Assembly: GCA_018350325.1 (NCBI GenBank)
Contig: JAEVLN010000002.1
Span: 2,630,295 to 2,694,294 of the forward strand
Origin: Globodera rostochiensis
Lineage: Eukaryota; Nematoda; Chromadorea; Rhabditida; Heteroderidae
DNA: 64,000 bases
Direction: 5' to 3'
Below the pieces are notes generated by a model. It saw nothing but the letters and a program-made list of their open reading frames with translations, made no database searches and was not told the DNA's origin. The translations under genes were made by a program, and so were the position numbers. Shown here piece by piece: positions 1-64,000 of this stretch (positions are counted from its first letter, which is position 1; every line of letters starts with the position of its first letter).

Positions 1-124
1 GGACCTTTTACACTTTTGGTATTCGCTTCTGATAGTTTTAATCCAGCAAGCCCATTTAAATTATTCCGGTAATTAATTACATAATTTTAATTTTAATTAT
101 GTTTAAAAACTTAAACATAAACTC

Positions 125-448
125 TTAATTTGAGCATATGTTGCCGAAGTTGACTTATCACTGACGCAAATGTCGCAAATAATGATCAAATTGGGCCAAT
201 TTCTGTCTACAAAAATTGAGAATAAAATGCCCACGGTGGAGCAAATGATCGCAAATTTGAAGGAATTGCAAATTGCATCAATTAGCCACTTTTTCGACTT
301 TGACAACAAAAATGAGATTATGCCAATAATTTTGTACAATTTGGTTGAAAGCCTTCCGAAATTGGGCAAGGTTTGCACGTCCAAACCTTTTGTTATTTGT
401 TTGGTGTCCTCTGAAAGCGCTTACGAATTGGTGATTAGAAGCTATTAA
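125..448 (+). CDS. unidentified terminal-exon-like open frame
   Basis: An open frame runs from about 131, just after a TTTGAG acceptor-like site, to a TAA at 446-448. It encodes about 100 residues rich in Ile, Leu and Lys. I recognise no family. The window edge lies close by, so this may be the last exon of a gene that starts outside. It could equally be chance coding in AT-rich DNA. The strand choice rests only on the frame looking protein-like on + (amphipathic Leu/Lys spacing). Confidence 0.2.
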
Positions 449-665
449 TAAGCAAATGATAGGTTGTCTGTATTAAAAGTTGCATAAATTTGTCGTTTTT
501 TAATTTTTCATGTCCCCTTTTTTACTAATATTTAGCGTCTACACATTGTAATATATAATATTTAAATTTAATTTGCCCAATCGATTAGCATTTGCTTATT
601 AATCGCTTCAAGCACCAGAGGCGGTTGGTGCTTTCAGACGAGCCCAATTTTATTTGTTGGGTTGG

Positions 666-1291
666 TTCTCCCCCCCAGGGCATAAAACAGAGAGTTGACC
701 CCCTCCCTCCCCCCAGGGCATAAAACAGAGAGTTGACCCCCTCCCTCCCCCCAGGGCATAAAACAGAGAGTTGACCCCCTCTCTCCCCCCAGGGCATAAA
801 ACAGAGAGTTGACCCCCTCCCTCCCCCCAGGGCATAAAACAGAGAGTTGACCCCCTCCCTCCCCCCAGGGCATAAAACAGAGAGTTTGACCCCCTCCCTC
901 CCCCCAGGGCATAAAACGAGAGTTGACCCCCTCCCTCCCCCCAGGGCATAAAACAGAGAGTTGACCCCCTCCCCCCGGGCATAAAACAGAGAGTTGACCC
1001 CCTCCCTCCCCCCAGGGCATAAAACAGAGAGTTGACCCCTCCCTCCCCCCAGGGCATAAAACAGAGAGTTGACCCCCTCCCTCCCCCCAGGGCAAAAACA
1101 GAGAGTTGACCCCCTCTCTCCCCCCAGGGCACAAAACAGAGAGTTGACCCCCTCCTCCCCCCAGGGCATAAAACAGAGAGTTGACCCCCTCTCTCCCCCC
1201 AGGGCATAAAACAGAGTTGACCCCCTCCCTCCCCCCAGGGCATAAAACAGAGAGTTGACCCCCTCCCCCCAGGGCATAAAACAGAGTGCGG
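666..1291. repeat. 38-bp minisatellite, 17 copies
   Basis: A tandem array of a roughly 38-bp unit whose core reads AGGGCATAAAACAGAGAGTT, followed by GACCCCCTCCCTCCCCCC. Unit starts (the A of AGGGCA, or its variant) lie at 677, 715, 753, 791, 829, 867, 906, 943, 977, 1014, 1051, 1089, 1126, 1163, 1201, 1237 and 1271. Several units carry 1-4 bp indels, mostly in the C/T tract. One arm is a long pyrimidine tract ending CAG, so every copy looks like a 3' splice site. The array runs straight into the coding-like segment at 1283. A short hairpin (AAGCACCA / TGGTGCTT) sits upstream at 610-633. Confidence 0.95.
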
Positions 1292-1563
1292 CTAATTCAC
1301 CAAACTTCGACCTAAACACCGAACTCGCGCAACTGACTTTGGAGCAAAATTTGCTGATTTTGGAGGGACTGTTCGATTTTGGATGGTTTAATGGCAGTAA
1401 ATTGATTTATGACCCCAAGCACAAAGAGTTGTTGAAGACAAAAGCGGGTGCCAAATGGCGACTGATCGATTGGCACTTTTACGAAAAACTAGAGAAGAAA
1501 TTCTGGGAAGTTCGCAACACTATTCGACATATTCTATCAATTGATATGCAGTCGACACTGTAA
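1283..1563 (+). CDS. unidentified exon-like open frame next to minisatellite
   Basis: The frame continues from the last minisatellite unit into about 92 unique residues and ends at TAA 1561-1563. The composition is protein-like (LTLEQNLLILEGLFDFGWF, then a basic stretch, then RNTIRHIL). No ATG is visible. The final unit offers a CCCCCCAG acceptor at 1265-1270, so this is most likely a terminal exon of an unknown protein. I recognise no family. It may be related to the similar open frame at 125-448, since both are short AT-rich terminal-exon-like frames. Confidence 0.3.
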
Positions 1564-2626
1564 GTACCTAATTAGTAGTTGGTGTTTAAAAATCATTTAT
1601 TCTTATTTAAATAAAAAATAAATAAAATTGAGTGCCTTAAAGATTTCAAAATTGGAACCCGACGCAAATAAAAGTAAAATTCCGTTGGTTCGCACATTAT
1701 GAAGACATTGAAAAATGGATGATTTGCAAATCGCACCAAAACAGCATAGCAATCGTAATGGAAAAGGTTGAGAGCAGCAGAAAATGGTAAAATATGAAAA
1801 AATTATTTAGTAAAAAATTAATTGAGAATTTAGAAGAAATTGCCAAAATAATGGGAAACGCCAAAGAAAAGAACAAAACTGAGAGAAAGAAGTTATGAAA
1901 AAAGCGACAAAAATTTCAACGATCGTTCCCATTTTTCCCGAGGTTATTCGACATTTGCTTAAAAATTGCTAAGCTTTTCCATATTTGGATCATTAACATA
2001 AAGCAAAGCATCAACAAGATGAAGAAGTACACAAAGCGCCTCGAAAAATTCCCAGAAAATTATTAATTAAATATTAAATTAATTAGGTTTTTTTAATTTA
2101 TTTCTTTAAACAAATTTAATTCATAAACATGTGTTGTTCAAACAAACAAAAAAGGTTCAAAACATAATTTTATATTTAAAAAAAACCATTTGTATGCACA
2201 TCGAAAGTGAGACCAAATGCTCGTGCTCATTATCATCCACTTAAACATGCCCTGGGGGGCCAACCTGACGGGGGGGTCTCTGGTGGGCCCGTCTCAAAAT
2301 TGCACAATTCAGCCGCCAGCAGCTTCCAATCACATACAGCAGCCGATGCGCATCTTTCAGCCTGCCCGGGGGGGGGGGGGCTTTTGAATGAGCGCCGGAG
2401 GCGGGAGGGGGGCGCCCGGGGGGGGGGGGGGGAAGTACACGACAATTACCGGAAAATACTCTTCCAATTGGAAAAGGTCGAAAAAAACGAAGGTGTAACC
2501 GGGCAAAGTCAGCCTGCTGTGCCCCTTAATTGCTTCTTAAATAGCCTGTCAGCTCTGCAAAAGCTGCACATTTCCCATTTTATCCGACCAAATTCCAAAC
2601 ACTTTTCCCCCTTTTGCGCAAATCAA
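1564..2626. other. non-coding stretch with poly-G runs
   Basis: No supported gene. 1564-2200 is AT-rich with no splice-consistent open frame. 2207-2440 is GC-rich and has long G homopolymers (around 2367-2378 and 2419-2432), which create long but meaningless antisense Pro/Arg frames. The last 150 bases are the presumed promoter and 5' UTR of the Gly/Cys-rich gene. Confidence 0.5.
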
Positions 2627-3657
2627 ATGAAAAACAAAATGTTTCTGCTTCTGTACGGCATGGGCCTTTCGGCGATGTTCGTTGAGCTGAGCAATGCTTA
2701 TTTGTATGGTGGAAACATTGGGTATGAATTGTCAAAATTTTCTAAGGTTACTTCGAAGAAATTCGGGCAAATTTTGCAGAATTTTAACATGGCTTCAAAA
2801 TTATGACCAAAAAATTTGGCTTAATCCGTTTTTTTGTGTTGTCTTTAAAATGTTTTCCTTAAGACACGTTGCTGAAACGGCACTGGTGCGCGTACGACGT
2901 CAGTGCGGCTGCGGTTGTGGCGGCGGGGGCGGCGGAGGATGCGGAGGCGGTGGTGGAGGAGGCGGCGGCTGCGGTTGCGGAGGAGGAGGAGGAGCACCAC
3001 CAGCGCCTCCGGCGTCGCCGACCATCACATTGTCCGTCGGCTGCGGCGGGGGCGGAAGCGGCGGGGGCGGGGGTGGAGGCGGCGGTTGCGGTGGCGGAGG
3101 TCGCGCATAAATATACATATAATAGAACTTGCTTTATGTACGTGTTGAACTCGTCGTTACAGGATTCCAATTATTAGATCAGCAACATACCTAGAGGTAG
3201 TTAAAAATAATTGTTAAGGCGGCGGCTGCGGCGGAGGTGGTGGAGGAGGTTGCGGTGGCGGTTGTGGCGGCGGTGGAGGTGGATGCGGAGGCGGAGGAGG
3301 ATGTGGCGGAGGCGGCGGCGGTTGCGGAGGCGGTTGTGGCGGTGGTGGAGGCGGTTGCGGAGGCGGAGGCGGTTGTGGCGCTCCGGCTGCACCGCCCGCC
3401 TCACCGACCATAAGCCTTTCAACGAGTTGTGCAGCACCAGCACCGCCTCCACCGCCAAGCGGAGGTAACAAAACTTTGATTAAAACCCATTAGCGTAAGT
3501 CAGTTGAATGGCATTTTCCGTTTCTATTGAAATTAACCAAAACTTAGGAGGCGGCGGCGGTTGCGGTTGCGGGTGTGGCCGACGCCGCAAGCGTTTAGCG
3601 CCCAACTACAAGCCGCGTCGACACATGGCACGCAACTGGCGACGTTACCGATGTTGA
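2627..3657 (+). CDS. secreted Gly/Cys-rich repeat protein with basic C-terminus
   Basis: Four exons (2627-2721, 2864-3099, 3219-3464, 3548-3657) join in frame to 228 residues. Exon 1 encodes a hydrophobic leader beginning MKNKMFLLLYGMGLSAMF, a likely signal peptide ending near SNAYLYGG. Exons 2 and 3 each encode runs of Gly broken by Cys every 3-9 residues, then a Pro/Ala/Ser/Thr segment (PPASPTITLSVG and PPASPTISLSTS), so the two exons look like an internal duplication. Exon 4 encodes GCGCGCGRRRKR and a basic tail ending RRYRC. Nematodes have structural secreted proteins of this composition (cuticle or gland), but I cannot assign a function. Antisense Pro-rich frames are shadows of the repeats. 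Confidence 0.7.
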
Positions 3658-4858
3658 GACTCGATTAGTGATCATAATCAGCAATTAGTGCTTTAATAGT
3701 CTGATTAGAATAACGTGCTTTAAACAGAATGGTTTATTTATTTAAGTGCTTTTTGCTTCTTTATGTAACTCTGTTTTCCGCTTTCAATTAATTTGCAATT
3801 AATAGTGTTAATGGACATAAATAAATTCAACTCTCGGGCAAATTCGAATTTTTTTTTTAACTCAATCAAATTAATGACTCTTAAATAGTCAAAAGAGAAT
3901 TCTTTGAACAACTCCGACCTCTGCTGGTGGAAGCTTAAAATAGGTAAATTAAGTATTCAATTGAAAAAATTCAATTTCGTGTGGGGACAAAAGAAAAGAT
4001 TGAGTTGAATAAGCGAAAGATGGCGAGGATTATTCGGCGGAAGGTTTGACAACATTTAGAGACATTTATTTTCATTTCCCCCCGCCCCCCCAATTGTCAC
4101 AAAATCGTTCTCAACTTTCATTTGTGACGAATAGGCCTTTTAAAGTTCCGCTTTTGTACAAATGCCTCCCGGCGATGACATCATAAATTTAACAAAAGTC
4201 CATTCGATTTGACCCTTTTAGTAATTCTCTAAAAATGCATCGTCGTTTGGCTATAAATTTACTCGATTTTTTTGCTCCCGCGGTCACTTTTATGGCGGTT
4301 TGTCATTTTTATGAAATTAACAAAAAGTCCTTTGTCGACAGTTTGTCCTGCTGGTGTTTCTGATCAGCTTCCTATTCGTCAACTTCTTCCTTATCACTGA
4401 AGAAGATGATTTGACCGTCTTTGAAAAGGCAAGGGCTTTCTAGAACATAGAAAAACGGTAGTGAAAAGATTCGTACAAACGGCCCGAAAAAGAAAGAAAA
4501 TTTTTCAAAGTGAATTAAAATGTAATTTTATTTAAATAATTTATTTTAATAAATATTATTTGAAATATTCACAGTATTCACTTTAAACATTTTGAATTTT
4601 GAAGTTTTCAGTGCTTTTTTATTGTTTAGTTTGGCGCCCGTCATTTCGGAGTTCGACTCGGCCCCCATTCATTGGCTCAGATAAAAAGTGGCGGCCCATC
4701 GGTTGCCGCTGGCCAAAATGCCGCACCGCAAATGGAAAAAACTGAGAAGAAAGGCCCACATCGTTTTTGATCCCGCCTGATTTGTTCTCAAATTATCCGC
4801 TTGTGTTGACGGAAAAAGAAGGTCGTTCTTGGCCCAGCATATCAGGGAGTATAATAAG
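3658..4858. other. intergenic, AT-rich
   Basis: No gene recognised. It contains poly-T and poly-C runs (4078-4090) and several AATAAA-like signals after the Gly/Cys-rich gene (for example near 3820). A few short frames (4767-4952) have no acceptor or donor support. Confidence 0.5.
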
Positions 4859-5414
4859 TAAGGCTCGGAAACTCATGAAAATCCATTTTTTTTTTTTTGC
4901 GAACTGGGGGTGCCCTGAAATGCACGAAAAACACATTTTTAGCTTGATTTGAAGCTTCTAGGAAAGATTTTTATATCCATATTTCGCGATTTATGTCCAT
5001 ATTTTATTTTTCATCCATATTTCGCATTTTAAGCCAAAAATGTGCTTGGCATTTTGCAAAAAAATTGTGATCTTGGCAAAATTTTTGATTTTATTTCATT
5101 CTTAAGAAATTTTTTGAAAAAAGCACAAAATATTCAAAAAAGTCGTCAAAAATGCCAAAATAGTCACAAAAATCTAAAAAAGTCGCAAATCATTTGAAAA
5201 TTTGGAAATGTATCTCATCAGCAATTTTAACCAGTGATGAATGAATTTGAAGAATTTTGCGAAATTTTATACATATATTGAATTTGGAAAAATTTATCTC
5301 CATATTTTCAATTTTTATGTCCATATTTTGGTGTTTTGTCCATATTTTGAGGATTTATGTCCATATTTTATGGCCATATTTCACGATTTTATATCCATAT
5401 TTTTCCGAGCCCTA
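4859..5414. repeat. degenerate inverted-repeat element with TCCATATTTT motif
   Basis: The left end TAAGGCTCGGAAA is the near-exact inverse of the right end TTTTCCGAGCCCTA. The inside is dominated by a decaying short motif (TATGTCCATATTTT and variants), seen more than ten times between 4965 and 5400, all in one orientation. No 8-bp target duplication is visible, so this copy is probably old. Its architecture matches the shorter elements elsewhere in this window: TAGGG-type terminus, one amplified motif inside, no coding potential. Confidence 0.6.
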
Positions 5415-6059
5415 GTTTACGGTCTTTAATTCGAGCAAAAATATGCACCGAAAAAAAAACTGGCGGCATACGACTGGGAAGATTTGGACGGTGACAATTT
5501 GTTCACACACGAACAAGTGAGGGACGAATCTATACACCACGAAGCTGCCCGGGAGGTTGCAATCACCAAAAACCGGCAGGCAGGCTCCCGAAACAGCTGT
5601 GTTTACCCAAACCACAAAATAGGACAGGGTTTCAAAATGCAACGAAAGCAAAGTCCTCCAAAAGTGAAATAAAAAAGCACAACAAAGAATGGCAAAATTA
5701 TTTCAGGCACACAAAAATAAATTTTTATTTTCCAATCGCTAAAAGAGAAGCGAAAGAGAAAATCGAATAAGACAAAGCGAAGCAACTGTTAGTCTGTTAA
5801 GAAATCCACTGAAAAGGTGAGGAATTCTTGGCAATCTTTTCAAATGCATTCAAAAAAGAATCGAATTCGATCGGAGGAGGCTTCTGAAAACAACGGAAGA
5901 ATTCTTTGTGCTTTGAACAAAATACCAATGAAACTGCATTATTGTAAATTATGCGTCCGTGGACTTTCTTTTTTGTTTTGTTTGTACACCACCAACCAAC
6001 CTGGCCAGTTAGTTGAGTCAGTTTTTCACTCCTCTGCTCACTCCGAATTGTCGGCAGCA
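5415..6059. other. no supported gene
   Basis: Several overlapping short frames on both strands, none with convincing splice partners or a recognised motif. It may be the 3' flank of the minus-strand coding-like segment at 6080-6510. Confidence 0.4.
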
Positions 6060-6079
6060 ATGGCCGAACTTCAGACTGT

Positions 6080-6510
6080 CTATGACTTTAACCCTTTGCA
6101 GTTCCTCAATCGCCGTCTCCAAAATGAGTTGAATTGCCGCCTCCGCCGGATTGCCAATCCTCCGGACGAGGTCGGCCCTGTCCACGAAGGCGGGGTCCAA
6201 CGCTTGTTCGAGATGTTGAATGAACACATTTGGGAAACAATACCCTAGGGGTTTATTCGCTTTTGCAAGTGAAACTGCTGCAGCATTCAACAGACCGTTC
6301 GACTTTGTCCAATTGGGTGAGTACGGCATTGACAACAGGGGCGGAATCGAAAGGGTCGGCGCCGGAAAACGCCGCTTCCTTCCCGTGGTTAGACTTTCTA
6401 CCTGAACTAACATTGTTGGTTCGAATGGCCAATTTCTGCGCAAGGGCCTTGCAAAGCGTCGTTCGGCACCGGCACGGGAAATTTCGAGCAGAGAATTGAT
6501 GTAGATGAGA
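6080..6510 (-). CDS. possible exons of an unknown minus-strand gene
   Basis: Reading on the minus strand, about 6506-6402 is an open protein-like stretch (INSLLEISRAGAERRF) ending at a GTAGAA donor. About 6391-6250 has another (SGADPFDSAPVVNAVLTQLD). About 6246-6086, after a CCCCTAG acceptor, has a third (FIQHLEQALDPAFVDRADLV) ending at a GTTAAA donor. Composition and splice sites favour minus-strand coding, but I could not join the pieces in one frame, find a start, or recognise a family. It is separated from the next minus-strand gene by that gene's stop at 6671. Confidence 0.3.
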
Positions 6511-6670
6511 AAAAAAAATCTTTAACTTTTAACGGGTGAAATGTAAGGCACTAAATGTACAATATGGACATAATGTGGCATTTTTGTTTGGGTTTTGGCA
6601 TCAATGTGCAATAAAAACTGAGAAAAACAAAATTCGGAACAGGGTTAGTTTTTGCACTTCTTCAATTGCA

Positions 6671-8402
6671 TTAAGATGTGCTGCCGCTTTGCTCTCCATC
6701 CTCATTATCGTCATCATCGTAATAGCCGTCCATCCATCCTTCATCATCCGTCAAAGAATTCTCCTCATCCTCCTCCTCATTATCGTCATCATCATCATCG
6801 TAATAGTCGTTCATCGACCCTTCATCGTCCGTCTCCTCATCCGCTCTTCCGTAATCATCGTCCCCCCACTCTTCTTCATCCATGTTGCTCTTTGTCGGCT
6901 CGGCGGTGCTGTACAAGCTCGGGTCCACAATTTCAATGGTCAGCCAATGTTCACGTCCAACCTGGTCGATGACGACGTGATTCTGATAATTCCAGCCGAT
7001 TGGTCCAGTTTCGGGCATAAAAAGTGGATGTTCGCGGCGCAATACACCGAATTTCTGCAAAATTAAAAAAAGTAGAACTTATCTCCTCCATCGGCCAACC
7101 CGGGGCTCGGTTTATTTAGACATCATCCGAGCCGGGTCCAAACCCGAGTAGCGCGAGCAGGGCCGTAGCCAGTAAAAATTTTCGGGGGGGGGGCATGGCC
7201 CCCTCGGCCCCCCCCCCCTGGCTACGGGCCTGAGCGCGAGGAGTACTTGGTAGAAATATCCGGGGAGGGGTGGTCAGCAGCAAAAGAAGAGATCCCGCAG
7301 CCTTTTTTTTTTTTTGTTATTGGCATTGCTTCGGTGGCCTTTTTAAGCTTATTTTAATTGGAGGCGACTCGGCGGTGCCGATGGGCGCAATTTGTACAAA
7401 AAAGTGATCCAAAAAGTGAATAATTCCGATTAAATTTTAAAAATAAGACCGAAAAGGTTATTTTGGGGCATCCCCCTGTCGCTGTTTGTCCCCCTCCCCC
7501 CCCCCCCTCCCCCACCGTAAATTCGGCATCGCACAGTCCTCCGACGATCATTTGGACCCACAGCCACTGCAGACGGCTTGCGCCTCCGAGCGGCGTCAAC
7601 ACAAATCGCTGCATCAATTCAGCCCCATAGGCGACAACGTCCGCGAAAGGCACCGTCCAATCGGACGACGGCGCCGACATATGCCGAAGGGTCGGCAGAA
7701 CGAAGGAAAATGCCAAAGTGAGACGCTCCAGACGGGGACAGGCACCACATAAAATGCCAACCAAACGCTGCCAATGGTCGACAACGAGCCAATGGAGGAA
7801 GAACGGCTCCAGCACACGCAACTCTACACGAAAGTACAGCTTTAACTCCACTGACTCAGCAGGCACAACAGAAAAGTTCCTGAATTACAATAATTGAGTG
7901 AATTAGCAATCAAGTTTCTCACGAAAAAAGGGAAAGTTTATCCCGAAAAAAAGGGAATTGATTTCATTTCGAATTTTTTAAATTGTGCTCTTAAAAGGAT
8001 GGCTCCTCTCGACTTACACACACCTGATTCTTTTATTCGACGTGCCGAAACGGTCGCTCTCTTCGACCACAAATTCGATGATCTGCGGATGGAACACATT
8101 GCGTTCAGCAAGTGCGTAGATCAAAGCCGTACTGACGCGGCAAACTTCCTTAAAAGCATTAAAAATATTTTTGCTTTTTTGAATGTTCTTTTTATGACCA
8201 AAATCTATGCATTCGCTTACCATAACCAAACGAATTGCTGGCGTCGCACATTCATTGCCGCCTTCTTTTGGTGTGCAGAACAGCAGCCACTCGCGCAGCG
8301 AGCCATCACAGCGGACATGGCACCGCGCACCGGCAACGACGCACTGCCGCCGTTCAAATTGATCAGCAAGCGAAGACATGTACTCGTAGTAAAGTGGGAC
8401 GG
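6671..8402 (-). CDS. unknown protein with acidic repeat tail
   Basis: Four exons on the minus strand (8402-8221, 8148-8024, 7879-7516, 7054-6671) join in frame to about 350 residues. The 5' exon with the start was not found upstream of 8402. The central part is Leu-rich with regular spacing (CPRLERLTLAFSFVLPTLRH), reminiscent of the leucine-rich tail of F-box-type proteins, but no F-box is visible. The last exon ends in an acidic low-complexity tail in which a YYDDDD-type block occurs twice (MNDYYDDDDDDNEEEDEEN and MDGYYDDDDNEDGEQ). The intron between the last two exons holds a small inverted-repeat element. Function is unknown. Confidence 0.5.
7158..7232. mobile_element. 75-bp hAT-like MITE
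   Basis: Termini CAGGGCCGTAGCCAG and CTGGCTACGGGCCTG are inverted repeats (14 of 15 match). The 8-bp sequence AGCGCGAG flanks both sides exactly (7150-7157 and 7233-7240). The inside is mostly G-run and C-run. The CAGGG start and 8-bp duplication are hallmarks of the hAT superfamily. It sits in an intron of the unknown minus-strand gene. Confidence 0.8.
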
Positions 8403-9171
8403 CTTAAAGCACAAATCAATAAATATATCTCTAGAATAAAGAATGGAAATTCGATAAAATATGGTAAAATTCGAGTTACTTGTAACTACTCTTTCTCAAA
8501 ATTAAACAAAATGCCACCAGATTCAGCAAATCCGGAAATTAAAAAGACAAACTCGGATACCGAAGAAAACAATAAATGCAAAAACATGCACTCCTTTGGT
8601 CCAAAAATTGTTATTTTTATTAAAGCCCGAGTAAAGGCCGGTTTCGTGAAAAAAAAATTCTTATCAAATCACTAAAATCTTCAATTTTATCCCGCATCGA
8701 CTCGTAATTTTTGGACCAATTTTCTTAAAATATCGTTAAAATCTTCCAAAATTCTTCCCAGCAACGCCTATCGGCGCCGCCGGACCCCTCCTATTCTTTA
8801 AAAGTTTCAAAAAATAAAGTATTTTTAAAATTTTGGTTGCAAATTTCAACAAATTGAGTCAAAAATTCGAAAATCCTTAACAAAAATGCAATAAATTCGG
8901 AAAAAAGCACACTAAAAAGCGAATATTTTTTGGAAAAAACTACTGGATTATTAAATTTGAGATACATAGACACAAAAAATCGAAACGAAACGACTTTTGA
9001 TTTTTCAAGTTAGAGAGTAAAGAAAATAAAAAAAAATAAAAAAATTTTAAAATCACAAAAATTAAATTTTGGCGTTTCGTATCGACGACAATTATCGATC
9101 AGCGTAAAGCATTTATTGGCTTGGGAGTTTGCGCAAAACAATTCAACAAACGTTTAAATGGCATTTGAAAC
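8403..9171. repeat. intergenic with dispersed repeat copy
   Basis: No gene recognised. The segment around 8590-8890 contains CGCCTATCGGCGCCGCCGGA and, further on, GGTTGCAAATTTCAACAAAT with GAGTCAAAAATTC. The same two landmarks recur near 48800-48900, and the first recurs near 53475, so this is a dispersed non-coding repeat family. First exons of the unknown gene to the left may lie here but were not identified. Confidence 0.5.
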
Positions 9172-9188
9172 AAAATTTTTAGCTTTAA

Positions 9189-10583
9189 ATGGAAGCCGAC
9201 TCGTTTTTGTTGTATTACATAAAGCGGAGAATTGAGAGTGGCGATGCAGGCCTCCAATGGTACGAGGCGCCCCATTGTGGGGAGGAGGATGATGGCACCG
9301 TGCCGTGCAGTTGGCTGGCCGTCGAGGAGGCGGCCCTCAACTTTGAGAGTGATAACAGGTCGAGTGGGCTGAAGGCTGGACAATATTCCGAATTTAAAGC
9401 ATAAGAAATTTATGGATTTTTGAAAGAAAAAAAAACTAAAAAAAAAAATTAAATTTTTTGTGGGGGTTGGGGAACTCCATTTTTTTTTAAAATTTTGTTA
9501 ACTTTGTTTGGCCTCAGGTCTTAATGTCGTTTTTTATTTCAGAGATCATATAGAACAAGAGTTGAACAATTTAGCAAAGGGAGTTCGTGGAAGATCGGTC
9601 ATCAACTTCAGTGCCTTTAAAAAAGTAACAAAATTTTTTGTTTTATTTAAAATTAAATTCATTGCTAATTGTGAGATGAAAAATGTTGAAATAGCAAAAT
9701 TTTAAATCTTAATTTATTATCGAATCTTTCAATCTTCGTTGTCGAATTTTGGTTTAAATAATCGATTTTAGGTTGTGGACAAGTATTTTGAGCTGTTGCA
9801 AAAGCGCCTTCAGCAAAATGCCGAAAATTTGTGTGTGCCTCTATTGGCACTGATTGCGTTCACGGGAATGTTCTCGAGACGGTTAGCCGAAATGGGTGCT
9901 AACGAACGCATTCTTCGAGGTTTTATTTAAAAATTAAGCAATGTTCAAGAAGTGATTTTTTCGGGCTTCAGAGCAAAATCGAAGGGATTTTCGGCATGAA
10001 ATTTATCTGTTGTCCATCTACGGCCCGGTCATGTTTCGCTCCAAATTGGACACACTCGCGGCCAGCGACAATTCGTACTCATGGGTATGAAATTGCTAAT
10101 TGTACAAACATTGAATTTTTTTGTCGTCTTATTTCCCCCCCCCCTTCAATGTGAAAATGAAAAAAATGACAAATTACATTAAAATTGCCTCTTCTTTTTT
10201 TGAAATCGCTATTTTAGCTCGGTGCCAGAATATCCGCAATCTTTTGATCAAATTTTCAACTCTGTTAAGCTTGGATTCATTTTTAAAGATTCGAACACGG
10301 CTCATCCATCAGAACTAATTATTATATTATCAGATTCACTTTTTAAAAAACGTTCAGGATCACTTTTGCTCTGACTCTCTCCAATTGCTTGAACACATCT
10401 CTTTCTGCAAAAAACAGGCGGAAGGTCGGTGGAGTTGATGGCCAAGCATTTTTTTAATAAGTTTTTTAAGCCTCGGCTGCCCTTTTGTCGACTTCTTCCC
10501 GCGTCGGCGCTGTTCTTTGTGGACTTGCAGCAGCAGCGGCTGCCTATTTTCTGATCGTCAGGCGCTATGCCGAGGCAAACTGA
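9189..10583 (+). CDS. ced-9: CED-9-like Bcl-2 family apoptosis regulator
   Basis: Six exons (9189-9358, 9543-9624, 9772-9919, 9972-10084, 10358-10424, 10471-10583) join in frame to 230 residues. In C. elegans CED-9 sits on the outer mitochondrial membrane and restrains CED-4. Support comes from domain order: an N-terminal BH4-like helix (FLLYYIKRRIES, then WYEAPHCG, which parallels the CED-9 N-terminus), a BH1-like helix (LLALIAFTGMFSRRLAEMG), a BH2-like SYSWDHF motif, and a C-terminal Ala-rich membrane anchor (VGAVLCGLAAAAAAYFLIV) followed by basic residues. The start is the first ATG after a TTTTTAG acceptor at 9177-9182 with no upstream donor, so trans-splicing is likely. C. elegans CED-9 is about 280 residues. 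The BH3-like region is poorly defined here. Confidence 0.8.
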
Positions 10584-10857
10584 TAAGCTGATTATAGTTC
10601 AGAAATGCCAAAGGATCGCCAAATTTTGAAAAACAACCAAAAGCATCACTCAAAAAAAATGTATTCTATTTGTGCCAATTTGTCTTTGTTAGAAATTTTC
10701 GACGAATTAGCAAGAAATCTATTAAATTTACTAAAAATTGGTTCAAAAATAAGAACTTTTATTTTTGTAATTTACTTATCCCCACACTGAATGTGTTTTA
10801 TTTATTGAATCCATTGTTTTATTTTATTCGATTAATTTTGTACATTTTTATTTCTCA
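10584..10857. other. intergenic, AT-rich
   Basis: 3' flank of the ced-9-like gene. AATAAA-like signals are present. No gene seen. Confidence 0.4.
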
Positions 10858-11524
10858 TTAATAAAGCGACATAAAAGATGGCTTTTGATATTCGCAGCAA
10901 ACGGAAGAGGAGAAATTTGGGTTGGATGATTGATTACCTACTCTGTTCAGGGAAACCGCAAGGGGAGTTTTGATGGGGACAACGGACCTGCATTTAATTT
11001 TAGCGATGCTCGAAAACAATTTAAAACAAATAGGAATCCGTCCCAATCCCAGCCAAATTCTGTAAATATTCGACATGAAACTGGACGTATTTTTCGATTG
11101 AGTACGTACTCTTTCAGCCCGAGCATCACTCGTGAGCAAGGCGCTCATATAAAAAAATTACAACGGATAAACGCGTTTGTACACAATTTGAGTGTGAAGA
11201 AGCATATGATAGGTGGCACATCGCGGCGATTTGCCACAGTTTGGGTGCACAGTGGCCATGTGCAGGCGCGCCTCCATGTGAGTGGCGTTCAACAAAATCC
11301 ATTCCCGAATCATCTGAATAAACGGAAACTTTTCCCTCCAAATTAATTTACATTTTCAAAAAACTAATTAATTTACATTTTCAAAAAACTACGCAAAACT
11401 GCGGCAAACTCAGTTTTAGTTTCTGATAGAGTTCGGTCGGTGAGAACGACTCCCGCGAAAAAAGTACGCGTTGGCCCAGCGGGATTTTTAACGGAACGGA
11501 AAAAAGCGGGAATCCCGGTCCCAT
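10858..11524 (-). CDS. uncertain minus-strand gene or fragment
   Basis: An ATG at 11524 opens a 44-residue frame (MGPGFPLFSVPLKIPLGQRV onward) ending at a GTAGTT donor near 11392. A second stretch (11345-11160) reads as protein in one frame (MIREWILLNATHMEARLHMA), and a third (11110-10930) reads NIYRIWLGLGRIPICFKLF. I could not reconcile the phases of the three, so the exon joins are unknown. The intron holds two tandem copies of a 25-bp AT-rich unit at 11343-11392. It could be a small mitochondrial or structural protein, or a decayed gene. No family recognised. Confidence 0.3.
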
Positions 11525-11666
11525 TATTTGAATTCTCGTCTGGATTTTTTTTTCTACCAAGGCCTCTGTTTCTGGTAACCGCTAGGAATAATTGCTTTTC
11601 AACCTATCCTTGAACAATCATCGAATCCTTTTTTATGAGAAGTTTTTTAGGAAAATAAAATTTATT

Positions 11667-13647
11667 ATGTCTGATCCGACTTCGAGTTCGGCACTTTCTC
11701 GTACCGAGTATTTGAAGCGTTACATGTCGGATGAGAAAAGGAAGAAAAAGAAGTCCAAAGAAACGACAAGCGGAGGAAAGACCAACGGGTAATGCGAACT
11801 AAAATTGGTTTTTAAAACCTAAAAAAACTCAAAAATTGATTCTTCCTTTTTTAAAGAATGCGATTGCTCGAGGAGGAGGACACTTTCATCCGGACGCGTG
11901 CCGAGTCGGACAGAACCAAAAACCCAAATGGTTCGGACGACGAGTTTGAGGACGACGAGCAATTGGACGACGTAGACCGCGAGCTGATAGCACTGAAACG
12001 TAAGAGCAAAGACGCGTTGGGCCCCAACTTCAAAACGGACTCATTCGTCACCATCGAAGGAGGTTTGCAAATTTCGCAATTTTTTGTTTTACTGGAATTT
12101 TGAAAATAAATCCGATTGAGCGGAGCTTATTGTTAGTCAATCCTGGATTTTTTGAAGAAAAACAAAATCGAGAAAAACTAATTAATTTTTGTTTTAATTA
12201 ACATTTCTTTCATTTTTAGAGTCGCTTTTGGACGATTACATCAAAAAAGAGCCCTCCTCCCCACCAGCCGTCGATGAGAGGAGGAGCAAAACGCGGTCAA
12301 ATGCTGTGGCAAAGGACGAAGTTAAGGAGGAGACGGTTCGTCGGAGTTTTCAACTTTTGCCTATTTTTTTTTTTGAAGATTTTTTTAAATTTTCTGTTTT
12401 TTCATTGCCTACGAGTTTTACTAGTATTGTGTCCCATTTAGGACGAAGTGCCGACAACAGCGAAAGCAGCCAAAAAACGACGAATGGACGACGGGGGACG
12501 GGCGGGACTGTTGACCAAAGAGGCGATGCTGCAGGAGCAGAAAGAGCTGCGCGAGAGGGACCTTCAGGTTAGTATTTTTAGAGGATAATTCGAAAAGAAG
12601 AATAATTTATTTGAAAGAAGAGAACTTTTTTTTTCAAAATTTCAATTCAATTTTAGCGTCTAAAAGCGTTGGACGCGTCGGCCGGGGAGAGCGGCCGCGA
12701 CGCGGAGACGCGCACACGCGAGACGGCCTTTGAGCGAAAGCGCCGCGGGGAAAAAGCCGAGACGGCGGAGGACGTGGCACGGAAGGCGCGCGAGGCGACC
12801 AAACAAAAAGAAATGGAGGGAAAATACGCTTTGTGGGGCCGAGGGGTGGCACAGGCGGACGAAGTAAGGAGGGCGGGGGGGACAAAACGTTAGGGTAAAA
12901 TTCGAAATAAATTTTAAAGAAATTACAAAATTCTGGGAATGTTTTGAATAACGTCAAAATATTCAAAGATTTTCGGATTGGTTTAATTTTGCTTCAAATT
13001 TGAAGCTATCATGACTGGCCACGATTTTAAAAAAATTTGTAATGGCTATGTAAAACAGTTCCAAAAATTATATTTAAGTTCACTCATTTGTGCAAAAAAA
13101 AAAGTTACACCAAATTTTGGTAACATTTAAAAATTGCGTGATCTTACAAAACAAAAGTCTTGATCAAAACTGATTATTTAGGATCGCAGGATTTATAATA
13201 ATAAAAATTTAAAACATAAAGTTTTTCAGCGCGATGCAAAACTGCAGGAAATGGGCGAAGTGTTGGAGGAGGGCTTTGCGCGTTACGCGGACGACGAGGC
13301 GATGAACGCGCGCATGCGCGAGCAGTTGCACGAGGAGGACCCAATGGCGGAATATTTTCGCGTCAAAACGCACAAAATTCAAATGCGCACCGGTGTTGGT
13401 GAGTGCAATTTGAGCAATAATAATTAAATTAAATTTTGTTTAAAAAAAATCCCCCCATTTTTCCCCCTCAGTGTACCCGACATATAAAGGCCAATGGCTT
13501 CCCAATCGCTTTTCAATTTCGCCCGGCTACCGATGGGACGGCGTGGACCGCTCCAACGGGTTCGAGTCGAAACTGCAGCTGGAGAAGAACAGACGGAAGG
13601 CGCGCGATACGGATGCTTACCGCTCCATTGCGGAGTGCGAAGACTGA
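11667..13647 (+). CDS. bud-13: BUD13/CWC26 splicing factor
   Basis: Seven exons (11667-11788, 11857-12062, 12220-12335, 12442-12567, 12657-12863, 13230-13398, 13472-13647) join in frame to 373 residues. BUD13 is a subunit of the RES (retention and splicing) complex of the activated spliceosome. The C-terminus carries the family signature: [20 protein letters not shown] followed by a basic segment. The middle is the usual charged, low-complexity, helix-rich region ([18 protein letters not shown], then many RE/KA repeats). The N-terminus begins [20 protein letters not shown], matching the family start. A TTTTTTAG acceptor with no upstream donor lies about 17 bases before the ATG, suggesting a spliced leader. 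No lesions seen. Confidence 0.92.
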
Positions 13648-13874
13648 CAAATGTGTGTGATGATTCTCGAGAGTCTCGAGACGGATTTTACTTCTTTCTT
13701 TTTTTTTTATTGGTATTATAAAATTATTCACATTGAAAGAAGAGTGGGTATGCAGAGACTTCAAAGAATTGATGATGTTCGGAGGCAAGAGTCTCGAGAC
13801 AGTCAAATGAAATGAAAGCTGTTCGTTGGCCTCCCTTTCTTCCCTTTGGCAGTTTTCCCCCGTTTTTGATTTCC

Positions 13875-14576
13875 TTACAATTGAAGTGCCTGCCCTTTCA
13901 TGAATTGCCTCTAATTTTACATTGCAAAAGAAAAGTCTACGCTTTACCTCATTTATAAATGAAATATAAATTTTTTTTAAAGAAACTTACCCTTCTGACG
14001 GGCAAATCCCTGGAGAAGTTGATCCGACCGATTCGGTCCAACTCAAATCGGATGGTGTGGTCGCGTTCCTCGCCCCTTTCAACCGTTACAAAACCTTGCA
14101 AAATATGATGACAAAATGAAAATGTTTCAATTTTTATTTATTTAAAAAAAACAAAAGTAGTTTAAAATTTGTTTTTATAAATAATTATTATTTTCCTTAA
14201 CATTACCATTGCTCATCACGGTATTCAGCGCCACTTCGGATGAATTAGGCCATCCGAGCAAAAAGCCGTGCTCACTGTGCAATTCCGTCAGGTCGCTGTT
14301 GTCCCAGGCGAAGGCACTTCAAAAAACTTCATATTTGATCGACAAATTAATTAAATAATTTCTCAATTTAATTAATTAATTAACAATTTAATGGGGGCCA
14401 CCTGTAGTTGAGCACCGGCTGTTTGAGGTGCGTGTTGAGGCTGAAGTCCAACGTTTCGCCGTAGGTGAAGCGCGGGATTGTGGGGAAGTCGGCTTTGCCC
14501 CCAAAATCGCTTTTCCATCGTCCGATCAGAAAGGCCAATCGGTGCAAATGGGGCGGCACCCGGCGCAGATCGTACA
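13875..14576 (-). CDS. nitrobindin/THAP4-C-terminal-like beta-barrel protein
   Basis: Minus-strand exons 14576-14402, 14316-14207, 14094-13991 and probably 13910-13875 join in frame. The family (DUF1794, nitrobindin or heme-binding-like) folds as a small beta-barrel. Its opening signature is present: LHRLAFLIGRWKSDFGGKAD followed by FPTIPRFTYGE and PVLNY. Then come HSEHGFLLGWP and GFVTVERGEERDHTIRFEL. The first exon, with the start codon, was not found between 14576 and the stop of the neighbouring ShKT gene at 14824; exon 1 must end in phase 1. The predicted end is shorter than usual for the family, so a C-terminal exon may be missed or lost. Heme ligands cannot be judged by eye. Confidence 0.65.
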
Positions 14577-14584
14577 CTGCAAAC

Positions 14585-14672
14585 AGCCGCAAATGATTAT
14601 AATTACTGTAATTACAGTATTTTCAAAACATTTTCTTATTAATTACTGTAATTACAGTATTTTCAAAACATT
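14585..14672. repeat. two tandem copies of a 44-bp palindromic unit
   Basis: The unit, with core TACTGTAATTACAGTATTTT followed by CAAAACATTTTC, occurs twice in direct tandem. The core TACTGTAATTACAGTA is itself a perfect palindrome. It lies between two minus-strand genes. Confidence 0.8.
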
Positions 14673-14823
14673 TTCACTCTTTTCTAAGGTCAAAAATTCT
14701 CGGCGAAAAGGTTCAGGAAGTTGCGCGTAAATTTAGCCAATACGCATTTTTAATAAAATTGTTTAATTAAAAAACAATAATAAATATATTTTAGATGCCA
14801 ATTTTATGTTCTTTCTCCCCGTT

Positions 14824-15579
14824 TTACCCACTTTCCTCCACCTCATTGTCTTGCACGTCCACTGTATAATTCTGGCCGCACATTTGGCACGAACGCCTGC
14901 ACAACCTCAGCACCTCCGAGTCCTGCTCGCAACTGTCCGGATTTTGTGCCACCCACGTGAAACTGCAAAAATGATTGGTAATTAGCTAGCCACAAATATT
15001 TGTCTATTTTAATGCTATCATTTGGGTGGCCTGAAGGGCAGGTGTAGAGTTCACAAATCGGTTGTTTAGCCCTCTCCCTACCAGTTCATGTCGTTGTCCT
15101 GGCACTTTTTTGGCGGAGGTCGCGGAGTCATTGTTGTTGTTGTTGTGGTCGTTGTGGTGGTTGTTGTGGTTGTGGTAGTTGTCGTGGTGGTAGGCGACGT
15201 CTTCGACGTGGGCGGATAGGTCCAAAACCTGAGGAGAATCATTTTATTTGCATCGTTGGGAAAAAAAATTTATTTTAAATTTAATAATTTTTTTGAGATT
15301 TTTGAGGCTTCAAATTTTCTAATACCTTGGTTTATTGGTCACATCTGTTGGAGAAGGTAACAGTTCAGGGCCCGAAAAGTGCAAAATGGAACCGAATTCC
15401 AGAGATGCGAGGAGGAAGCTGAATAGGATTAATTTAAAAAATAATAATTCCAAAATCAAAACAAATTTAAATAATTAAAATGGTATAAAATATTTATAAT
15501 TTTTTTTTGCTCAATTGATCCATCAGCGGCTTAAATCAGTGGATTTGTGCACTGACCTCGCAAAGTGACGGATGGCCAT
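14824..15579 (-). CDS. secreted ShKT-domain protein with Thr-rich linker
   Basis: Four exons (15579-15557, 15418-15326, 15228-15082, 14962-14824) join in frame to 133 residues. The N-terminus MAIRHFASFLLASLEFGSIL is a likely signal peptide. It is followed by a Pro/Thr linker with about 17 consecutive Thr encoded by ACA/ACC/ACG repeats, then one ShKT domain with six cysteines in the expected order (C-x6-C-x10-C-x9-C-x3-C-x2-C, beginning KCQDNDMNC and ending SCQMC). ShKT domains occur widely in secreted nematode proteins, often beside enzymes; here the domain stands alone. In this family some members block potassium channels, but nothing visible here shows such an activity. The conserved Lys-Tyr dyad of channel blockers was not evident. 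Confidence 0.75.
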
Positions 15580-16852
15580 CGTTCTGTCCGTCGTTGACAA
15601 AATGAACATTTTTTTGTTTTTTGTTTTGTCCAATGAATATTTTAATTTTCTTTTCAAATACTTTTTTAACAAACAAAGCAAAATGATCGCGCGGGGAGCA
15701 AGCTTTAATTTTTTGAATGTGGCATCGATTCCGTGCGGACCGCCGGAGGGCATCGGACACATGCCTTCAGGAGATGCTTTTTCCAGCCTGAGGGAGGGGG
15801 GGTGCACATGCCCAGCAGGGACAGAACAGGGACGGCTCGTCGTTGTTGGGGTGGCGTCTGTCTGTTTCGGGTACTCCTTGAACCCACACAAAAGTGGCAT
15901 ATCGCAACACAACCCCGCAAATTATAACTGCGGGGGTTTATGGAACATCCGATGCCCATTTCCCCCCCCCCTCCCCCCCCCCCCCCGAGGGGTGGAGGTC
16001 ATATCCGAATAATTGCGACAAAAATTAGCGGGCGGGAGGGGGCGTAACAAATGCGCGCAAATTCTTTTGATCGGCCCATCCAAAAATGAGCCGAAACCAA
16101 AAAGGCAAAACCTGCCGCTGATCAGATAAAAAAAAGTGGCGGGGTTGTTGTTCCCAAGCACAAAGCCGATCAATCGAATTGTACAGACAAACCTGATCTG
16201 ATCAGGACGACGATGACGAGCTGATGAAGAGTTTATGCGGGGGGGGGGGGGAGGGGGAATTTGTGGGTTGATGATAAGCTCTGATCAGATTGGCGTGGTG
16301 GGGAAAGTAGAATTGCAGAAAGAAAAAAGCGGTTGGAACCAGCGGAAGAAAAAGTTTTGAGTAAAATATAAACAGAGGGGGGGGGGTCCAAGTTTTGGCT
16401 AATACACAACATTCATGTTATATGGTTTAATGGCGTTGAATTTTAGCATTTGGTTCATCGGTGGAACGCATTCATTCATTGGACATTTGTTCCGCGATCA
16501 CTTTTTGTATGCTTACAAAATTTGTTGCTTCATTTGGTGTCACATTTGGCTAATTAAAATATTTATAACCCTCAAATAATTGAATTTACGCAATAACTTT
16601 AACTTTAGTCTTAGCACAAATTGAATATTTATTTTCAATTAATTTTCATTAATCAACACAGAAAGATCAGAAAACTTTTGTGATTAAATTGATGTGCACA
16701 AACGTATTTTTATTTAAAAGAATTCAACAGTTTCACAAATTCGCGGATTATTGGCTAAAAATGGTAAATTCCCAAAAAACAAAAAAAGACATTTCGGAGC
16801 GATTGGCGCCTCCTGCTGAGGAGGCTTGACCATTTTCTCGCCCGCATTCTCT
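15580..16852. other. no supported gene; homopolymer-rich
   Basis: Long C and G runs at 15961-15985, 16239-16255 and 16376-16387. Overlapping frames at 15700-15960 on both strands lack splice support and any recognisable motif. The right part is the 3' flank of the dehydrogenase gene. Confidence 0.45.
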
Positions 16853-18856
16853 TCAGCTGATCGCCTCGATTTTACGATGAGTGATTGGACTCGGAAATTG
16901 ATTTGCTTTTTCAGTGATCTGAAATGGTCAAACATTTAAATATTCAAATAAATGAAAACAATTTTGAGTCGGTTGATCACCTCCCCGTTGGTGCGGCTCC
17001 AATCGCGCGGGTTCAGCGTGTTCACCACACCATTTTTGTACAGCCACGCACCGCGTAACATATTTTTGCCTCCGTGGAGTGCGGCGGGAACCTAAAAATT
17101 GTAAATTAAATTTTTTTTTTAATGTTTGTGCATATTTTTTACCGGTTGGCCTTGAAGTAGCCCGACAATCCACAAAAGAAAGTCTTGCACTTCGGCAGGG
17201 AGACGAGCGATTGGCATGACGCTGAAGCCATTTTTTGAATGAATTAATTGTTCTGCCGTTTAAGATAATAAGTTTTTTTGGTGAATTTGAATTTTTCATA
17301 ACAATTAAATTTTCGAATAATTTTTTCCAATTTTAAAGTTCCATTTTTGTTATACTTACACAAGGTTAGCATCCAGCCCAACAACGTATCGCTTCTTCGG
17401 GAAATGCGCGGTGGCAGCATGGAAATAGCTTAATTGGTAGGCAATATCTCGTGTCAAAGCTCGGCTAAGTTTAATTTAACGAATTTAGAGTCTTTTTGAA
17501 TTTTAAATTTATTTAAATTTAAATCCCAAAAATTTATATTACAGTAATTGCTACCAAAAACGATAGTTAGGGATTTCGTAATACGGTAGTGGGTGCTGTT
17601 TAAATTTGAGAAAATGCGCTCACACATCCGTCACCCATTCGACGTGGGGCGAATTGGCAGGCGACGACAAATGGTCATGCGCAATTTTCTTTACTAAATT
17701 TATTTTAAAAAATAATTAAATTAAATTTTTAAACAAAAAAAAACTTTTTTGCAGAAATTCCTCCCCGTACTGTTCCCGAATGTGCGCTGGCGCTTGTCTG
17801 TAGCTGCGTTCAAAGCTTGACGGCACATTTTCGGGCGTTGTCATCGGCGTCCTGAAATAGCCCGGCTCCACAATGGCCACGTGCACGCCGAAGGGGGCCA
17901 ACTCGCGGCTAAAAGTGCCAAAAATGAAAAGTTTTTCACAAATGCGTGCCACCGAATTGTGTCGCAATAAGCCTCCATGGCGAATTTGGAAACATTGTAA
18001 GGGCCGTACAACGGGAAGGCAAATCGACCGCAAATGCTCGAACAGAACACAATTCGCCCTCTGAATATTTATTTATTTTTGCATTTTCAAAAAGATTATT
18101 AATTTATTTTTACTTGGCAAGTTTGACGTGTTCTTTGAACTTTTTGGTCAGATGGATAAGGCCGAACAAATTAATGCGGAAAACCTGAACAACTTAATTA
18201 AACATATTTTATTTATTAAATTAAATTATTTTGAATTATTATATTTAAATTAATAATTACAAACGTGGGGCTAATTAAATATATTTATAAATTTATTATA
18301 CGTATAATGGCATTAAATAACTTGCATATTCATAGTCCTCAACGGTCAGCCAATCGTCCGAGCCCATTCTGACAATGCCGGCATTGTTCATTACGCAATG
18401 AATGCCTAAAAATCAGCGAATTTGTTTCTTTCGGGAGTTTTTGACCATTTTCAGACCTGCCCCGGGGGGAAGTCTTTCCGAAACAAACTCAAAAGCTCTT
18501 TCTATGGACTCTTTGGAGGCCAAATCAATGTTGAACGGGTGCACAATGCCGGGCAAATTGGCACACTTCTCCTTCAACATTTGAACACCCTGCAAAAACC
18601 TTTTTTGTGCCAAATTCAAGACAAAATGCTTCTCAAATTAAAAAAAAACGACTTTTGGCGAGTTGCAGCCGGCAAAAACGGTCATTCCCTCTTGCGCACA
18701 GCGCAGCACAAACTCGTGGCCGAAGCCCGTCGTGCTGCCAATGCACACCACGCAACGGCCACGGAGGTTGGGCGGGAACAGCACCTCCACGGCGTACTTC
18801 AACAACTGCCAGCACACGTACAGCACCAGCGCGTAGACGGCCAACGAATAGGCCAT
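16853..18856 (-). CDS. membrane-anchored short-chain dehydrogenase (RDH/17-beta-HSD type)
   Basis: Eleven exons (18856-18653, 18589-18457, 18405-18326, 18184-18114, 18060-17953, 17908-17745, 17693-17624, 17464-17360, 17221-17143, 17091-16960, 16918-16853) join in frame to about 403 residues. An N-terminal membrane anchor (VYALVLYVCWQLLKYAVEVL) precedes the NAD(P)-binding motif IGSTTGFGHEF. The NNAG motif is VMNNAGI. The catalytic Ser (FCSSICGR) and YxxxK (YGPYNVSKFAMEA) are intact. FGVHVAIVEPGYFRT follows, as in the retinol/steroid dehydrogenase subfamily; the substrate is unknown. The third intron starts GCAAGT, a GC-AG intron, and the phase works only with it. The last exon is less certain: the preceding donor GTTTTC is weak. 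Length exceeds the usual 320. Confidence 0.85.
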
Positions 18857-19361
18857 GTGTGAGAGTGGGGCGGGCACAATGGCAAAATGCCGAAAATGAA
18901 TGAACAAAAACAAACAGTTTTTTTTGTGATCAACAAAAAAGAGCTCTAAGCTTTCCCCATTCAAAAATGGGTTTAGTGCCAACAAAAATTGAAAACAGAA
19001 AGTCTAAAATTGCACCAAAACCAAAAACAGTGGCCGCGCAATGATTTCCCTTTTTGTGTCTTCAAGGCAAAAAAATTTTTTCACGGTTTTTAACACAAAA
19101 ACAGTCCATTAACACATTAAATTGTCGCACTTTTGTGTGTTCGAAAGTGCGGGTCCCCTTAATGGCGTCCTCCCAATTGTTTTGAACGCGTCCTTAGAGG
19201 TCCGTCCCGCGTGACATTTATAAACCAATTCAAAGCATAAATCAAAAAATAATGCTGGCTCATAAAACTTTGGTAGGGGTTTTTAAGGAAAATTTTTTAT
19301 TAAAAAAATCCAAATTCCAAAATAGAAAAGCAAACAAATTTTGAAAAACTAATCAAATAGT
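18857..19361. other. intergenic
   Basis: Presumed promoter side of the dehydrogenase gene. No gene or repeat recognised. Confidence 0.4.
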
Positions 19362-20028
19362 CGGCTCTACTTCAGTTTATGCGTCTAATCGAAGTTTATG
19401 GCGTCCAATGAAAGTTTATGCTCCAAATAAAATTTTATGCATCCAATCACAAATAAGAATGAATTCTCTTAAAATTTATTTTATAAAGATATTTAAAAAA
19501 TCTAAGTTTACCTACCTAAGTTATAAAAATAGACAAAAAAAGTTTTGTTTGCCAAGTTCACTCAAGAAAAAATCAAAGACCAAATAATAAAAATGAGACG
19601 AGAAAAGTTTTGTTTATGGGGGTCAATCACCGTTTATACTTTGTCGACCCTACTAACCCCACAAGTTCATACACAAGGGATTGATGAGGCTACTTGGCGG
19701 GCTCTTAAGCAGAGTTTAAAACATTTACATGGCACTAACCATGACATGCTTTCTACTTACCTTTACCAATATATGTATTAGAGCTGTTCGAGATTCTTGG
19801 TCTCGGTTCTCGAGTCTTTTTTGGGTCTCGTTCTCGGTCTCGAGTCTCGGGGTCATTTCTCGGTCTCGATTCTCGGTAAATTTCAAGTCTCGAACAGCTC
19901 TAATATGTATCGTCGTTTTCATATTCTTGAGGATATTCGTTTACATTTTCCTGTTTAATTCGTTTGGCTCAGTTCATGACCTTTTGTTACTCAAATTCTG
20001 ATTGGACGCATAAACTGAAGTAGAGCCG
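19362..20028 (+). mobile_element. Merlin/IS1016-like DNA transposon remnant
   Basis: CGGCTCTACTTCAGTTTATG at 19362-19381 (continuing GCGTC) is perfectly inverted at 20005-20028; the match extends to about 29 bp with one mismatch. Inside, a + frame from about 19600 reads IDEATWRALKQSLKHLHGTN and then DMLSTYLYQYMY. It resumes after a nested insertion with RRFHILEDIRLHF. This matches the C-terminal end of IS1016/IS1595-type (ISXO2-like) DDE transposases, which have W-x2-LK-x-R-LH-HGT-x9-YL-x-E-x2-YRRRF. The rest of the transposase is missing, so the copy is dead. No target-site duplication was found. Confidence 0.65.
19779..19902. mobile_element. 124-bp hAT-like MITE nested in the Merlin remnant
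   Basis: Terminal repeats TAGAGCTGTTCGAGA and TCTCGAACAGCTCTA are perfect inverses. The flanking 8 bp ATATGTAT is duplicated exactly (19771-19778 and 19903-19910). The inside is a decayed series of TCTCGG/TTCTCG motifs. Removing the element and one duplicate restores an open transposase-like frame across the site, which proves insertion. Confidence 0.92.
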
Positions 20029-21279
20029 TTCAGTCTGCCGCTGGTCTTAATTATTAATTTTATTGAATGCTAAAAAAGCAAAAACTTTATACTCCATAAA
20101 TTAGGTTAGTTCACTTCAGCACATCACTTTCCAGTCCAAAACTTTAAATAATTTCGTTGGAAAGAAATTGAAAAGTTTTTTGCCCGGTTAACCTTAACGA
20201 CTTTTGTCCATTAACAAAAACTCGAAAAACATGACGTAAAAATTTGTTTGAAATTTGGCCGCCCCAATAAAGAGTATGCCCTTAAATCAAACTTTGAACA
20301 AATATTCAAAATGTCCACGTTAATTTGATTAATGTTTTAATTCGTCACAAAATGAAAATGGATGTGAAATATCAGCGAAAAAAAAAGAAGCACAGGGTCC
20401 GAGTAGAAGTAAAATAAGACTTTGGCATACAAAGAATGAATATACCAGTAAAATATTTTGCTTTGAAACTAACAATTAAATTAAAAATTTCAATTTTTCA
20501 AAGAATAAATAAAAATTAACTCAAATTAAAAATCTAAAATAATTTTCTACAATAATTTTGATTCACTTGTTGGGTGAAATTTAATTAAACAATTTTGTTT
20601 TCCAATCATTTAAATAAATTGATTTCTTTTTTAACTTTCTTTCAAATAAACGCATTCACTCTGACGCTTTCTATCACAATGAAAGAAATGATCGGGCTTT
20701 CAGATTTCTGAATTTTTGTATTCATTTTCTTTTTCAAAAGCCGCTAATCACTAATGTAGATGATAGAAGCTACAGTCAATCATTTTATTCCACATCAATT
20801 TGGTATTAATTACAACGCTTAAAATATAATTAATAATTGGCGTTATGTACATTTCGTTTCGATTCAAATATCGATTAATGATTGATCTTTCTGGCTACGT
20901 GCTTATGCTTACTATACTTTCTTTCACATTCGTCATTTCCACTTCCTCTTCATTCACGTGATACGAACTAAATCTTCGGATTTCAAGCCTTTTTTTCAAA
21001 GTTTTCTGTTTTCATATATGTGTGATTGCATGCCGGCATCATCGAGGTTTAAAACCTTGTATCGCAATTGTCTTCGAAAGCGTGAAGACTTCCACGATTT
21101 CCTGCAATATAACCGAATCGAACGCTGCCGAATGCAAACGGAGAAAATGCGGGTCTGCCCAAACAAAAACCAATAATTCTACGTTCTCCGCCAAAAAGCA
21201 ATTCCCGACAGAGATCCCGCCCAATAATCTAAGCATTTTGTACATTTCTTTTAGATTAATCGTCATTATTATTTAATTT
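20029..21279. other. intergenic, AT-rich
   Basis: No gene with splice support. A frame at about 21015-21270 has several Cys (SCNITESNAAECKRRKC), but no signal peptide start or splice site convinced me. Confidence 0.4.
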
Positions 21280-21284
21280 TTGAC

Positions 21285-21540
21285 CAAGTACCTCAAATGA
21301 GGGGAAAGAGTCCAAATACATACCTTAAAGAAAAAATATCTTTTTCAATAGTCCAAAAACTGAAATATCGTCGAATTTTAGCGTCAAGTACCTCAAACAA
21401 GAAAATAAGCCTTAAAACCAAGTACCTCAAACCGGAGAGTCCAAGTACCTTAAAGTGTTGGCGGAGTCCAAGAAAAAACAATTATGGACCACAAACTTGG
21501 TGTAATTCAAAACCAAATCACACCAAGTACCTCAGCATCG
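21285..21540. repeat. interspersed CCAAGTACCTCAAA motif cluster
   Basis: The motif AAGTACCTCAAA (or AAGTACCTTAAA, AAGTACCTCAGC) occurs near 21286, 21387, 21419, 21443 and 21524, with a variant (ATACATACCTTAAA) at 21316. Spacing is irregular (24-100 bp) and all copies are on the same strand. No coding frame accounts for it. Confidence 0.6.
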
Positions 21541-21634
21541 AAAATGCCAAATTTTGGTCAAATCAAAAAGACGAACCTTTTCGGAACTGAAAAAAATTTA
21601 GGCTTTTGTTTAAATATTAAAGAAAAACATTTAG

Positions 21635-23025
21635 CGTGAACTTGAGCAAAGGCAAAGTGCCAATGCCGGATGCAGCAGCGGGCAGCCGCGCCTGGAAAGT
21701 CCGGACACTGAGCAAATGCACGCGATGGCGATGATGCAGCAACAAAACAGCAACAAACTGAACAGCAGCGATGCTGGACAGGGAAATGCGTCGAGCAGTT
21801 TGGACACAGGTTCATTTCTTTTGGACAAACTTTAGAATGAATAATGGGTTGGCTTTCTCAATTAGTCATTTGAGGAATTCATTTGGAGGCTATCACAAAA
21901 TCGTAATGCTTCAAATTTGTTTTTTTTTGTTTAAAATGTTTGGCGCTTAACTGAAAAGAGCCTCAATCGGTTCCTTTGTTTTTACATAAAAATTGTTTTC
22001 AGCGCATTTGGAGGACACTTTTCTGCTTGGGGGTGCCGCTGGCTCGGCTAGTTCAGCTTTCGAGAATGGCAGTGGGACGACGGTTCGGCCAAATCAGCCA
22101 ATTTTGGACATTTCGGACGATGAAAGTGTTGCGGAGGGTGGGACAAAACGGGTCAAGTCGCGGCAGTTGGAAAAGAATGAGCAAGATGTGGGTTTGACGA
22201 GAGTTTTTTGTTTCAATAACTTTAAAAAGGGCATTAGCATTCGTAGACACATATTAACTTTTGACCAATTTTCTTATTTCTTAGCAAAATTCCATTTTAA
22301 AAAATGTTTTTTTTCGCTGGTGCCTTCTATCCCCTAAATTTTTATCTGCGCGGCTGGTTGACCTGTACAATAATTCAATTTGGGGCGGGGAGTGTGATTT
22401 AATGGAGGATTAATTTTGTTATGAGTCGAATCCGAAGTCACTCGAACTTTTTCGTTATGACAGTCGGCGGTTGACCTAAACAACGAAACGTTCAATACAT
22501 CGGAAAAGCGCGCCTCGACTCTGCTCAACCTGACCCATCCGGTGCTAAGCGACGGAGGAATTGAAGGAATGGCGGTGAGAGGCGAAAGTGACCGAACACA
22601 AACTCTCGAGGTTGGTGTTCCCCCAATTCCGTTTTTCTCTCTTTGTTAGTTAATAAAAGCTTTTAGGATGGACCAACATTAATGAACACATCGCATCCCG
22701 TGCCCGCGAGAGGGACAACGGGCGATGAGCCGCCGCAGCAGCAGCAGCAACAAGTTCAAGATGGTCAGAATGAAGGTCTGTTTTAAGATGGGTTTTTTGT
22801 AGGAAAAAGGTGGTCAATTTAAATTTTTGTATGAAGCATAGAAAGGAAACATTATAAAAATGTATTTGATTGTGAGCTTATCGCTATTTTTGAGGTACCA
22901 ACGCCCCGGGCGCTGCCGCAGTTGCGGACAAATCCTCTCTGCTGTTCGACCCATCGCTGTCGTTTATCCGGCGCGTGTCCATGGATCAACACCATCGATT
23001 CGCCGCCTACGAAATTGATATTTGA
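21635..23025 (+). pseudogene. duplicated 3' exons of the EB1-like gene
   Basis: Five exons (21635-21809, 22003-22187, 22464-22574, 22667-22775, 22895-23025) join in frame and correspond to the last five exons of the long EB1-like gene on the minus strand at 49448-52341. The sequence is nearly identical ([40 protein letters not shown]). The first exon differs at its start (RELEQRQSANAGCSSGQ). The last exon has a 2-bp loss relative to the minus-strand copy after SLLFDPSLS, so it reads FIRRVSMDQHHRFAAYEIDI and stops early. No calponin-homology or EB-homology exons exist upstream. I treat it as a dispersed 3' fragment, though transcription cannot be excluded. Confidence 0.65.
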
Positions 23026-23221
23026 GCAAATTGTTCGATGGATATTTTTTTCGATCTCTTTTCTTTTATGTGACTTTTCTTTTTAGAGAGAGCATTATTG
23101 TATAAACATTACGTATCAACTTTTGAATAAAAAACAAAATTTCATTGTGTCCTTAAATTCATAGTTGGAAATGAAAAGAAAGGTATTTTTTGTGGCAATA
23201 TTCGGGGTGACATTTGTTCTC

Positions 23222-23585
23222 TTCTGTGGTTAAGTGGTTGTGCTTTGTGATGTGTCTAAGGTTCAATTCCACTTGTCGGCAATGATGGATATTAATTGAT
23301 GTCCAAGCCGTTCGGGTCGGTCGTTGCCCGAATAGGGCTGAACCCGCGGCCGTGCTCGGACGGCATCATGGCGATGCTGAGAGTGGCTGAGCCGGCAAAC
23401 TTTTTTATTTATTAAACAATTTTTTTTTAAATGCAAAATAACATTAGAGAATTTACTTACACTTAAAGAAGAAAAGATTTCATCTGATTTATAAAAAGGA
23501 GTGGCTGTAATTGGTGGCTCAGTTGGTTTGGTTGGCGTTTTGCAAATGCATTCGCCCCAAGTTCGATGCCCTACCGATGTCGTCG
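23222..23585 (+). repeat. pair of tRNA-like Pol III promoter sequences (SINE candidate)
   Basis: Unit 1 has an A box (TGGTTAAGTGG, 23227-23237) and a perfect B box (GGTTCAATTCC, 23260-23270). Unit 2 has an A box (TGGCTCAGTTGG, 23515-23526) and a near-perfect B box (AGTTCGATGCC, 23560-23570). A-to-B spacing of 33 and 45 bp fits tRNA-type promoters. Neither folds into a clean cloverleaf by eye because the acceptor arms do not pair. They are therefore more likely tRNA-derived retroposon ends or tRNA pseudogenes than functional tRNAs. Confidence 0.4.
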
Positions 23586-24052
23586 GTTTTCTGTGTATGA
23601 TTAGAAAACGATAGGGACATCTTAGCAAAACAATGCTGAATGAATCAATCAGTTATCCCTGTATGACACGGACAATTTGACGACAAAATGTTTTTTTAAA
23701 TTTTAATATATTGAATAATTAAAATCATTATGGTTTGGTCTTTCATTATAATTAATTCCCTTCTGAATGAAAAACAAATTCATTAATTTCACAGACAATT
23801 TGACGACAAATGTTTTTTTAAATTTTAACAATCATTTTGCTCTTGACACAAATTCATTAAATTCAAAAACAATTTGACGACATTTTATAATTAAAGTTTA
23901 AAAATATTTTTGAATAATTAAAATCATTAAACTTCGGCCCAATATGCCGGTCTTTCATCATAATTCTGAATGACACAAATCCATTCATTTTCTTTCGCAC
24001 CGCCGGCCGTTTTGGCACGATCACTCATAACTTAATCACCAGAAATATATGC

Positions 24053-24178
24053 TAGTGCTGCACGAGACCCAAAATTTACCGAGACTCGAGACCGAGAAAT
24101 GACCCCGAGATCGAGACCAAAAAAAACCGAGAAATTTCTCGAGTCGAGACTCGAGACCGAGACTCTCGTGCAGCACTA
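24053..24178. mobile_element. 126-bp hAT-like MITE
   Basis: Terminal repeats TAGTGCTGCACGAGA and TCTCGTGCAGCACTA are perfect inverses. The 8-bp ATATATGC is duplicated on both sides (24045-24052 and 24179-24186). The interior, read on the minus strand, shares the core GGTCATTTCTCGGTCTCGA and TCTCGGTAAATTT with the element at 19779-19902, although the terminal repeats of the two differ. Confidence 0.92.
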
Positions 24179-24186
24179 ATATATGC

Positions 24187-25275
24187 CAACAAATTTCCGG
24201 AACCCGTAAAGCGCAATCCGTCCCCCCCCCCCAGAAAATGTCCGGGAATCGGAATCCGGTTACATCATCCCTTTCCATCTTCTGCTGTTGGCGTTAGCTA
24301 AGAGAATTGTTGGACCGCGAGTGACTGTGGCTTATATCATCTTTCCTTATCAGCAATGTTTGATCACTTCCCCAAACCCCCCCCCCCCCCCTAAGTATTT
24401 GTTGTTTTGCCCATTTTTAGAAAAATTGTGTGGTACAAAAACAATGTTATTAAGCCAATTTGTTTTGTGTGGAAACTTCAAGTCCGGAAATTTCATGAAA
24501 AAAGGGTTTAATCTTCAATTTTTGGCTCAATTTCGCCGGGGATGGATTGTTTAAAAAAATTCAAAATACGACAAATGGCCGAAAGTTTCGGGGGACCACC
24601 CAAACCAATGGCTTTTTGTCTAAATATTTTGCCTTTTATTGGACAATTTGCTCTTTGATCGTCCCGACACCGGTTAGGCCATCGAATTGGACGAAATGTT
24701 TGCTAAAAGTGATTCATCTTCATGCACACCCACCTGCCGCCGCAAACATTAAACGTTTTATGACCCATAATCAACTGGCAAATGAAAATATTCGAGGTTT
24801 TTGGACCGATTTTTAGGTCTAAAATTTGAAAATTATTCTCAAATTGGTAAAATTGCATTTGGTTCAATCAGCAAATGCAATTATTTAGGCTTCTTTTGCT
24901 TTGTTTAAACTTTAAAGTGGCAGAAAGTTGATTTTGATCGGGTCCCATTTAAGCAATATTTGTTGTCCCCTTTTTTGGCCAAATTAAATATTTTAAAATC
25001 AAAAAGTGTCATTTTTGCCTCTCTCTTTTCGGTCATTGCTTTACTTAAAATAAAATCCGACCCCCCGGGGGATTACACCATCTCTTCAACAGCCTCAAGC
25101 GGATTTCGTTTATTTATTGAGCAGCACCTCTTGCCTTGAGGCAGAGACTGATTTATTGGCCTTTTCTTAGATAAATATTATTTTTTCAGTCTTTTTAGCA
25201 AAAAGCGTAAAATTGCATTTGTCGTCACTTACAATTTTATGATAATTAATTTTTTTGTTTAAAATTTAGTTTTAA
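24187..25275. other. intergenic
   Basis: No gene recognised. Poly-C runs near 24223 and 24378. The last 15 bases before the MOLO-1-like start hold a TTTAG acceptor with no upstream donor. Confidence 0.4.
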
Positions 25276-27336
25276 ATGCTGACAAATTGCCTAATAATAA
25301 TTTTTATTGTTCTCTCCACAGCAACAACTGTTGCAACAAAGGTTTGTTTAATGTTTAATGAACAATTTTTTCTCTGTGTTCGTCAGTTCCTGTTTGAAAA
25401 TAAACTTTATAACCCTAAAAATAAAATAATTAATTGACTTTTTTTAATCAACAAAATGAAATTAAAAAAATAAAAATTATTATTTTTCCAATAATAAAAA
25501 AATTAATCAAAATTTATCAAAAAAATTTTTTATTGCTACATTGAATAAAACTTTTTTAACCCTTCCGGCGTTCGACCCTCACACATATCCGGACTCATTA
25601 CGCGAATGGACCGAGTGCGGGGGCATTGACCGCGCGGCGTTGGTCTGTGACCCGGACACACTGCTGGACCCGGGCCCCGACGGAACGCCGGGTGGGTGCC
25701 TTCTTACTGTAATCTTACGGTAGAGGAGAGTGTGGTCTGTGTTGTACGGTCGAAATTGAAATTTTTGTGCATTTGCTGCAGGCATTCTTTTGTTGGATGC
25801 CGCGTCTCGGCACATTCAGGCGAACACCGAATGCATTTGTGACATTGCCGCTGAATCTGAAGGTACACACACGAGATTCTCGATCGTAATCTCGGTAAAT
25901 GTGCGAGATTTTTCGAGACTCTCGATCGAAATCTCGGTAAATGTGCGAGATTTTTCGAGACTCTCGATCGAAATCTCGGTAAATGTGCGAGATTTTTCGA
26001 GACTCTCGATCGAAATCTCGGTAAATGTGCGAGATTTTTTCAAGATTCTCGATCGTAATCTCGGTAAATGTACGAGATTTTTTCGAGACTCTCGATCGTA
26101 ATCTCGGTAAATGTGCGAGATTTTTCGAGACTCTCGATCGAAATCTCGGTAAATGTGCGAGATTTTTTCAAGATTCTCGATCGTAATCTCGGTAAATGTG
26201 CGAGATTTTTTCGAGATTCTCAATCGTAATCTCGGTAAATGTGCAAGATTTTTCGAGATTCTCGATCGTAATCTCGATCGGTCTTCAAGTCCGGGCTCTA
26301 CACGTCACAACACGCTGTTTTGTTGGTCAATAAAATTCGGTTGAATGATTTCGTGAATTTTAAGGAAATGCCTTCGGGCTGTGTCAGCAAAATCCCCCGA
26401 TGGGATTTGTTGTGACGGTGGCGGTGCTTGGCAAAATGGAGGTGACCGATGACCAACGGAGGCGTTACAGAAAGTGTGTTAAAAATCATTATTTAATTTA
26501 TTCGAAATAGTCAAATTTGAATTTAATTTGAATTCAATAATTTAGCGGCGCTCATTTGCCCGCAATTTTTGCCAACGAATTACGAAATCGCCTCCAGCGG
26601 GGACAATGCGCGGACGATGTGCTAATTGTGTTGGCCGTCAACGACAGTTCGGTGGGTGGCACAAAATGTTTTTAAAATAATTTTGTTGTTTAAATTTAAA
26701 CAATTCAAATTTATTCAAATTGTTATTTTCGATTCGCACAAGTACGGGCCGATGGGCAGCAACAAAACTGGACGCCGAATTCCTTCTGAACGTGTCGCAG
26801 ACAGCGCGTGAACTGACCTTTTATATTTTAATTAAAATTTATTTAAGCTTTTTGGGTTAAATTAAAAGTCACAATGGCCAACCAATTAACTGAATAATTT
26901 GCGTATAGTCTAAAAAATTTAAAACTTTAAATTGCATAACTTTTAGAAAAAATGTTTTCCCGAGGCGAAAACACCGGCGGCTTACTGTACATGCTCGGCG
27001 AGTACGGTAGCCGACTTGGCGCCCCGCCGTTTGCGGTGGAAGAACAAGCCCTGAGGGAAAAGGACGGCGGCTGGTGGGACACCAACTTTTGGCCAATGTT
27101 CCCTCAGGTGGAATTTTAAATAAAATAAATTTTATAATAATAAAAAGATTATTATTATTTAGGCATTGCGCCAATCCGAACTCCGATGGTTTTGGCTGCT
27201 CTTTGTGCTGTTTTTGCTGTTGCTTTTGCTTCTGTTGGGCGTGTTCATTGCGACTCGGCTTCTCCGAAATAAAAAACGAAATTCGGCGGGCTATCGGCGG
27301 GGACAGCCGACGAACAAAAAGAGTGGAAAAAAATGA
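25276..27336 (+). CDS. MOLO-1-like TPM-domain membrane protein
   Basis: The ATG at 25276 follows a TTTAG acceptor by 6 bases and opens a signal peptide (MLTNCLIIIFIVLSTATTVA). Exons: 25276-25341, about 25563-25691, 25781-25862, 26365-26473, 26546-26655, about 26767-26806, about 26949-27107, 27164-27336. The family signature YPDSLREWTECGG then LVCDPDTLL is followed by the TPM fold (LCQQNPPMGFVVTVAVLGKM; FANELRNRLQRG; DDVLIVLAVNDSS). A single C-terminal membrane helix (WLLFVLFLLLLLLLGVFIAT) and a basic tail complete it. C. elegans MOLO-1, with this layout, is a positive auxiliary subunit of levamisole-sensitive acetylcholine receptors; that role here is inference. The acceptor of exon 2 lacks an AG, and exon 6 borders are approximate. 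Intron 3 contains a 9-copy repeat. Confidence 0.8.
25871..26308. repeat. 9-copy ~42-bp TCTCGG-motif array, remnant of an inverted-repeat element
   Basis: CTCGGTAAATGT recurs nine times at about 42-43 bp spacing, separated by CGAGA...CTCGATCG palindromic blocks. The array lies wholly inside an intron of the MOLO-1-like gene. Its right end, GTCCGGGCTCTA, equals the terminal repeat of the element at 34433-34614. The left terminus has been lost. TCTCGGTAAAT also occurs inside the two elements at 19779 and 24053, linking them. Confidence 0.85.
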
Positions 27337-27507
27337 CGCAAATTTTAAAATAAAATAATTATTTAGGCTTTTTTTTAAATGATTTTCAATTTAAAGATTT
27401 TAAAAATTTTATTTCTATTGTGGAAATAATGCGTTTAAAATATATTGCACTTTCCAAATTCAACCACAACTTCTGAATTATTTTAAACGAATGGACACGA
27501 CATTTTC

Positions 27508-29379
27508 TTAATTGCCCTCGCGGCGTTCACAACGCCCGCAACAGTCGTATTTGAACACGTGCGGCAGCGCGCGCGCCTGCGGCAAGTCGCAAATGCGCGC
27601 GTCCGGACGACACTCCGAGCACGGCTCGCAGCACGCGATTTTCCACAGTGCACGCCTTTCGCGCGTGATGGTGGTGCCGCAACCGGGCAACGGCGTGCAG
27701 TCAAAAAAAAAATTCAAAAAAAAATTTTTAAAATTTAAAATTTTGTTTACCATTCTCCTCCTCGTCCAATGTTGTTTCATCTCCGTCTTCCTCCTCCCGG
27801 TACTGCTCGGACTCTTTGGCCAAGTCGAATTTGTGTCCCATACACTCCGAACACCGATAAATCGCACAAATTTTGATCCAATCGCCCCGCGAGGCGTCCA
27901 CCGCCGTTCCGATCACTTTCTGAAGTGTTGGAAATGAACTTACTTATAATAATGTTAATGCTTTACAAATTTAAAAAAATATATATTTTAAATATTTTTT
28001 AGTTTTCTTTAAAAAGGTTAAGAATTTTAATTACGTGTATTTTTAACAAATAAATTTTGGGACCTGAAATTTTCTTTTCCGCGTCTTAATTGAAAGGGCG
28101 TCCGAAGGACGCGCGAAAGCGTTTGGGCCGTATTGCATCAGACTACGGTAATCGTACCGTACGCCGTAAGTGATGGCCTTCTCCGTTGTTACCGTACGAA
28201 ATTGGGCATGCAAATCTTTTTGTATTTAAAATTAATATGTTTTCATTAATTAATTAATTAATTATTTGCTTACAAAATGGTATGTTTCTGAATTGCACTC
28301 GGATGAATTTGTCCCGATCCGAACGCATGTGCTCGTGCCACAGGCCGAGCTTATGGAACAGTTCGTGGAGTACGGTAGCGTCGGTGACGCACGTCTCCCC
28401 CACCGTACCCTCCAGCATCAAAATGTTGCGGCCCGGCGAGCGGCCAACACTCGTGAAGCAGCTGTAATTGAATAATTTGTACAAAAATATAAACAATTTA
28501 CCGTTCCACCGTTTTTTGCTTACGGTATGTACTCTACTCCATAAACGAATGAATAATGAATTTAAATTTGTATCTTAATTAGAGAAAGGACTTGAGGACC
28601 GATCGAGAATCTCGATCGGTCCTTTCTCTAATCTTAATTAGCATTTTCAGATATTTTGGGTTCTTCAAAATTCTTCTAAAAATTTTGAGGAGGCTCAAAT
28701 GTCCGAAGGAATGCAAAATGCCAATATTTAAATTTAAAACGAAAACAAACCCTTCGCCATATTCGTTTTGAATGTCGACAAAGTCTTCGTCCCCCCGGTT
28801 CCGTTTTGATTGGAATTTTACGCACGTATTCCGTGCAATTTTTTGCATAGCCATAAAAATGACTTCCAACTCCGATTGGGCTAAATTAATTTAATTTAAT
28901 TTATTAATTAAAATTACTAAATATTTGAATAATTATGCATTTATAATTATTTTTTATTTCCTTAATAACCCACAGAAATTTCCTGAAATTTGGTAGGGTA
29001 TCACAAATTTTCCGTCTTTTGCGTCTCTTTGCGTTGTCCACCGATTCGTCGCATTGTTTCTTAAAGCATTTCGCATTTTTGGGTCTCTAAAAAATTAAAT
29101 TTAATTTAAAAATTTAAAAATTTTTACTGCAAAATTTGCCTTTGATTCTCTTCCCAAAGCTCAATTACATCGCCGTGGCCATGTCGATTCCGCGGGCCGT
29201 GCTGTTCCGCCAAATCGATTGGCATCGGCTTTAAAAACAAAAAACTTTTATTATTTAATGCCTAATTTGAATTAATAAATATCAAAATAAATCAAACAGA
29301 CATCGCCTTTTAAATGTTGAAATATTGCAACGATAATAAAAAACAACGTCGTACAATTGCCGTCGAAATTTGAAACCAT
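27508..29379 (-). CDS. astacin zinc metalloprotease with Cys-rich C-terminus
   Basis: Eight minus-strand exons (29379-29302, 29228-29128, 29086-28974, 28880-28751, 28461-28274, 28215-28064, 27919-27751, 27701-27508) join in frame to 374 residues. A signal peptide (TLFFIIVAIFQHL) and short propeptide precede NRWTTQRD and VIPYQISGNF, the mature start. The zinc site HELFHKLGLWHEH fits HExxHxxGxxHE. The Met-turn reads SLMQY rather than SxMHY; the Tyr ligand is kept. C-terminal to the catalytic domain (QKVIGTAVDASRGDW) is a Glu-rich linker and a module with about 13 Cys (CCEPCSECRPDARICDLP; CCGRCERREGN). Secreted protease, substrate unknown. The last intron's acceptor has no AG. Intron 4 carries a 51-bp MITE. 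Confidence 0.85.
28580..28630. mobile_element. 51-bp hAT-like minimal MITE
   Basis: The element is bounded by TAGAGAAAGGAC and GTCCTTTCTCTA with an exact 8-bp duplication ATCTTAAT (28572-28579 and 28631-28638). The centre is the palindrome GACCGATCGAGAATCTCGATCGGTC broken by a short spacer, so nearly the whole element can form a hairpin. Its core recurs at 61098-61139. Confidence 0.9.
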
Positions 29380-29839
29380 TAAAATGGGTAATTACTAATT
29401 AGGTAATTAAATTTACGATCGAATTTTGGAATTTGGCGTACTATGAAATGGTTTGTTTGTTCAGCTGCTTTGACAAAAGAGCCAAATTTAATTTTAAATA
29501 AATTTTTAAATCGCGATTCGTTCAACAACAAAAAAAGAAATTCCCGTGAAAAAGAATAACGAGAAAATATTTTGCTAAATTTACCCTTCGCTTTACGAAT
29601 TGTCCTTTTTTCGGAGTCCAAATTTAAATTAAAATAAAATAAACATTTCCAATTTCTACACATTTATTTAATGACAACTAATGGAAATGTTACAATTGCG
29701 CGAAAGGAATTTGTTTGGCTACAAAACTGCGCACACACAACGATCGATTATAAAAAGAAAGTCAATCGAACATTTTGCTAAACTAATTAATGATCATTAG
29801 CCGGAATGATCAATCAGTCTGATCACTTTGCTCTTCATT

Positions 29840-30410
29840 TCATTCTTTCATCAGGATGGCTTGCTGCTCCGGCGGCAAAGTGCCAAGGTAAGCCTTGAAT
29901 GCTTCTTTCTTCCCAGCGATCGATTTATGCTTGCAGTCACGACGCATTTGCTTCAGATGGTCCTTCACCTGCAAATTAATTGCCTAATTACCTTATTAGG
30001 CCATGAATTAAACCCTTTTTGGAAACAAAATCATCAATTAAGCCCCCCCCCCCCCTCCGGAGTATTCAAAAAAATGGCATTTTCTTTGCGCGCGGACTTC
30101 GGTTGGCAGTTGCGCAAAATGCGGCGGCTCCGGCAGCTTTTCCAGCACTTCGTCCGGCACCGTTTTCAGAATGTCGTCAATTTGTTGTGCCTTCTGTTCA
30201 CGGCTCAACGATTTGTTGCTCAGCAACGTGTTGATGCGGGCCACAACATCGGCGGGCAGTACGCTGGCCAACGAGGCCGGCAATTCCTGCAAAAAAATCA
30301 CAAAATCTGGCCTGATTTGGGTCTATTGATCACAAATATGATCGGATCAGGTCAATGGATCACACGTGAAATATACTTACACTTTTGTCAAGAAGCCCAC
30401 AGCAAAACAT
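29840..30410 (-). CDS. small helical SXP/RAL-2-like protein
   Basis: Exons 30286-30098 and 29968-29840 are well supported and encode about 105 residues of repeated amphipathic helices punctuated by LP (VLPADVVARINTLLSNKSLS; ILKTVPDEVLEKLPEP; YLGTLPPEQQAILMKE). This resembles the small nematode-specific SXP/RAL-2 (DUF148) and Ani s 5-type proteins, which are usually secreted. A possible first exon (30410-30381, MFCCGLLDKS) has a strong GTAAGT donor and fits the phase, but encodes no signal peptide, so the true 5' end may lie further up. The donor of exon 2 (GTCCGC) is weak but is the only in-frame choice. Confidence 0.55.
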
Positions 30411-31239
30411 TGGGTGAGTTCACTTTGTTTTAGAAAATGTGCACTTTTTGAGAGACTGAAAAATGGGACAGAAAAATTGAACGGTCTCATAAAATGGCGG
30501 GTGGGGGGGGGGGAGGCTTTTGCCCGGCGCCGACAATTTGAAGCAATTGTCCGTTTAAATAAAGGCAAAATTGGCACTTCTTTATGCCATGGAAACCAAC
30601 CAAAGTTGGCGGGGCGTTAGTGTAAAATTAATTAGCCATTAAAAGGCACAATTTTTGATGTGACGGCAATCTTTTGGCATTGCGATACGATACAAATGGG
30701 AAAAGAAAGTGGGCGATTTGATTTGTCTAGCCGCAAAAGAATGAATTTAATTATTGAGAATTATTTGAGAAATTACATAAAAGTTGTGTACATATTCATA
30801 AAAGAATCCTAAATTAGTCAAATTTAACTAAATCAAATTTGTAGAAATCAAAATTCAATTGTACAATTAAATTTGCTTTCTTTTTTAAGTGCAATTTTAT
30901 TGTAAAAATTAAATCATGTAAAGTTAAATTGTGAAAGTTTCCAAACTTCAAAAATTAAGACATTTCTATTTGTTTAGCCTTCGATTTTTTAGAAATTTAA
31001 TTGTTTATTTTTTAACTATTTTTGTCTTTGCGTTTTTTATCTTTTAATTGAAGTCGAAAATTCAAAATGGAATAATTACACATAATTAATTACAAGCATA
31101 AGAAATAATTATCCAATCGATCGCTTCACAGACATTTTCAAAGCTCGTCAAAAATTTGTGTGCACTGTTCCGAGCGGCGGTTAATTAGCCTAAATAAATT
31201 AGTGTAAATAACGGCGGACATCAAAGAATTGTTATTACC
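30411..31239. other. intergenic
   Basis: A G-run at 30503-30513; AT-rich DNA from 30700 to 31230. No gene seen. Confidence 0.4.
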
Positions 31240-32994
31240 CTATGGCGACACTTTGGCCAAATTGCGAAAAATTTGCTTCTGTTGGTGGCGTACAGTTTTG
31301 CTGTTGTTGTTGTTATTGTTGTTAATTGTCTGATGCACTTTTTGAGTGCCGGACATGGCCGCCGTGTTCAGATGTAATCGTTCCAAAAATGGGCCAAATG
31401 CACGCAAATAGGCCTTCCGATATTCGGTGCTAAATGCATTTTTAAATTTAAAATTTGTGATGAAAATAAAAATTTGGGAAATTTAAATCCAAAAAATTCG
31501 CGGGAGCGTCCCGTTTTGGAAAATTTAAGCATTTTCGTTTGTGTTATATTTTAATTTTAAAATATAAAACTGGGGCTACCTGAAAATGATCAGCAACGGC
31601 GCGTTGCTCGCATAAGCAATGGCCATCAAACAGGACAATGCCATCGATGTGTAAGCCTAAAAAAAAATTGGCATTTTAGTCATCAAAATTAAATGCCAAA
31701 TTTTTGGGCCTAATATTTTGAGAGTTGTCACAGTGATGATGATGACCTTGGTAATTGCGGTGATGTTTGTGTCCAACAAGCTGTACAAAACGTTCACAAA
31801 ATTGTTGAGGGTAAAGCCGGCGACCACCACAAACATTATGGCCATCAGAGAGCGGAGAAGGCGTCGTGTGACCTCCGAATTGACTGCAAAAAAAGAAAAA
31901 GCATTTTTATAAAATTATTAATCAATTTTTTTGTTGTTGCCTGAGGTCTCCTTCTTAAATTTGACCACAAGCGCGAGGAGTACGTAAACCAAAAATATGA
32001 TGGCACTCAGTATCACGTTGACCAGCATCAAAGTCAGTGTCATTGGCCCAACGTAAGTGTCGTCGTGGGTTGAGCAGAGAGTGATGCTTAAATTAATTGC
32101 TTAAAACTTTCATAATTAATTGTTTAAAACTTTCATAATTAATTGTTTAAAACTTTCATAATTAATTGTTTAAAACTTTCATTTAAAAACAAATAATATT
32201 TTCTCACTGATCCGGGTAATTTATGGCCATTCCGATCACTGAAATCACAATGTACCCAGCATGGGACGCCGATCCGATGGTGATCAGAAAATAATAGAAC
32301 GAATTGTGCCGATGCCTAGGAATAATATTAAATGAATTTATCGAATAATAATAATAATTAATTTGAATACTTACAAAAATGAATTCATGAATAGGGCACT
32401 GATCAGCCGATCGAAACCGATCCAAAATAGCAAATTCAGGCCTAAATTTCGGCACAACAACGGCACGGCCTGGAGGACAACGCAGGAGCCTAAAAATTCA
32501 AAAAGAAAATAACAAATTTTTTTTTAAATTTTACAGACCTTCAAATATAAATGGTTGCCCGGCAATGATAAAAGCCCAACCGATGGACAGCGAAAGGCCA
32601 AAAAGCCCGGAAAAGAAGGCATTGGCCGCGATCAAAGAGTTGCACAATTGGCGAAATGTTCTTAAAAAAATTAAAATTAAAAAAGCTAATAAAAAAATAA
32701 TTTTACATTTAAAATAATAAACATTTTTTATTTTATCATTAAAAACTGACTTTGTTTTCCATGTGACGTAAACGAGGGAAAAATTGAGGACAAATCCAAG
32801 CAGTCCAATAAACCATCGAACGCCGATTGTCAAAATAAAACTGAGGGGCAATTTGTCGCGAGGAAACACACCGCCAAACTTAAAATTTAAATCAAAAGTT
32901 TTTTTAATAATAAAAAATAATTTTTAATAAAAATAAAAATTAAATCAAAGTGAAGTGAAGTGAATTAATCTTCGTATAAAAAGTCTACCTGCAT
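31240..32994 (-). CDS. seven-transmembrane chemoreceptor, srsx-like
   Basis: Nine exons (32994-32989, 32878-32751, 32660-32539, 32489-32375, 32315-32208, 32086-31941, 31883-31747, 31656-31580, 31429-31240) join in frame to 342 residues. Seven hydrophobic segments are visible, including IGLLGFVLNFSLVYVTW, FFSGLFGLSLSIGWAFIIAG, ILSAIIFLVYVLLALVV and LMAIMFVVVAGFTLNNFVNV. FDRLISA follows the third segment as a DRY-like motif. The size and the pattern resemble the nematode srsx family of G-protein-coupled chemoreceptors. The C-tail has a run of nine Asn. Intron 6 starts GCAACA (GC-AG type). The 6-base first exon (ATGCAG) is a guess: it fits the phase, but another start is possible. Confidence 0.75.
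32087..32182. repeat. four tandem copies of a 23-24-bp intronic unit
   Basis: ATTAATTGTTTAAAACTTTC with a CATA linker repeats four times inside an intron of the srsx-like gene (the first copy has GCTTAAAAC). Confidence 0.85.
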
Positions 32995-33692
32995 CAGAGC
33001 AAACTTTCAGCAGAAATATATTTAAAATATTGAAGGAAAATATTTGCTAAAATTAAAATAAAAACTTAGAAATTAGAAACCACAAAATTTAACAGAAAAT
33101 TCGCATTTCTGACGAGCAATTTTTTGCAATTTCCGGGATGGCACTTTTTGCCCATCCAATTCAATTCAATTCAATTCCCTTCCGTCATTCGATGCTCAAT
33201 TACCACGAATAAATGGCAAATGGAGGACAAGATTACGCTGTGAATTAGGCCAATTAGACGGGATCATTTGCCATTGGTACGGTGGGGGAGGGGGTGGGGG
33301 GGGGGTACGGTGGTAATGTCAATTGGGCCAAATTTAAGAGGCAAATTCCTCCAATTAATTGGATGGGCACAACGAACAGCACGCAGTAAGCACAAACATT
33401 GGTGGGTCAAAATGCCCATTTCACTCCGAAAGTGCCACCGAATTCCTTCAGAGACAAATAAAATAATCCCTCCCCCATCGGTGGACAGAAAATTGAATCA
33501 TTTTAAATTTGAAAAAGATTCAACAATTCTTTGTAATGCTTTTAATTTGAAGAAAAAAAAATGGATCCCTTCTCCCATCGGCCTTCGTTTAGCATCGAAA
33601 ATATTTTGGCAAAAGACGCAAATTTTGTGGAGTTTTCTGAGTAAATTTGCTGCAAAACAAATAAAAACTTGGACAGAAAATTTTATATTTTA
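32995..33692. other. intergenic
   Basis: Contains a short CAATT microsatellite (33161-33176) and a G-rich run (33282-33304). Frames at 33268-33690 lack splice support. A TATTTTAG acceptor at 33686-33693 immediately precedes the homeobox gene start. Confidence 0.4.
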
Positions 33693-33700
33693 GGACCAAT

Positions 33701-35011
33701 ATGGCCAACGGAACTGTCCAATTACCGCCGCATTATTACCCATTCTCGTAAGTCCCTTGGAATATGAAAATAAGGACTAATTTATTTTAAGATTGTTGCC
33801 TCCTAATTATGCCCTCAAGCATTTTGGCACAATGCCAGGCTTTTCCTTATTAGCGCCACAAGCGCTTCAAATCGAATTGTGTAGCCAATGGTTGGACAAT
33901 TTTTGTGAACAAAGTTTGAATACGGACGAACGAGCAGCAGAAGGTGTGTTGGAGTTTAATTGTCATGACAATTTTTTTAGAAGATATACGGTACGATGGG
34001 AAAATGAAATTAATCATTTTATAAAAGAGAAAATTAGAAAACAAACTGTTTGATGTTTGTGGGAAAGTTTTCTAATCAAATTATAAGTAATTTAAAAAAT
34101 TGGACACTTTCACAGATGGCGCCTACGCTTATGATGATCGCGTAGAAAAGGCGTCAAACGCTGTCGACCTCAACTTGCCACAATTGGTAATGCCAGAGGC
34201 TATGCCATTCCGTGAAAGGCATTTTGCCGACGGCAATGTTTTCTCGCGCGACAGTGAAAGGCGAGGGGCAACCGCCGGCAGGCGCGCGGGTCATCCGTAC
34301 GAACGGCGAGCGCCTGCGGCGCAGAAGAAACTGCGCACGTCCTTCTCAAAGTCACAAGTGGGCCGCCCCCCAAGGGGTTTTTTTCTACGAACGACGCATT
34401 ACAAAAAAGAGGCAAAATCAGAGAAAGAAAACTAGAGCCCGGCGAAATCGAAATCCCGACCGAGATTTTCCGAGAGTCCAGGTCTCGAATCTCGGAAATT
34501 TGTCGAAAACTCCGAGACCTGGACTCTCGAAATTTCGAGATAAATCTCTATCGCGATCTCGGTCTCCGCCCATCCCAAATCTCGATCTCGGATTTTTCAA
34601 AAGTCCGGGCTCTAAAGAAAACAGAATTTCGGAAATAAAAATTAAAAAACAAAATAAATTGAGAAAAAAAAATGTTATTTTTTGGCACGAAAGATTGCGG
34701 TGTTGGAGCGCCGATTTGCGGAGCAAAAGTATTTGGCGTCCAGCGAGCGTGCACCGCTCGCCCTGCAGTTGTGCATGCAGGACGCGCAGGTGAAGACCTG
34801 GTTCCAAAACAGACGCACAAAATGGTGAAAAATTTGTTCAAAAACATTTAAATAATTTAATTGATATATGTTTTAAAAAAGGGGGAACATCATTTTTTAA
34901 GTGTGAAAAGTCAGAAAACAGTTTTTAAGGCGTCGTCAAGAGGCGGAGGAACGCGACTTTGAGCACAAATTGAAGAGGGCGGGCGCCATACGACAAAATG
35001 AAGAGCACTGA
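33701..35011 (+). CDS. TLX/Hox11-class homeobox transcription factor
   Basis: Five exons (33701-33747, 33792-33943, 34116-34357, 34694-34824, 34930-35011) join in frame to 217 residues. The homeodomain begins [11 protein letters not shown] and continues [20 protein letters not shown] and [18 protein letters not shown]. The Thr at homeodomain position 47 (VKTWF) and the [11 protein letters not shown] segment are diagnostic of the TLX class. Asn51 and Arg53 are intact, so DNA binding is expected. It ends shortly after the homeodomain. The start is the first ATG after an unpaired TATTTTAG acceptor. The intron that splits the homeodomain contains a 182-bp MITE. Confidence 0.85.
34433..34614. mobile_element. 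182-bp hAT-like MITE in homeobox intron
   Basis: Terminal repeats TAGAGCCCGG and CCGGGCTCTA, exact 8-bp duplication AAGAAAAC (34425-34432 and 34615-34622). The interior is made of TCTCGGA/TCGAGA variants in both orientations, including an internal inverted repeat (GAGTCCAGGTCTCG with CGAGACCTGGACTC). Confidence 0.92.
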
Positions 35012-35873
35012 TTTGGACATATCGGCCCCCACTAATTGTCGTCGGATGATGAGATTAATTGAGCCGCTTGAACAGAGAGAGAGAGAGAGCTTTTTCGACT
35101 TTGAACATAAAATAATCCAAAAACGGGGCAATTAAAAAGAACAAAAATCAAACTAAAAAGACCAAAAAAATGACGAAGACGAGAAAGGCGTTCAGCAAAA
35201 GATAAAGCTATATAATTAAAATACTTTACAAGTTTTTATTAAATGATAAATATTTGTGTGAAACGTTCCCCCCCCCCCTCAATTTTGCACTAATGTGTGA
35301 AATGTTCACACCCCCCCCCCCCCCAATTAATATTGCCTACGTCTCGCAATTTTTATGAAAATTATGGAGTTACCGCCCAAAACTTTCACAGAAAAAGCGA
35401 AACATTTCAACAATCATTGTTTTTTTTTATTGACAAGCGACAAAGTCAAAGCATAACGAACAGTCTAGGAATGAATGAATTCGTCGTTAAAGTATAAACA
35501 CAAATACGAAGCCAAGATCAAGCAAAAATAAAAATAAACTGATGGCAAAAGATTTTGAAATTTCATGAGATGGGAGATGGATGTGGGGCGCTTTTTGAGT
35601 TTCGGATCGTTCAGTTCAGTCTTCCACCACAAAGGGAGGACGGCAATTCGGAATTCAATTTTTTGACTGAACCGAACTCACAAATAAAAACAGAACGATT
35701 TAAACGCGTATCATCAAAATAGGCAGGCACCCGGAAGAGAGTCCAAACAAACGTATCTAAACACATTCAGGGAGGCTTGTGGAATAAAAGAAAGTGCGAG
35801 CAAAAATAAGACATTTATGATTTAGTTAACCCCTTTTTTTCTTTCTTTCTTTGTCCGTTTGTTTCTCCGTTCT
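35012..35873. other. intergenic
   Basis: A GA microsatellite at 35074-35090 and C-runs at 35269-35278 and 35311-35324. No gene seen. Confidence 0.4.
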
Positions 35874-36767
35874 TTATGTCGAGAATTGCTTGAGACGTTG
35901 CAGCTCCGCGCGCAACTGCTCACATTCGCGCTCCTTGGAACGCAGAAGAGCTTGCTAAAATGGGTGTCGATTAGAGTTACACGCGTTCGACCATTTGGAT
36001 TATGGCACGATTTGCTGCCCCCCCCAAACACGTACAGTTCGTGCCAACTCCCGGGCCAACTGTTCATCGCCGAGCAGCGTTGCCTTGGCCCGTTCCAACT
36101 GACAGGCCAACATGTTGCGGTCCAACGGCTGAAAAAGGTGTCGCTGCCGTGACAGCGGTTCATCGATGTCGGAATCGCCGGAGGAAGCGGCCGAAACACA
36201 GGAATTGCCAATGCCGTCACTGAGACTATGTGGCACAAGAAATTTAAAAAAATTCGAAAAAAAAATTCATCACCAAAACCTCGTCATCCGACGCAGAATG
36301 GGCACGGCGGCGGCGGCAATGTTGCGGTGTTCTCCTCCAACTCTTTGTCCCACTTTCCTTCCGGCACCAATTTCTTTCTCCTCTTCCTTTCGTTCAATGA
36401 GCAGAAACAACTCGTCCTCCTCTCCTCTATCGACCAAGCCACTCTCTTCATTCCCAGTGCTCTTTACATCCCCACCCTGCAGCGTCGTCTGCTGCCCGTC
36501 TCCCCGTTCCAGCACACTCTCTGCTCCGCCGTTCCGTTCCAATTTGTTTTCTGCTGCCGCCGCCGCCACATCATCCCCGTCGTCATGTCCTCCATGTCCC
36601 ACGTGCTGTTCCCCCTCCCTCTCCTCCTCCTCATCCCATTTTGGTAGTGTTTCATCCTCCGAATTTTGTGCTGTCTCTTCTGATCCATCGTCGTCTCTCT
36701 GTTCCTCTGCTCCAAAGTCAGAACACACGTGCGTGTCTTCAGCCGCCCACGAATCCTTCAAATGCAT
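35874..36767 (-). CDS. acidic protein with C-terminal coiled coil
   Basis: Three exons (36767-36280, 36225-36036, 35954-35874) join in frame to 252 residues. The first exon is strongly acidic (EEQRDDDGSEETAQNSEDET; KWDEEEEREGEQ), with runs of Ala and Gln. The second has a Ser/Asp cluster (SAASSGDSDIDEPLSRQRH), then a helix (NMLACQLERAKATLLGDEQL). The third continues the coiled coil (ALLRSKERECEQLRAELQRL). No known domain. It may be a scaffold or nuclear protein. The exon borders are supported by phase, but the first exon's composition makes its antisense frames open too, so the strand rests on the coiled-coil exons. Confidence 0.5.
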
Positions 36768-37200
36768 AAATTATAATATAAAAATCACGGCTGGCCTGTA
36801 TCGGTACATAAAATCTTCCCCCGCAGCAAGCCAATGAGGAGCGGGGGGGGGGGGGGTGTGATTTTTAGGAAAAGGGGTGAAATATGTGGCGGCTTTGTAT
36901 TTATTGGTTTGTTGAATCATTCATTCATTCCAACTTCGCCCCAACGTTCGGCCAACCTCCTCCCCCATATTACTATTTTAAATGGAAAAAGATACCAAAC
37001 CAAATAAAATATTTAAGTTTTCACATCGTCCGATTCCCATCCGCTAATTGGCGCCTTATGGCCCTTGGAATTGGCCACATCGGTGTTTTTTTTGTTGTTG
37101 TTGTTTGGGTCTTCAAATATAAATGTTCGTCTAACATTTGGTTTCGCTGTGACAATATTATTCTGAAATTGTTAAAAATTAAATTCTCTTACATATAAGA
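36768..37200. other. intergenic
   Basis: G-run at 36842-36857. No gene seen. Confidence 0.4.
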
Positions 37201-39434
37201 TTAACTCAATTTTGCAGGGGATCTCACAAAAATTGGCAAACTTCCCACCTCCAACACAAAATCGCTGTTTTTTGCCACAAATTCACGCTCAATGTACGCC
37301 CGAACCGACTGAACATTTAGCTGATTGGGTCCACGAATGCTCAGAGAGCGGAAGTGCGGATAGGCCACGTAATTGTCGCCCAAAAAGCGCATGGAGACCT
37401 CATAACGTTCCTGGAAAAATGGAAATTTCAAATTTATGAACAAAAAAGTGAACCCCGAGACGATTGTAAAACTTTTTTGAATTCCATTCCAAAAAAACAA
37501 TTCTCACTTTCAATGCTTTTATAGTCTTTCCCCCAGCGCCGATGACCAATCGCCAGGCGGGCGTCGGCACTTTCACAACAGTCCGGTAAAGCGTTGTGCC
37601 GCTGGTTGGCGACGTGCTCAGCCGGACGGAGGAGCAATGCAATTGAAAGTCCTAAGAAAAAGACATAAATTTGTTCCAATGTCCTTTCTGAAAGCACCTC
37701 AATTTCAGTGATCAGCTTGGCCAATCGCCTCTTTGCCGACAGAACCATCTCCGTGTCGCCCTCCAACGTCACAAAACGTCCGCTCGCGTCCGTCAAACTG
37801 TGCTGCTCATCAAAAATCCAATTAATGGAGGAAGACTTCTGCAAAATGTTGGAAAAAAATTAAACCAAAAAACAATAAGTTTTTTGGCACCCCCCCCCCC
37901 GGGCTACGCCCATGTCCCCCCGGGGCCCGGGTGACCTGAATTTCTCGGAAATGCATTTGCTGTTCGTTGGTGAAGTGCCCGAACGGCGGCAATTTAATGC
38001 GTTCACTGGTCGCCCGTTTGTCCTCCCCCAAATGATTGTTGTTGTCCCGGGGCATTGCGTACGGATTGAAATCCAGGGAACGCGCCTCCAGGCGACGAAT
38101 CTGCGGGACGGACAGACGGAAGCGCATGCAAAAATTCCAATTTTAAACGACTGAAATTTTTAGTGTTACATAAGAGGGGGGGGGGCACTTTTTAACTCTA
38201 AAACCCCTTCTCAAAGAGCAAAAAAGTTTTTCAAAAATCTCTGCCTGTTTTCTAAAAAAAAATTATTTTGGTGTAAAAATTGGCCATCTCCAGAGCCAAA
38301 TGTGCAGAGACAGCACCAAAAATATTCGGGGGCTCAGTTATGAATAAAAAGCGATAATTTTGGAAAATAAACGGAGAACCAATAGGGGGGAATACTTTAT
38401 GTGCATTAATAAAATGATTCATTTTGGTCCATTTCCCAAAAATAACATAATCAATATTAAAAAAAAATGCAAAAAATATGACATAAATTTATTTGTCAAA
38501 TGAAAAAGGAACTTTTCCCAAAAAATCAAGCTCAACTTGCCTACATTTTCTCAGTATTAGTCCTTCTTAAAAGCAAAAAATGGGGCAATTTCAGTTTTTC
38601 TGTCGTTCAAGTGAACCTGATCACGAGCCCAACGCATTGCATCGACGTCCGCAGTCCGGATGATCAAACGTCCGAACCCCGTCGGCACTGGGTCCCTTTT
38701 CCCGTTGTCGATGAATATTTCGACACCAAAATCCTCCTACAAAATGAAGAAGCTAAAGCATTTTAAAATGAAGCAGTGACAATCATTCTTTTCTTTGTAA
38801 AACCGAAGACAAAAAAAATTTGGAAAGTAGACAGAAAAACTCTCCAAGGGGTGCACTCCCTCCCAACCCTGTCCCGACCACTCTATTCAAAACAAAATCA
38901 TTTTTGTTTATACAAAATTTTCTGACAAACCTGAATCTTGCGGATGGTTTTCCCCTCTTTGCCGATCACATAGCCGCATTTTTGGTTGGGAACGAGCAAT
39001 TTCAATGCGAGAACGTATCGGTCCAACAGCGAGTCTTGCGTTTGTTTGAGCACGGGAAATATTTCTTCGGACAGCAAAAGCCTTTTTGTGGTAAAAAAAA
39101 ATAAATTAATTATAAAACTCCCAATTTTTGCTCACTCATTATCTATCGCAATTCCGTTCAGCACCAATTGCACGCTGTATTTCTGTTTCTAAAATTGAAA
39201 TAAAAGGGGGGAGAAATCGGATTTTTCCAAAACCACTTCAAGAGTACACCCGTTCTGCTTCCATCGCTCAAAGCAGTTCTGATCAACTTCGTTGATGACT
39301 AAAAAGGTTGGGAACAATTTAAATATGTTAAATAATCTTTGTGCATTTTATTTTTCTATTAATTTGTATAAAAAAAAACTCCGCTCACTTTTATTTGCCA
39401 TTTCAGTAGGGATGATAAGTTGCTCTGTTGTCAT
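37201..39434 (-). CDS. KH-domain RNA-binding protein
   Basis: Nine exons (39434-39389, 39298-39250, 39174-39136, 39081-38931, 38736-38617, 38100-37936, 37838-37698, 37651-37508, 37410-37201) join in frame to 354 residues. Two classical KH cores are visible: LKLLVPNQKCGYVIGKEGKT then IRKIQ, and VKVPTPAWRLVIGAGGKTIK. Both have an intact GxxG loop (GKEG, GAGG). Segments before and after (IEIEDFQ and GPNQLNVQSVRAYIE) fit further degenerate KH-like helices. Such proteins bind single-stranded RNA; the target is unknown. The third exon is reached by an internal ATACAG acceptor rather than the nearer TTTTAG; only that choice keeps the frame. A TTTAAAG acceptor lies 11 bases before the ATG. Confidence 0.8.
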
Positions 39435-40407
39435 TTTGTTTTTTGCTTTAAAATTGTGTAGTTTTTTTATGTAGTCGTCGTCTTTGTTTATTTTTGTTGC
39501 ACAGAATATGTAGTAATTTTCAATTATAATTTGGTGTATTTGATTATTGTAGAATTTATTTTATGTATGAGTATTAATTTTTATTTTATTATCATCTAAA
39601 TTAAATAAATTGCGTAATTTGCTGGGACGGAACATCACAGCAGCAAAATAAACAATAAATGCCTGGACCTATCAACGACGGAGGATTAAATGGAGAAAAC
39701 ATTAACGTTAATGGGTTAAAAAGGCCAATGAACGGAATGTGAAGGACCTAGATAACCTAGGCGAAAGAACATGTGAAAATGATCGGTGAGAAACAATTTA
39801 AAAAAATGAAGCTGAACGAACAAATGAATGAACATGAACCCCAGAGTGAACAGTTTATTGACTGAAGCTCCTCTGATTAAAAGTTGCCATCAAATTGACT
39901 TTTAAGTCGCAATTCAACGACCGCAAAATGTGTCCCCTCCTCCTCGTAAAAAATCGATTTGATTAAGGACGGCGGTTCTGTTAGTGTTAGCGGACTGACA
40001 AAGATGCATCGCATCGATGGAATAATTTTTGTAAAAATTCCGACATGCAACGGAGAAAAAAAAACGTTGAGAAAAGGCAAAAAATAGTAGGTAAACGAGA
40101 AATAAGAGACACTTCTGAAAGTGCGTAGTGAAAGCGATTGTTCAAATAATGTAAAACGAGTGAAGAAAAAGAAAGCGGAGGCGAGGAGGCTGTTTAATAA
40201 TTTTGCGGGGCTGTTTAATAATTGTTGTGTATGTACAAAGTTACGGAACCGGACAGTTTTGGAGCCCTTGGTAATTTGGACATTTTGGCCATGGATAAGA
40301 GGCCTAAAACTTTTTGCTTTTGGATAGACAATTACTTTTCCAAGCTTTGTGCAAAAAATCAGGAAGTTCTGCACGTTTAAAAAACACGCTCGGTATGCGG
40401 ACACAAC
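39435..40407. other. no supported gene
   Basis: A long minus-strand frame (40404-39877) is Phe-rich and shows no family motif or splice support; I regard it as chance. Near 40183-40225 the string GGCTGTTTAATAATT is duplicated. Confidence 0.4.
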
Positions 40408-40575
40408 TAGAGCCCGGCTAAAAAAATCCCGGATCAGAATTTACCAGGATAAAAAAAAATACTGATTTCAGGATACTCTGGTCCTGGTGGTTCGACGAAA
40501 ATAGGTACCAGGATTCCGGGCCAGGCAGGAGCCCTGGAAATCCTGTCCGTCCGGACTCCGGTCCTGTCCGGAATT
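40408..40575. mobile_element. truncated MITE with TAGAGCCCGG end
   Basis: The left terminus TAGAGCCCGGCT matches the termini of the 34433-34614 element. The interior is a decayed CCAGGA/TCCTGG motif in both orientations. No matching right terminus or target duplication was found, so the right end is lost or unrecognised. Confidence 0.55.
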
Positions 40576-40775
40576 TAATTTTTTGTTTTTGTTTGAAAGA
40601 CATAACGCCAACGGCCAATGCCAATTTAATTCTAACATGGAATTTCAGCAATAAAGTTTACAGGGATTTTTTTGTACAATTTTTCTGGCTTAAACAGTTA
40701 AATTAGAAGAGTACCCAAGGTTATATGTAATTGGTAAAGCAAAGTAAAATAAAAATTGTCTTTTAGATAAATTAA

Positions 40776-43700
40776 ATGAAAATTTTAAGGCTTCGCCATT
40801 GCTTCCATTTCCAATGCCAACACCATGTCTGCGGTTTGAAGACGTTGGTTCATTTTTCTGTCTTTAAATAATTTGAAATTCTTTAATTATGTCCATACAT
40901 ATTTCGTTTTTTAGTGTATCCACTCTGGGCCCGTACGATGCCACAGCCATTCAGCTTGTTCAACAACATTATGAGGCCGCGATGGCATCGCCTACTCATC
41001 GACATGACACTTCGGCTTCATCATCGGCCGATGTCTTTCGCATGGTTTTGCCGCCTCCGAATGTGACGGGCAACTTGCACATTGGCCATGCCATCACTGT
41101 AGCGCTTGAAGACACAATTTGTCGCTACCAGCGACTGCTCGGCAAAAAGGTTTTCGAAATGCTGAAAAATTCGGCATTTTTTTTTACTTTCAGATTTATT
41201 CAACGCGTATTTTCCATTTAATGAAATTTTTTGTTCAATAATTCGCTTTAAAAAAATTTTTAAAAAAATTCTTAGGTTCTATGGACTCCGGGCTTTGACC
41301 ACGCCGGCATGGCCACTCAACAGGTGGTGGAAAAACAACTCGAGAGACGCTTTGGCAAACGACGGGACGAATTGTCGCAAGCAGAGTTTGTCGCATACTG
41401 CGAAACGTGGAAAGAAGAGTGAGACAAATTGGAAATGAAATTGAATTGCACATTTTTATATTTTTTAGACGCATTCGTGACATTACCGGTCAACTTGGGT
41501 CCATGGCTTGTTCCTTGGACTGGCCCAGCCTGTTCTACACAATGGACCAGGTCATTTTTCATTGGAGACAAATGACGAATGGGTGGGATTGTGTAAATTA
41601 GAGGGTTAAACCCGTATTCAATTTTCAAAAATGTGAATGTCTGAACATTTTGCTATTTGCTAAACCCCCTCCCCCATTCAATTCCAAACAACAACAAAAA
41701 AAAAAAATCAAAAAAATTTACATTTCATGGCACACATTTTTTCCCCTCTACCCTTTAAGAATTTTGCTCGAGCAGTGCGTGTTGCGTTCTGCCGCTTGCA
41801 CTCGCGCGGGCTAATCGTCCGCGAGGCGCGCCCCGTCTTTACCGCGGTCGCCTTGGGCGACGCGAAGAAAGCGCCAGAGGCGGTGATCAAAGAGCAATGG
41901 TTTCTGCACATGGACGGGATGAACGGGCGGTTGAGAAGCGATCTTGAGGCGGGAGAGGTGGGCCAAGAAGGAATTGGGCCTAGACAATTTTTATTTATTT
42001 TCTTAGTTTAATTTTACTCCACCGATGAGCAAAGAGATCGCCGATGAATTCGTCAAATTCAAAGAACCGTGGAATTTAAGTCGACAGATCGTGTGGGGCC
42101 ATCGGATTCCGGCATATTTTGTGGAAAAGTCGAAAAGGTGGCCAAATCAAAATTTTCCCATTTCAGCATAAGCATAGAAAGTGCAACAGAATTTGTATCT
42201 GAACTTGGCCTTCCCCCTCCCCCAGATGGATTGTGGCCGAATCCGTGGCGGAAGCGCGTGCCCAATTGGAGTCCAGTGAAACGGACTCCGAACTTTTGCA
42301 GGACCCGGACGTACTCGACACGTGGTTCAGGTAGAATTGCAATAAATGAACTCTAAATGAATTAACTCTAATTAAAAAGTTGCTGCAAAATTAGAAACAA
42401 ATTTTAAATCAACGTATAGCCAAGGAAGGTGTGTACAAAATTTGCCTCTTTTTTTTTGATCGATTTCTTTCAGTTCCGCGCTGATCCCAATTGTAGTCGC
42501 CGGATGGCCCGATCAGCCAATCAGTGGCCAATCATTGGAGCTGATGGAGACCGGCTACGACATTGTTGGCCATTGGGTGGCCAAAATGATGATGCTCTGC
42601 CATTGGTAGGTGCCATTCTTCCAAATTCGAGGAAATCAACAGAATTTCTTGTTACTTATTGTTAAATTACTTTGATGCGTTTTGTTTCAGTTTTATATTT
42701 TTAGGCTTAAATGTGTCACATTTTCTATTTTTTCGACATGCTTTTGGTTTTTAAGTCTGACGGGAGAGTATCCCTTTACGCGTGTGCTGCTGCACGGCAT
42801 GGTCAGGGACAATCGGGAGCGGAAGATGAGCAAGTCGTTGGGCAACGTGAACATTTTACACCTTTTTTTGTTCATTCCTTTCAAATGCATTCAGGTCGTT
42901 GACCCGCTCGACGTTATCAACGGAGTTGATCTACAGCAAATGATCGAACGCATGCGCTCCTCCAATTTGCCATTGGAAGAAATGGGTAAGAAGACAAAAT
43001 ATGTGTGCTTGTATAATTGAAAGATATTTTACTGTTTTTGCTCCACAACGCCAGCACTTGCGGAGAAGGAGCTACACACGCGCTTTCCGCGCGGCATACG
43101 CCGCAACGGAGTGGACGCGTTCCGTTTCGCGCTGCTCCAGCACGACCTGACCAAGCCGGTGCTGCGCGTGGACTTCACTTTGCCGCTCACTGACGCGCGC
43201 CGCTTCTGCAAGCGCGTGTGGAACATGTGCAAATTCGCGCAGCGCGTCTTTGAGGCGGCGAGCGCGAGCAGCGACTGCGGCGACGCTCACCAGACTGTAG
43301 AGGCGACTTTTGAGGTGCCATCCGCGTATAACGTGCTATATACTCAAAGTTGTAATGGCCCGGACATACCCCCCTAAATTATGATTTGATACGAATTTTG
43401 TATCAGACTCTTTTTTTCTCGAAATATGTAAATGCAAAAAGTATTTTGTGAAATGAACAATTTTTCACAGGCGGAAGACGTTGAGCTGATGCGGCAGTTG
43501 GCGCTCGCCACTCGCCGTTACCATCGCCACATGCAACTGTTGAACACCGACCAAGCGCTGCACGCGCTGCGCGAATTCATCGGCGATCATGTGAACAGCG
43601 CATATTTGGTTGGTCGGATGGTGGGGGGGGGAATGTTTTTTTTCGCGTTTCGAACGCAAATTTTTGACTAAAGATTTGGGCTTACATTTTTGAATTGAGA

Positions 43701-44092
43701 GCGATAAATAGTTTTACTCTACTATAACATATTTTCTTCATCATCAACAATTTTTTTTGTTGTTGCAGGAACATGCCAAATGCGTGCTGCAGGCGGAGCA
43801 CGTCGACGTGCACCGTCTGCGCGCTGTCTCCGCCACGCTGCGCGAGGTGGTCGCCGCTTCGCTTGGCCTCCTGGAGCCCTTCCTGCCCCAGCTGTGCACG
43901 TTTCTGCAAGACACGCTCGCCTTGGACGCGCATTCGGCGGCCGTGCGTGCACTACGAGAGGCGATGAACGAGACCGATGATGATGATGATGATGATGATT
44001 TGACGAGTGAAGAGCAGCAAAAAATTGACGACAGAAAAGATGGAGAGGAATGGAGAGAACAGACGGCGAAAGAACAGCGAGAGATTGTTTAA
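40776..44092 (+). CDS. valyl-tRNA synthetase, probably mitochondrial, lacking the editing domain
   Basis: Thirteen exons (40776-40843, 40915-41149, 41276-41418, 41469-41550, 41760-41957, 42007-42137, 42226-42330, 42474-42605, 42756-42846, 42895-42985, 43055-43314, 43471-43608, 43769-44092) join in frame to 665 residues. It charges tRNA-Val. Class I motifs are intact: [14 protein letters not shown] and [11 protein letters not shown]. The ValRS order follows ([53 protein letters not shown]). Between [10 protein letters not shown] and EQWFLHMDG only about 20 residues remain, where the roughly 200-residue CP1 editing domain should be. Usual lengths are 880-1060. The basic, His-rich N-terminus ([13 protein letters not shown]) fits a mitochondrial targeting peptide. 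The end is acidic (a run of Asp). CTTTTAG precedes the ATG. Confidence 0.88.
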
Positions 44093-44315
44093 AGCTATGC
44101 TAAATGTTCCTTTTTCAAGTGCAGGAAATATTTAAATTGTTAATTCGATAAAATATTTCAATTTAAAAAGGTTGGCATTATGTTTATGGGGTAAAATTGA
44201 AATATGAAATTGAACAAATTTGTTTTATTTTTTGGTCTTCAACAATTTGCCCCCCTCTAAAATTCATACTGGACCACAGCAATATAATTTTTTTAAGCAG
44301 AGAGACTTGCCGAAA

Positions 44316-45238
44316 ATGCCGGTAGTGAATGTCTATTCAACTTCCGTGACCAGCGAGAATACTTCACGCTTTGAACTGCTTGCCTGGGTGAACGACTGTC
44401 TTCAGGTCGACTTCCAAAACAGAAAAAGAAATGCTTTTAATCGAATTGTTTATAGTCGAAACTGACCAAAATTGAGGAGATGGCCACGGGGGCGGCCTAT
44501 TGCCATCTGACGGATTTTCTCTTTCCGAGCAAAGTGCCGCTGAAAAAGGTCAAATGGAACAGCCGTTCGGACGTCGATTGGATGAACAATTGGCGTGTTT
44601 TGCAGCAGTCGTGGAAAACCATCGGAATTGACAAAGTTAAATTTAATTTTAAATAATTTAAATTCTTTTGAAATTTCCCCCAATTTCAGCCCGTCCCCGT
44701 GCAGAATCTGATGAGGGCCAAATTTCAGGACAATTTTGAATTTCTGCAATGGTTCGTCTCCCGTCCCCCGAATCGCTAAACTTTTACATTTCCACTCACT
44801 CCTTTCAGGTTCAAAAAGTTCTTCGATGCCAACTATGACGGGCACGAATACGACCCGGTGGCGGCACGCAATTATGAAGTCTGTTTGGATTATTTTTGCA
44901 ACTTTCAAAATTTGAACAAATTTTTCTTTCAAATGTTTTTCAGGAATTTCCAAGCTCTTTGACGGACGTGCACAGCTCACCGTTACCCGACACGCAATAT
45001 GAAGAGGTCGAAGAAGCCGAGCAATATGAGGATGAATTTAGCGAAAAATACGCCGTAAGACCTAATGGCTTAAACAAAAAGCTAATTTCTTTGGGCCTCT
45101 TTTTTTCAAATTTTTGTTTAGGCCGAGGTCAGTGCTTTGGAAGAGAGTTTCAAGGAGTTGGACGACTATCAGCTTCAAGTGGAAACGGTGGAAGAGAATC
45201 GGCCGCCGGGAAATGATGACCAAAATATGAAAAAATAG
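44316..45238 (+). CDS. short EB1-like protein: CH domain with a different acidic tail
   Basis: Six exons (44316-44405, 44456-44635, 44690-44751, 44809-44878, 44944-45054, 45122-45238) join in frame to 209 residues. Exons 1-4 are almost identical to the first four exons of the long EB1-like gene at 49448-52341 and encode the calponin-homology domain that binds growing microtubule plus ends ([43 protein letters not shown]). From exon 5 the sequence is unrelated: an acidic stretch ([18 protein letters not shown]) and a short coiled coil ([16 protein letters not shown]), with no EB-homology dimerisation domain. An unpaired TTTTTTTAAG acceptor precedes the ATG, 224 bp after the ValRS stop; the pair could be an operon. 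Confidence 0.75.
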
Positions 45239-45295
45239 TTTTTTGTTTTGTTTTTTTGTAATGTATGACAACATTTCTAAAAAATCATTCATAAA

Positions 45296-46600
45296 TTGTT
45301 TATGCTCAAATAATTCCGGGTTTGACTTTTGCATACGTTTGGAGCTTTCTCTCCCCTTAGGGCTTAATGGTCCCCCAACGACTATTCTAACCCTGGAGCG
45401 AAGAAGCGACAAGCCAACGCCTGAATGTCACACCAAATCCATTTTCGTTTACAAATTCATTAAAAAAATTTGCCCAAAAGTTTGAATTTTTCTTTTATTC
45501 AAGTCATATGCAATGCAACAAAAGACTTTTCTGGCCAAAAATGTGTCTATCTGAACAGCAGAGTCTAGAAACAATAAAGATCGAAATAAAATTATCACCA
45601 AACAAATTCGCGCAAATCAAACGACGGCGTCAGACGAATGCACTTTTTGTTGAGGCGTGTCAGGCTAAAAAACAATTGTTCGATTAAGGTGCAGCTTGAC
45701 CACTTTTCCTACAAAAAACCCATCTTAAAACAGACCTTCATTCTGACCATCTTGAACTTGTTGCTGCTGCTGCGGCGGCTCATTGCCCGTTGTCCCTCTC
45801 GTGGGCACGGGATGCGTTGTATTCATTAATGTTGGTCCACCCTAAAAGCTTTTATTAACTGACGGAATTGGGGAACAACAACCTCTAGAGTTTGTGTTCG
45901 GTTACTTTCCGACGCTTCCTTAAAATAAAGAATTCTTTTTTGTTGTTTCACTTTTGCCTCTCACCGCCATTCCTTCGATTCCTCCGTCGCTTAGCACCGG
46001 ATGGGTCAGGTTGAGCAGAGTCGACGCGCGCTTTTCCGATGTATTGAACGTCTCGTTGTTTAGGCCAACCGCCGACTGTCAAACGAGAAAAAGTTCAGTG
46101 ACTTCGGATTCGACTCACAACAACTAAGGCAATTGGCCAGAAGTTAATATGTGTCTACGAATGCTAATGCCCTTTTTAAACTTATTGAAACAAAAAACAC
46201 TCTCTCGCCTGACTCACATCTTGCTCATCCTTTTCCAACTGCCGCGATTCGACCCGTTCTGTCCCACCCTCCGCAACACTTTTGTCGTCCGAAATGTCCA
46301 AAATTGGCTGATTTGGCCGAACCGTCGTCCCACTGCCATTCTCGAAAGCTGAACTAGCCGAGCCAACGGCACCCCCAAGCAGAAAAGTGTCCTCCAAATG
46401 AGCTGAAACAATTTGTATTAAGGAAACGCTAAATTTTAAACGAAAAAGACAATTTTGTTAATAACCTCCAAATGACTTCCTGAACATCTAATTGAAAAAG
46501 CCAACGCATTTAAAAATGAACCGGTGTCTGGCACAAACATTGGCGACACCGGAGGAAGGTCAGCAACGCGTTGGGGAGGCGGAAGAGAGTGCTAAAGGAA
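45296..46600. repeat. segmental duplication block, copy 1
   Basis: This block is repeated at 49066-50635 in the same orientation with high identity, beginning at GCTCAAATAATTCCG and running through the minus-strand exons described below to GACTTCCTGAACAT. Copy 1 lacks the roughly 300-bp terminal EB1-like exon present in copy 2 (49448-49752), and both have small indels, so they are not a simple assembly echo of identical sequence. Confidence 0.85.
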
Positions 46601-47386
46601 TTGAAATTAATTACTCTTTTTGTATGATGCGAATTTCCCCGTCCAAAATTGGCCTTTACCCCAACATTTGGCGTATATTCGCCGTGAATGGCTCCACCGC
46701 TCCCAACAGAGGTCGAAGACGGCACGGATGACGCATGCATTTGTGTGATGGACATTGCCGTAAATAACGATGGCATTGAACCGTCCATTCCTCCAATCTC
46801 ACCGCGATGTTGCTGAGTTCGCCGGTGTTTGGCACGGGCATCCTGAAGCAAAAGTTTAAAAACATTTTGATTTTAATTTTCGACCTGAAACCAAACTTGG
46901 AGCACTCTCTTTGTCAGCCCGGTCTTTTGGGCAAGCAGCTTCAAATCCTTGGCATCCGGGTTGTGGTTTTTTTTGAAGTAAATTTTCATCGTCCGCAGCT
47001 AAAAACTCAAATTTTAAGCCAATCCAAATTACAAAATTGGCCCTTACCCCAACATTTGGCGTATATTCGCCGTGAATGGCTCCACCGCTCCCAACAGAGG
47101 TCGAAGACGGCACGGATGACGCATGCATTTGTGCGACGGACATTGCCGTAAATAACGATGGCATTGAACCGTCCATTCCTCCAATCTCACCGCGATGTTG
47201 CTGAGTTCGCCGGTGTTTGGCACGGGCATCCTGAAGCAAAAGTTTAAAAACATTTTGATTTTAATTTTCGACCTGAAACCAAACTTGGAGCACTCTCTTT
47301 GTCAGCCCGGTCTTTTGGGCAAGCAGCTTCAAATCCTTGGCATCCGGGTTGTGGTTTTTTTGGAAGTAAATTTTCATCGTCCGCAG
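45736..47386 (-). pseudogene. LIM-type homeodomain fragment joined to EB1-like 3' exons
   Basis: Minus-strand exons 47386-47273 and 46998-46885 each encode homeodomain residues about 16-50 (LRTMKIYFKKNHNPDAKDLK; GLTKRVLQVWFQ), close to LHX2/9-apterous homeodomains. Each is followed by an exon (about 47230-47048 and 46842-46660) opening DARAKHRRTQQHRGEIGGMD. In both, the invariant homeodomain Asn51 is Asp (WFQ-DARAK). A further exon (46591-46522, HSLPPPQRVADLPPVSPMF) leads in phase into exons 46402-46218, 46075-45965 and 45841-45736, the EB1-like tail exons. No LIM domains or homeodomain N-terminal arm are present, and the last EB1-like exon is deleted. Probably a chimeric, inactive fragment. 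Confidence 0.65.
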
Positions 47387-47427
47387 CTAAAAACTCAAAA
47401 TTTAAGCCAATCCAAGTTACAAATCAA
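46652..47427. repeat. 388-bp tandem duplication of homeodomain exons
   Basis: 46652-47039 and 47040-47427 are near-identical direct repeats, each holding both homeodomain exons and the intron between them. Differences are single bases (for example TTTGAAG versus TTGGAAG in the first exon, changing one Lys to Gln). Confidence 0.93.
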
Positions 47428-47457
47428 GGTTTCCTAATGTGCAAATCTGATCAAAGA

Positions 47458-48030
47458 TCAATATGCCATCAGGCCAAATGCCATTGCCTGATGCTGTTTG
47501 AACATCGCGTGCATTTGCTCAACGTCCGGACTTTCCAGGCGCGGCAAGTCACCGCGCGGCTGCGGACTGAGGCGCGTATGCGCGCTGCTTCCGCCGTCCG
47601 TGGAACTCGCGCACTTAAAAAAATAACATTTTCCTAAAAACTTAGCTTCACGAAGACGGCCACATTCATAACAAGCAAAAATCTGTATTCTTTTAAGGTA
47701 TTCTTAAAATGTGACCCCCCCCCCCCTCAACAATAATCCCATAGAATGGCTTGCACTTGGTCAACACGCAAAATTCCTCCACCGCCCAAGCCGCCGTCCG
47801 CCATTGCGCACGAGCCGCAAAGAATTTCGATAGTGCGAAGTTTGTCGAAATAAAAGTTGCGCTCGCGCTCCAACATTTGCGCACGCTCACGTTCTTGCAC
47901 TAGCTGTGCGTTTACATCGGAATTCTAAAAGTTTCCATCAATATAACTTGTCACGTTCATTGTTTATTCGGTGTACCTGAGCCTCCAGAACTTGGAGTTG
48001 TTGTTTCAACCCGTTCAGTTCCGGCGTTGG
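47458..48030 (-). pseudogene. EB1-like 3' exon copy with alternative end
   Basis: Minus strand: a partial copy of the coiled-coil exon (about 48020-47978, [13 protein letters not shown]), the EB-homology exon (47924-47735, [17 protein letters not shown] and [12 protein letters not shown]) and a C-terminal exon (47613-47458). Relative to the long gene, 12 bases including the splice donor after QAILWD are deleted. The last exon agrees up to PRLESPDVEQMHAM and then diverges (FKQHQAMAFGLMAY, stop). Without the donor this copy is probably non-functional. The switch point lies in the shared string CACGCGATG. Confidence 0.65.
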
Positions 48031-48530
48031 TGGTTTAATATGAATTTTAGAGAAGGTTAGCTTAAAGACAATTCTCTAATGCAGAAAAACTACTCAAAAT
48101 CAATGACTTTTTGAAGGAACGCTCATTTAACCTCCCACTCATTCATCAATTTGTATGCGAATTGGGAATAAAAAAGAATGAAACAATCAACATACGCAGA
48201 CGTTTGGGTGGGTAAGAAAGGAATGTGAATAATAAATGAAACGGAAAATGTGGGGGCCGATTTGGCTGACAATTAGTGATGTGTGATGACTGATTACATC
48301 CGTTTGCTGTCAGGGCAAAGGCAAAAAAAGTAATTCCGACCTCAACCGCAGCAGCAGAAGGAGAGGTGAAAGTGAAAAGAAAATTGATACTTTTCATCCA
48401 TTCCATTCTTTTTTGTTAGAAAGGCGTGGGGGGGGGGGGGTTGGATAAAGAAATGAGACGGAAAGAGAGGAGAGTGATCAACCCTCTCTCCCTCTCTCTT
48501 TACTCCAAATTGTGGATGGCTTAGTGGGAT
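48030..48530. repeat. 480-bp direct repeat, copy 1
   Basis: From ATGAATTTTAGAGAAGGTTA to the CCCTCTCTCCCTCTCTCTTT tract this segment is repeated almost base for base at 52388-52857, including the G-run. It is non-coding. In both places it directly borders an EB1-like gene part: the coiled-coil exon here, the 5' end of the long gene there. Confidence 0.92.
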
Positions 48531-49065
48531 TGTCATTCGGCAGGTCTTTTTTTGTTTGTTGGGTTCGGACTCGCTTGAGTGCAAGCATTTCTTTATCTTT
48601 TTTCTTCTACTTCATATACCCTTTCCCATTAATAACATTTTTTTTAAATTTTCAAATACTTTTTTAATTAAAATGCGCGTAAAAAAAGAATTTTTGAAAA
48701 AATTCATCATAGGTATCTTTCTGAATTTTTGTTTTCATTCTCTTAACCAAGACTGCCGATTTTTGTAAAAATTTTGCCTTACCGGACCTCTCCACCCCTA
48801 AAAAGCTTCAAAAAATTGGTTGCAAATCTATTACCAAATTGAGTCAAAAATTCAAAATTTTCTCGGCGGCGCCTATCGGCACCGCCGACTCCTCCCCGCC
48901 CCAAGCGTCACAAACAAACAAACACACAACTCCTACGTAAACCTATTTAGTTTTGAAAATTTTTTCCGAAATCAGAAGACAAAAATATTGGTGCAATTTC
49001 TTAACAAATGCTAATTTTTGTGAAAATTTTCCCCGGTGGCGCCTCTTCCCAGAAAATTAAATCCT
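48531..49065. repeat. dispersed repeat copy
   Basis: Contains GGTTGCAAATC, GAGTCAAAAATTC and CGGCGGCGCCTATCGGCACC, landmarks also present near 8760-8860 and 53470. No gene. Confidence 0.55.
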
Positions 49066-50635
49066 GCTCAAATAATTCCGATTTTGACTTTTGCATACGT
49101 TTGGATCTTTCTCAACAACTTAGAGAATGGTCCCCCGACTTTTCTAACCCTGGAGCGAGGAAGCAACAAGCCTGAATGTCACACCAAATCCATTTTCGTT
49201 TACAAATTCATTAAAAAAATATGCCCAAAAGTTTGAATGTTTCATTTATTCAAAAGTCATATGCAATGCAACAAAAGTCACTTTTCTGGCCAAAAATGTG
49301 TCTATCTGATCAGCAGAGTCGAAATATAATGCTCTATATAGAGGCACACAAAATAGAAACAATAAAGATCGAAATAAAATTATCACCAAACAAATTCGCG
49401 CAAATCAAACGACGGTGTCAGACGAATGCACTTTTTGTTGAGGCGTGTCAGGCTAAAAAAACAATTGCTTGATTAAGGTGCAGAACATGAATGCAGCAAC
49501 AAATCCAAGCTGTACACCCGGACATCGTATCACTCACCCACCCGCTGGATATTTTGCTACCAATAGAAAATAAACAGACACAAAGCTCTAACGGTTCCGT
49601 CTTGTCAGTCTCCGTTCCCTCAAACGTCAATTTGGTAGGCGGCGAATCGATTATGTTGACCAGTGGACACGCGCCGGACAATGCCGACAGCGACGGGTCG
49701 AACAGCAGAGAGGATTCGTCCGCAACTGCGGCAGCGCCCGGGGCGTTGGTACCTCAAAAATAGCGATAAACTCACAATCTACGCTCATACAAAAATAATA
49801 GATTTAAACTTGACCACTTTTTCCTACAAAAAACCATGTTAAAACAGACCTTCATTCTGACCATCTTGAACTTGTTGTTGCTGCTGCGGCGGCTCATCGC
49901 CCGTTGTCCCTCTCGTGGGCACGGGATGCGTTGTATTCATTAATGTTGGTCCACCCTAAAAGCTTTTATTAACTGACGGAATTGGGGAACAACAACCTCT
50001 AGAGTTTGTGTTCGGTTACTTTCCGACGCTTCCTTAAAATAAGGAATTCTTTTTTTGTTGTTTCACTTTCGCCTCTCACCGCCATTCCTTCGATTCCTCC
50101 GTCGCTTAGCACCGGATGGGTCAGGTTGAGCAGAGTCGACGCGCGCTTTTCCGATGTATTGAACGTTTCGTTGTTTAGGCCAACCGCCGACTGTCAAACG
50201 AGAAAAAGTTCACTGACTTCGGATTCGACTCACAACAACTAAGGCAATTGGCCAGAAGTTAATATGTGTCTACGAATGCTAATGCCCTTTTTAAAGTTAT
50301 TGAAACAAAAAACTCTAAACCCACATCTTGCTCATCCTTTTCCAACTGCCGCGACTCGACCCGTTCTGTCCCACCCTCCGCAACACTTTTGTCGTCCGAA
50401 ATGTCCAAAATTGGCTGATTTGGAACCGTCGTCCCACTGCCATTCTCGAAAGCTGAACTAGCCGAGCCAACGGCACCCCCAAGCAGAAAAGTGTCCTCCA
50501 AATGCGCTGAAACAATTTGTATTAAGGAAACGCTAAATTTTAAAGAAAAAAAAGGCAATTTTGTTAATAACATTCAAATGACTTCCTGAACATTCTAATT
50601 CAAAAAGCCAAAGCATTTAAAAATGAACCGGTGTC
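49066..50635. repeat. segmental duplication block, copy 2
   Basis: Direct-orientation partner of 45296-46600. It carries the complete set of EB1-like tail exons, including the terminal one missing in copy 1, and an in-frame 3-base loss in the [10 protein letters not shown] exon. Confidence 0.85.
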
Positions 50636-52341
50636 CAAACTGCCAGATGCATTTCCCTGTCCAGCCTCGCTGCTGTTCAGTTTGTTGCTGTTCTGCTGCT
50701 GCATCATCGCCATCGCGTGCATTTGCTCAGCGTCCGGACTTTCCAGGCGCGGCAAGTCACCGCGCGGCTGCGGACTGAGGCGCGTATGCGCGCTGCTTCC
50801 GCCGTCCGTGGAACTCGCGCACTTAAAAAAATAACATTTTCCTAAAAACTTAGCTTCACGAAGACGGCCACATTCATAACAAGCAAAATTGTATTCTTTT
50901 AAGGTATTCTTAAAATGTGACCCCCCCCCCCCTCAACAATAATACCTCACTGCGATCCCATAAAATGGCTTGCACTTGGTCAACACGCAAAATTCCTCCA
51001 CCGCCCAAGCCGCCGTCCGCCATTGCGCACGAGCCGCAAAGAATTTCGATAGTGCGAAGTTTGTCGAAATAAAAGTTGCGCTCGCGCTCCAACATTTGCG
51101 CACGCTCACGTTCTTGCACTAGCTGTGCGTTTACCTCGGAATTCTAAAAGTTTCCATCAATATAACTTGTCACGTTCATTGTTTGTTCGGTGTACCTGAG
51201 CCTCCAGAACCTGGAGTTGTTGTTTCAACCCGTTCACTTCCGGTGTTGTCAACGTTTTGGTGGCAAAAACTCCCGTTGATGCACGTCCAGCGCTGCCGCT
51301 TGCCGTTCCGCCGCCGTTCTGTTGATGCTGGTGCTGCGGTTGGTGATGACGCGTAGTTGTGGAGGACGGACGGGGCGTCGCCGCAACACTGCGCGGACTG
51401 GCACGACGCAAACTGACCAACGACGACCCAACGACCGGTTGTGCTGCAGGCGGTTTAAGTGCTTAAAAAATCTTTTTAATGGGGTTTTCTCCCCGTTTTT
51501 CAAGTTTTGCTGCCCTCTTCCCTCCCAAAAAACCTTTGGAAGCTTTGGCACGGCTCTGCGCGGTCTGTGCCATCAGAGTGCCGGCGGGACGTGCAACAGA
51601 CTTCGATGGCACGGGCGGTACTGCCGCTGCGCGACGACTTGCACCAGCCGGTGGCTGAAGAGGAGGAGCCCTCTGCTTGCTACCGCCAGGCAACGCGGCC
51701 GGAAATTCCTAATTTGCAATTTTTTCAGACAAAAAGAATGCGTTAAATTATGAAAGTTGCAAATATATCCAAACAAACCTCATAATTGCGTGCCGCCACC
51801 GGGTCGTATTCGTGCCCGTCATAGTTGGCATCGAAGAACTTTTTGAACCTGAAAGGAGTGAGTGGAAATGTAAAACTTTAGCGATTCGGGGACGGGAGAC
51901 GAACCATTGCAGAAATTCAAAATTGTCCTGAAATTTGGCCCTCATCAGATTCTGCACGGGGACGGGCTGAAATTGGGGGGAATTTCAAAAGATTATTTAA
52001 ATTATTTAAAATTAAATTTAACTTTGTCAATTCCGATGGTTTTCCACGACTGCTGCAAAACACGCCAATTGTTCATCCAATCGACGTCCGAACGGCTGTT
52101 CCATTTGACCTTTTTCAGCGGCACTTTGCTCGGAAAGAGAAAATCCGTCAGATGGCAATAGGCCGCCCCCGTGGCCATCTCCTCAATTTTGGTCAGTTTC
52201 GACTAAAACAATTCGATTAAAAGCATTTCTTTTTCTGTTTTGGAAGTCGACCTGAAGACAGTCGTTCACCCAGGCAAGCAGTTCAAAGCGTGAAGTATTC
52301 TCGCTGGTCACGGAAGTTGAATAGACATTCACTACCGGCAT
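49448..52341 (-). CDS. long EB1-family microtubule plus-end protein with C-terminal extension
   Basis: Twelve exons (52341-52252, 52202-52023, 51966-51905, 51848-51779, 51708-51534, 51461-51196, 51143-50946, 50821-50629, 50506-50325, 50190-50080, 49955-49850, 49752-49448) join in frame to 645 residues. EB proteins bind growing microtubule ends and recruit partners. The CH domain (residues 1-134: [47 protein letters not shown]), a Pro/Ser/Thr/Gln linker and the EB-homology coiled coil ([19 protein letters not shown], about residues 310-345) are all present. Ordinary EB1 ends soon after (268-330 residues in total). Here about 230 more residues follow in phase, ending in a Cys-rich segment instead of EEY. 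The extension's exons also exist at 21635-23025 and 45736-46402, so the gene may have gained them by rearrangement. Confidence 0.75.
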
Positions 52342-52387
52342 TTTCGGCAAGTCTCTCTGCTTAAAAAAATTATATTGCTGTGGTCCA

Positions 52388-52870
52388 GTATGAATTTTAG
52401 AGAAGGTTAGCTTGAAGACAATTTTCTAATGCAGAAAAACTACTCAAAATCAATGACTTTTTGAAGGAACGCTCATTTAACCTCCCACTCATTCATCAAT
52501 TTGTATGCGAATTGGGAATAAAAAAGAATGAAACAATCAACATACGCAGACGTTTGGGTGGGTAAGAAAGGAATGTGAATAATAAATGAAACGGAAAATG
52601 TGGGGGCCGATTTGGCTGACAATTAGTGATGTGTGATGACTGATTACATCCGTTTGCTGTCAGGGCAAAGGCAAAAAAAGTAATTCCGACCTCAACCGCA
52701 GCAGCAGAAGGAGAGGTGAAAGTGAAAAGAAAATTGATACTTTTCATCCATTCCATTCTTTTTTGTTAGAAAGGCGTGGGGGGGGGGGGGTTGGATAAAG
52801 AAATGAGACGGAAAGAGAGGAGAGTGATCAACCCTCTCTCCCTCTCTCTTTACTCAAAATTGTGTGGTCA
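52388..52870. repeat. 480-bp direct repeat, copy 2
   Basis: Partner of 48030-48530. It starts at ATGAATTTTAGAGAAGGTTA, about 50 bp upstream of the long EB1-like gene start, so it is part of that gene's upstream region. Confidence 0.92.
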
Positions 52871-53175
52871 CAGAAAAATCGGCAAAAAAAACAAAGGGAA
52901 AAACGAGAGATTTTTTGTCTGACCGCGACAATTTCGTCGTTCAGAGAAATCTCGCGAAGCGGATTAATTATTCATGGTGTCAAGGCGTTCAAATCATACA
53001 ACATGGGTGACCCCTCCCTCAATTTGGGGGAAAGGGGGGGGCGGCATGGACAGCAAAAAAAGATTGAAAAAAAGCGAATCAATTAATTTGTAAAAATCAT
53101 AACGCCAAACATTTAAACAAATTCAAATTAATAGACAAACTCTAATGACGCGGCAGACAGTGTGATGTTAGACAC
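52871..53175. other. intergenic
   Basis: No gene seen. G-run at 53034-53041. Confidence 0.4.
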
Positions 53176-53350
53176 TAGGGTTGGACAAAACCGAATATTA
53201 TCCGGGTCCCCCGGATACCGGATAGCTCAAAAACACCCGGATACCGGTCCCGGGTCCAGCATAATTTAGCTATCATCGTTCAAGACCGGATAATTTTTAT
53301 TCAAAATTGTCACATACCGGTTCCAGATTATCCGGTTTTGTCCAACCCTA
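53176..53350. mobile_element. 175-bp hAT-like MITE
   Basis: Perfect 18-bp terminal inverted repeats TAGGGTTGGACAAAACCG and CGGTTTTGTCCAACCCTA, with exact 8-bp duplication TTAGACAC (53168-53175 and 53351-53358). The interior is a decayed CCGGATA/TATCCGG motif, in both orientations. Confidence 0.95.
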
Positions 53351-53358
53351 TTAGACAC

Positions 53359-54459
53359 TTTATCGCTAAATTTTTTGAACTCCAACCAAAACTTGATAAC
53401 ATGGGGGAGGAGGGGGGGGGGGGGTGACATGAGGGAGGGGGAGGGAGCAAATTTTCAAAATTTTTGTTTTCACGGCGGCGCCTATCTGCACCGCCAAACC
53501 CACCATAGGAATGGGCAACTTCTACATATCATTTTTTTGATCTCAGACTTTAGAATGTACCTATGCCATTTCTTGAGTAGGTTTGTCGAGGAGTTTTCGG
53601 TAAGTCTGAACCCGGGGATTGGAACCGATCTGAAATGCCCCCAATATTTTTTTCAGATTTTTGCTTTATGATTTGGGTGATTTGGAGTCTCCATACCATA
53701 CGACTTTTATTACCGGAAGGAAGCATTTAGACGGGGTGGGGAATTAATTGTGTTACGCTTCAACGGCTGACGTCACATCTTTTCCAGCGATCAAAGAGTT
53801 TATGCGCATTGTTGATAAATGAAAATAGCTTTAAAGTCAAATCAAATTTTTTAAAATTAAATATTTCAATTTAAAATGTGTACATGGATATGAAGGTGTA
53901 CAAATAATGGATAATGATTTTGTTGGAGAAAATCGATGGTTGAAGTCGGAGGCCAAGGCCACTCACCCAACCTTCGTCCACTCAATTATCCACGCCGATT
54001 TGTCGAATTGTTAGCCGACGAGTTTTATATAAAAAAAAAATTAATTTAAATATTATGAATCAGGGCTTATCGGAGAATTCTCTCTGAAAGAGATGTTTGA
54101 ATGTGATAGCGCCGGGGTAAATTTAAAATTCTGGTTCCTCAGAATTTCAAAAACTCAGTTTTCGGAGCTGGATCTTCTTAACCGAACCTAACTCAAAAAA
54201 TAAAATAAAATCCAGGATTATGGAGAAGTCCAATAATGCCAAAACTCTATTAGCTGCTCCATCGTTGGTGTGTAAGGCTGATTTGTGAGTCCGGAAGTGC
54301 GTGATGCGTGCGGACAGGCCAATCGATCAGGCGAACGTCGCGCGCACGTGCCACAGCCCAATTCAACCAATTCAAAATGCATATAATTGAAAAGTATTAC
54401 CACCGATCGATTTGTTGGCATCAAAATCTGCGATTAGCCAATTTTGTTTTTATGGCGAG
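53359..54459. other. intergenic with dispersed repeat fragment
   Basis: G-runs at 53411-53424 and a copy of the CGGCGGCGCCTATC dispersed repeat near 53474. No gene recognised. The last 100 bases are the presumed 5' region of the next gene. Confidence 0.4.
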
Positions 54460-57267
54460 ATGGGCCGTTACCGTCGTCAACGTTTTTCCATTGTTACTGT
54501 AACGCTTCTGTGCATGATTATGATCATAGGCAGCAACTTGCAGTTGTCCAGCGCTATGTTTGGTTGGACACGGGCAAAGAAAAAAGGTACCGTAACAATT
54601 GAGACCGCCTCCGGGTTTACTGGTTTAAATCGGAAGTTTATACAAAATTATTTCATTTTTAGAATTATTGAATTTATCCGTTTTCTTCCCCGACCCTTCG
54701 GGGGTGGCGTGTCGGGGATCGGGTTTAGGCCCAAAAATGTCGGGGGTCGGGGGTTAGGCCTAAAAATGTCGGGGGGGGGGGGGGGAGTTAAGCCCAAAAA
54801 TGTCGGGGGTCGGGAGTTAGGCCCAAAAATGTCGGGGGTTAGGCCTAAAAATGTCGGGATTAAATTAAATATATATTTTCAAAAGTTTCAAATTCTGCTG
54901 ACCAATTGGACCGCGAAGCATTGGACGCGGAAGAAACTGGCGAAGAATTTGTCCGCTCTTCAGCCAACCGGGGCCCGGACGGATGTGGCCACAAGCTGAA
55001 AGTGGCACTTGCCGTCGTAAAAGCCTATGGCGCTTCGTTCAAGCATTGGTGGTTAAAACCGTTGAAAATGTCATTTTATCAATTTTTTTAGGCATTGGCC
55101 TTGGCGAAAAAAGAAGAAAACCAATAACGGTAATGGACAAAATCGAAAGATGGACGAGCATTTGAGAACGATTGACTATTGTGCCGCGATTGCTGAACGT
55201 GAAGAATATCAGGCTCAATTTTAAATATTTTATAGAAATAATAATTTTTTTTTATTTTACTCAATTTGATCAGAGAGGCCGTTTTGGCCAACACCGCCGG
55301 CGGAGAAAACGCCGCGGGGGCCGACGACGGCAGCCGCGCGAGTTGGACGACAAAAGCGCACTGAAAGCGTTGACGCGAAAATTGAGGCGTAAAAACAAAA
55401 TGCACATTAGCGCGGATCATTGGGAAAATATTGGAGTAAAATTTACACTTTTACGTAAAATAAATTACGTTTATAATAAAGCTCTTTCTAACTTTCTAAA
55501 ATGCCTAAAATGGAATTGGCCGACAAAAGATTCAAATCCATTCTTTCAAAGTAGAGTATCCTGGGTTTTTGACCCTGATTTGATTAATTTTCCCACTCAT
55601 AAAAACCCGGTTTTTTTAATTTTCTCAATCCCGATCCCGGGTTTTCCTAAAATCCCGGTCCCGGCTTACTCTATTTCAAAGTGAAAAGTGTCCGTATTTA
55701 GTAACAAAATTGAGCAACTTCAATGCTTTTTGCGTTAAGGTAATCCGTTGGGGGCGACGCGCCATCCGCGACATTCGCCGTCCGGGTACATTGATGAAAT
55801 CAATTAAATTAAACATTTAAACATTTGTAATTTTAAAGCGTCAAGAAAGGGTTGGGCTCAAGCAAAACTGAAAAAGCGAAAAACCAAAAAATTTCTGCGT
55901 AAAAATCGACGCCGAATGAAGCGAGAGGGGGAAGACGATGAAGAGGAGGGCGACACGGACGACGAGGGCGGGTCGGACGAAGACGGCGGCTCATCGGACG
56001 ACGACCACGACGGCACCGGCACCAAATTCAAATACTCCAAGACGGCCCACGGCTACAGTAACGACAAAAATGCCGGCAGCAATGCGAAAGACAAAATTTA
56101 CGGTAGGATTATGAAATTTCGGGGATCAGAAGCCGATCCCGGTCCTGGCTTTGCCGACTCCGATCGGGGAACTCAAACCCCAAACAGAGGTTTCCTGAGT
56201 GAACTCACTCAATCTGTTCCATTCCGTGGGCAACAAATGTCGTCAACCCTTCCGGCGGGGAACTGAACTCGATTGAATTCATCGCGATTTGATTTAAACT
56301 GAAAATTAAATTCAAAAATATGGGAATATTATTTTATTCCTTATTATTAAAATTAAATTAAAAAAAATGAGTTTTTTGGCCCGTCTCATTTATTAGAGCA
56401 CAGTTTTTCCCCCTTCAAATTCACCTATTGAAACTGCGCCTTACTAACATGGCAGGGATCCCTAGCATCAGAATGCAAGAAGTTCAAGCAGTTCAGCATG
56501 CTCACCTTTTCAGAAACGGTTTCTTTTGAGGCGAAAGACCCCCGAAAAGGTCGCTACAATCAGCGGACAGTGACCGAATTCAAATTTCATGGGCCAAAGC
56601 ACAGCGAATGGCGCCATCGACCGCCGAAACCGCCAAAAGCCGGTAAAAAGGCGCTGAATTAACGAATTTTCATTTGAGCAATTTAATTTTGAGCCTTTGT
56701 AAGTCTTTGTAACATTTAAAAAATATAATTTAATTTTTTATTAAAATTATTTTAAACGCTGAAGAAGGAAAAGCGTGGACTGGCAAATTCAAAAATCGAA
56801 GGCGAGAAGGCGGTGGTCATCAAAGTGTCCAATGGGACAGAAAGAGTGGGAAGACTCGTCGAAATCGATGGACCAAACAAAATTGGGGTAGGAAACAAAA
56901 TCCCCTGGACTATTTTCAAAAATTTAAATGATTTTTGTTGAAAATGCCAAAAACTTAAATGTTTTCATTTGACCTAAATTCTTTTGTTCTGCCTTCAGAT
57001 GACCACCACGACGGGGGCGGCTATTATTATACGGTAGCACATCCGTCACTTTATCCCTATGATCACTATTATGGTGGTGGTGATGGGTACGGTAGTCCGT
57101 CGTACTGGTACTCCTACTCAGAAAATTATTACGGTGGCGACTTCGGCTGGTACGGTGGGGGCTATGCGGCGGAGGAGGGCGGATTTATGCCGTCGGGCAG
57201 CTTGGGGAAGGCGATGAAAATTCTTGGCATTATTCTGTTCGTCCTCCTTTTGATCATAATAATTTGA
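54460..57267 (+). CDS. low-complexity secreted/membrane protein (basic, acidic and Gly/Tyr blocks)
   Basis: ATG 54460 opens a basic then hydrophobic leader (RFSIVTVTLLCMIMIIGSNL), a likely signal peptide. Supported exons: 54460-54586, 54886-55016, about 55275-55437 (FGQHRRRRKRRGGRRRQ), about 55741-55786, 55840-56101 (Arg/Lys block, then GEDDEEEGDTDDEGGSDEDG), about 56456-56643, 56766-56889 (WTGKFKNRRREGGGHQ) and 57000-57267 (YYGGGDGYGSPSYWYSY, then a C-terminal membrane helix KILGIILFVLLLIIII). The charge blocks alternate strongly. Joins around 55090-55275 and 56100-56456 are uncertain, and an alternative end at 56266 exists. No family recognised. It could also be two adjacent genes. Confidence 0.45.
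54690..54862. repeat. intronic ~28-bp GTCGGGGG/TTAGGCC repeat
   Basis: About five decayed copies of GTTAGGCCCAAAAATGTCGG with variable G-runs lie inside an intron of the low-complexity gene. Confidence 0.8.
55552..55673. mobile_element. 122-bp hAT-like MITE
   Basis: Ends TAGAGTA and TACTCTA with exact 8-bp duplication TTTCAAAG (55544-55551 and 55674-55681). The interior is a decayed ATCCCGGG/ACCCGG motif. It lies in an intron of the low-complexity gene. Confidence 0.85.
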
Positions 57268-57667
57268 TTCGCATTATATGTGTAACAAAATTGGCATTTT
57301 AATTGATTTCGGAATAAAGTTAGAGAGTTTCCAAATGGATGCCGACAACATTATCTTTAACCTGACAATATTTTTATGTACAAATATTTAATTAACCAAA
57401 TTGATAAGAAATTCCCCCCCCCCCCAAAATTGTCATCGATTCAAAAGCAAATCGGCGCAAATGAATGAATGATAAAGGCTGACAAGGACGGGTTTCAGCA
57501 TGCTTAATGATGTATCATTAAGGCCGTTATGTGTCAACGCGGAGACAATGGAAATGCAAATTCTTAACCAAAAACGTCGCGCAGCTGTCACTTTGTTTGG
57601 GCTATCGTAGCGGCTCAAAAGTTTCAGAAAAGTTACAGTTCCACCAAAATTGTTGTCCCATGTTTCG

Positions 57668-57987
57668 GTGCTAGGTCGTTGCGCAAAATCCGCCACTATA
57701 GGCTTCGCAAAATCACTAAAAATATTATTAAATTATAATATTAAAAAAGTATAAAAAATGAATATAATTTGCTTTTTGAATCTGTTGAAATTTTTTAAAC
57801 GAAAGAAGGAAATTTTTAAGTGACTCCAAAGCCGTAGAGAATAACTGAGGAAAAGTTGGAGACTTAGGGGTTCGTTAGGCTTATGCTTAGGCTTAACCAT
57901 TCGTGTATTTTTGATGTAAATAAATATTGAAAAAAAATTGTTTAAATTAAAATAAATGGCGGATTTTGCGCAACGACTAAGCACGCC
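57668..57987. repeat. inverted repeat pair (28-bp arms)
   Basis: TCGTTGCGCAAAATCCGCCA near 57676 is inverted at 57957 (TGGCGGATTTTGCGCAACGA). The match extends to about 28 bp with one or two differences and encloses about 270 bp. There is no clear target duplication. It may be the ends of a non-autonomous DNA element. The minus-strand frame that starts in the left arm (MADFAQRPSTETW) has no known motif. Confidence 0.6.
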
Positions 57988-59012
57988 ATGTTCCTGATAT
58001 TTTACAGTTTAAGCACACATAGGCCTATATGATTTGCTCCTATATTTTAAGCCACTAAATGCCGCCCGTCCGACCCTTTTTGAACTAAGAAAAAAATAAT
58101 AAAAAAGATTTAAATAAAAATAAATCTTAATCAATCACTCCATTTTGTTTTGGCAGTGCTTTTGTGTGACCAAAAGTTGGCAAAGAGTAACCAACCTCAT
58201 ATTGGAATTTGTTTTATTTATCTAAAAAAAGTTCCTTCTCAATTTGCTCAAAAAAATCATTTTCCAAAACTGAAGTGATAAAGCGATTACCAAAAACCAT
58301 TTAATGATAGAGAGACTAATTAATGCAAACAAAAAGTGTTTTTTGATTTTGGAGTAAAATTATCAATCATTTAATGCATTTATTTGTTACTCAAATAATC
58401 TTGCGATGGCAATTCCCATTTGTAAAGCAAACAACAAAATTGGATAAACATAGGCGAGAGGAATTTAAAAATATTGCAACGCAAAAATAATTAAATTTTT
58501 TTGATATTTTTTTTTTTATTAATTTTCAATAAAACACTCCGAACAATTCACTTCGACGCCGAGCCGACATTTTCGAGTACTTTTGCCCCCCTCTTAATTA
58601 ATACGAACGAATGTTTGCTTTATTATTTTTTGTTTTATTTTTCGTATAAACAAAATTCATCAATCAGAGCAATTTATAAAAAAACCGCCATTTTGTTTAA
58701 TTAATTAAATTTAATAATTATTATTTTGGATTTAAAAAGTGTTAAATCGAATGCATTAAGGGGAAGTAAATTGATCATTTGTCCAGACTCAAAAATGGTG
58801 CTAAAACAAATGTGACAATTACATACAGAATAATTATTTTTAAGATTTATTATACGGGTTTTTAAACCTCAAAAAACTGATACAATCCTTTAAATAAAAT
58901 AAAGCAAAAAATAAAAATCCAGAGGGTCCGAAGGTCTTTTAGCGCAAATTGAAAATTTGATATTTTAATTAATGAGATTTATTAATTTCAAAATTATTTT
59001 AGAAAAAACAAA
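57988..59012. other. intergenic, AT-rich
   Basis: No gene seen. The last bases hold an ATTTTAG acceptor 11 bases before the transporter ATG. Confidence 0.45.
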
Positions 59013-61547
59013 ATGCCCTTTTTTGCCCCGGCGGGGAAATCTCTGCAAACGCTGACATTCGCTTTTATCATTTCGATTGCCAACAATTTTTATGTAAGTT
59101 TAAATTTAGCTAACAAAATAATTATTTTTAAACCTTTTGGAATATAAAATCAATTTAAATACATTTTCAGTTTAAATTTAGTTAACAAATAATTATTTTT
59201 AAACCTTTTGGAAATATAAAATCAATTTAAATACATTTTCAGCAAGCCTATTCCTCTTTCTACACAATTTCTGCGGCCGAAAGTTTGCAGAATTTTTTGA
59301 ACAATTCATACGTCACGCGCGGAATCGAATTGTCCGAAGTCAATTAAATAATATTTAAATATAAAATAATATTTTTAAATTTCAGGGCGAATTATTATGG
59401 TCATGGAGTTTCATTTTGAATGCTTTGATCATCGGAAATATTTTCGGCACTCTTTGCACGCCGTGGTTTTGCGAATATTTTGGCAGAAAAAGTTTGACAT
59501 TTAAAATCCAATTTTTTAAAAATAAATTTCAGAAAGTTTGCTGTTCTCCAATTATGGCATTTTTGTGGCCCTTTTACTGTCCATTTTGTCCATCGTATTT
59601 TTGTTGCCCGAGCTTTTCTTTATTTCCCGCATTTTGGGTGCAGCTCTTTCCAATTTGAATTTTGGCGCGTTGGCACTTTTTATTACGGTAATTTTAATTT
59701 TTAAAAAAACAATTTAATTTATTGTTAATATAAAAAATTGATTCTTAACGACTGAAATCTTTTATTAATTTTGTTTCAAATATAAAGGAATTTCCTTCAA
59801 CAAAACTTCGCGGGGTAGTGATTTTTGTCAGTGGAATTTGCTACAATTTGGCCTCAAATATTGGCATGCTTGCTGGGCATGGATGCATTTTTGGGCCGGA
59901 ATTTGGAGTTTTTAATTGGTAAAAGCAAAAAAAAAACAATTAAAAAACAAATTAATTTTTAAAGGTCTCGGCTTAGTACCAAACCTTTTGGGCATTTTGA
60001 CCAGCATTCCGTTGAAAGAAACGCCCAAATTTTTGTTATTAAATCGCTGAAGACAAAGAAGGGGCACTGAAAGCGTTGTACTTTTACCAGGGTAATTAGA
60101 AGACGATAATTAGCAAATTTTGCTAATGAATATGCCTTCTGGCATTTATTGCCAAATCCCCCCCCCCCAGGCGATTCCATTGACCACGAAACGGCGTTGG
60201 TGGAAATAATGAAGGAACGCCAACAGAACGATCGGAGACCAATGCTGTCAATGCTTCGGGAAGTGTTCACCCAACGCCATTTGAGGTTTTAAAAAAGTAA
60301 TTAAATTTAATTTTTGACTAATTCTCTAAAAAAAGGTTGGCCATTCTGCTCGGCTTCTGCGCCCTTCAAATGACTGTTGGCACTTGGCCGGTGATAACAA
60401 CGCTTTTTGCAGACCATTTCCCCCTTAGGGAGGCGCAGGTTTAAACAAACAAATAAAAATAATAAATGATATAAATATGTTTATTAAAAAAATGCATTTA
60501 ACCCCCAAAAATTGTTGGCATTTATTCCAGTTATACTCCTCCATTTGTAGCGGACTGAGTTTGGCAACAAATGTTCCGGGCACTTTGTTGGCGATGAGGT
60601 GGTCAAATATGTGAAAGTTTAAACCAATTAAAAAGCAGCGAATTTTGTTTCTCCAAATTAAATTTAAAATAAAATATTATTTAAAAATTAATAAAGTTTC
60701 AGAGTAAGCCGTCGGAAGTTACTTTTGTACGCCGGTGTGGTCAACGCGTTATGCATTGTTTTCTACGCATTTTTTGATCGTTTGACGCTTTTGCACGTCG
60801 AATTTCGCTACGGCTGTTTGGTTGGGATGAAATGGAAAAAAGTTTAAAAATTAAATTTGTGCAGGTGTCCAATCTGGTCTACTTTTGTTCCTTCGGGTGA
60901 ATTTTTAATTTTAAAATTGAAATTTATTTAATTCTATTTAAAATACTAATTGATTATTCAGCATTTCGCTAGGCACAATTCCATTTTACTTGTGCGGCGA
61001 GCTTTTCCCCCAGAATTTCCGCTCAATGGGCCAATCCGTCGTGTTTTTCATTTCACTTTGCTCTCAAGTGTACTTTGTTAATAAATAATAACATTAATAG
61101 TGATCAGACTTGAGGACCGATCGAGAATCTCGATCAGTAATATATTTATTCACCATATTTTTGTTTTTAAGTTCGCTTTCAACATTTTGATATTGCCCGC
61201 GTATTCGGCCGTCGGCGTCTACGCCTTCTTCCCGCTGTTTACGGGTATAAATATAAATATATAAGTAATTAAATTATTAATAAATTTAATTAAATTTGCA
61301 TAATCTTCTTTTAGAATTAATTCAAAATTCGCTAACAATTTGAAATTGCAGCGCCCATTTTTCAAATTAAGCCCCCCAATTGCTGTGTCTGACATTGCTT
61401 TGGATTTATTTGCCGGAGACGAGTGGAAGAGAAGTGCACGAAATAGTGGACGAATTGAAGAGGGGAAAGAAACAAAGAAAGGTGAAAGACTGCAGCGACA
61501 GACGACGAGAAAGGGCAGAGTGCCCACCACTTCGCTTCAAATACTGA
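59013..61547 (+). CDS. sugar-transporter-like MFS protein with two apparent frame breaks
   Basis: Fourteen exons: 59013-59093, 59243-59338, 59386-59491, 59533-59687, 59788-59918, 59965-60091, 60171-60285, 60336-60438, 60531-60598, 60703-60820, 60865-60896, 60962-61067, 61172-61244, 61372-61547. The SLC2/GLUT pattern is clear: GRK after the second helix pair, FPSTKLRGVVIFV, PLKETPKFLLL before the central loop, ELFPQNFRSMGQS, and a C-terminal LPETSGREVHEIVDELKRGK. Twelve membrane helices are expected and mostly visible. Exon 6 needs two one-base frame changes to read through: one at its start (VPNLLGILTSIPLKE is in a different frame from exon 5) and one near 60045-60049, before EDKEGALKALYFYQG. 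Either sequence errors or a recently decayed gene. Substrate unknown. Confidence 0.75.
61098..61139. repeat. intronic copy of the GATCGAGAATCTCGATC palindrome
   Basis: ACTTGAGGACCGATCGAGAA followed by TCTCGATC is identical to the core of the 51-bp element at 28580-28630, but the flanks differ and no target duplication is seen. It lies in an intron of the transporter gene. Confidence 0.6.
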
Positions 61548-62192
61548 TAAACATTTCATTAAATGCGCTACAAATCATAGTTTTAAATTTACAAATACAC
61601 TTGTGGTCTTTTTCATAAAATTAATAAACAATCTTTTAATTTATTCAAAACAAAATGAAGAAAGCGAGTGAAACTGATTGATGATTAATGCTCACTGATC
61701 AGAGAGCATTTGGATTCAAAATCCCACAAATGCCTGCCCCCAATGGGAAACCGTTCATTTCGTATAAATGTTGTGGTCCCATAACAGCACAGCACGTGGC
61801 TGTGGCTGTCCACTCAGCAGCCCGCAGCTGGCTTTTCCATCTCTGTATCGATTTTCTTTTCTGCTCTCTTTGGCTTCCACGGCGAGGAGAACGCTTCTCC
61901 TCACCCCCCCCCCCCCCCGCTAATGTAATTTTGGTAAGGAAAGAAGGCCAAGAACTAGTAAACATCCCCCACCCCCGGTCAAAATTTTTGGTGTATATAA
62001 ACACCCCCTCCACCCCCCCCCCCTCCCCACCAGCTATCATTTGGTGAAAAAGATACAAAACATTTTCGATTTCAGGGTTCTTTCAATTTCAATTCGAATT
62101 ACATTAGATAATGTCTTCGTCGCTCTGTCTCTGACCGTGAAGCACGTATCGTGCAGGTAAATTGGTTTTTTGGTTTCATTTTTAATAATAAG
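61548..62192. repeat. intergenic; contains a segment duplicated at 63475-63705
   Basis: The stretch about 61940-62115 (AAAGAAGGCCAAGAACTAGT through to TCAATTTCAATTCGAATTAC) has a diverged copy at about 63475-63700. C-runs at 61905-61918 and 62011-62022. It is the 5' flank and possible first exons of the AMP deaminase gene; no start codon could be fixed. Confidence 0.6.
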
Positions 62193-63215
62193 ATGTTCAG
62201 CATGAGGAGTATGTCACCGCTGCCACAATCCCACCAAGTACCCCCCGCCCATCGAGTGCCCCCCGCTCACCGAGTGGCCCCCGCCTTGATGATCTGCTTC
62301 CGAGCTTGGTAAGTTTTAAATTTTGGAAAACTGATCAGCTTTGGGAGCTTCTTTAGCATTTTTGGGAGGAATTCACCAGTGTGCCGGTGGAAGAATTGAA
62401 AACTGTTGTCAGGTAAATCCCCCCCCCCCTCCAATTTTTATGAATTTCGTAATTGCTTCAGGTCGCTGATGGAGGCCCTTCGCCTTCGAAGTGAATACAT
62501 GCAACGAATCGGAGGCGGATTACCAAACACCACGAAAAAACTCATCAATCTGGAAGAGAAGTCGAACACAATACAGTACAATCTGCCGGTGGCACCGTCT
62601 GAGCGAAAATTTGCGCTTCATCGACAGAATGGAATTGTAAGTACTCATTTTAATAATAATTTTAATTGTAAAATTAAAAAATACAGGTTGTTTTGACGGA
62701 GAGTGACCGAATTGTCAAACTGGAGGCCGCTCCAATCTCTCACGAAAAATTTTTGAAGTTGGCACTTTGTGGGGAAATAAAGTACCCCCCCCCCCCCTTT
62801 AAGGGACTACACGTGGCTGAATGGCATTGTCAACGACGGCCCCCTTCGGACTTGTTGCTCCCAACGTCTTAAGTGCTTAAAAATGAATTTCGAAATGCAT
62901 GTTATGCTTAGAGGCGATGTTAGTCCTTTTTTATGAACTTTTTGGTTTTTTATCTCACTTTTCAGTTGGAAACTATTGAGCAGCAAAGTGTGCCGCACCG
63001 AGACTTCTACAACATTAGAAAGGTGGACACGCACATTCACGGTGAGTGATTTGAATTCATTGCAATTTTATTTTCATTTTTCTTTTTCAGCCGCCAGCTC
63101 TATGAACGCCAAGTTGGTCAGCCATTCATCCTCCCAAATTTCTTTTGTTTTTAGACATTTGTTGCGTTTCATCAAAAAGAAAATGCCCGATGCGAATGAT
63201 GTCGTCCAGGAAAAG
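62193..63215 (+). CDS. AMP deaminase, N-terminal half only
   Basis: Exons 62193-62308, 62357-62412, 62462-62636, 62687-62781, 62804-62918, 62966-63041, 63091-63112 and 63155-63215 join in frame (about 238 residues). AMP deaminase converts AMP to IMP. The family order is clear: [20 protein letters not shown] (regulatory region), [25 protein letters not shown], then [17 protein letters not shown] with the first metal-binding Hx[17 protein letters not shown] and DANDVVQEK. The remaining catalytic barrel (about 350-400 residues) is not seen before the window ends. Instead, degenerate copies of the 5' exons follow. The start exon is also missing. The intron 62782-62803 is only 22 bases. Confidence 0.8.
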
Positions 63216-63254
63216 GTAATAATGGCAAATGTTAATCAAACTCAGCCAATTTTA

Positions 63255-63999
63255 TGAATTTTGTATTGCTTCAGATCGTTCATGGAGGCCCTTCACCGCA
63301 GGAACGAATGCATGGACAGAATCGGAGGCGGATTCCCCATCTCCACGAAAAGATTGGTCAATTTGGAACTAGTGCAAGCTGGTGCTATATCATACGACAC
63401 CGCCATCGGCTGTGGGAAGGAATTGTTTCAAAATTCCGCAATTAAGGCAGTCAAACCGTCTGACACCCCCGCGGAGCAAAGAAGGGCAAAAACTTAAAAC
63501 GTCCCCCACCCCCGCGGAGCAAAGAAGGGCAAAAACTAATAAACAATCCCCCCTCCGCGGTCACAATGTTTGGTGCTTGCAGGCGTGCAAACGCCTATAA
63601 CCCCCTCCCCCACCCGCTCAGCGATCATATTAGGTGAATAAGAAACAAAACATTTTCTCTTTCAGGATCTTTTTCAATTTCAATTCAAATTACTTCAGAC
63701 AATGTGTTTGCCGCGCAAACCAGATGTACTCGTTTTAATTAATAATTTTAATAAGAAAATCTTTATTGAAATTCAGGTTGTTTTGAAGGAGAATGACCGA
63801 AATGTCGAACTGGAGGGCGCTCCCATTGCTTGGGACAAATTTTAGCATTGGAACTAGTGCAAGCTGGTGCCATCACACGACACCGCCATCCCCGGGCTTG
63901 TTTTGAGTGACTCCCATTACACGGGACAAATTTTTAAAGTTGGCATTTTGGGAAAATTATAGTAAAAACCCCCTTTAAGGGACTACACGTGGCTAACGG
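63255..63999 (+). pseudogene. degenerate, shuffled copies of AMP deaminase 5' exons
   Basis: 63276-63370 copies the [18 protein letters not shown] exon (reads SFMEALHRRNECMDRIGGGF). 63475-63700 copies the upstream flank. 63778-63845 copies the [19 protein letters not shown] exon but ends in a premature TAG (63843-63845). 63960-63999 copies the poly-C intron and the DYTWLN exon start. GGAACTAGTGCAAGCTGGTG occurs twice (63365 and 63850). The segments are out of their original order, so this is tandem duplication with rearrangement. Confidence 0.75.
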
Positions 64000-64000
64000 C

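What the first reader, a model, noticed from the sequence alone, without database searches (positions are those of the whole stretch)
7158..55673. Family of small hAT-like elements whose interiors are each built from one amplified short motif
Seven elements (7158-7232, 19779-19902, 24053-24178, 28580-28630, 34433-34614, 53176-53350, 55552-55673) have exact, different 8-bp target duplications and termini TAGAG/TAGTG/TAGGG/CAGGG, so each was mobile as a unit. None codes for anything. Interiors are not random: each is a decayed series of one short motif (TCTCGG, CCGGATA, TCCCGGG, or G/C runs). Normal MITEs share an interior because they derive from one parent. Here a common architecture persists while motif and terminal repeats vary, suggesting that the interiors are regenerated by motif slippage or copying between arms. 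8-bp duplications point to a hAT transposase acting in trans.
Basis: partly seen in the sequence, partly recalled or inferred. Interest (0 to 1): 0.85.

Follow-up and report, generated by a model that had tools for sequence, protein, structure and literature searches.

The report
Tiny jumping elements made of motifs
These are small cut-and-paste DNA transposons of the hAT type, probably in a cyst nematode; most of them look like arrays of one short motif because little is left of them but the two motif-filled ends that a hAT transposase is expected to grip, and each transposase lineage studied in this genome has its own motif.

Summary
All seven intervals have exact 8-bp duplications. A blind scan up to 400 bp finds 7 intervals (six of the named elements and one chance hit) against a mean of 0.17 in 30 simulated windows.

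They are several families, and their interiors are not made anew per copy: each of the five families searched by DNA has 40 scored matches, with conserved interiors (mostly one conserved end in family 1).

The key lies elsewhere in the same 92.6-Mb genome. The 14 complete elements read that carry the hAT dimerisation domain bear dense short-motif arrays in both ends (6.6 sites per 100 bp; 0.16 in the middle, 0.13 in flanks). Twelve motifs mark twelve transposase lineages. The window's elements are mostly what remains when little but the two arrays is left; e4, e5 and a 42-bp-unit array share ends and motif with one coding lineage.

In one lineage motif base 6 switched A to T at nearly all sites of both ends while spacers stayed aligned. 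Nine paper searches listed no description of such a switch. That transposase binds the arrays is inferred.

The parts
7158..7232 (.). e1: 75-bp element, tips CAGGGCCGTAGCCAG/CAGGCCCGTAGCCAG, duplication AGCGCGAG; interior of G/C runs, no motif array
   Evidence: 40 scored matches in the genome, most to one end only; two near-identical copies read have duplication GTAGGAAT
19779..19902 (.). e2: 124-bp hAT MITE, tips TAGAGCTGTTCGAGA, TCTCGG motif, duplication ATATGTAT
   Evidence: 45 matches from 40 scored of 707 candidates
24053..24178 (.). e3: 126-bp hAT MITE of the same clan as e2 in opposite orientation, tips TAGTGCTGCACGAGA, duplication ATATATGC
   Evidence: 1036-bp relative L114 with the same tips and duplication GTAGGTAT
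25872..26300 (-). Array of a 42-bp TCTCG unit (9.5 copies) ending in the TAGAGCCCGG tip; left tip not found
   Evidence: its end is 25 of 29 identical to the e4 end and shares 16 bp with the coding element L038
28580..28630 (.). e4: 51-bp near-palindromic element, 12-bp tips TAGAGAAAGGAC, duplication ATCTTAAT
   Evidence: copy number not obtained
34433..34614 (.). e5: 182-bp hAT MITE, tips TAGAGCCCGG, TCTCG motif, duplication AAGAAAAC
   Evidence: 40 scored copies, 81-92% apart from itself; 14 bp of the right tip shared with the coding element L038
53176..53350 (.). e6: 175-bp hAT MITE, 18-bp tips TAGGGTTGGACAAAACCG, CCGGATA motif, duplication TTAGACAC
   Evidence: 40 scored copies; 30 read: mean 2.6% from consensus, 21 with exact and distinct duplications; 300 ends by pattern with up to 2 mismatches, control 0
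55552..55673 (.). e7: 122-bp hAT MITE, 7-bp tip TAGAGTA, TCCCGG motif, duplication TTTCAAAG; deletion form of a 231-bp element
   Evidence: 40 scored copies; L111 1450-1680 is the longer form with 18-bp tips

Best explanation
The seven intervals are non-autonomous hAT transposons (MITEs) of several families. Each hAT lineage read in this genome fills both its ends with a dense array of one short motif, and the motif differs between transposase lineages. Most of the small elements (clearly five of seven) keep the tips and the two arrays and little else, so the whole interior looks like one amplified motif. The arrays most likely act as multiple binding sites for the BED-type DNA-binding part of the cognate transposase, which cuts and moves the elements in trans and leaves 8-bp duplications. 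Shown: duplications, families, coding elements with the same architecture, motif specific to lineage, shared tips and motif of e5 (and, more weakly, e4) with a coding lineage, tandem growth of units, concerted change of both ends. Inferred: that transposase binds the motifs, that it moved these very copies, and which lineage served e1, e2/e3, e6 and e7.
For: Seven exact duplications; scan 7 hits against 0.17. Multi-copy families with conserved interiors. Empty counterpart of a family-2 insertion with one copy of the duplicated 8 bp (L017 against L060). 100 dimerisation-domain and 49 zf-BED matches; 21 of 49 BED matches have a dimerisation domain downstream on the same strand within 4 kb, none only in a wrong order. 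In 14 of the 30 best domain loci, tips and exact duplications enclose the domain; motif sites: left end 227 in 3,400 bp, right end 222 in 3,400, middle 18 in 11,531, flanks 9 in 6,814. Same motif label: domain identity at least 85% (42 pairs); different label: 25-67% (364 pairs). Duplication pattern T2 in 16 and A7 in 17 of 21 family-6 copies, the pattern I recall for Ac/hobo-type hATs. Literature on subterminal binding sites.
Against: No binding was tested. No coding element with the tips of e1, e2/e3, e6 or e7 was found among the 30 loci read of 100. e1 has no motif array. Of 30 domain loci, L060 has no array and L039 and L056 score below the 95th percentile of controls; controls themselves reach the scores of many hAT loci because other repeats lie in them. 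Three of the twelve motifs lack CG. Motif labels were my own, from the same loci, and near-copies share a motif by descent. The coding elements read are short (687-1,764 bp) and look internally deleted.
Confidence: 0.85

Rival explanations
1. One reading: a shared architecture persists while the interior of each copy is made anew by slippage or copying between arms, so copies do not share interiors.
For: Units are duplicated in tandem (window 25872-26276, L107, L108). Facing e2/e3-type ends are identical in 20 of 23 pairs. In L112 and L114 the two arms of one element (87%, 88%) are closer than the same arm across the two elements (83%, 81%).
Against: 40 scored matches per family, in four of five families over most of the interior; 2.6% mean divergence over the whole of family 6, where the two arms keep different letters at fixed positions; L052 shows hardly any arm-to-arm match (28 bases).
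Confidence: 0.07
2. For the concerted change of motif letters only: gene conversion or template switching between sites, or a mutational bias, rather than selection by a transposase of changed specificity.
For: Arms within an element can be more alike than the same arm across elements; partly switched right arms are absent within the first three sites (0 of 62), as a sudden process would give.
Against: Spacers stay aligned and hardly share in the change (29 of 235 against 23 of 34 for base 6 and 6 of 170 for the core), which long conversion tracts would not leave; the change is confined to one base of the motif.
Confidence: 0.4
3. Foldback-type elements, in which long terminal repeats are built of tandem units and expand to satellites.
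For: Tandem units inside elements and expanded arrays, as in Tetris of Drosophila virilis (PMC4079207, abstract).
Against: Inverted tips are 7-18 bp in the window elements and the arrays of the two arms are not long inverted copies of each other; coding relatives are hATs.
Confidence: 0.04
4. Chance: low-complexity stretches flanked by accidental 8-bp matches.
For: Interiors are of low complexity; the scan did include one chance hit.
Against: 7 hits against 0.17, and six with long tips against none; dozens of copies with distinct duplications; an empty site.
Confidence: 0.01

Closest known systems
Ac/Ds of maize (hAT) with AAACGG subterminal hexamers (PMC3260210, abstract and passages)
   Same: Non-autonomous elements of very different size share little with the coding element beyond tips and short subterminal repeats; 8-bp duplications.
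   Different: One lineage and one motif, whereas here about a dozen lineages have different motifs; here most of the window elements are nearly all array.
Hermes and Herves (hAT) subterminal binding sites (PMC10368747 passages; PMC3143072 abstract)
   Same: BED-type transposase binds short repeated motifs inside the ends; the Herves authors note that such regions differ in sequence between hATs.
   Different: Binding was shown there and only inferred here; the sites here are far denser (about 7 per 100 bp).
CGG-binding proteins derived from hATs (PMC8097297, text parts 1 and 2 of 3)
   Same: Isolated hAT-type DNA-binding domains prefer many different short motifs, mostly with CGG; for four hAT proteins they match the subterminal regions of the same element. 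Seven of the twelve motifs here contain CGG or CCG.
   Different: No binding data here; three of the twelve motifs lack CG.
CMITE of corals (PMC2872659, abstract)
   Same: Interior conserved while tips vary between families; tandem arrays.
   Different: Linked to piggyBac, not hAT, by its authors.
Tetris, a foldback element of Drosophila virilis (PMC4079207, abstract)
   Same: Internal tandem repeats of an element expand to longer arrays.
   Different: Long inverted repeats with 220-bp units; not a hAT with short-motif ends.

Membership tests
hAT superfamily (non-autonomous members) | 8-bp target-site duplication | tested here: met
   7 of 7 exact; family 6: 21 of 30 exact, all distinct; family 5: of 8 read, 3 exact, 4 with one mismatch, 1 none
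   Six of seven at both ends; not met for the right end of e1, CAGGC
hAT superfamily (non-autonomous members) | hAT transposase in the genome with the same tips and motif | tested here: inconclusive
   Met for e5 (14 bp of tip plus TCTCG motif shared with L038), weaker for e4; not found for e1, e2/e3, e6, e7 among 30 of 100 domain loci read
MITE | Short, non-coding, tips plus duplication, multi-copy with conserved sequence | tested here: met
   family 1 mostly one end; e4 copy number not obtained
MITE | Deletion derivative of a longer element | tested here: inconclusive
   Shown for e7 from a 231-bp non-coding form; longer non-coding relatives of e2/e3 are L112, L114, L052; no coding parent shown
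Ac-type subterminal transposase binding sites | Repeated short motif concentrated in both ends of coding elements | tested here: met
   14 of 14 complete elements; 6.6 per 100 bp in ends against 0.16 in the middle
Ac-type subterminal transposase binding sites | Motif bound by the cognate transposase | not testable with these tools
   No binding data; inferred from Hermes, Herves and CGGBP papers
Foldback elements | Long terminal inverted repeats built of tandem units | tested here: not met
   Contiguous inverted tips of 7-18 bp in six window elements

The most novel reading that the evidence does not exclude
hAT transposons switch one letter of their recognition motif at nearly all of the some 30 sites of an element in concert, in step with a change of transposase specificity, while spacing and orientation of the sites are kept. 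In the TAGTGTTMGGCA lineage one subfamily carries CGGTAA and a sister subfamily CGGTAT at nearly every site of both arms: L040 against L037, base 6 differs at 23 of 34 aligned sites, the core at 6 of 170, spacers at 29 of 235. Of 62 genomic right arms with printed letters, 50 have T and 12 have A at all of the first three sites, none mixed. Such a genome would hold a dozen natural codes, and one code change caught with both states alive.
Probability: 0.35. Interest if true: 0.75.

Novelty: new member of a known kind. Interest (0 to 1): 0.48.

Why it matters
As MITEs the elements are ordinary. What is useful is the setting: one genome holds about a dozen hAT lineages whose ends spell out a dozen different motifs, each in tens of sites per element. 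That is a natural experiment on how a transposase and its many binding sites change together, and on how small non-coding elements stay matched to one transposase. The concerted A-to-T switch, if it reflects a change of binding specificity, would be a case in which all binding sites of one protein can be seen before and after a change of code. It also explains a class of microsatellite-like DNA that repeat annotation could file as simple sequence.

Tried and rejected

L113 (714 bp with e6 tips) as the parent of e6: not accepted. Its extra ~540 bp is flanked by AGCT on both sides and starts and ends with an inverted repeat (read), and part of it also lies beside e6 in the window, so a nested insertion is likelier. 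Its own 8-bp duplication is not clean (read).

L112 (2,110 bp, duplication GAAGATTG) as a coding parent of e2: not accepted. Open frames of 60 aa or more reach 107 aa at most (no domain search was run on them), and it carries a nested 916-bp element with tips CAGGCATGGACACGG and duplication ATAAAATG.

A first pass of motif scoring on the hAT loci used contig orientation; minus-strand loci were then turned and the pass repeated. A first divergence figure for family 6 mixed orientations and is replaced. I first took the seventh hit of the scan to be e1; the recount shows a chance hit.

Ten window open frames against Pfam: 0 of 10 with a match. Species: inferred only from two partial matches, 98% identical over 37% of the query, annotated Globodera rostochiensis and G. 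pallida.

Paper searches: nine answered. No listed title or abstract start described these elements or a concerted motif switch; many subscription papers are not held. PMC11118728 (passages) names hAT among the widespread superfamilies of plant-parasitic nematodes.
Full report
What is in the window. The window lies in a 92.6-Mb genome in 80 contigs. A hAT fragment from it is 98% identical, over 37% of the query, to proteins annotated as Globodera rostochiensis and G. pallida, so a potato cyst nematode is likely; this is an inference. All seven intervals have exact 8-bp duplications. A blind scan gave 7 hits up to 400 bp, six of the named elements and one chance hit, against a mean of 0.17 (maximum 2) in 30 Markov simulations; six have at least 7 matching terminal bases against none in the simulations. 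The seventh named element, at 7158, fails the scan because its right tip reads CAGGC. With up to 2 mismatches in the duplication and 8 matching terminal bases, or with looser tips and 9, no further element up to 3 kb appeared; these settings also drop e1 and e7.

They are several multi-copy families. Family 2: 45 matches from 40 scored of 707 candidates; relatives keep the interior and differ by insertions or deletions. Of the 30 loci of that search, 10 (the window copy included) show an exact duplication with matching tips by my scan, all different. Family 6: 40 scored copies; the 30 read differ from their consensus by 2.6% on average, and 21 of 30 have exact duplications at the matched ends, all distinct, with T at position 2 in 16 and A at position 7 in 17. 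Family 5: 40 scored copies, itself included, the others at 81-92%; of 8 read, 3 have exact duplications, 4 have one mismatch and 1 (L096) none. Family 7: 40 scored copies, most lacking the first 7-14 bases of e7. L111 shows why: it is a 231-bp form with 18-bp tips, and e7 is that form with about 107 bp deleted just inside the 7-bp TAGAGTA. Family 1: 40 scored matches, most to one end only. The copy number of e4 was not obtained. One family-2 copy, L017, has an empty counterpart in L060, where the flanks run on through a single AAGCYTAA.

Where the motif arrays come from. The genome gives 100 matches to the hAT dimerisation domain PF05699 and 49 to zf-BED; 21 of the 49 have a dimerisation domain downstream on the same strand within 4 kb, and none only in a wrong order. 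I read the 30 best of the 100 domain loci. In 14 of the 30, tips with at least 7 matching bases and an exact 8-bp duplication enclose the domain. All 14 carry a dense short-motif array in both ends. The motif was chosen from the 3' side, so the left end is an independent test: 227 sites in 3,400 bp at the left end, 222 in 3,400 at the right, 18 in 11,531 in the middle and 9 in 6,814 in the flanks; motifs of the other lineages average 0-1.5 per end. Over all 30 loci, 27 exceed the 95th percentile of 180 control stretches taken from flanks of family-6 loci; L039, L056 and L060 do not, and L060 has no array at all. The controls reach a score of 49, within the range of the hAT loci, because other repeats lie in them.

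The motif belongs to the transposase lineage. I labelled 12 motifs in 29 loci: ACGGGAA, TACCGAA (CGGTA), TCTCGA, TTCGGAT, TTTCGA, TCCAGG, CCGCAA, TTCCGA, CCAAAA, ACCAGAA, GCCCGG and CCCCGGGGA. Dimerisation domains with the same label are at least 85% identical (42 pairs), with different labels 25-67% (364 pairs). The first figure is partly trivial, since near-copies share a motif by descent; the point is that lineages as far apart as the second figure all differ. Two lineages share the 10-bp tip TAGAGCCCGG but have different motifs (L031 CGGGA, L038 CTCGA), so the motif marks the lineage better than the tip. e5 shares TAGAGCCCGGACTT and the TCTCG motif with L038. The window array at 25872-26300 shares 16 bp of tip with L038, and the e4 end is identical to the array end at 25 of 29 bases. 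For e1, e2/e3, e6 and e7 no coding element was found among the loci read. Longer non-coding relatives of e2/e3 (L112, 2,110 bp; L114, 1,036 bp; L052, 804 bp) have arrays at both ends and share interior pieces at 68-84%.

How it most likely works. Hermes BED domains bind short subterminal repeats, and several hATs need sequence well inside their tips (PMC10368747, passages). Herves transposase binds a subterminal motif, and its authors note that such regions differ between hATs (PMC3143072, abstract). Ds1 elements share with Ac only the tips and a few AAACGG hexamers (PMC3260210, passages). Isolated hAT-type DNA-binding domains prefer many different motifs, mostly with CGG, and for four hAT proteins these match the subterminal regions of the same element (PMC8097297, parts 1 and 2 of 3). 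The arrays here fit that role. Most of the small elements consist of little more than two such ends, which is why their interiors look like one amplified motif. Binding and mobilisation are inferred, not shown.

Units are gained in tandem: L107 is a 535-bp family-5 copy with duplication CCGACGAT whose interior holds a long run of repeated 42-bp matches spaced 29 and 52 bp; the window array is another case; L108 is a tandem array, 69-bp period, of a family-7 end with flank. Ends change in concert: among the first 100 listed of 1,423 e2/e3-type ends there are 23 facing pairs within 2.5 kb, and 20 have identical 15-mers, against 4.2 on average and at most 12 in 10,000 shuffles. In L112 and L114 the two arms of one element are 87% and 88% identical, the same arm across the two elements 83% and 81%, opposite arms 76% and 78%; L052 does not show this (28 aligned bases only). 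In family 6 the arms keep different letters at fixed positions.

A motif switch. In the TAGTGTTMGGCA lineage L034, L036, L040 and L041 carry mostly CGGTAA (15-16 sites in the left arm, 18-19 in the right) with 5-7 CGGTAT per arm; L055 is likewise mostly CGGTAA (10 to 7 left, 13 to 1 right). L037 carries CGGTAT: 16 against 4 CGGTAA in the left arm, 16 against 0 in the right. The dimerisation-domain DNA of L037 is 90-95% identical to that of the others. Aligned L040 to L037, base 6 of the motif differs at 23 of 34 sites, the five core bases at 6 of 170, spacers at 29 of 235 (Fisher p 2e-11 against spacers). The other three CGGTAA references compared give 20-22 of 31-34. Between CGGTAA copies base 6 differs at 0-3 sites per arm. 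L037 lacks a stretch of the right arm, so not every site could be aligned. The sites thus changed one by one in place; the array was not regrown. In the genome the right-arm pattern has 101 matches with up to 1 mismatch and none for the reversed control. Letters were printed for 62 of the rows without mismatch: 41 have T at all four sites, 9 have T at the first three and A at the fourth, 12 have A at all four, and none is mixed within the first three. These are subfamilies related by descent, so this is evidence for one switch, not for 62 events. I favour selection by a transposase of changed specificity; conversion between sites and a mutational bias are not excluded.

Verdict. The elements are new members of a known kind, non-autonomous hATs with subterminal repeats. 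The concerted switch is the part worth following.

Noticed in passing
window 671-1286: Tandem array of a 38-bp unit, 16.6 copies, 94% matches, which makes long open frames on the minus strand.
   Followed up: no
window 46644-47423: Two copies of a 388-bp unit in tandem, 98% matches: a recent local duplication.
   Followed up: no
L108 (G000:C8:942570-943270): A family-7 end together with flanking DNA is repeated in tandem with a 69-bp period, so a transposon end plus outside DNA was amplified.
   Followed up: partly
L055 446-1301 and 1310-2042: Two different hAT-type elements (TAGGGTAGGTCCCGGGGGGG and TAGTGTTAGGCA tips) lie side by side, separated and flanked by the same 8 bp GTATGTAC: the second seems to have inserted at the duplication of the first.
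   Followed up: no
L113 (G000:C7:1828640-1829380): An e6-type element holds a ~540-bp insert with an inverted repeat at its ends, flanked by AGCT on both sides; a piece of the same repeat lies beside e6 in the window at 53094-53174.
   Followed up: partly
L112 842-1757: Nested 916-bp element with tips CAGGCATGGACACGG, duplication ATAAAATG and a GGTTAACCGCGG-like motif in both ends: possibly a further lineage and motif.
   Followed up: partly
L110 about 489-557: Short element with tips TAGGGTTGGTCCCCGACC and a CCCGAC-like interior; the 8-bp flanks differ at 2 positions (read).
   Followed up: no
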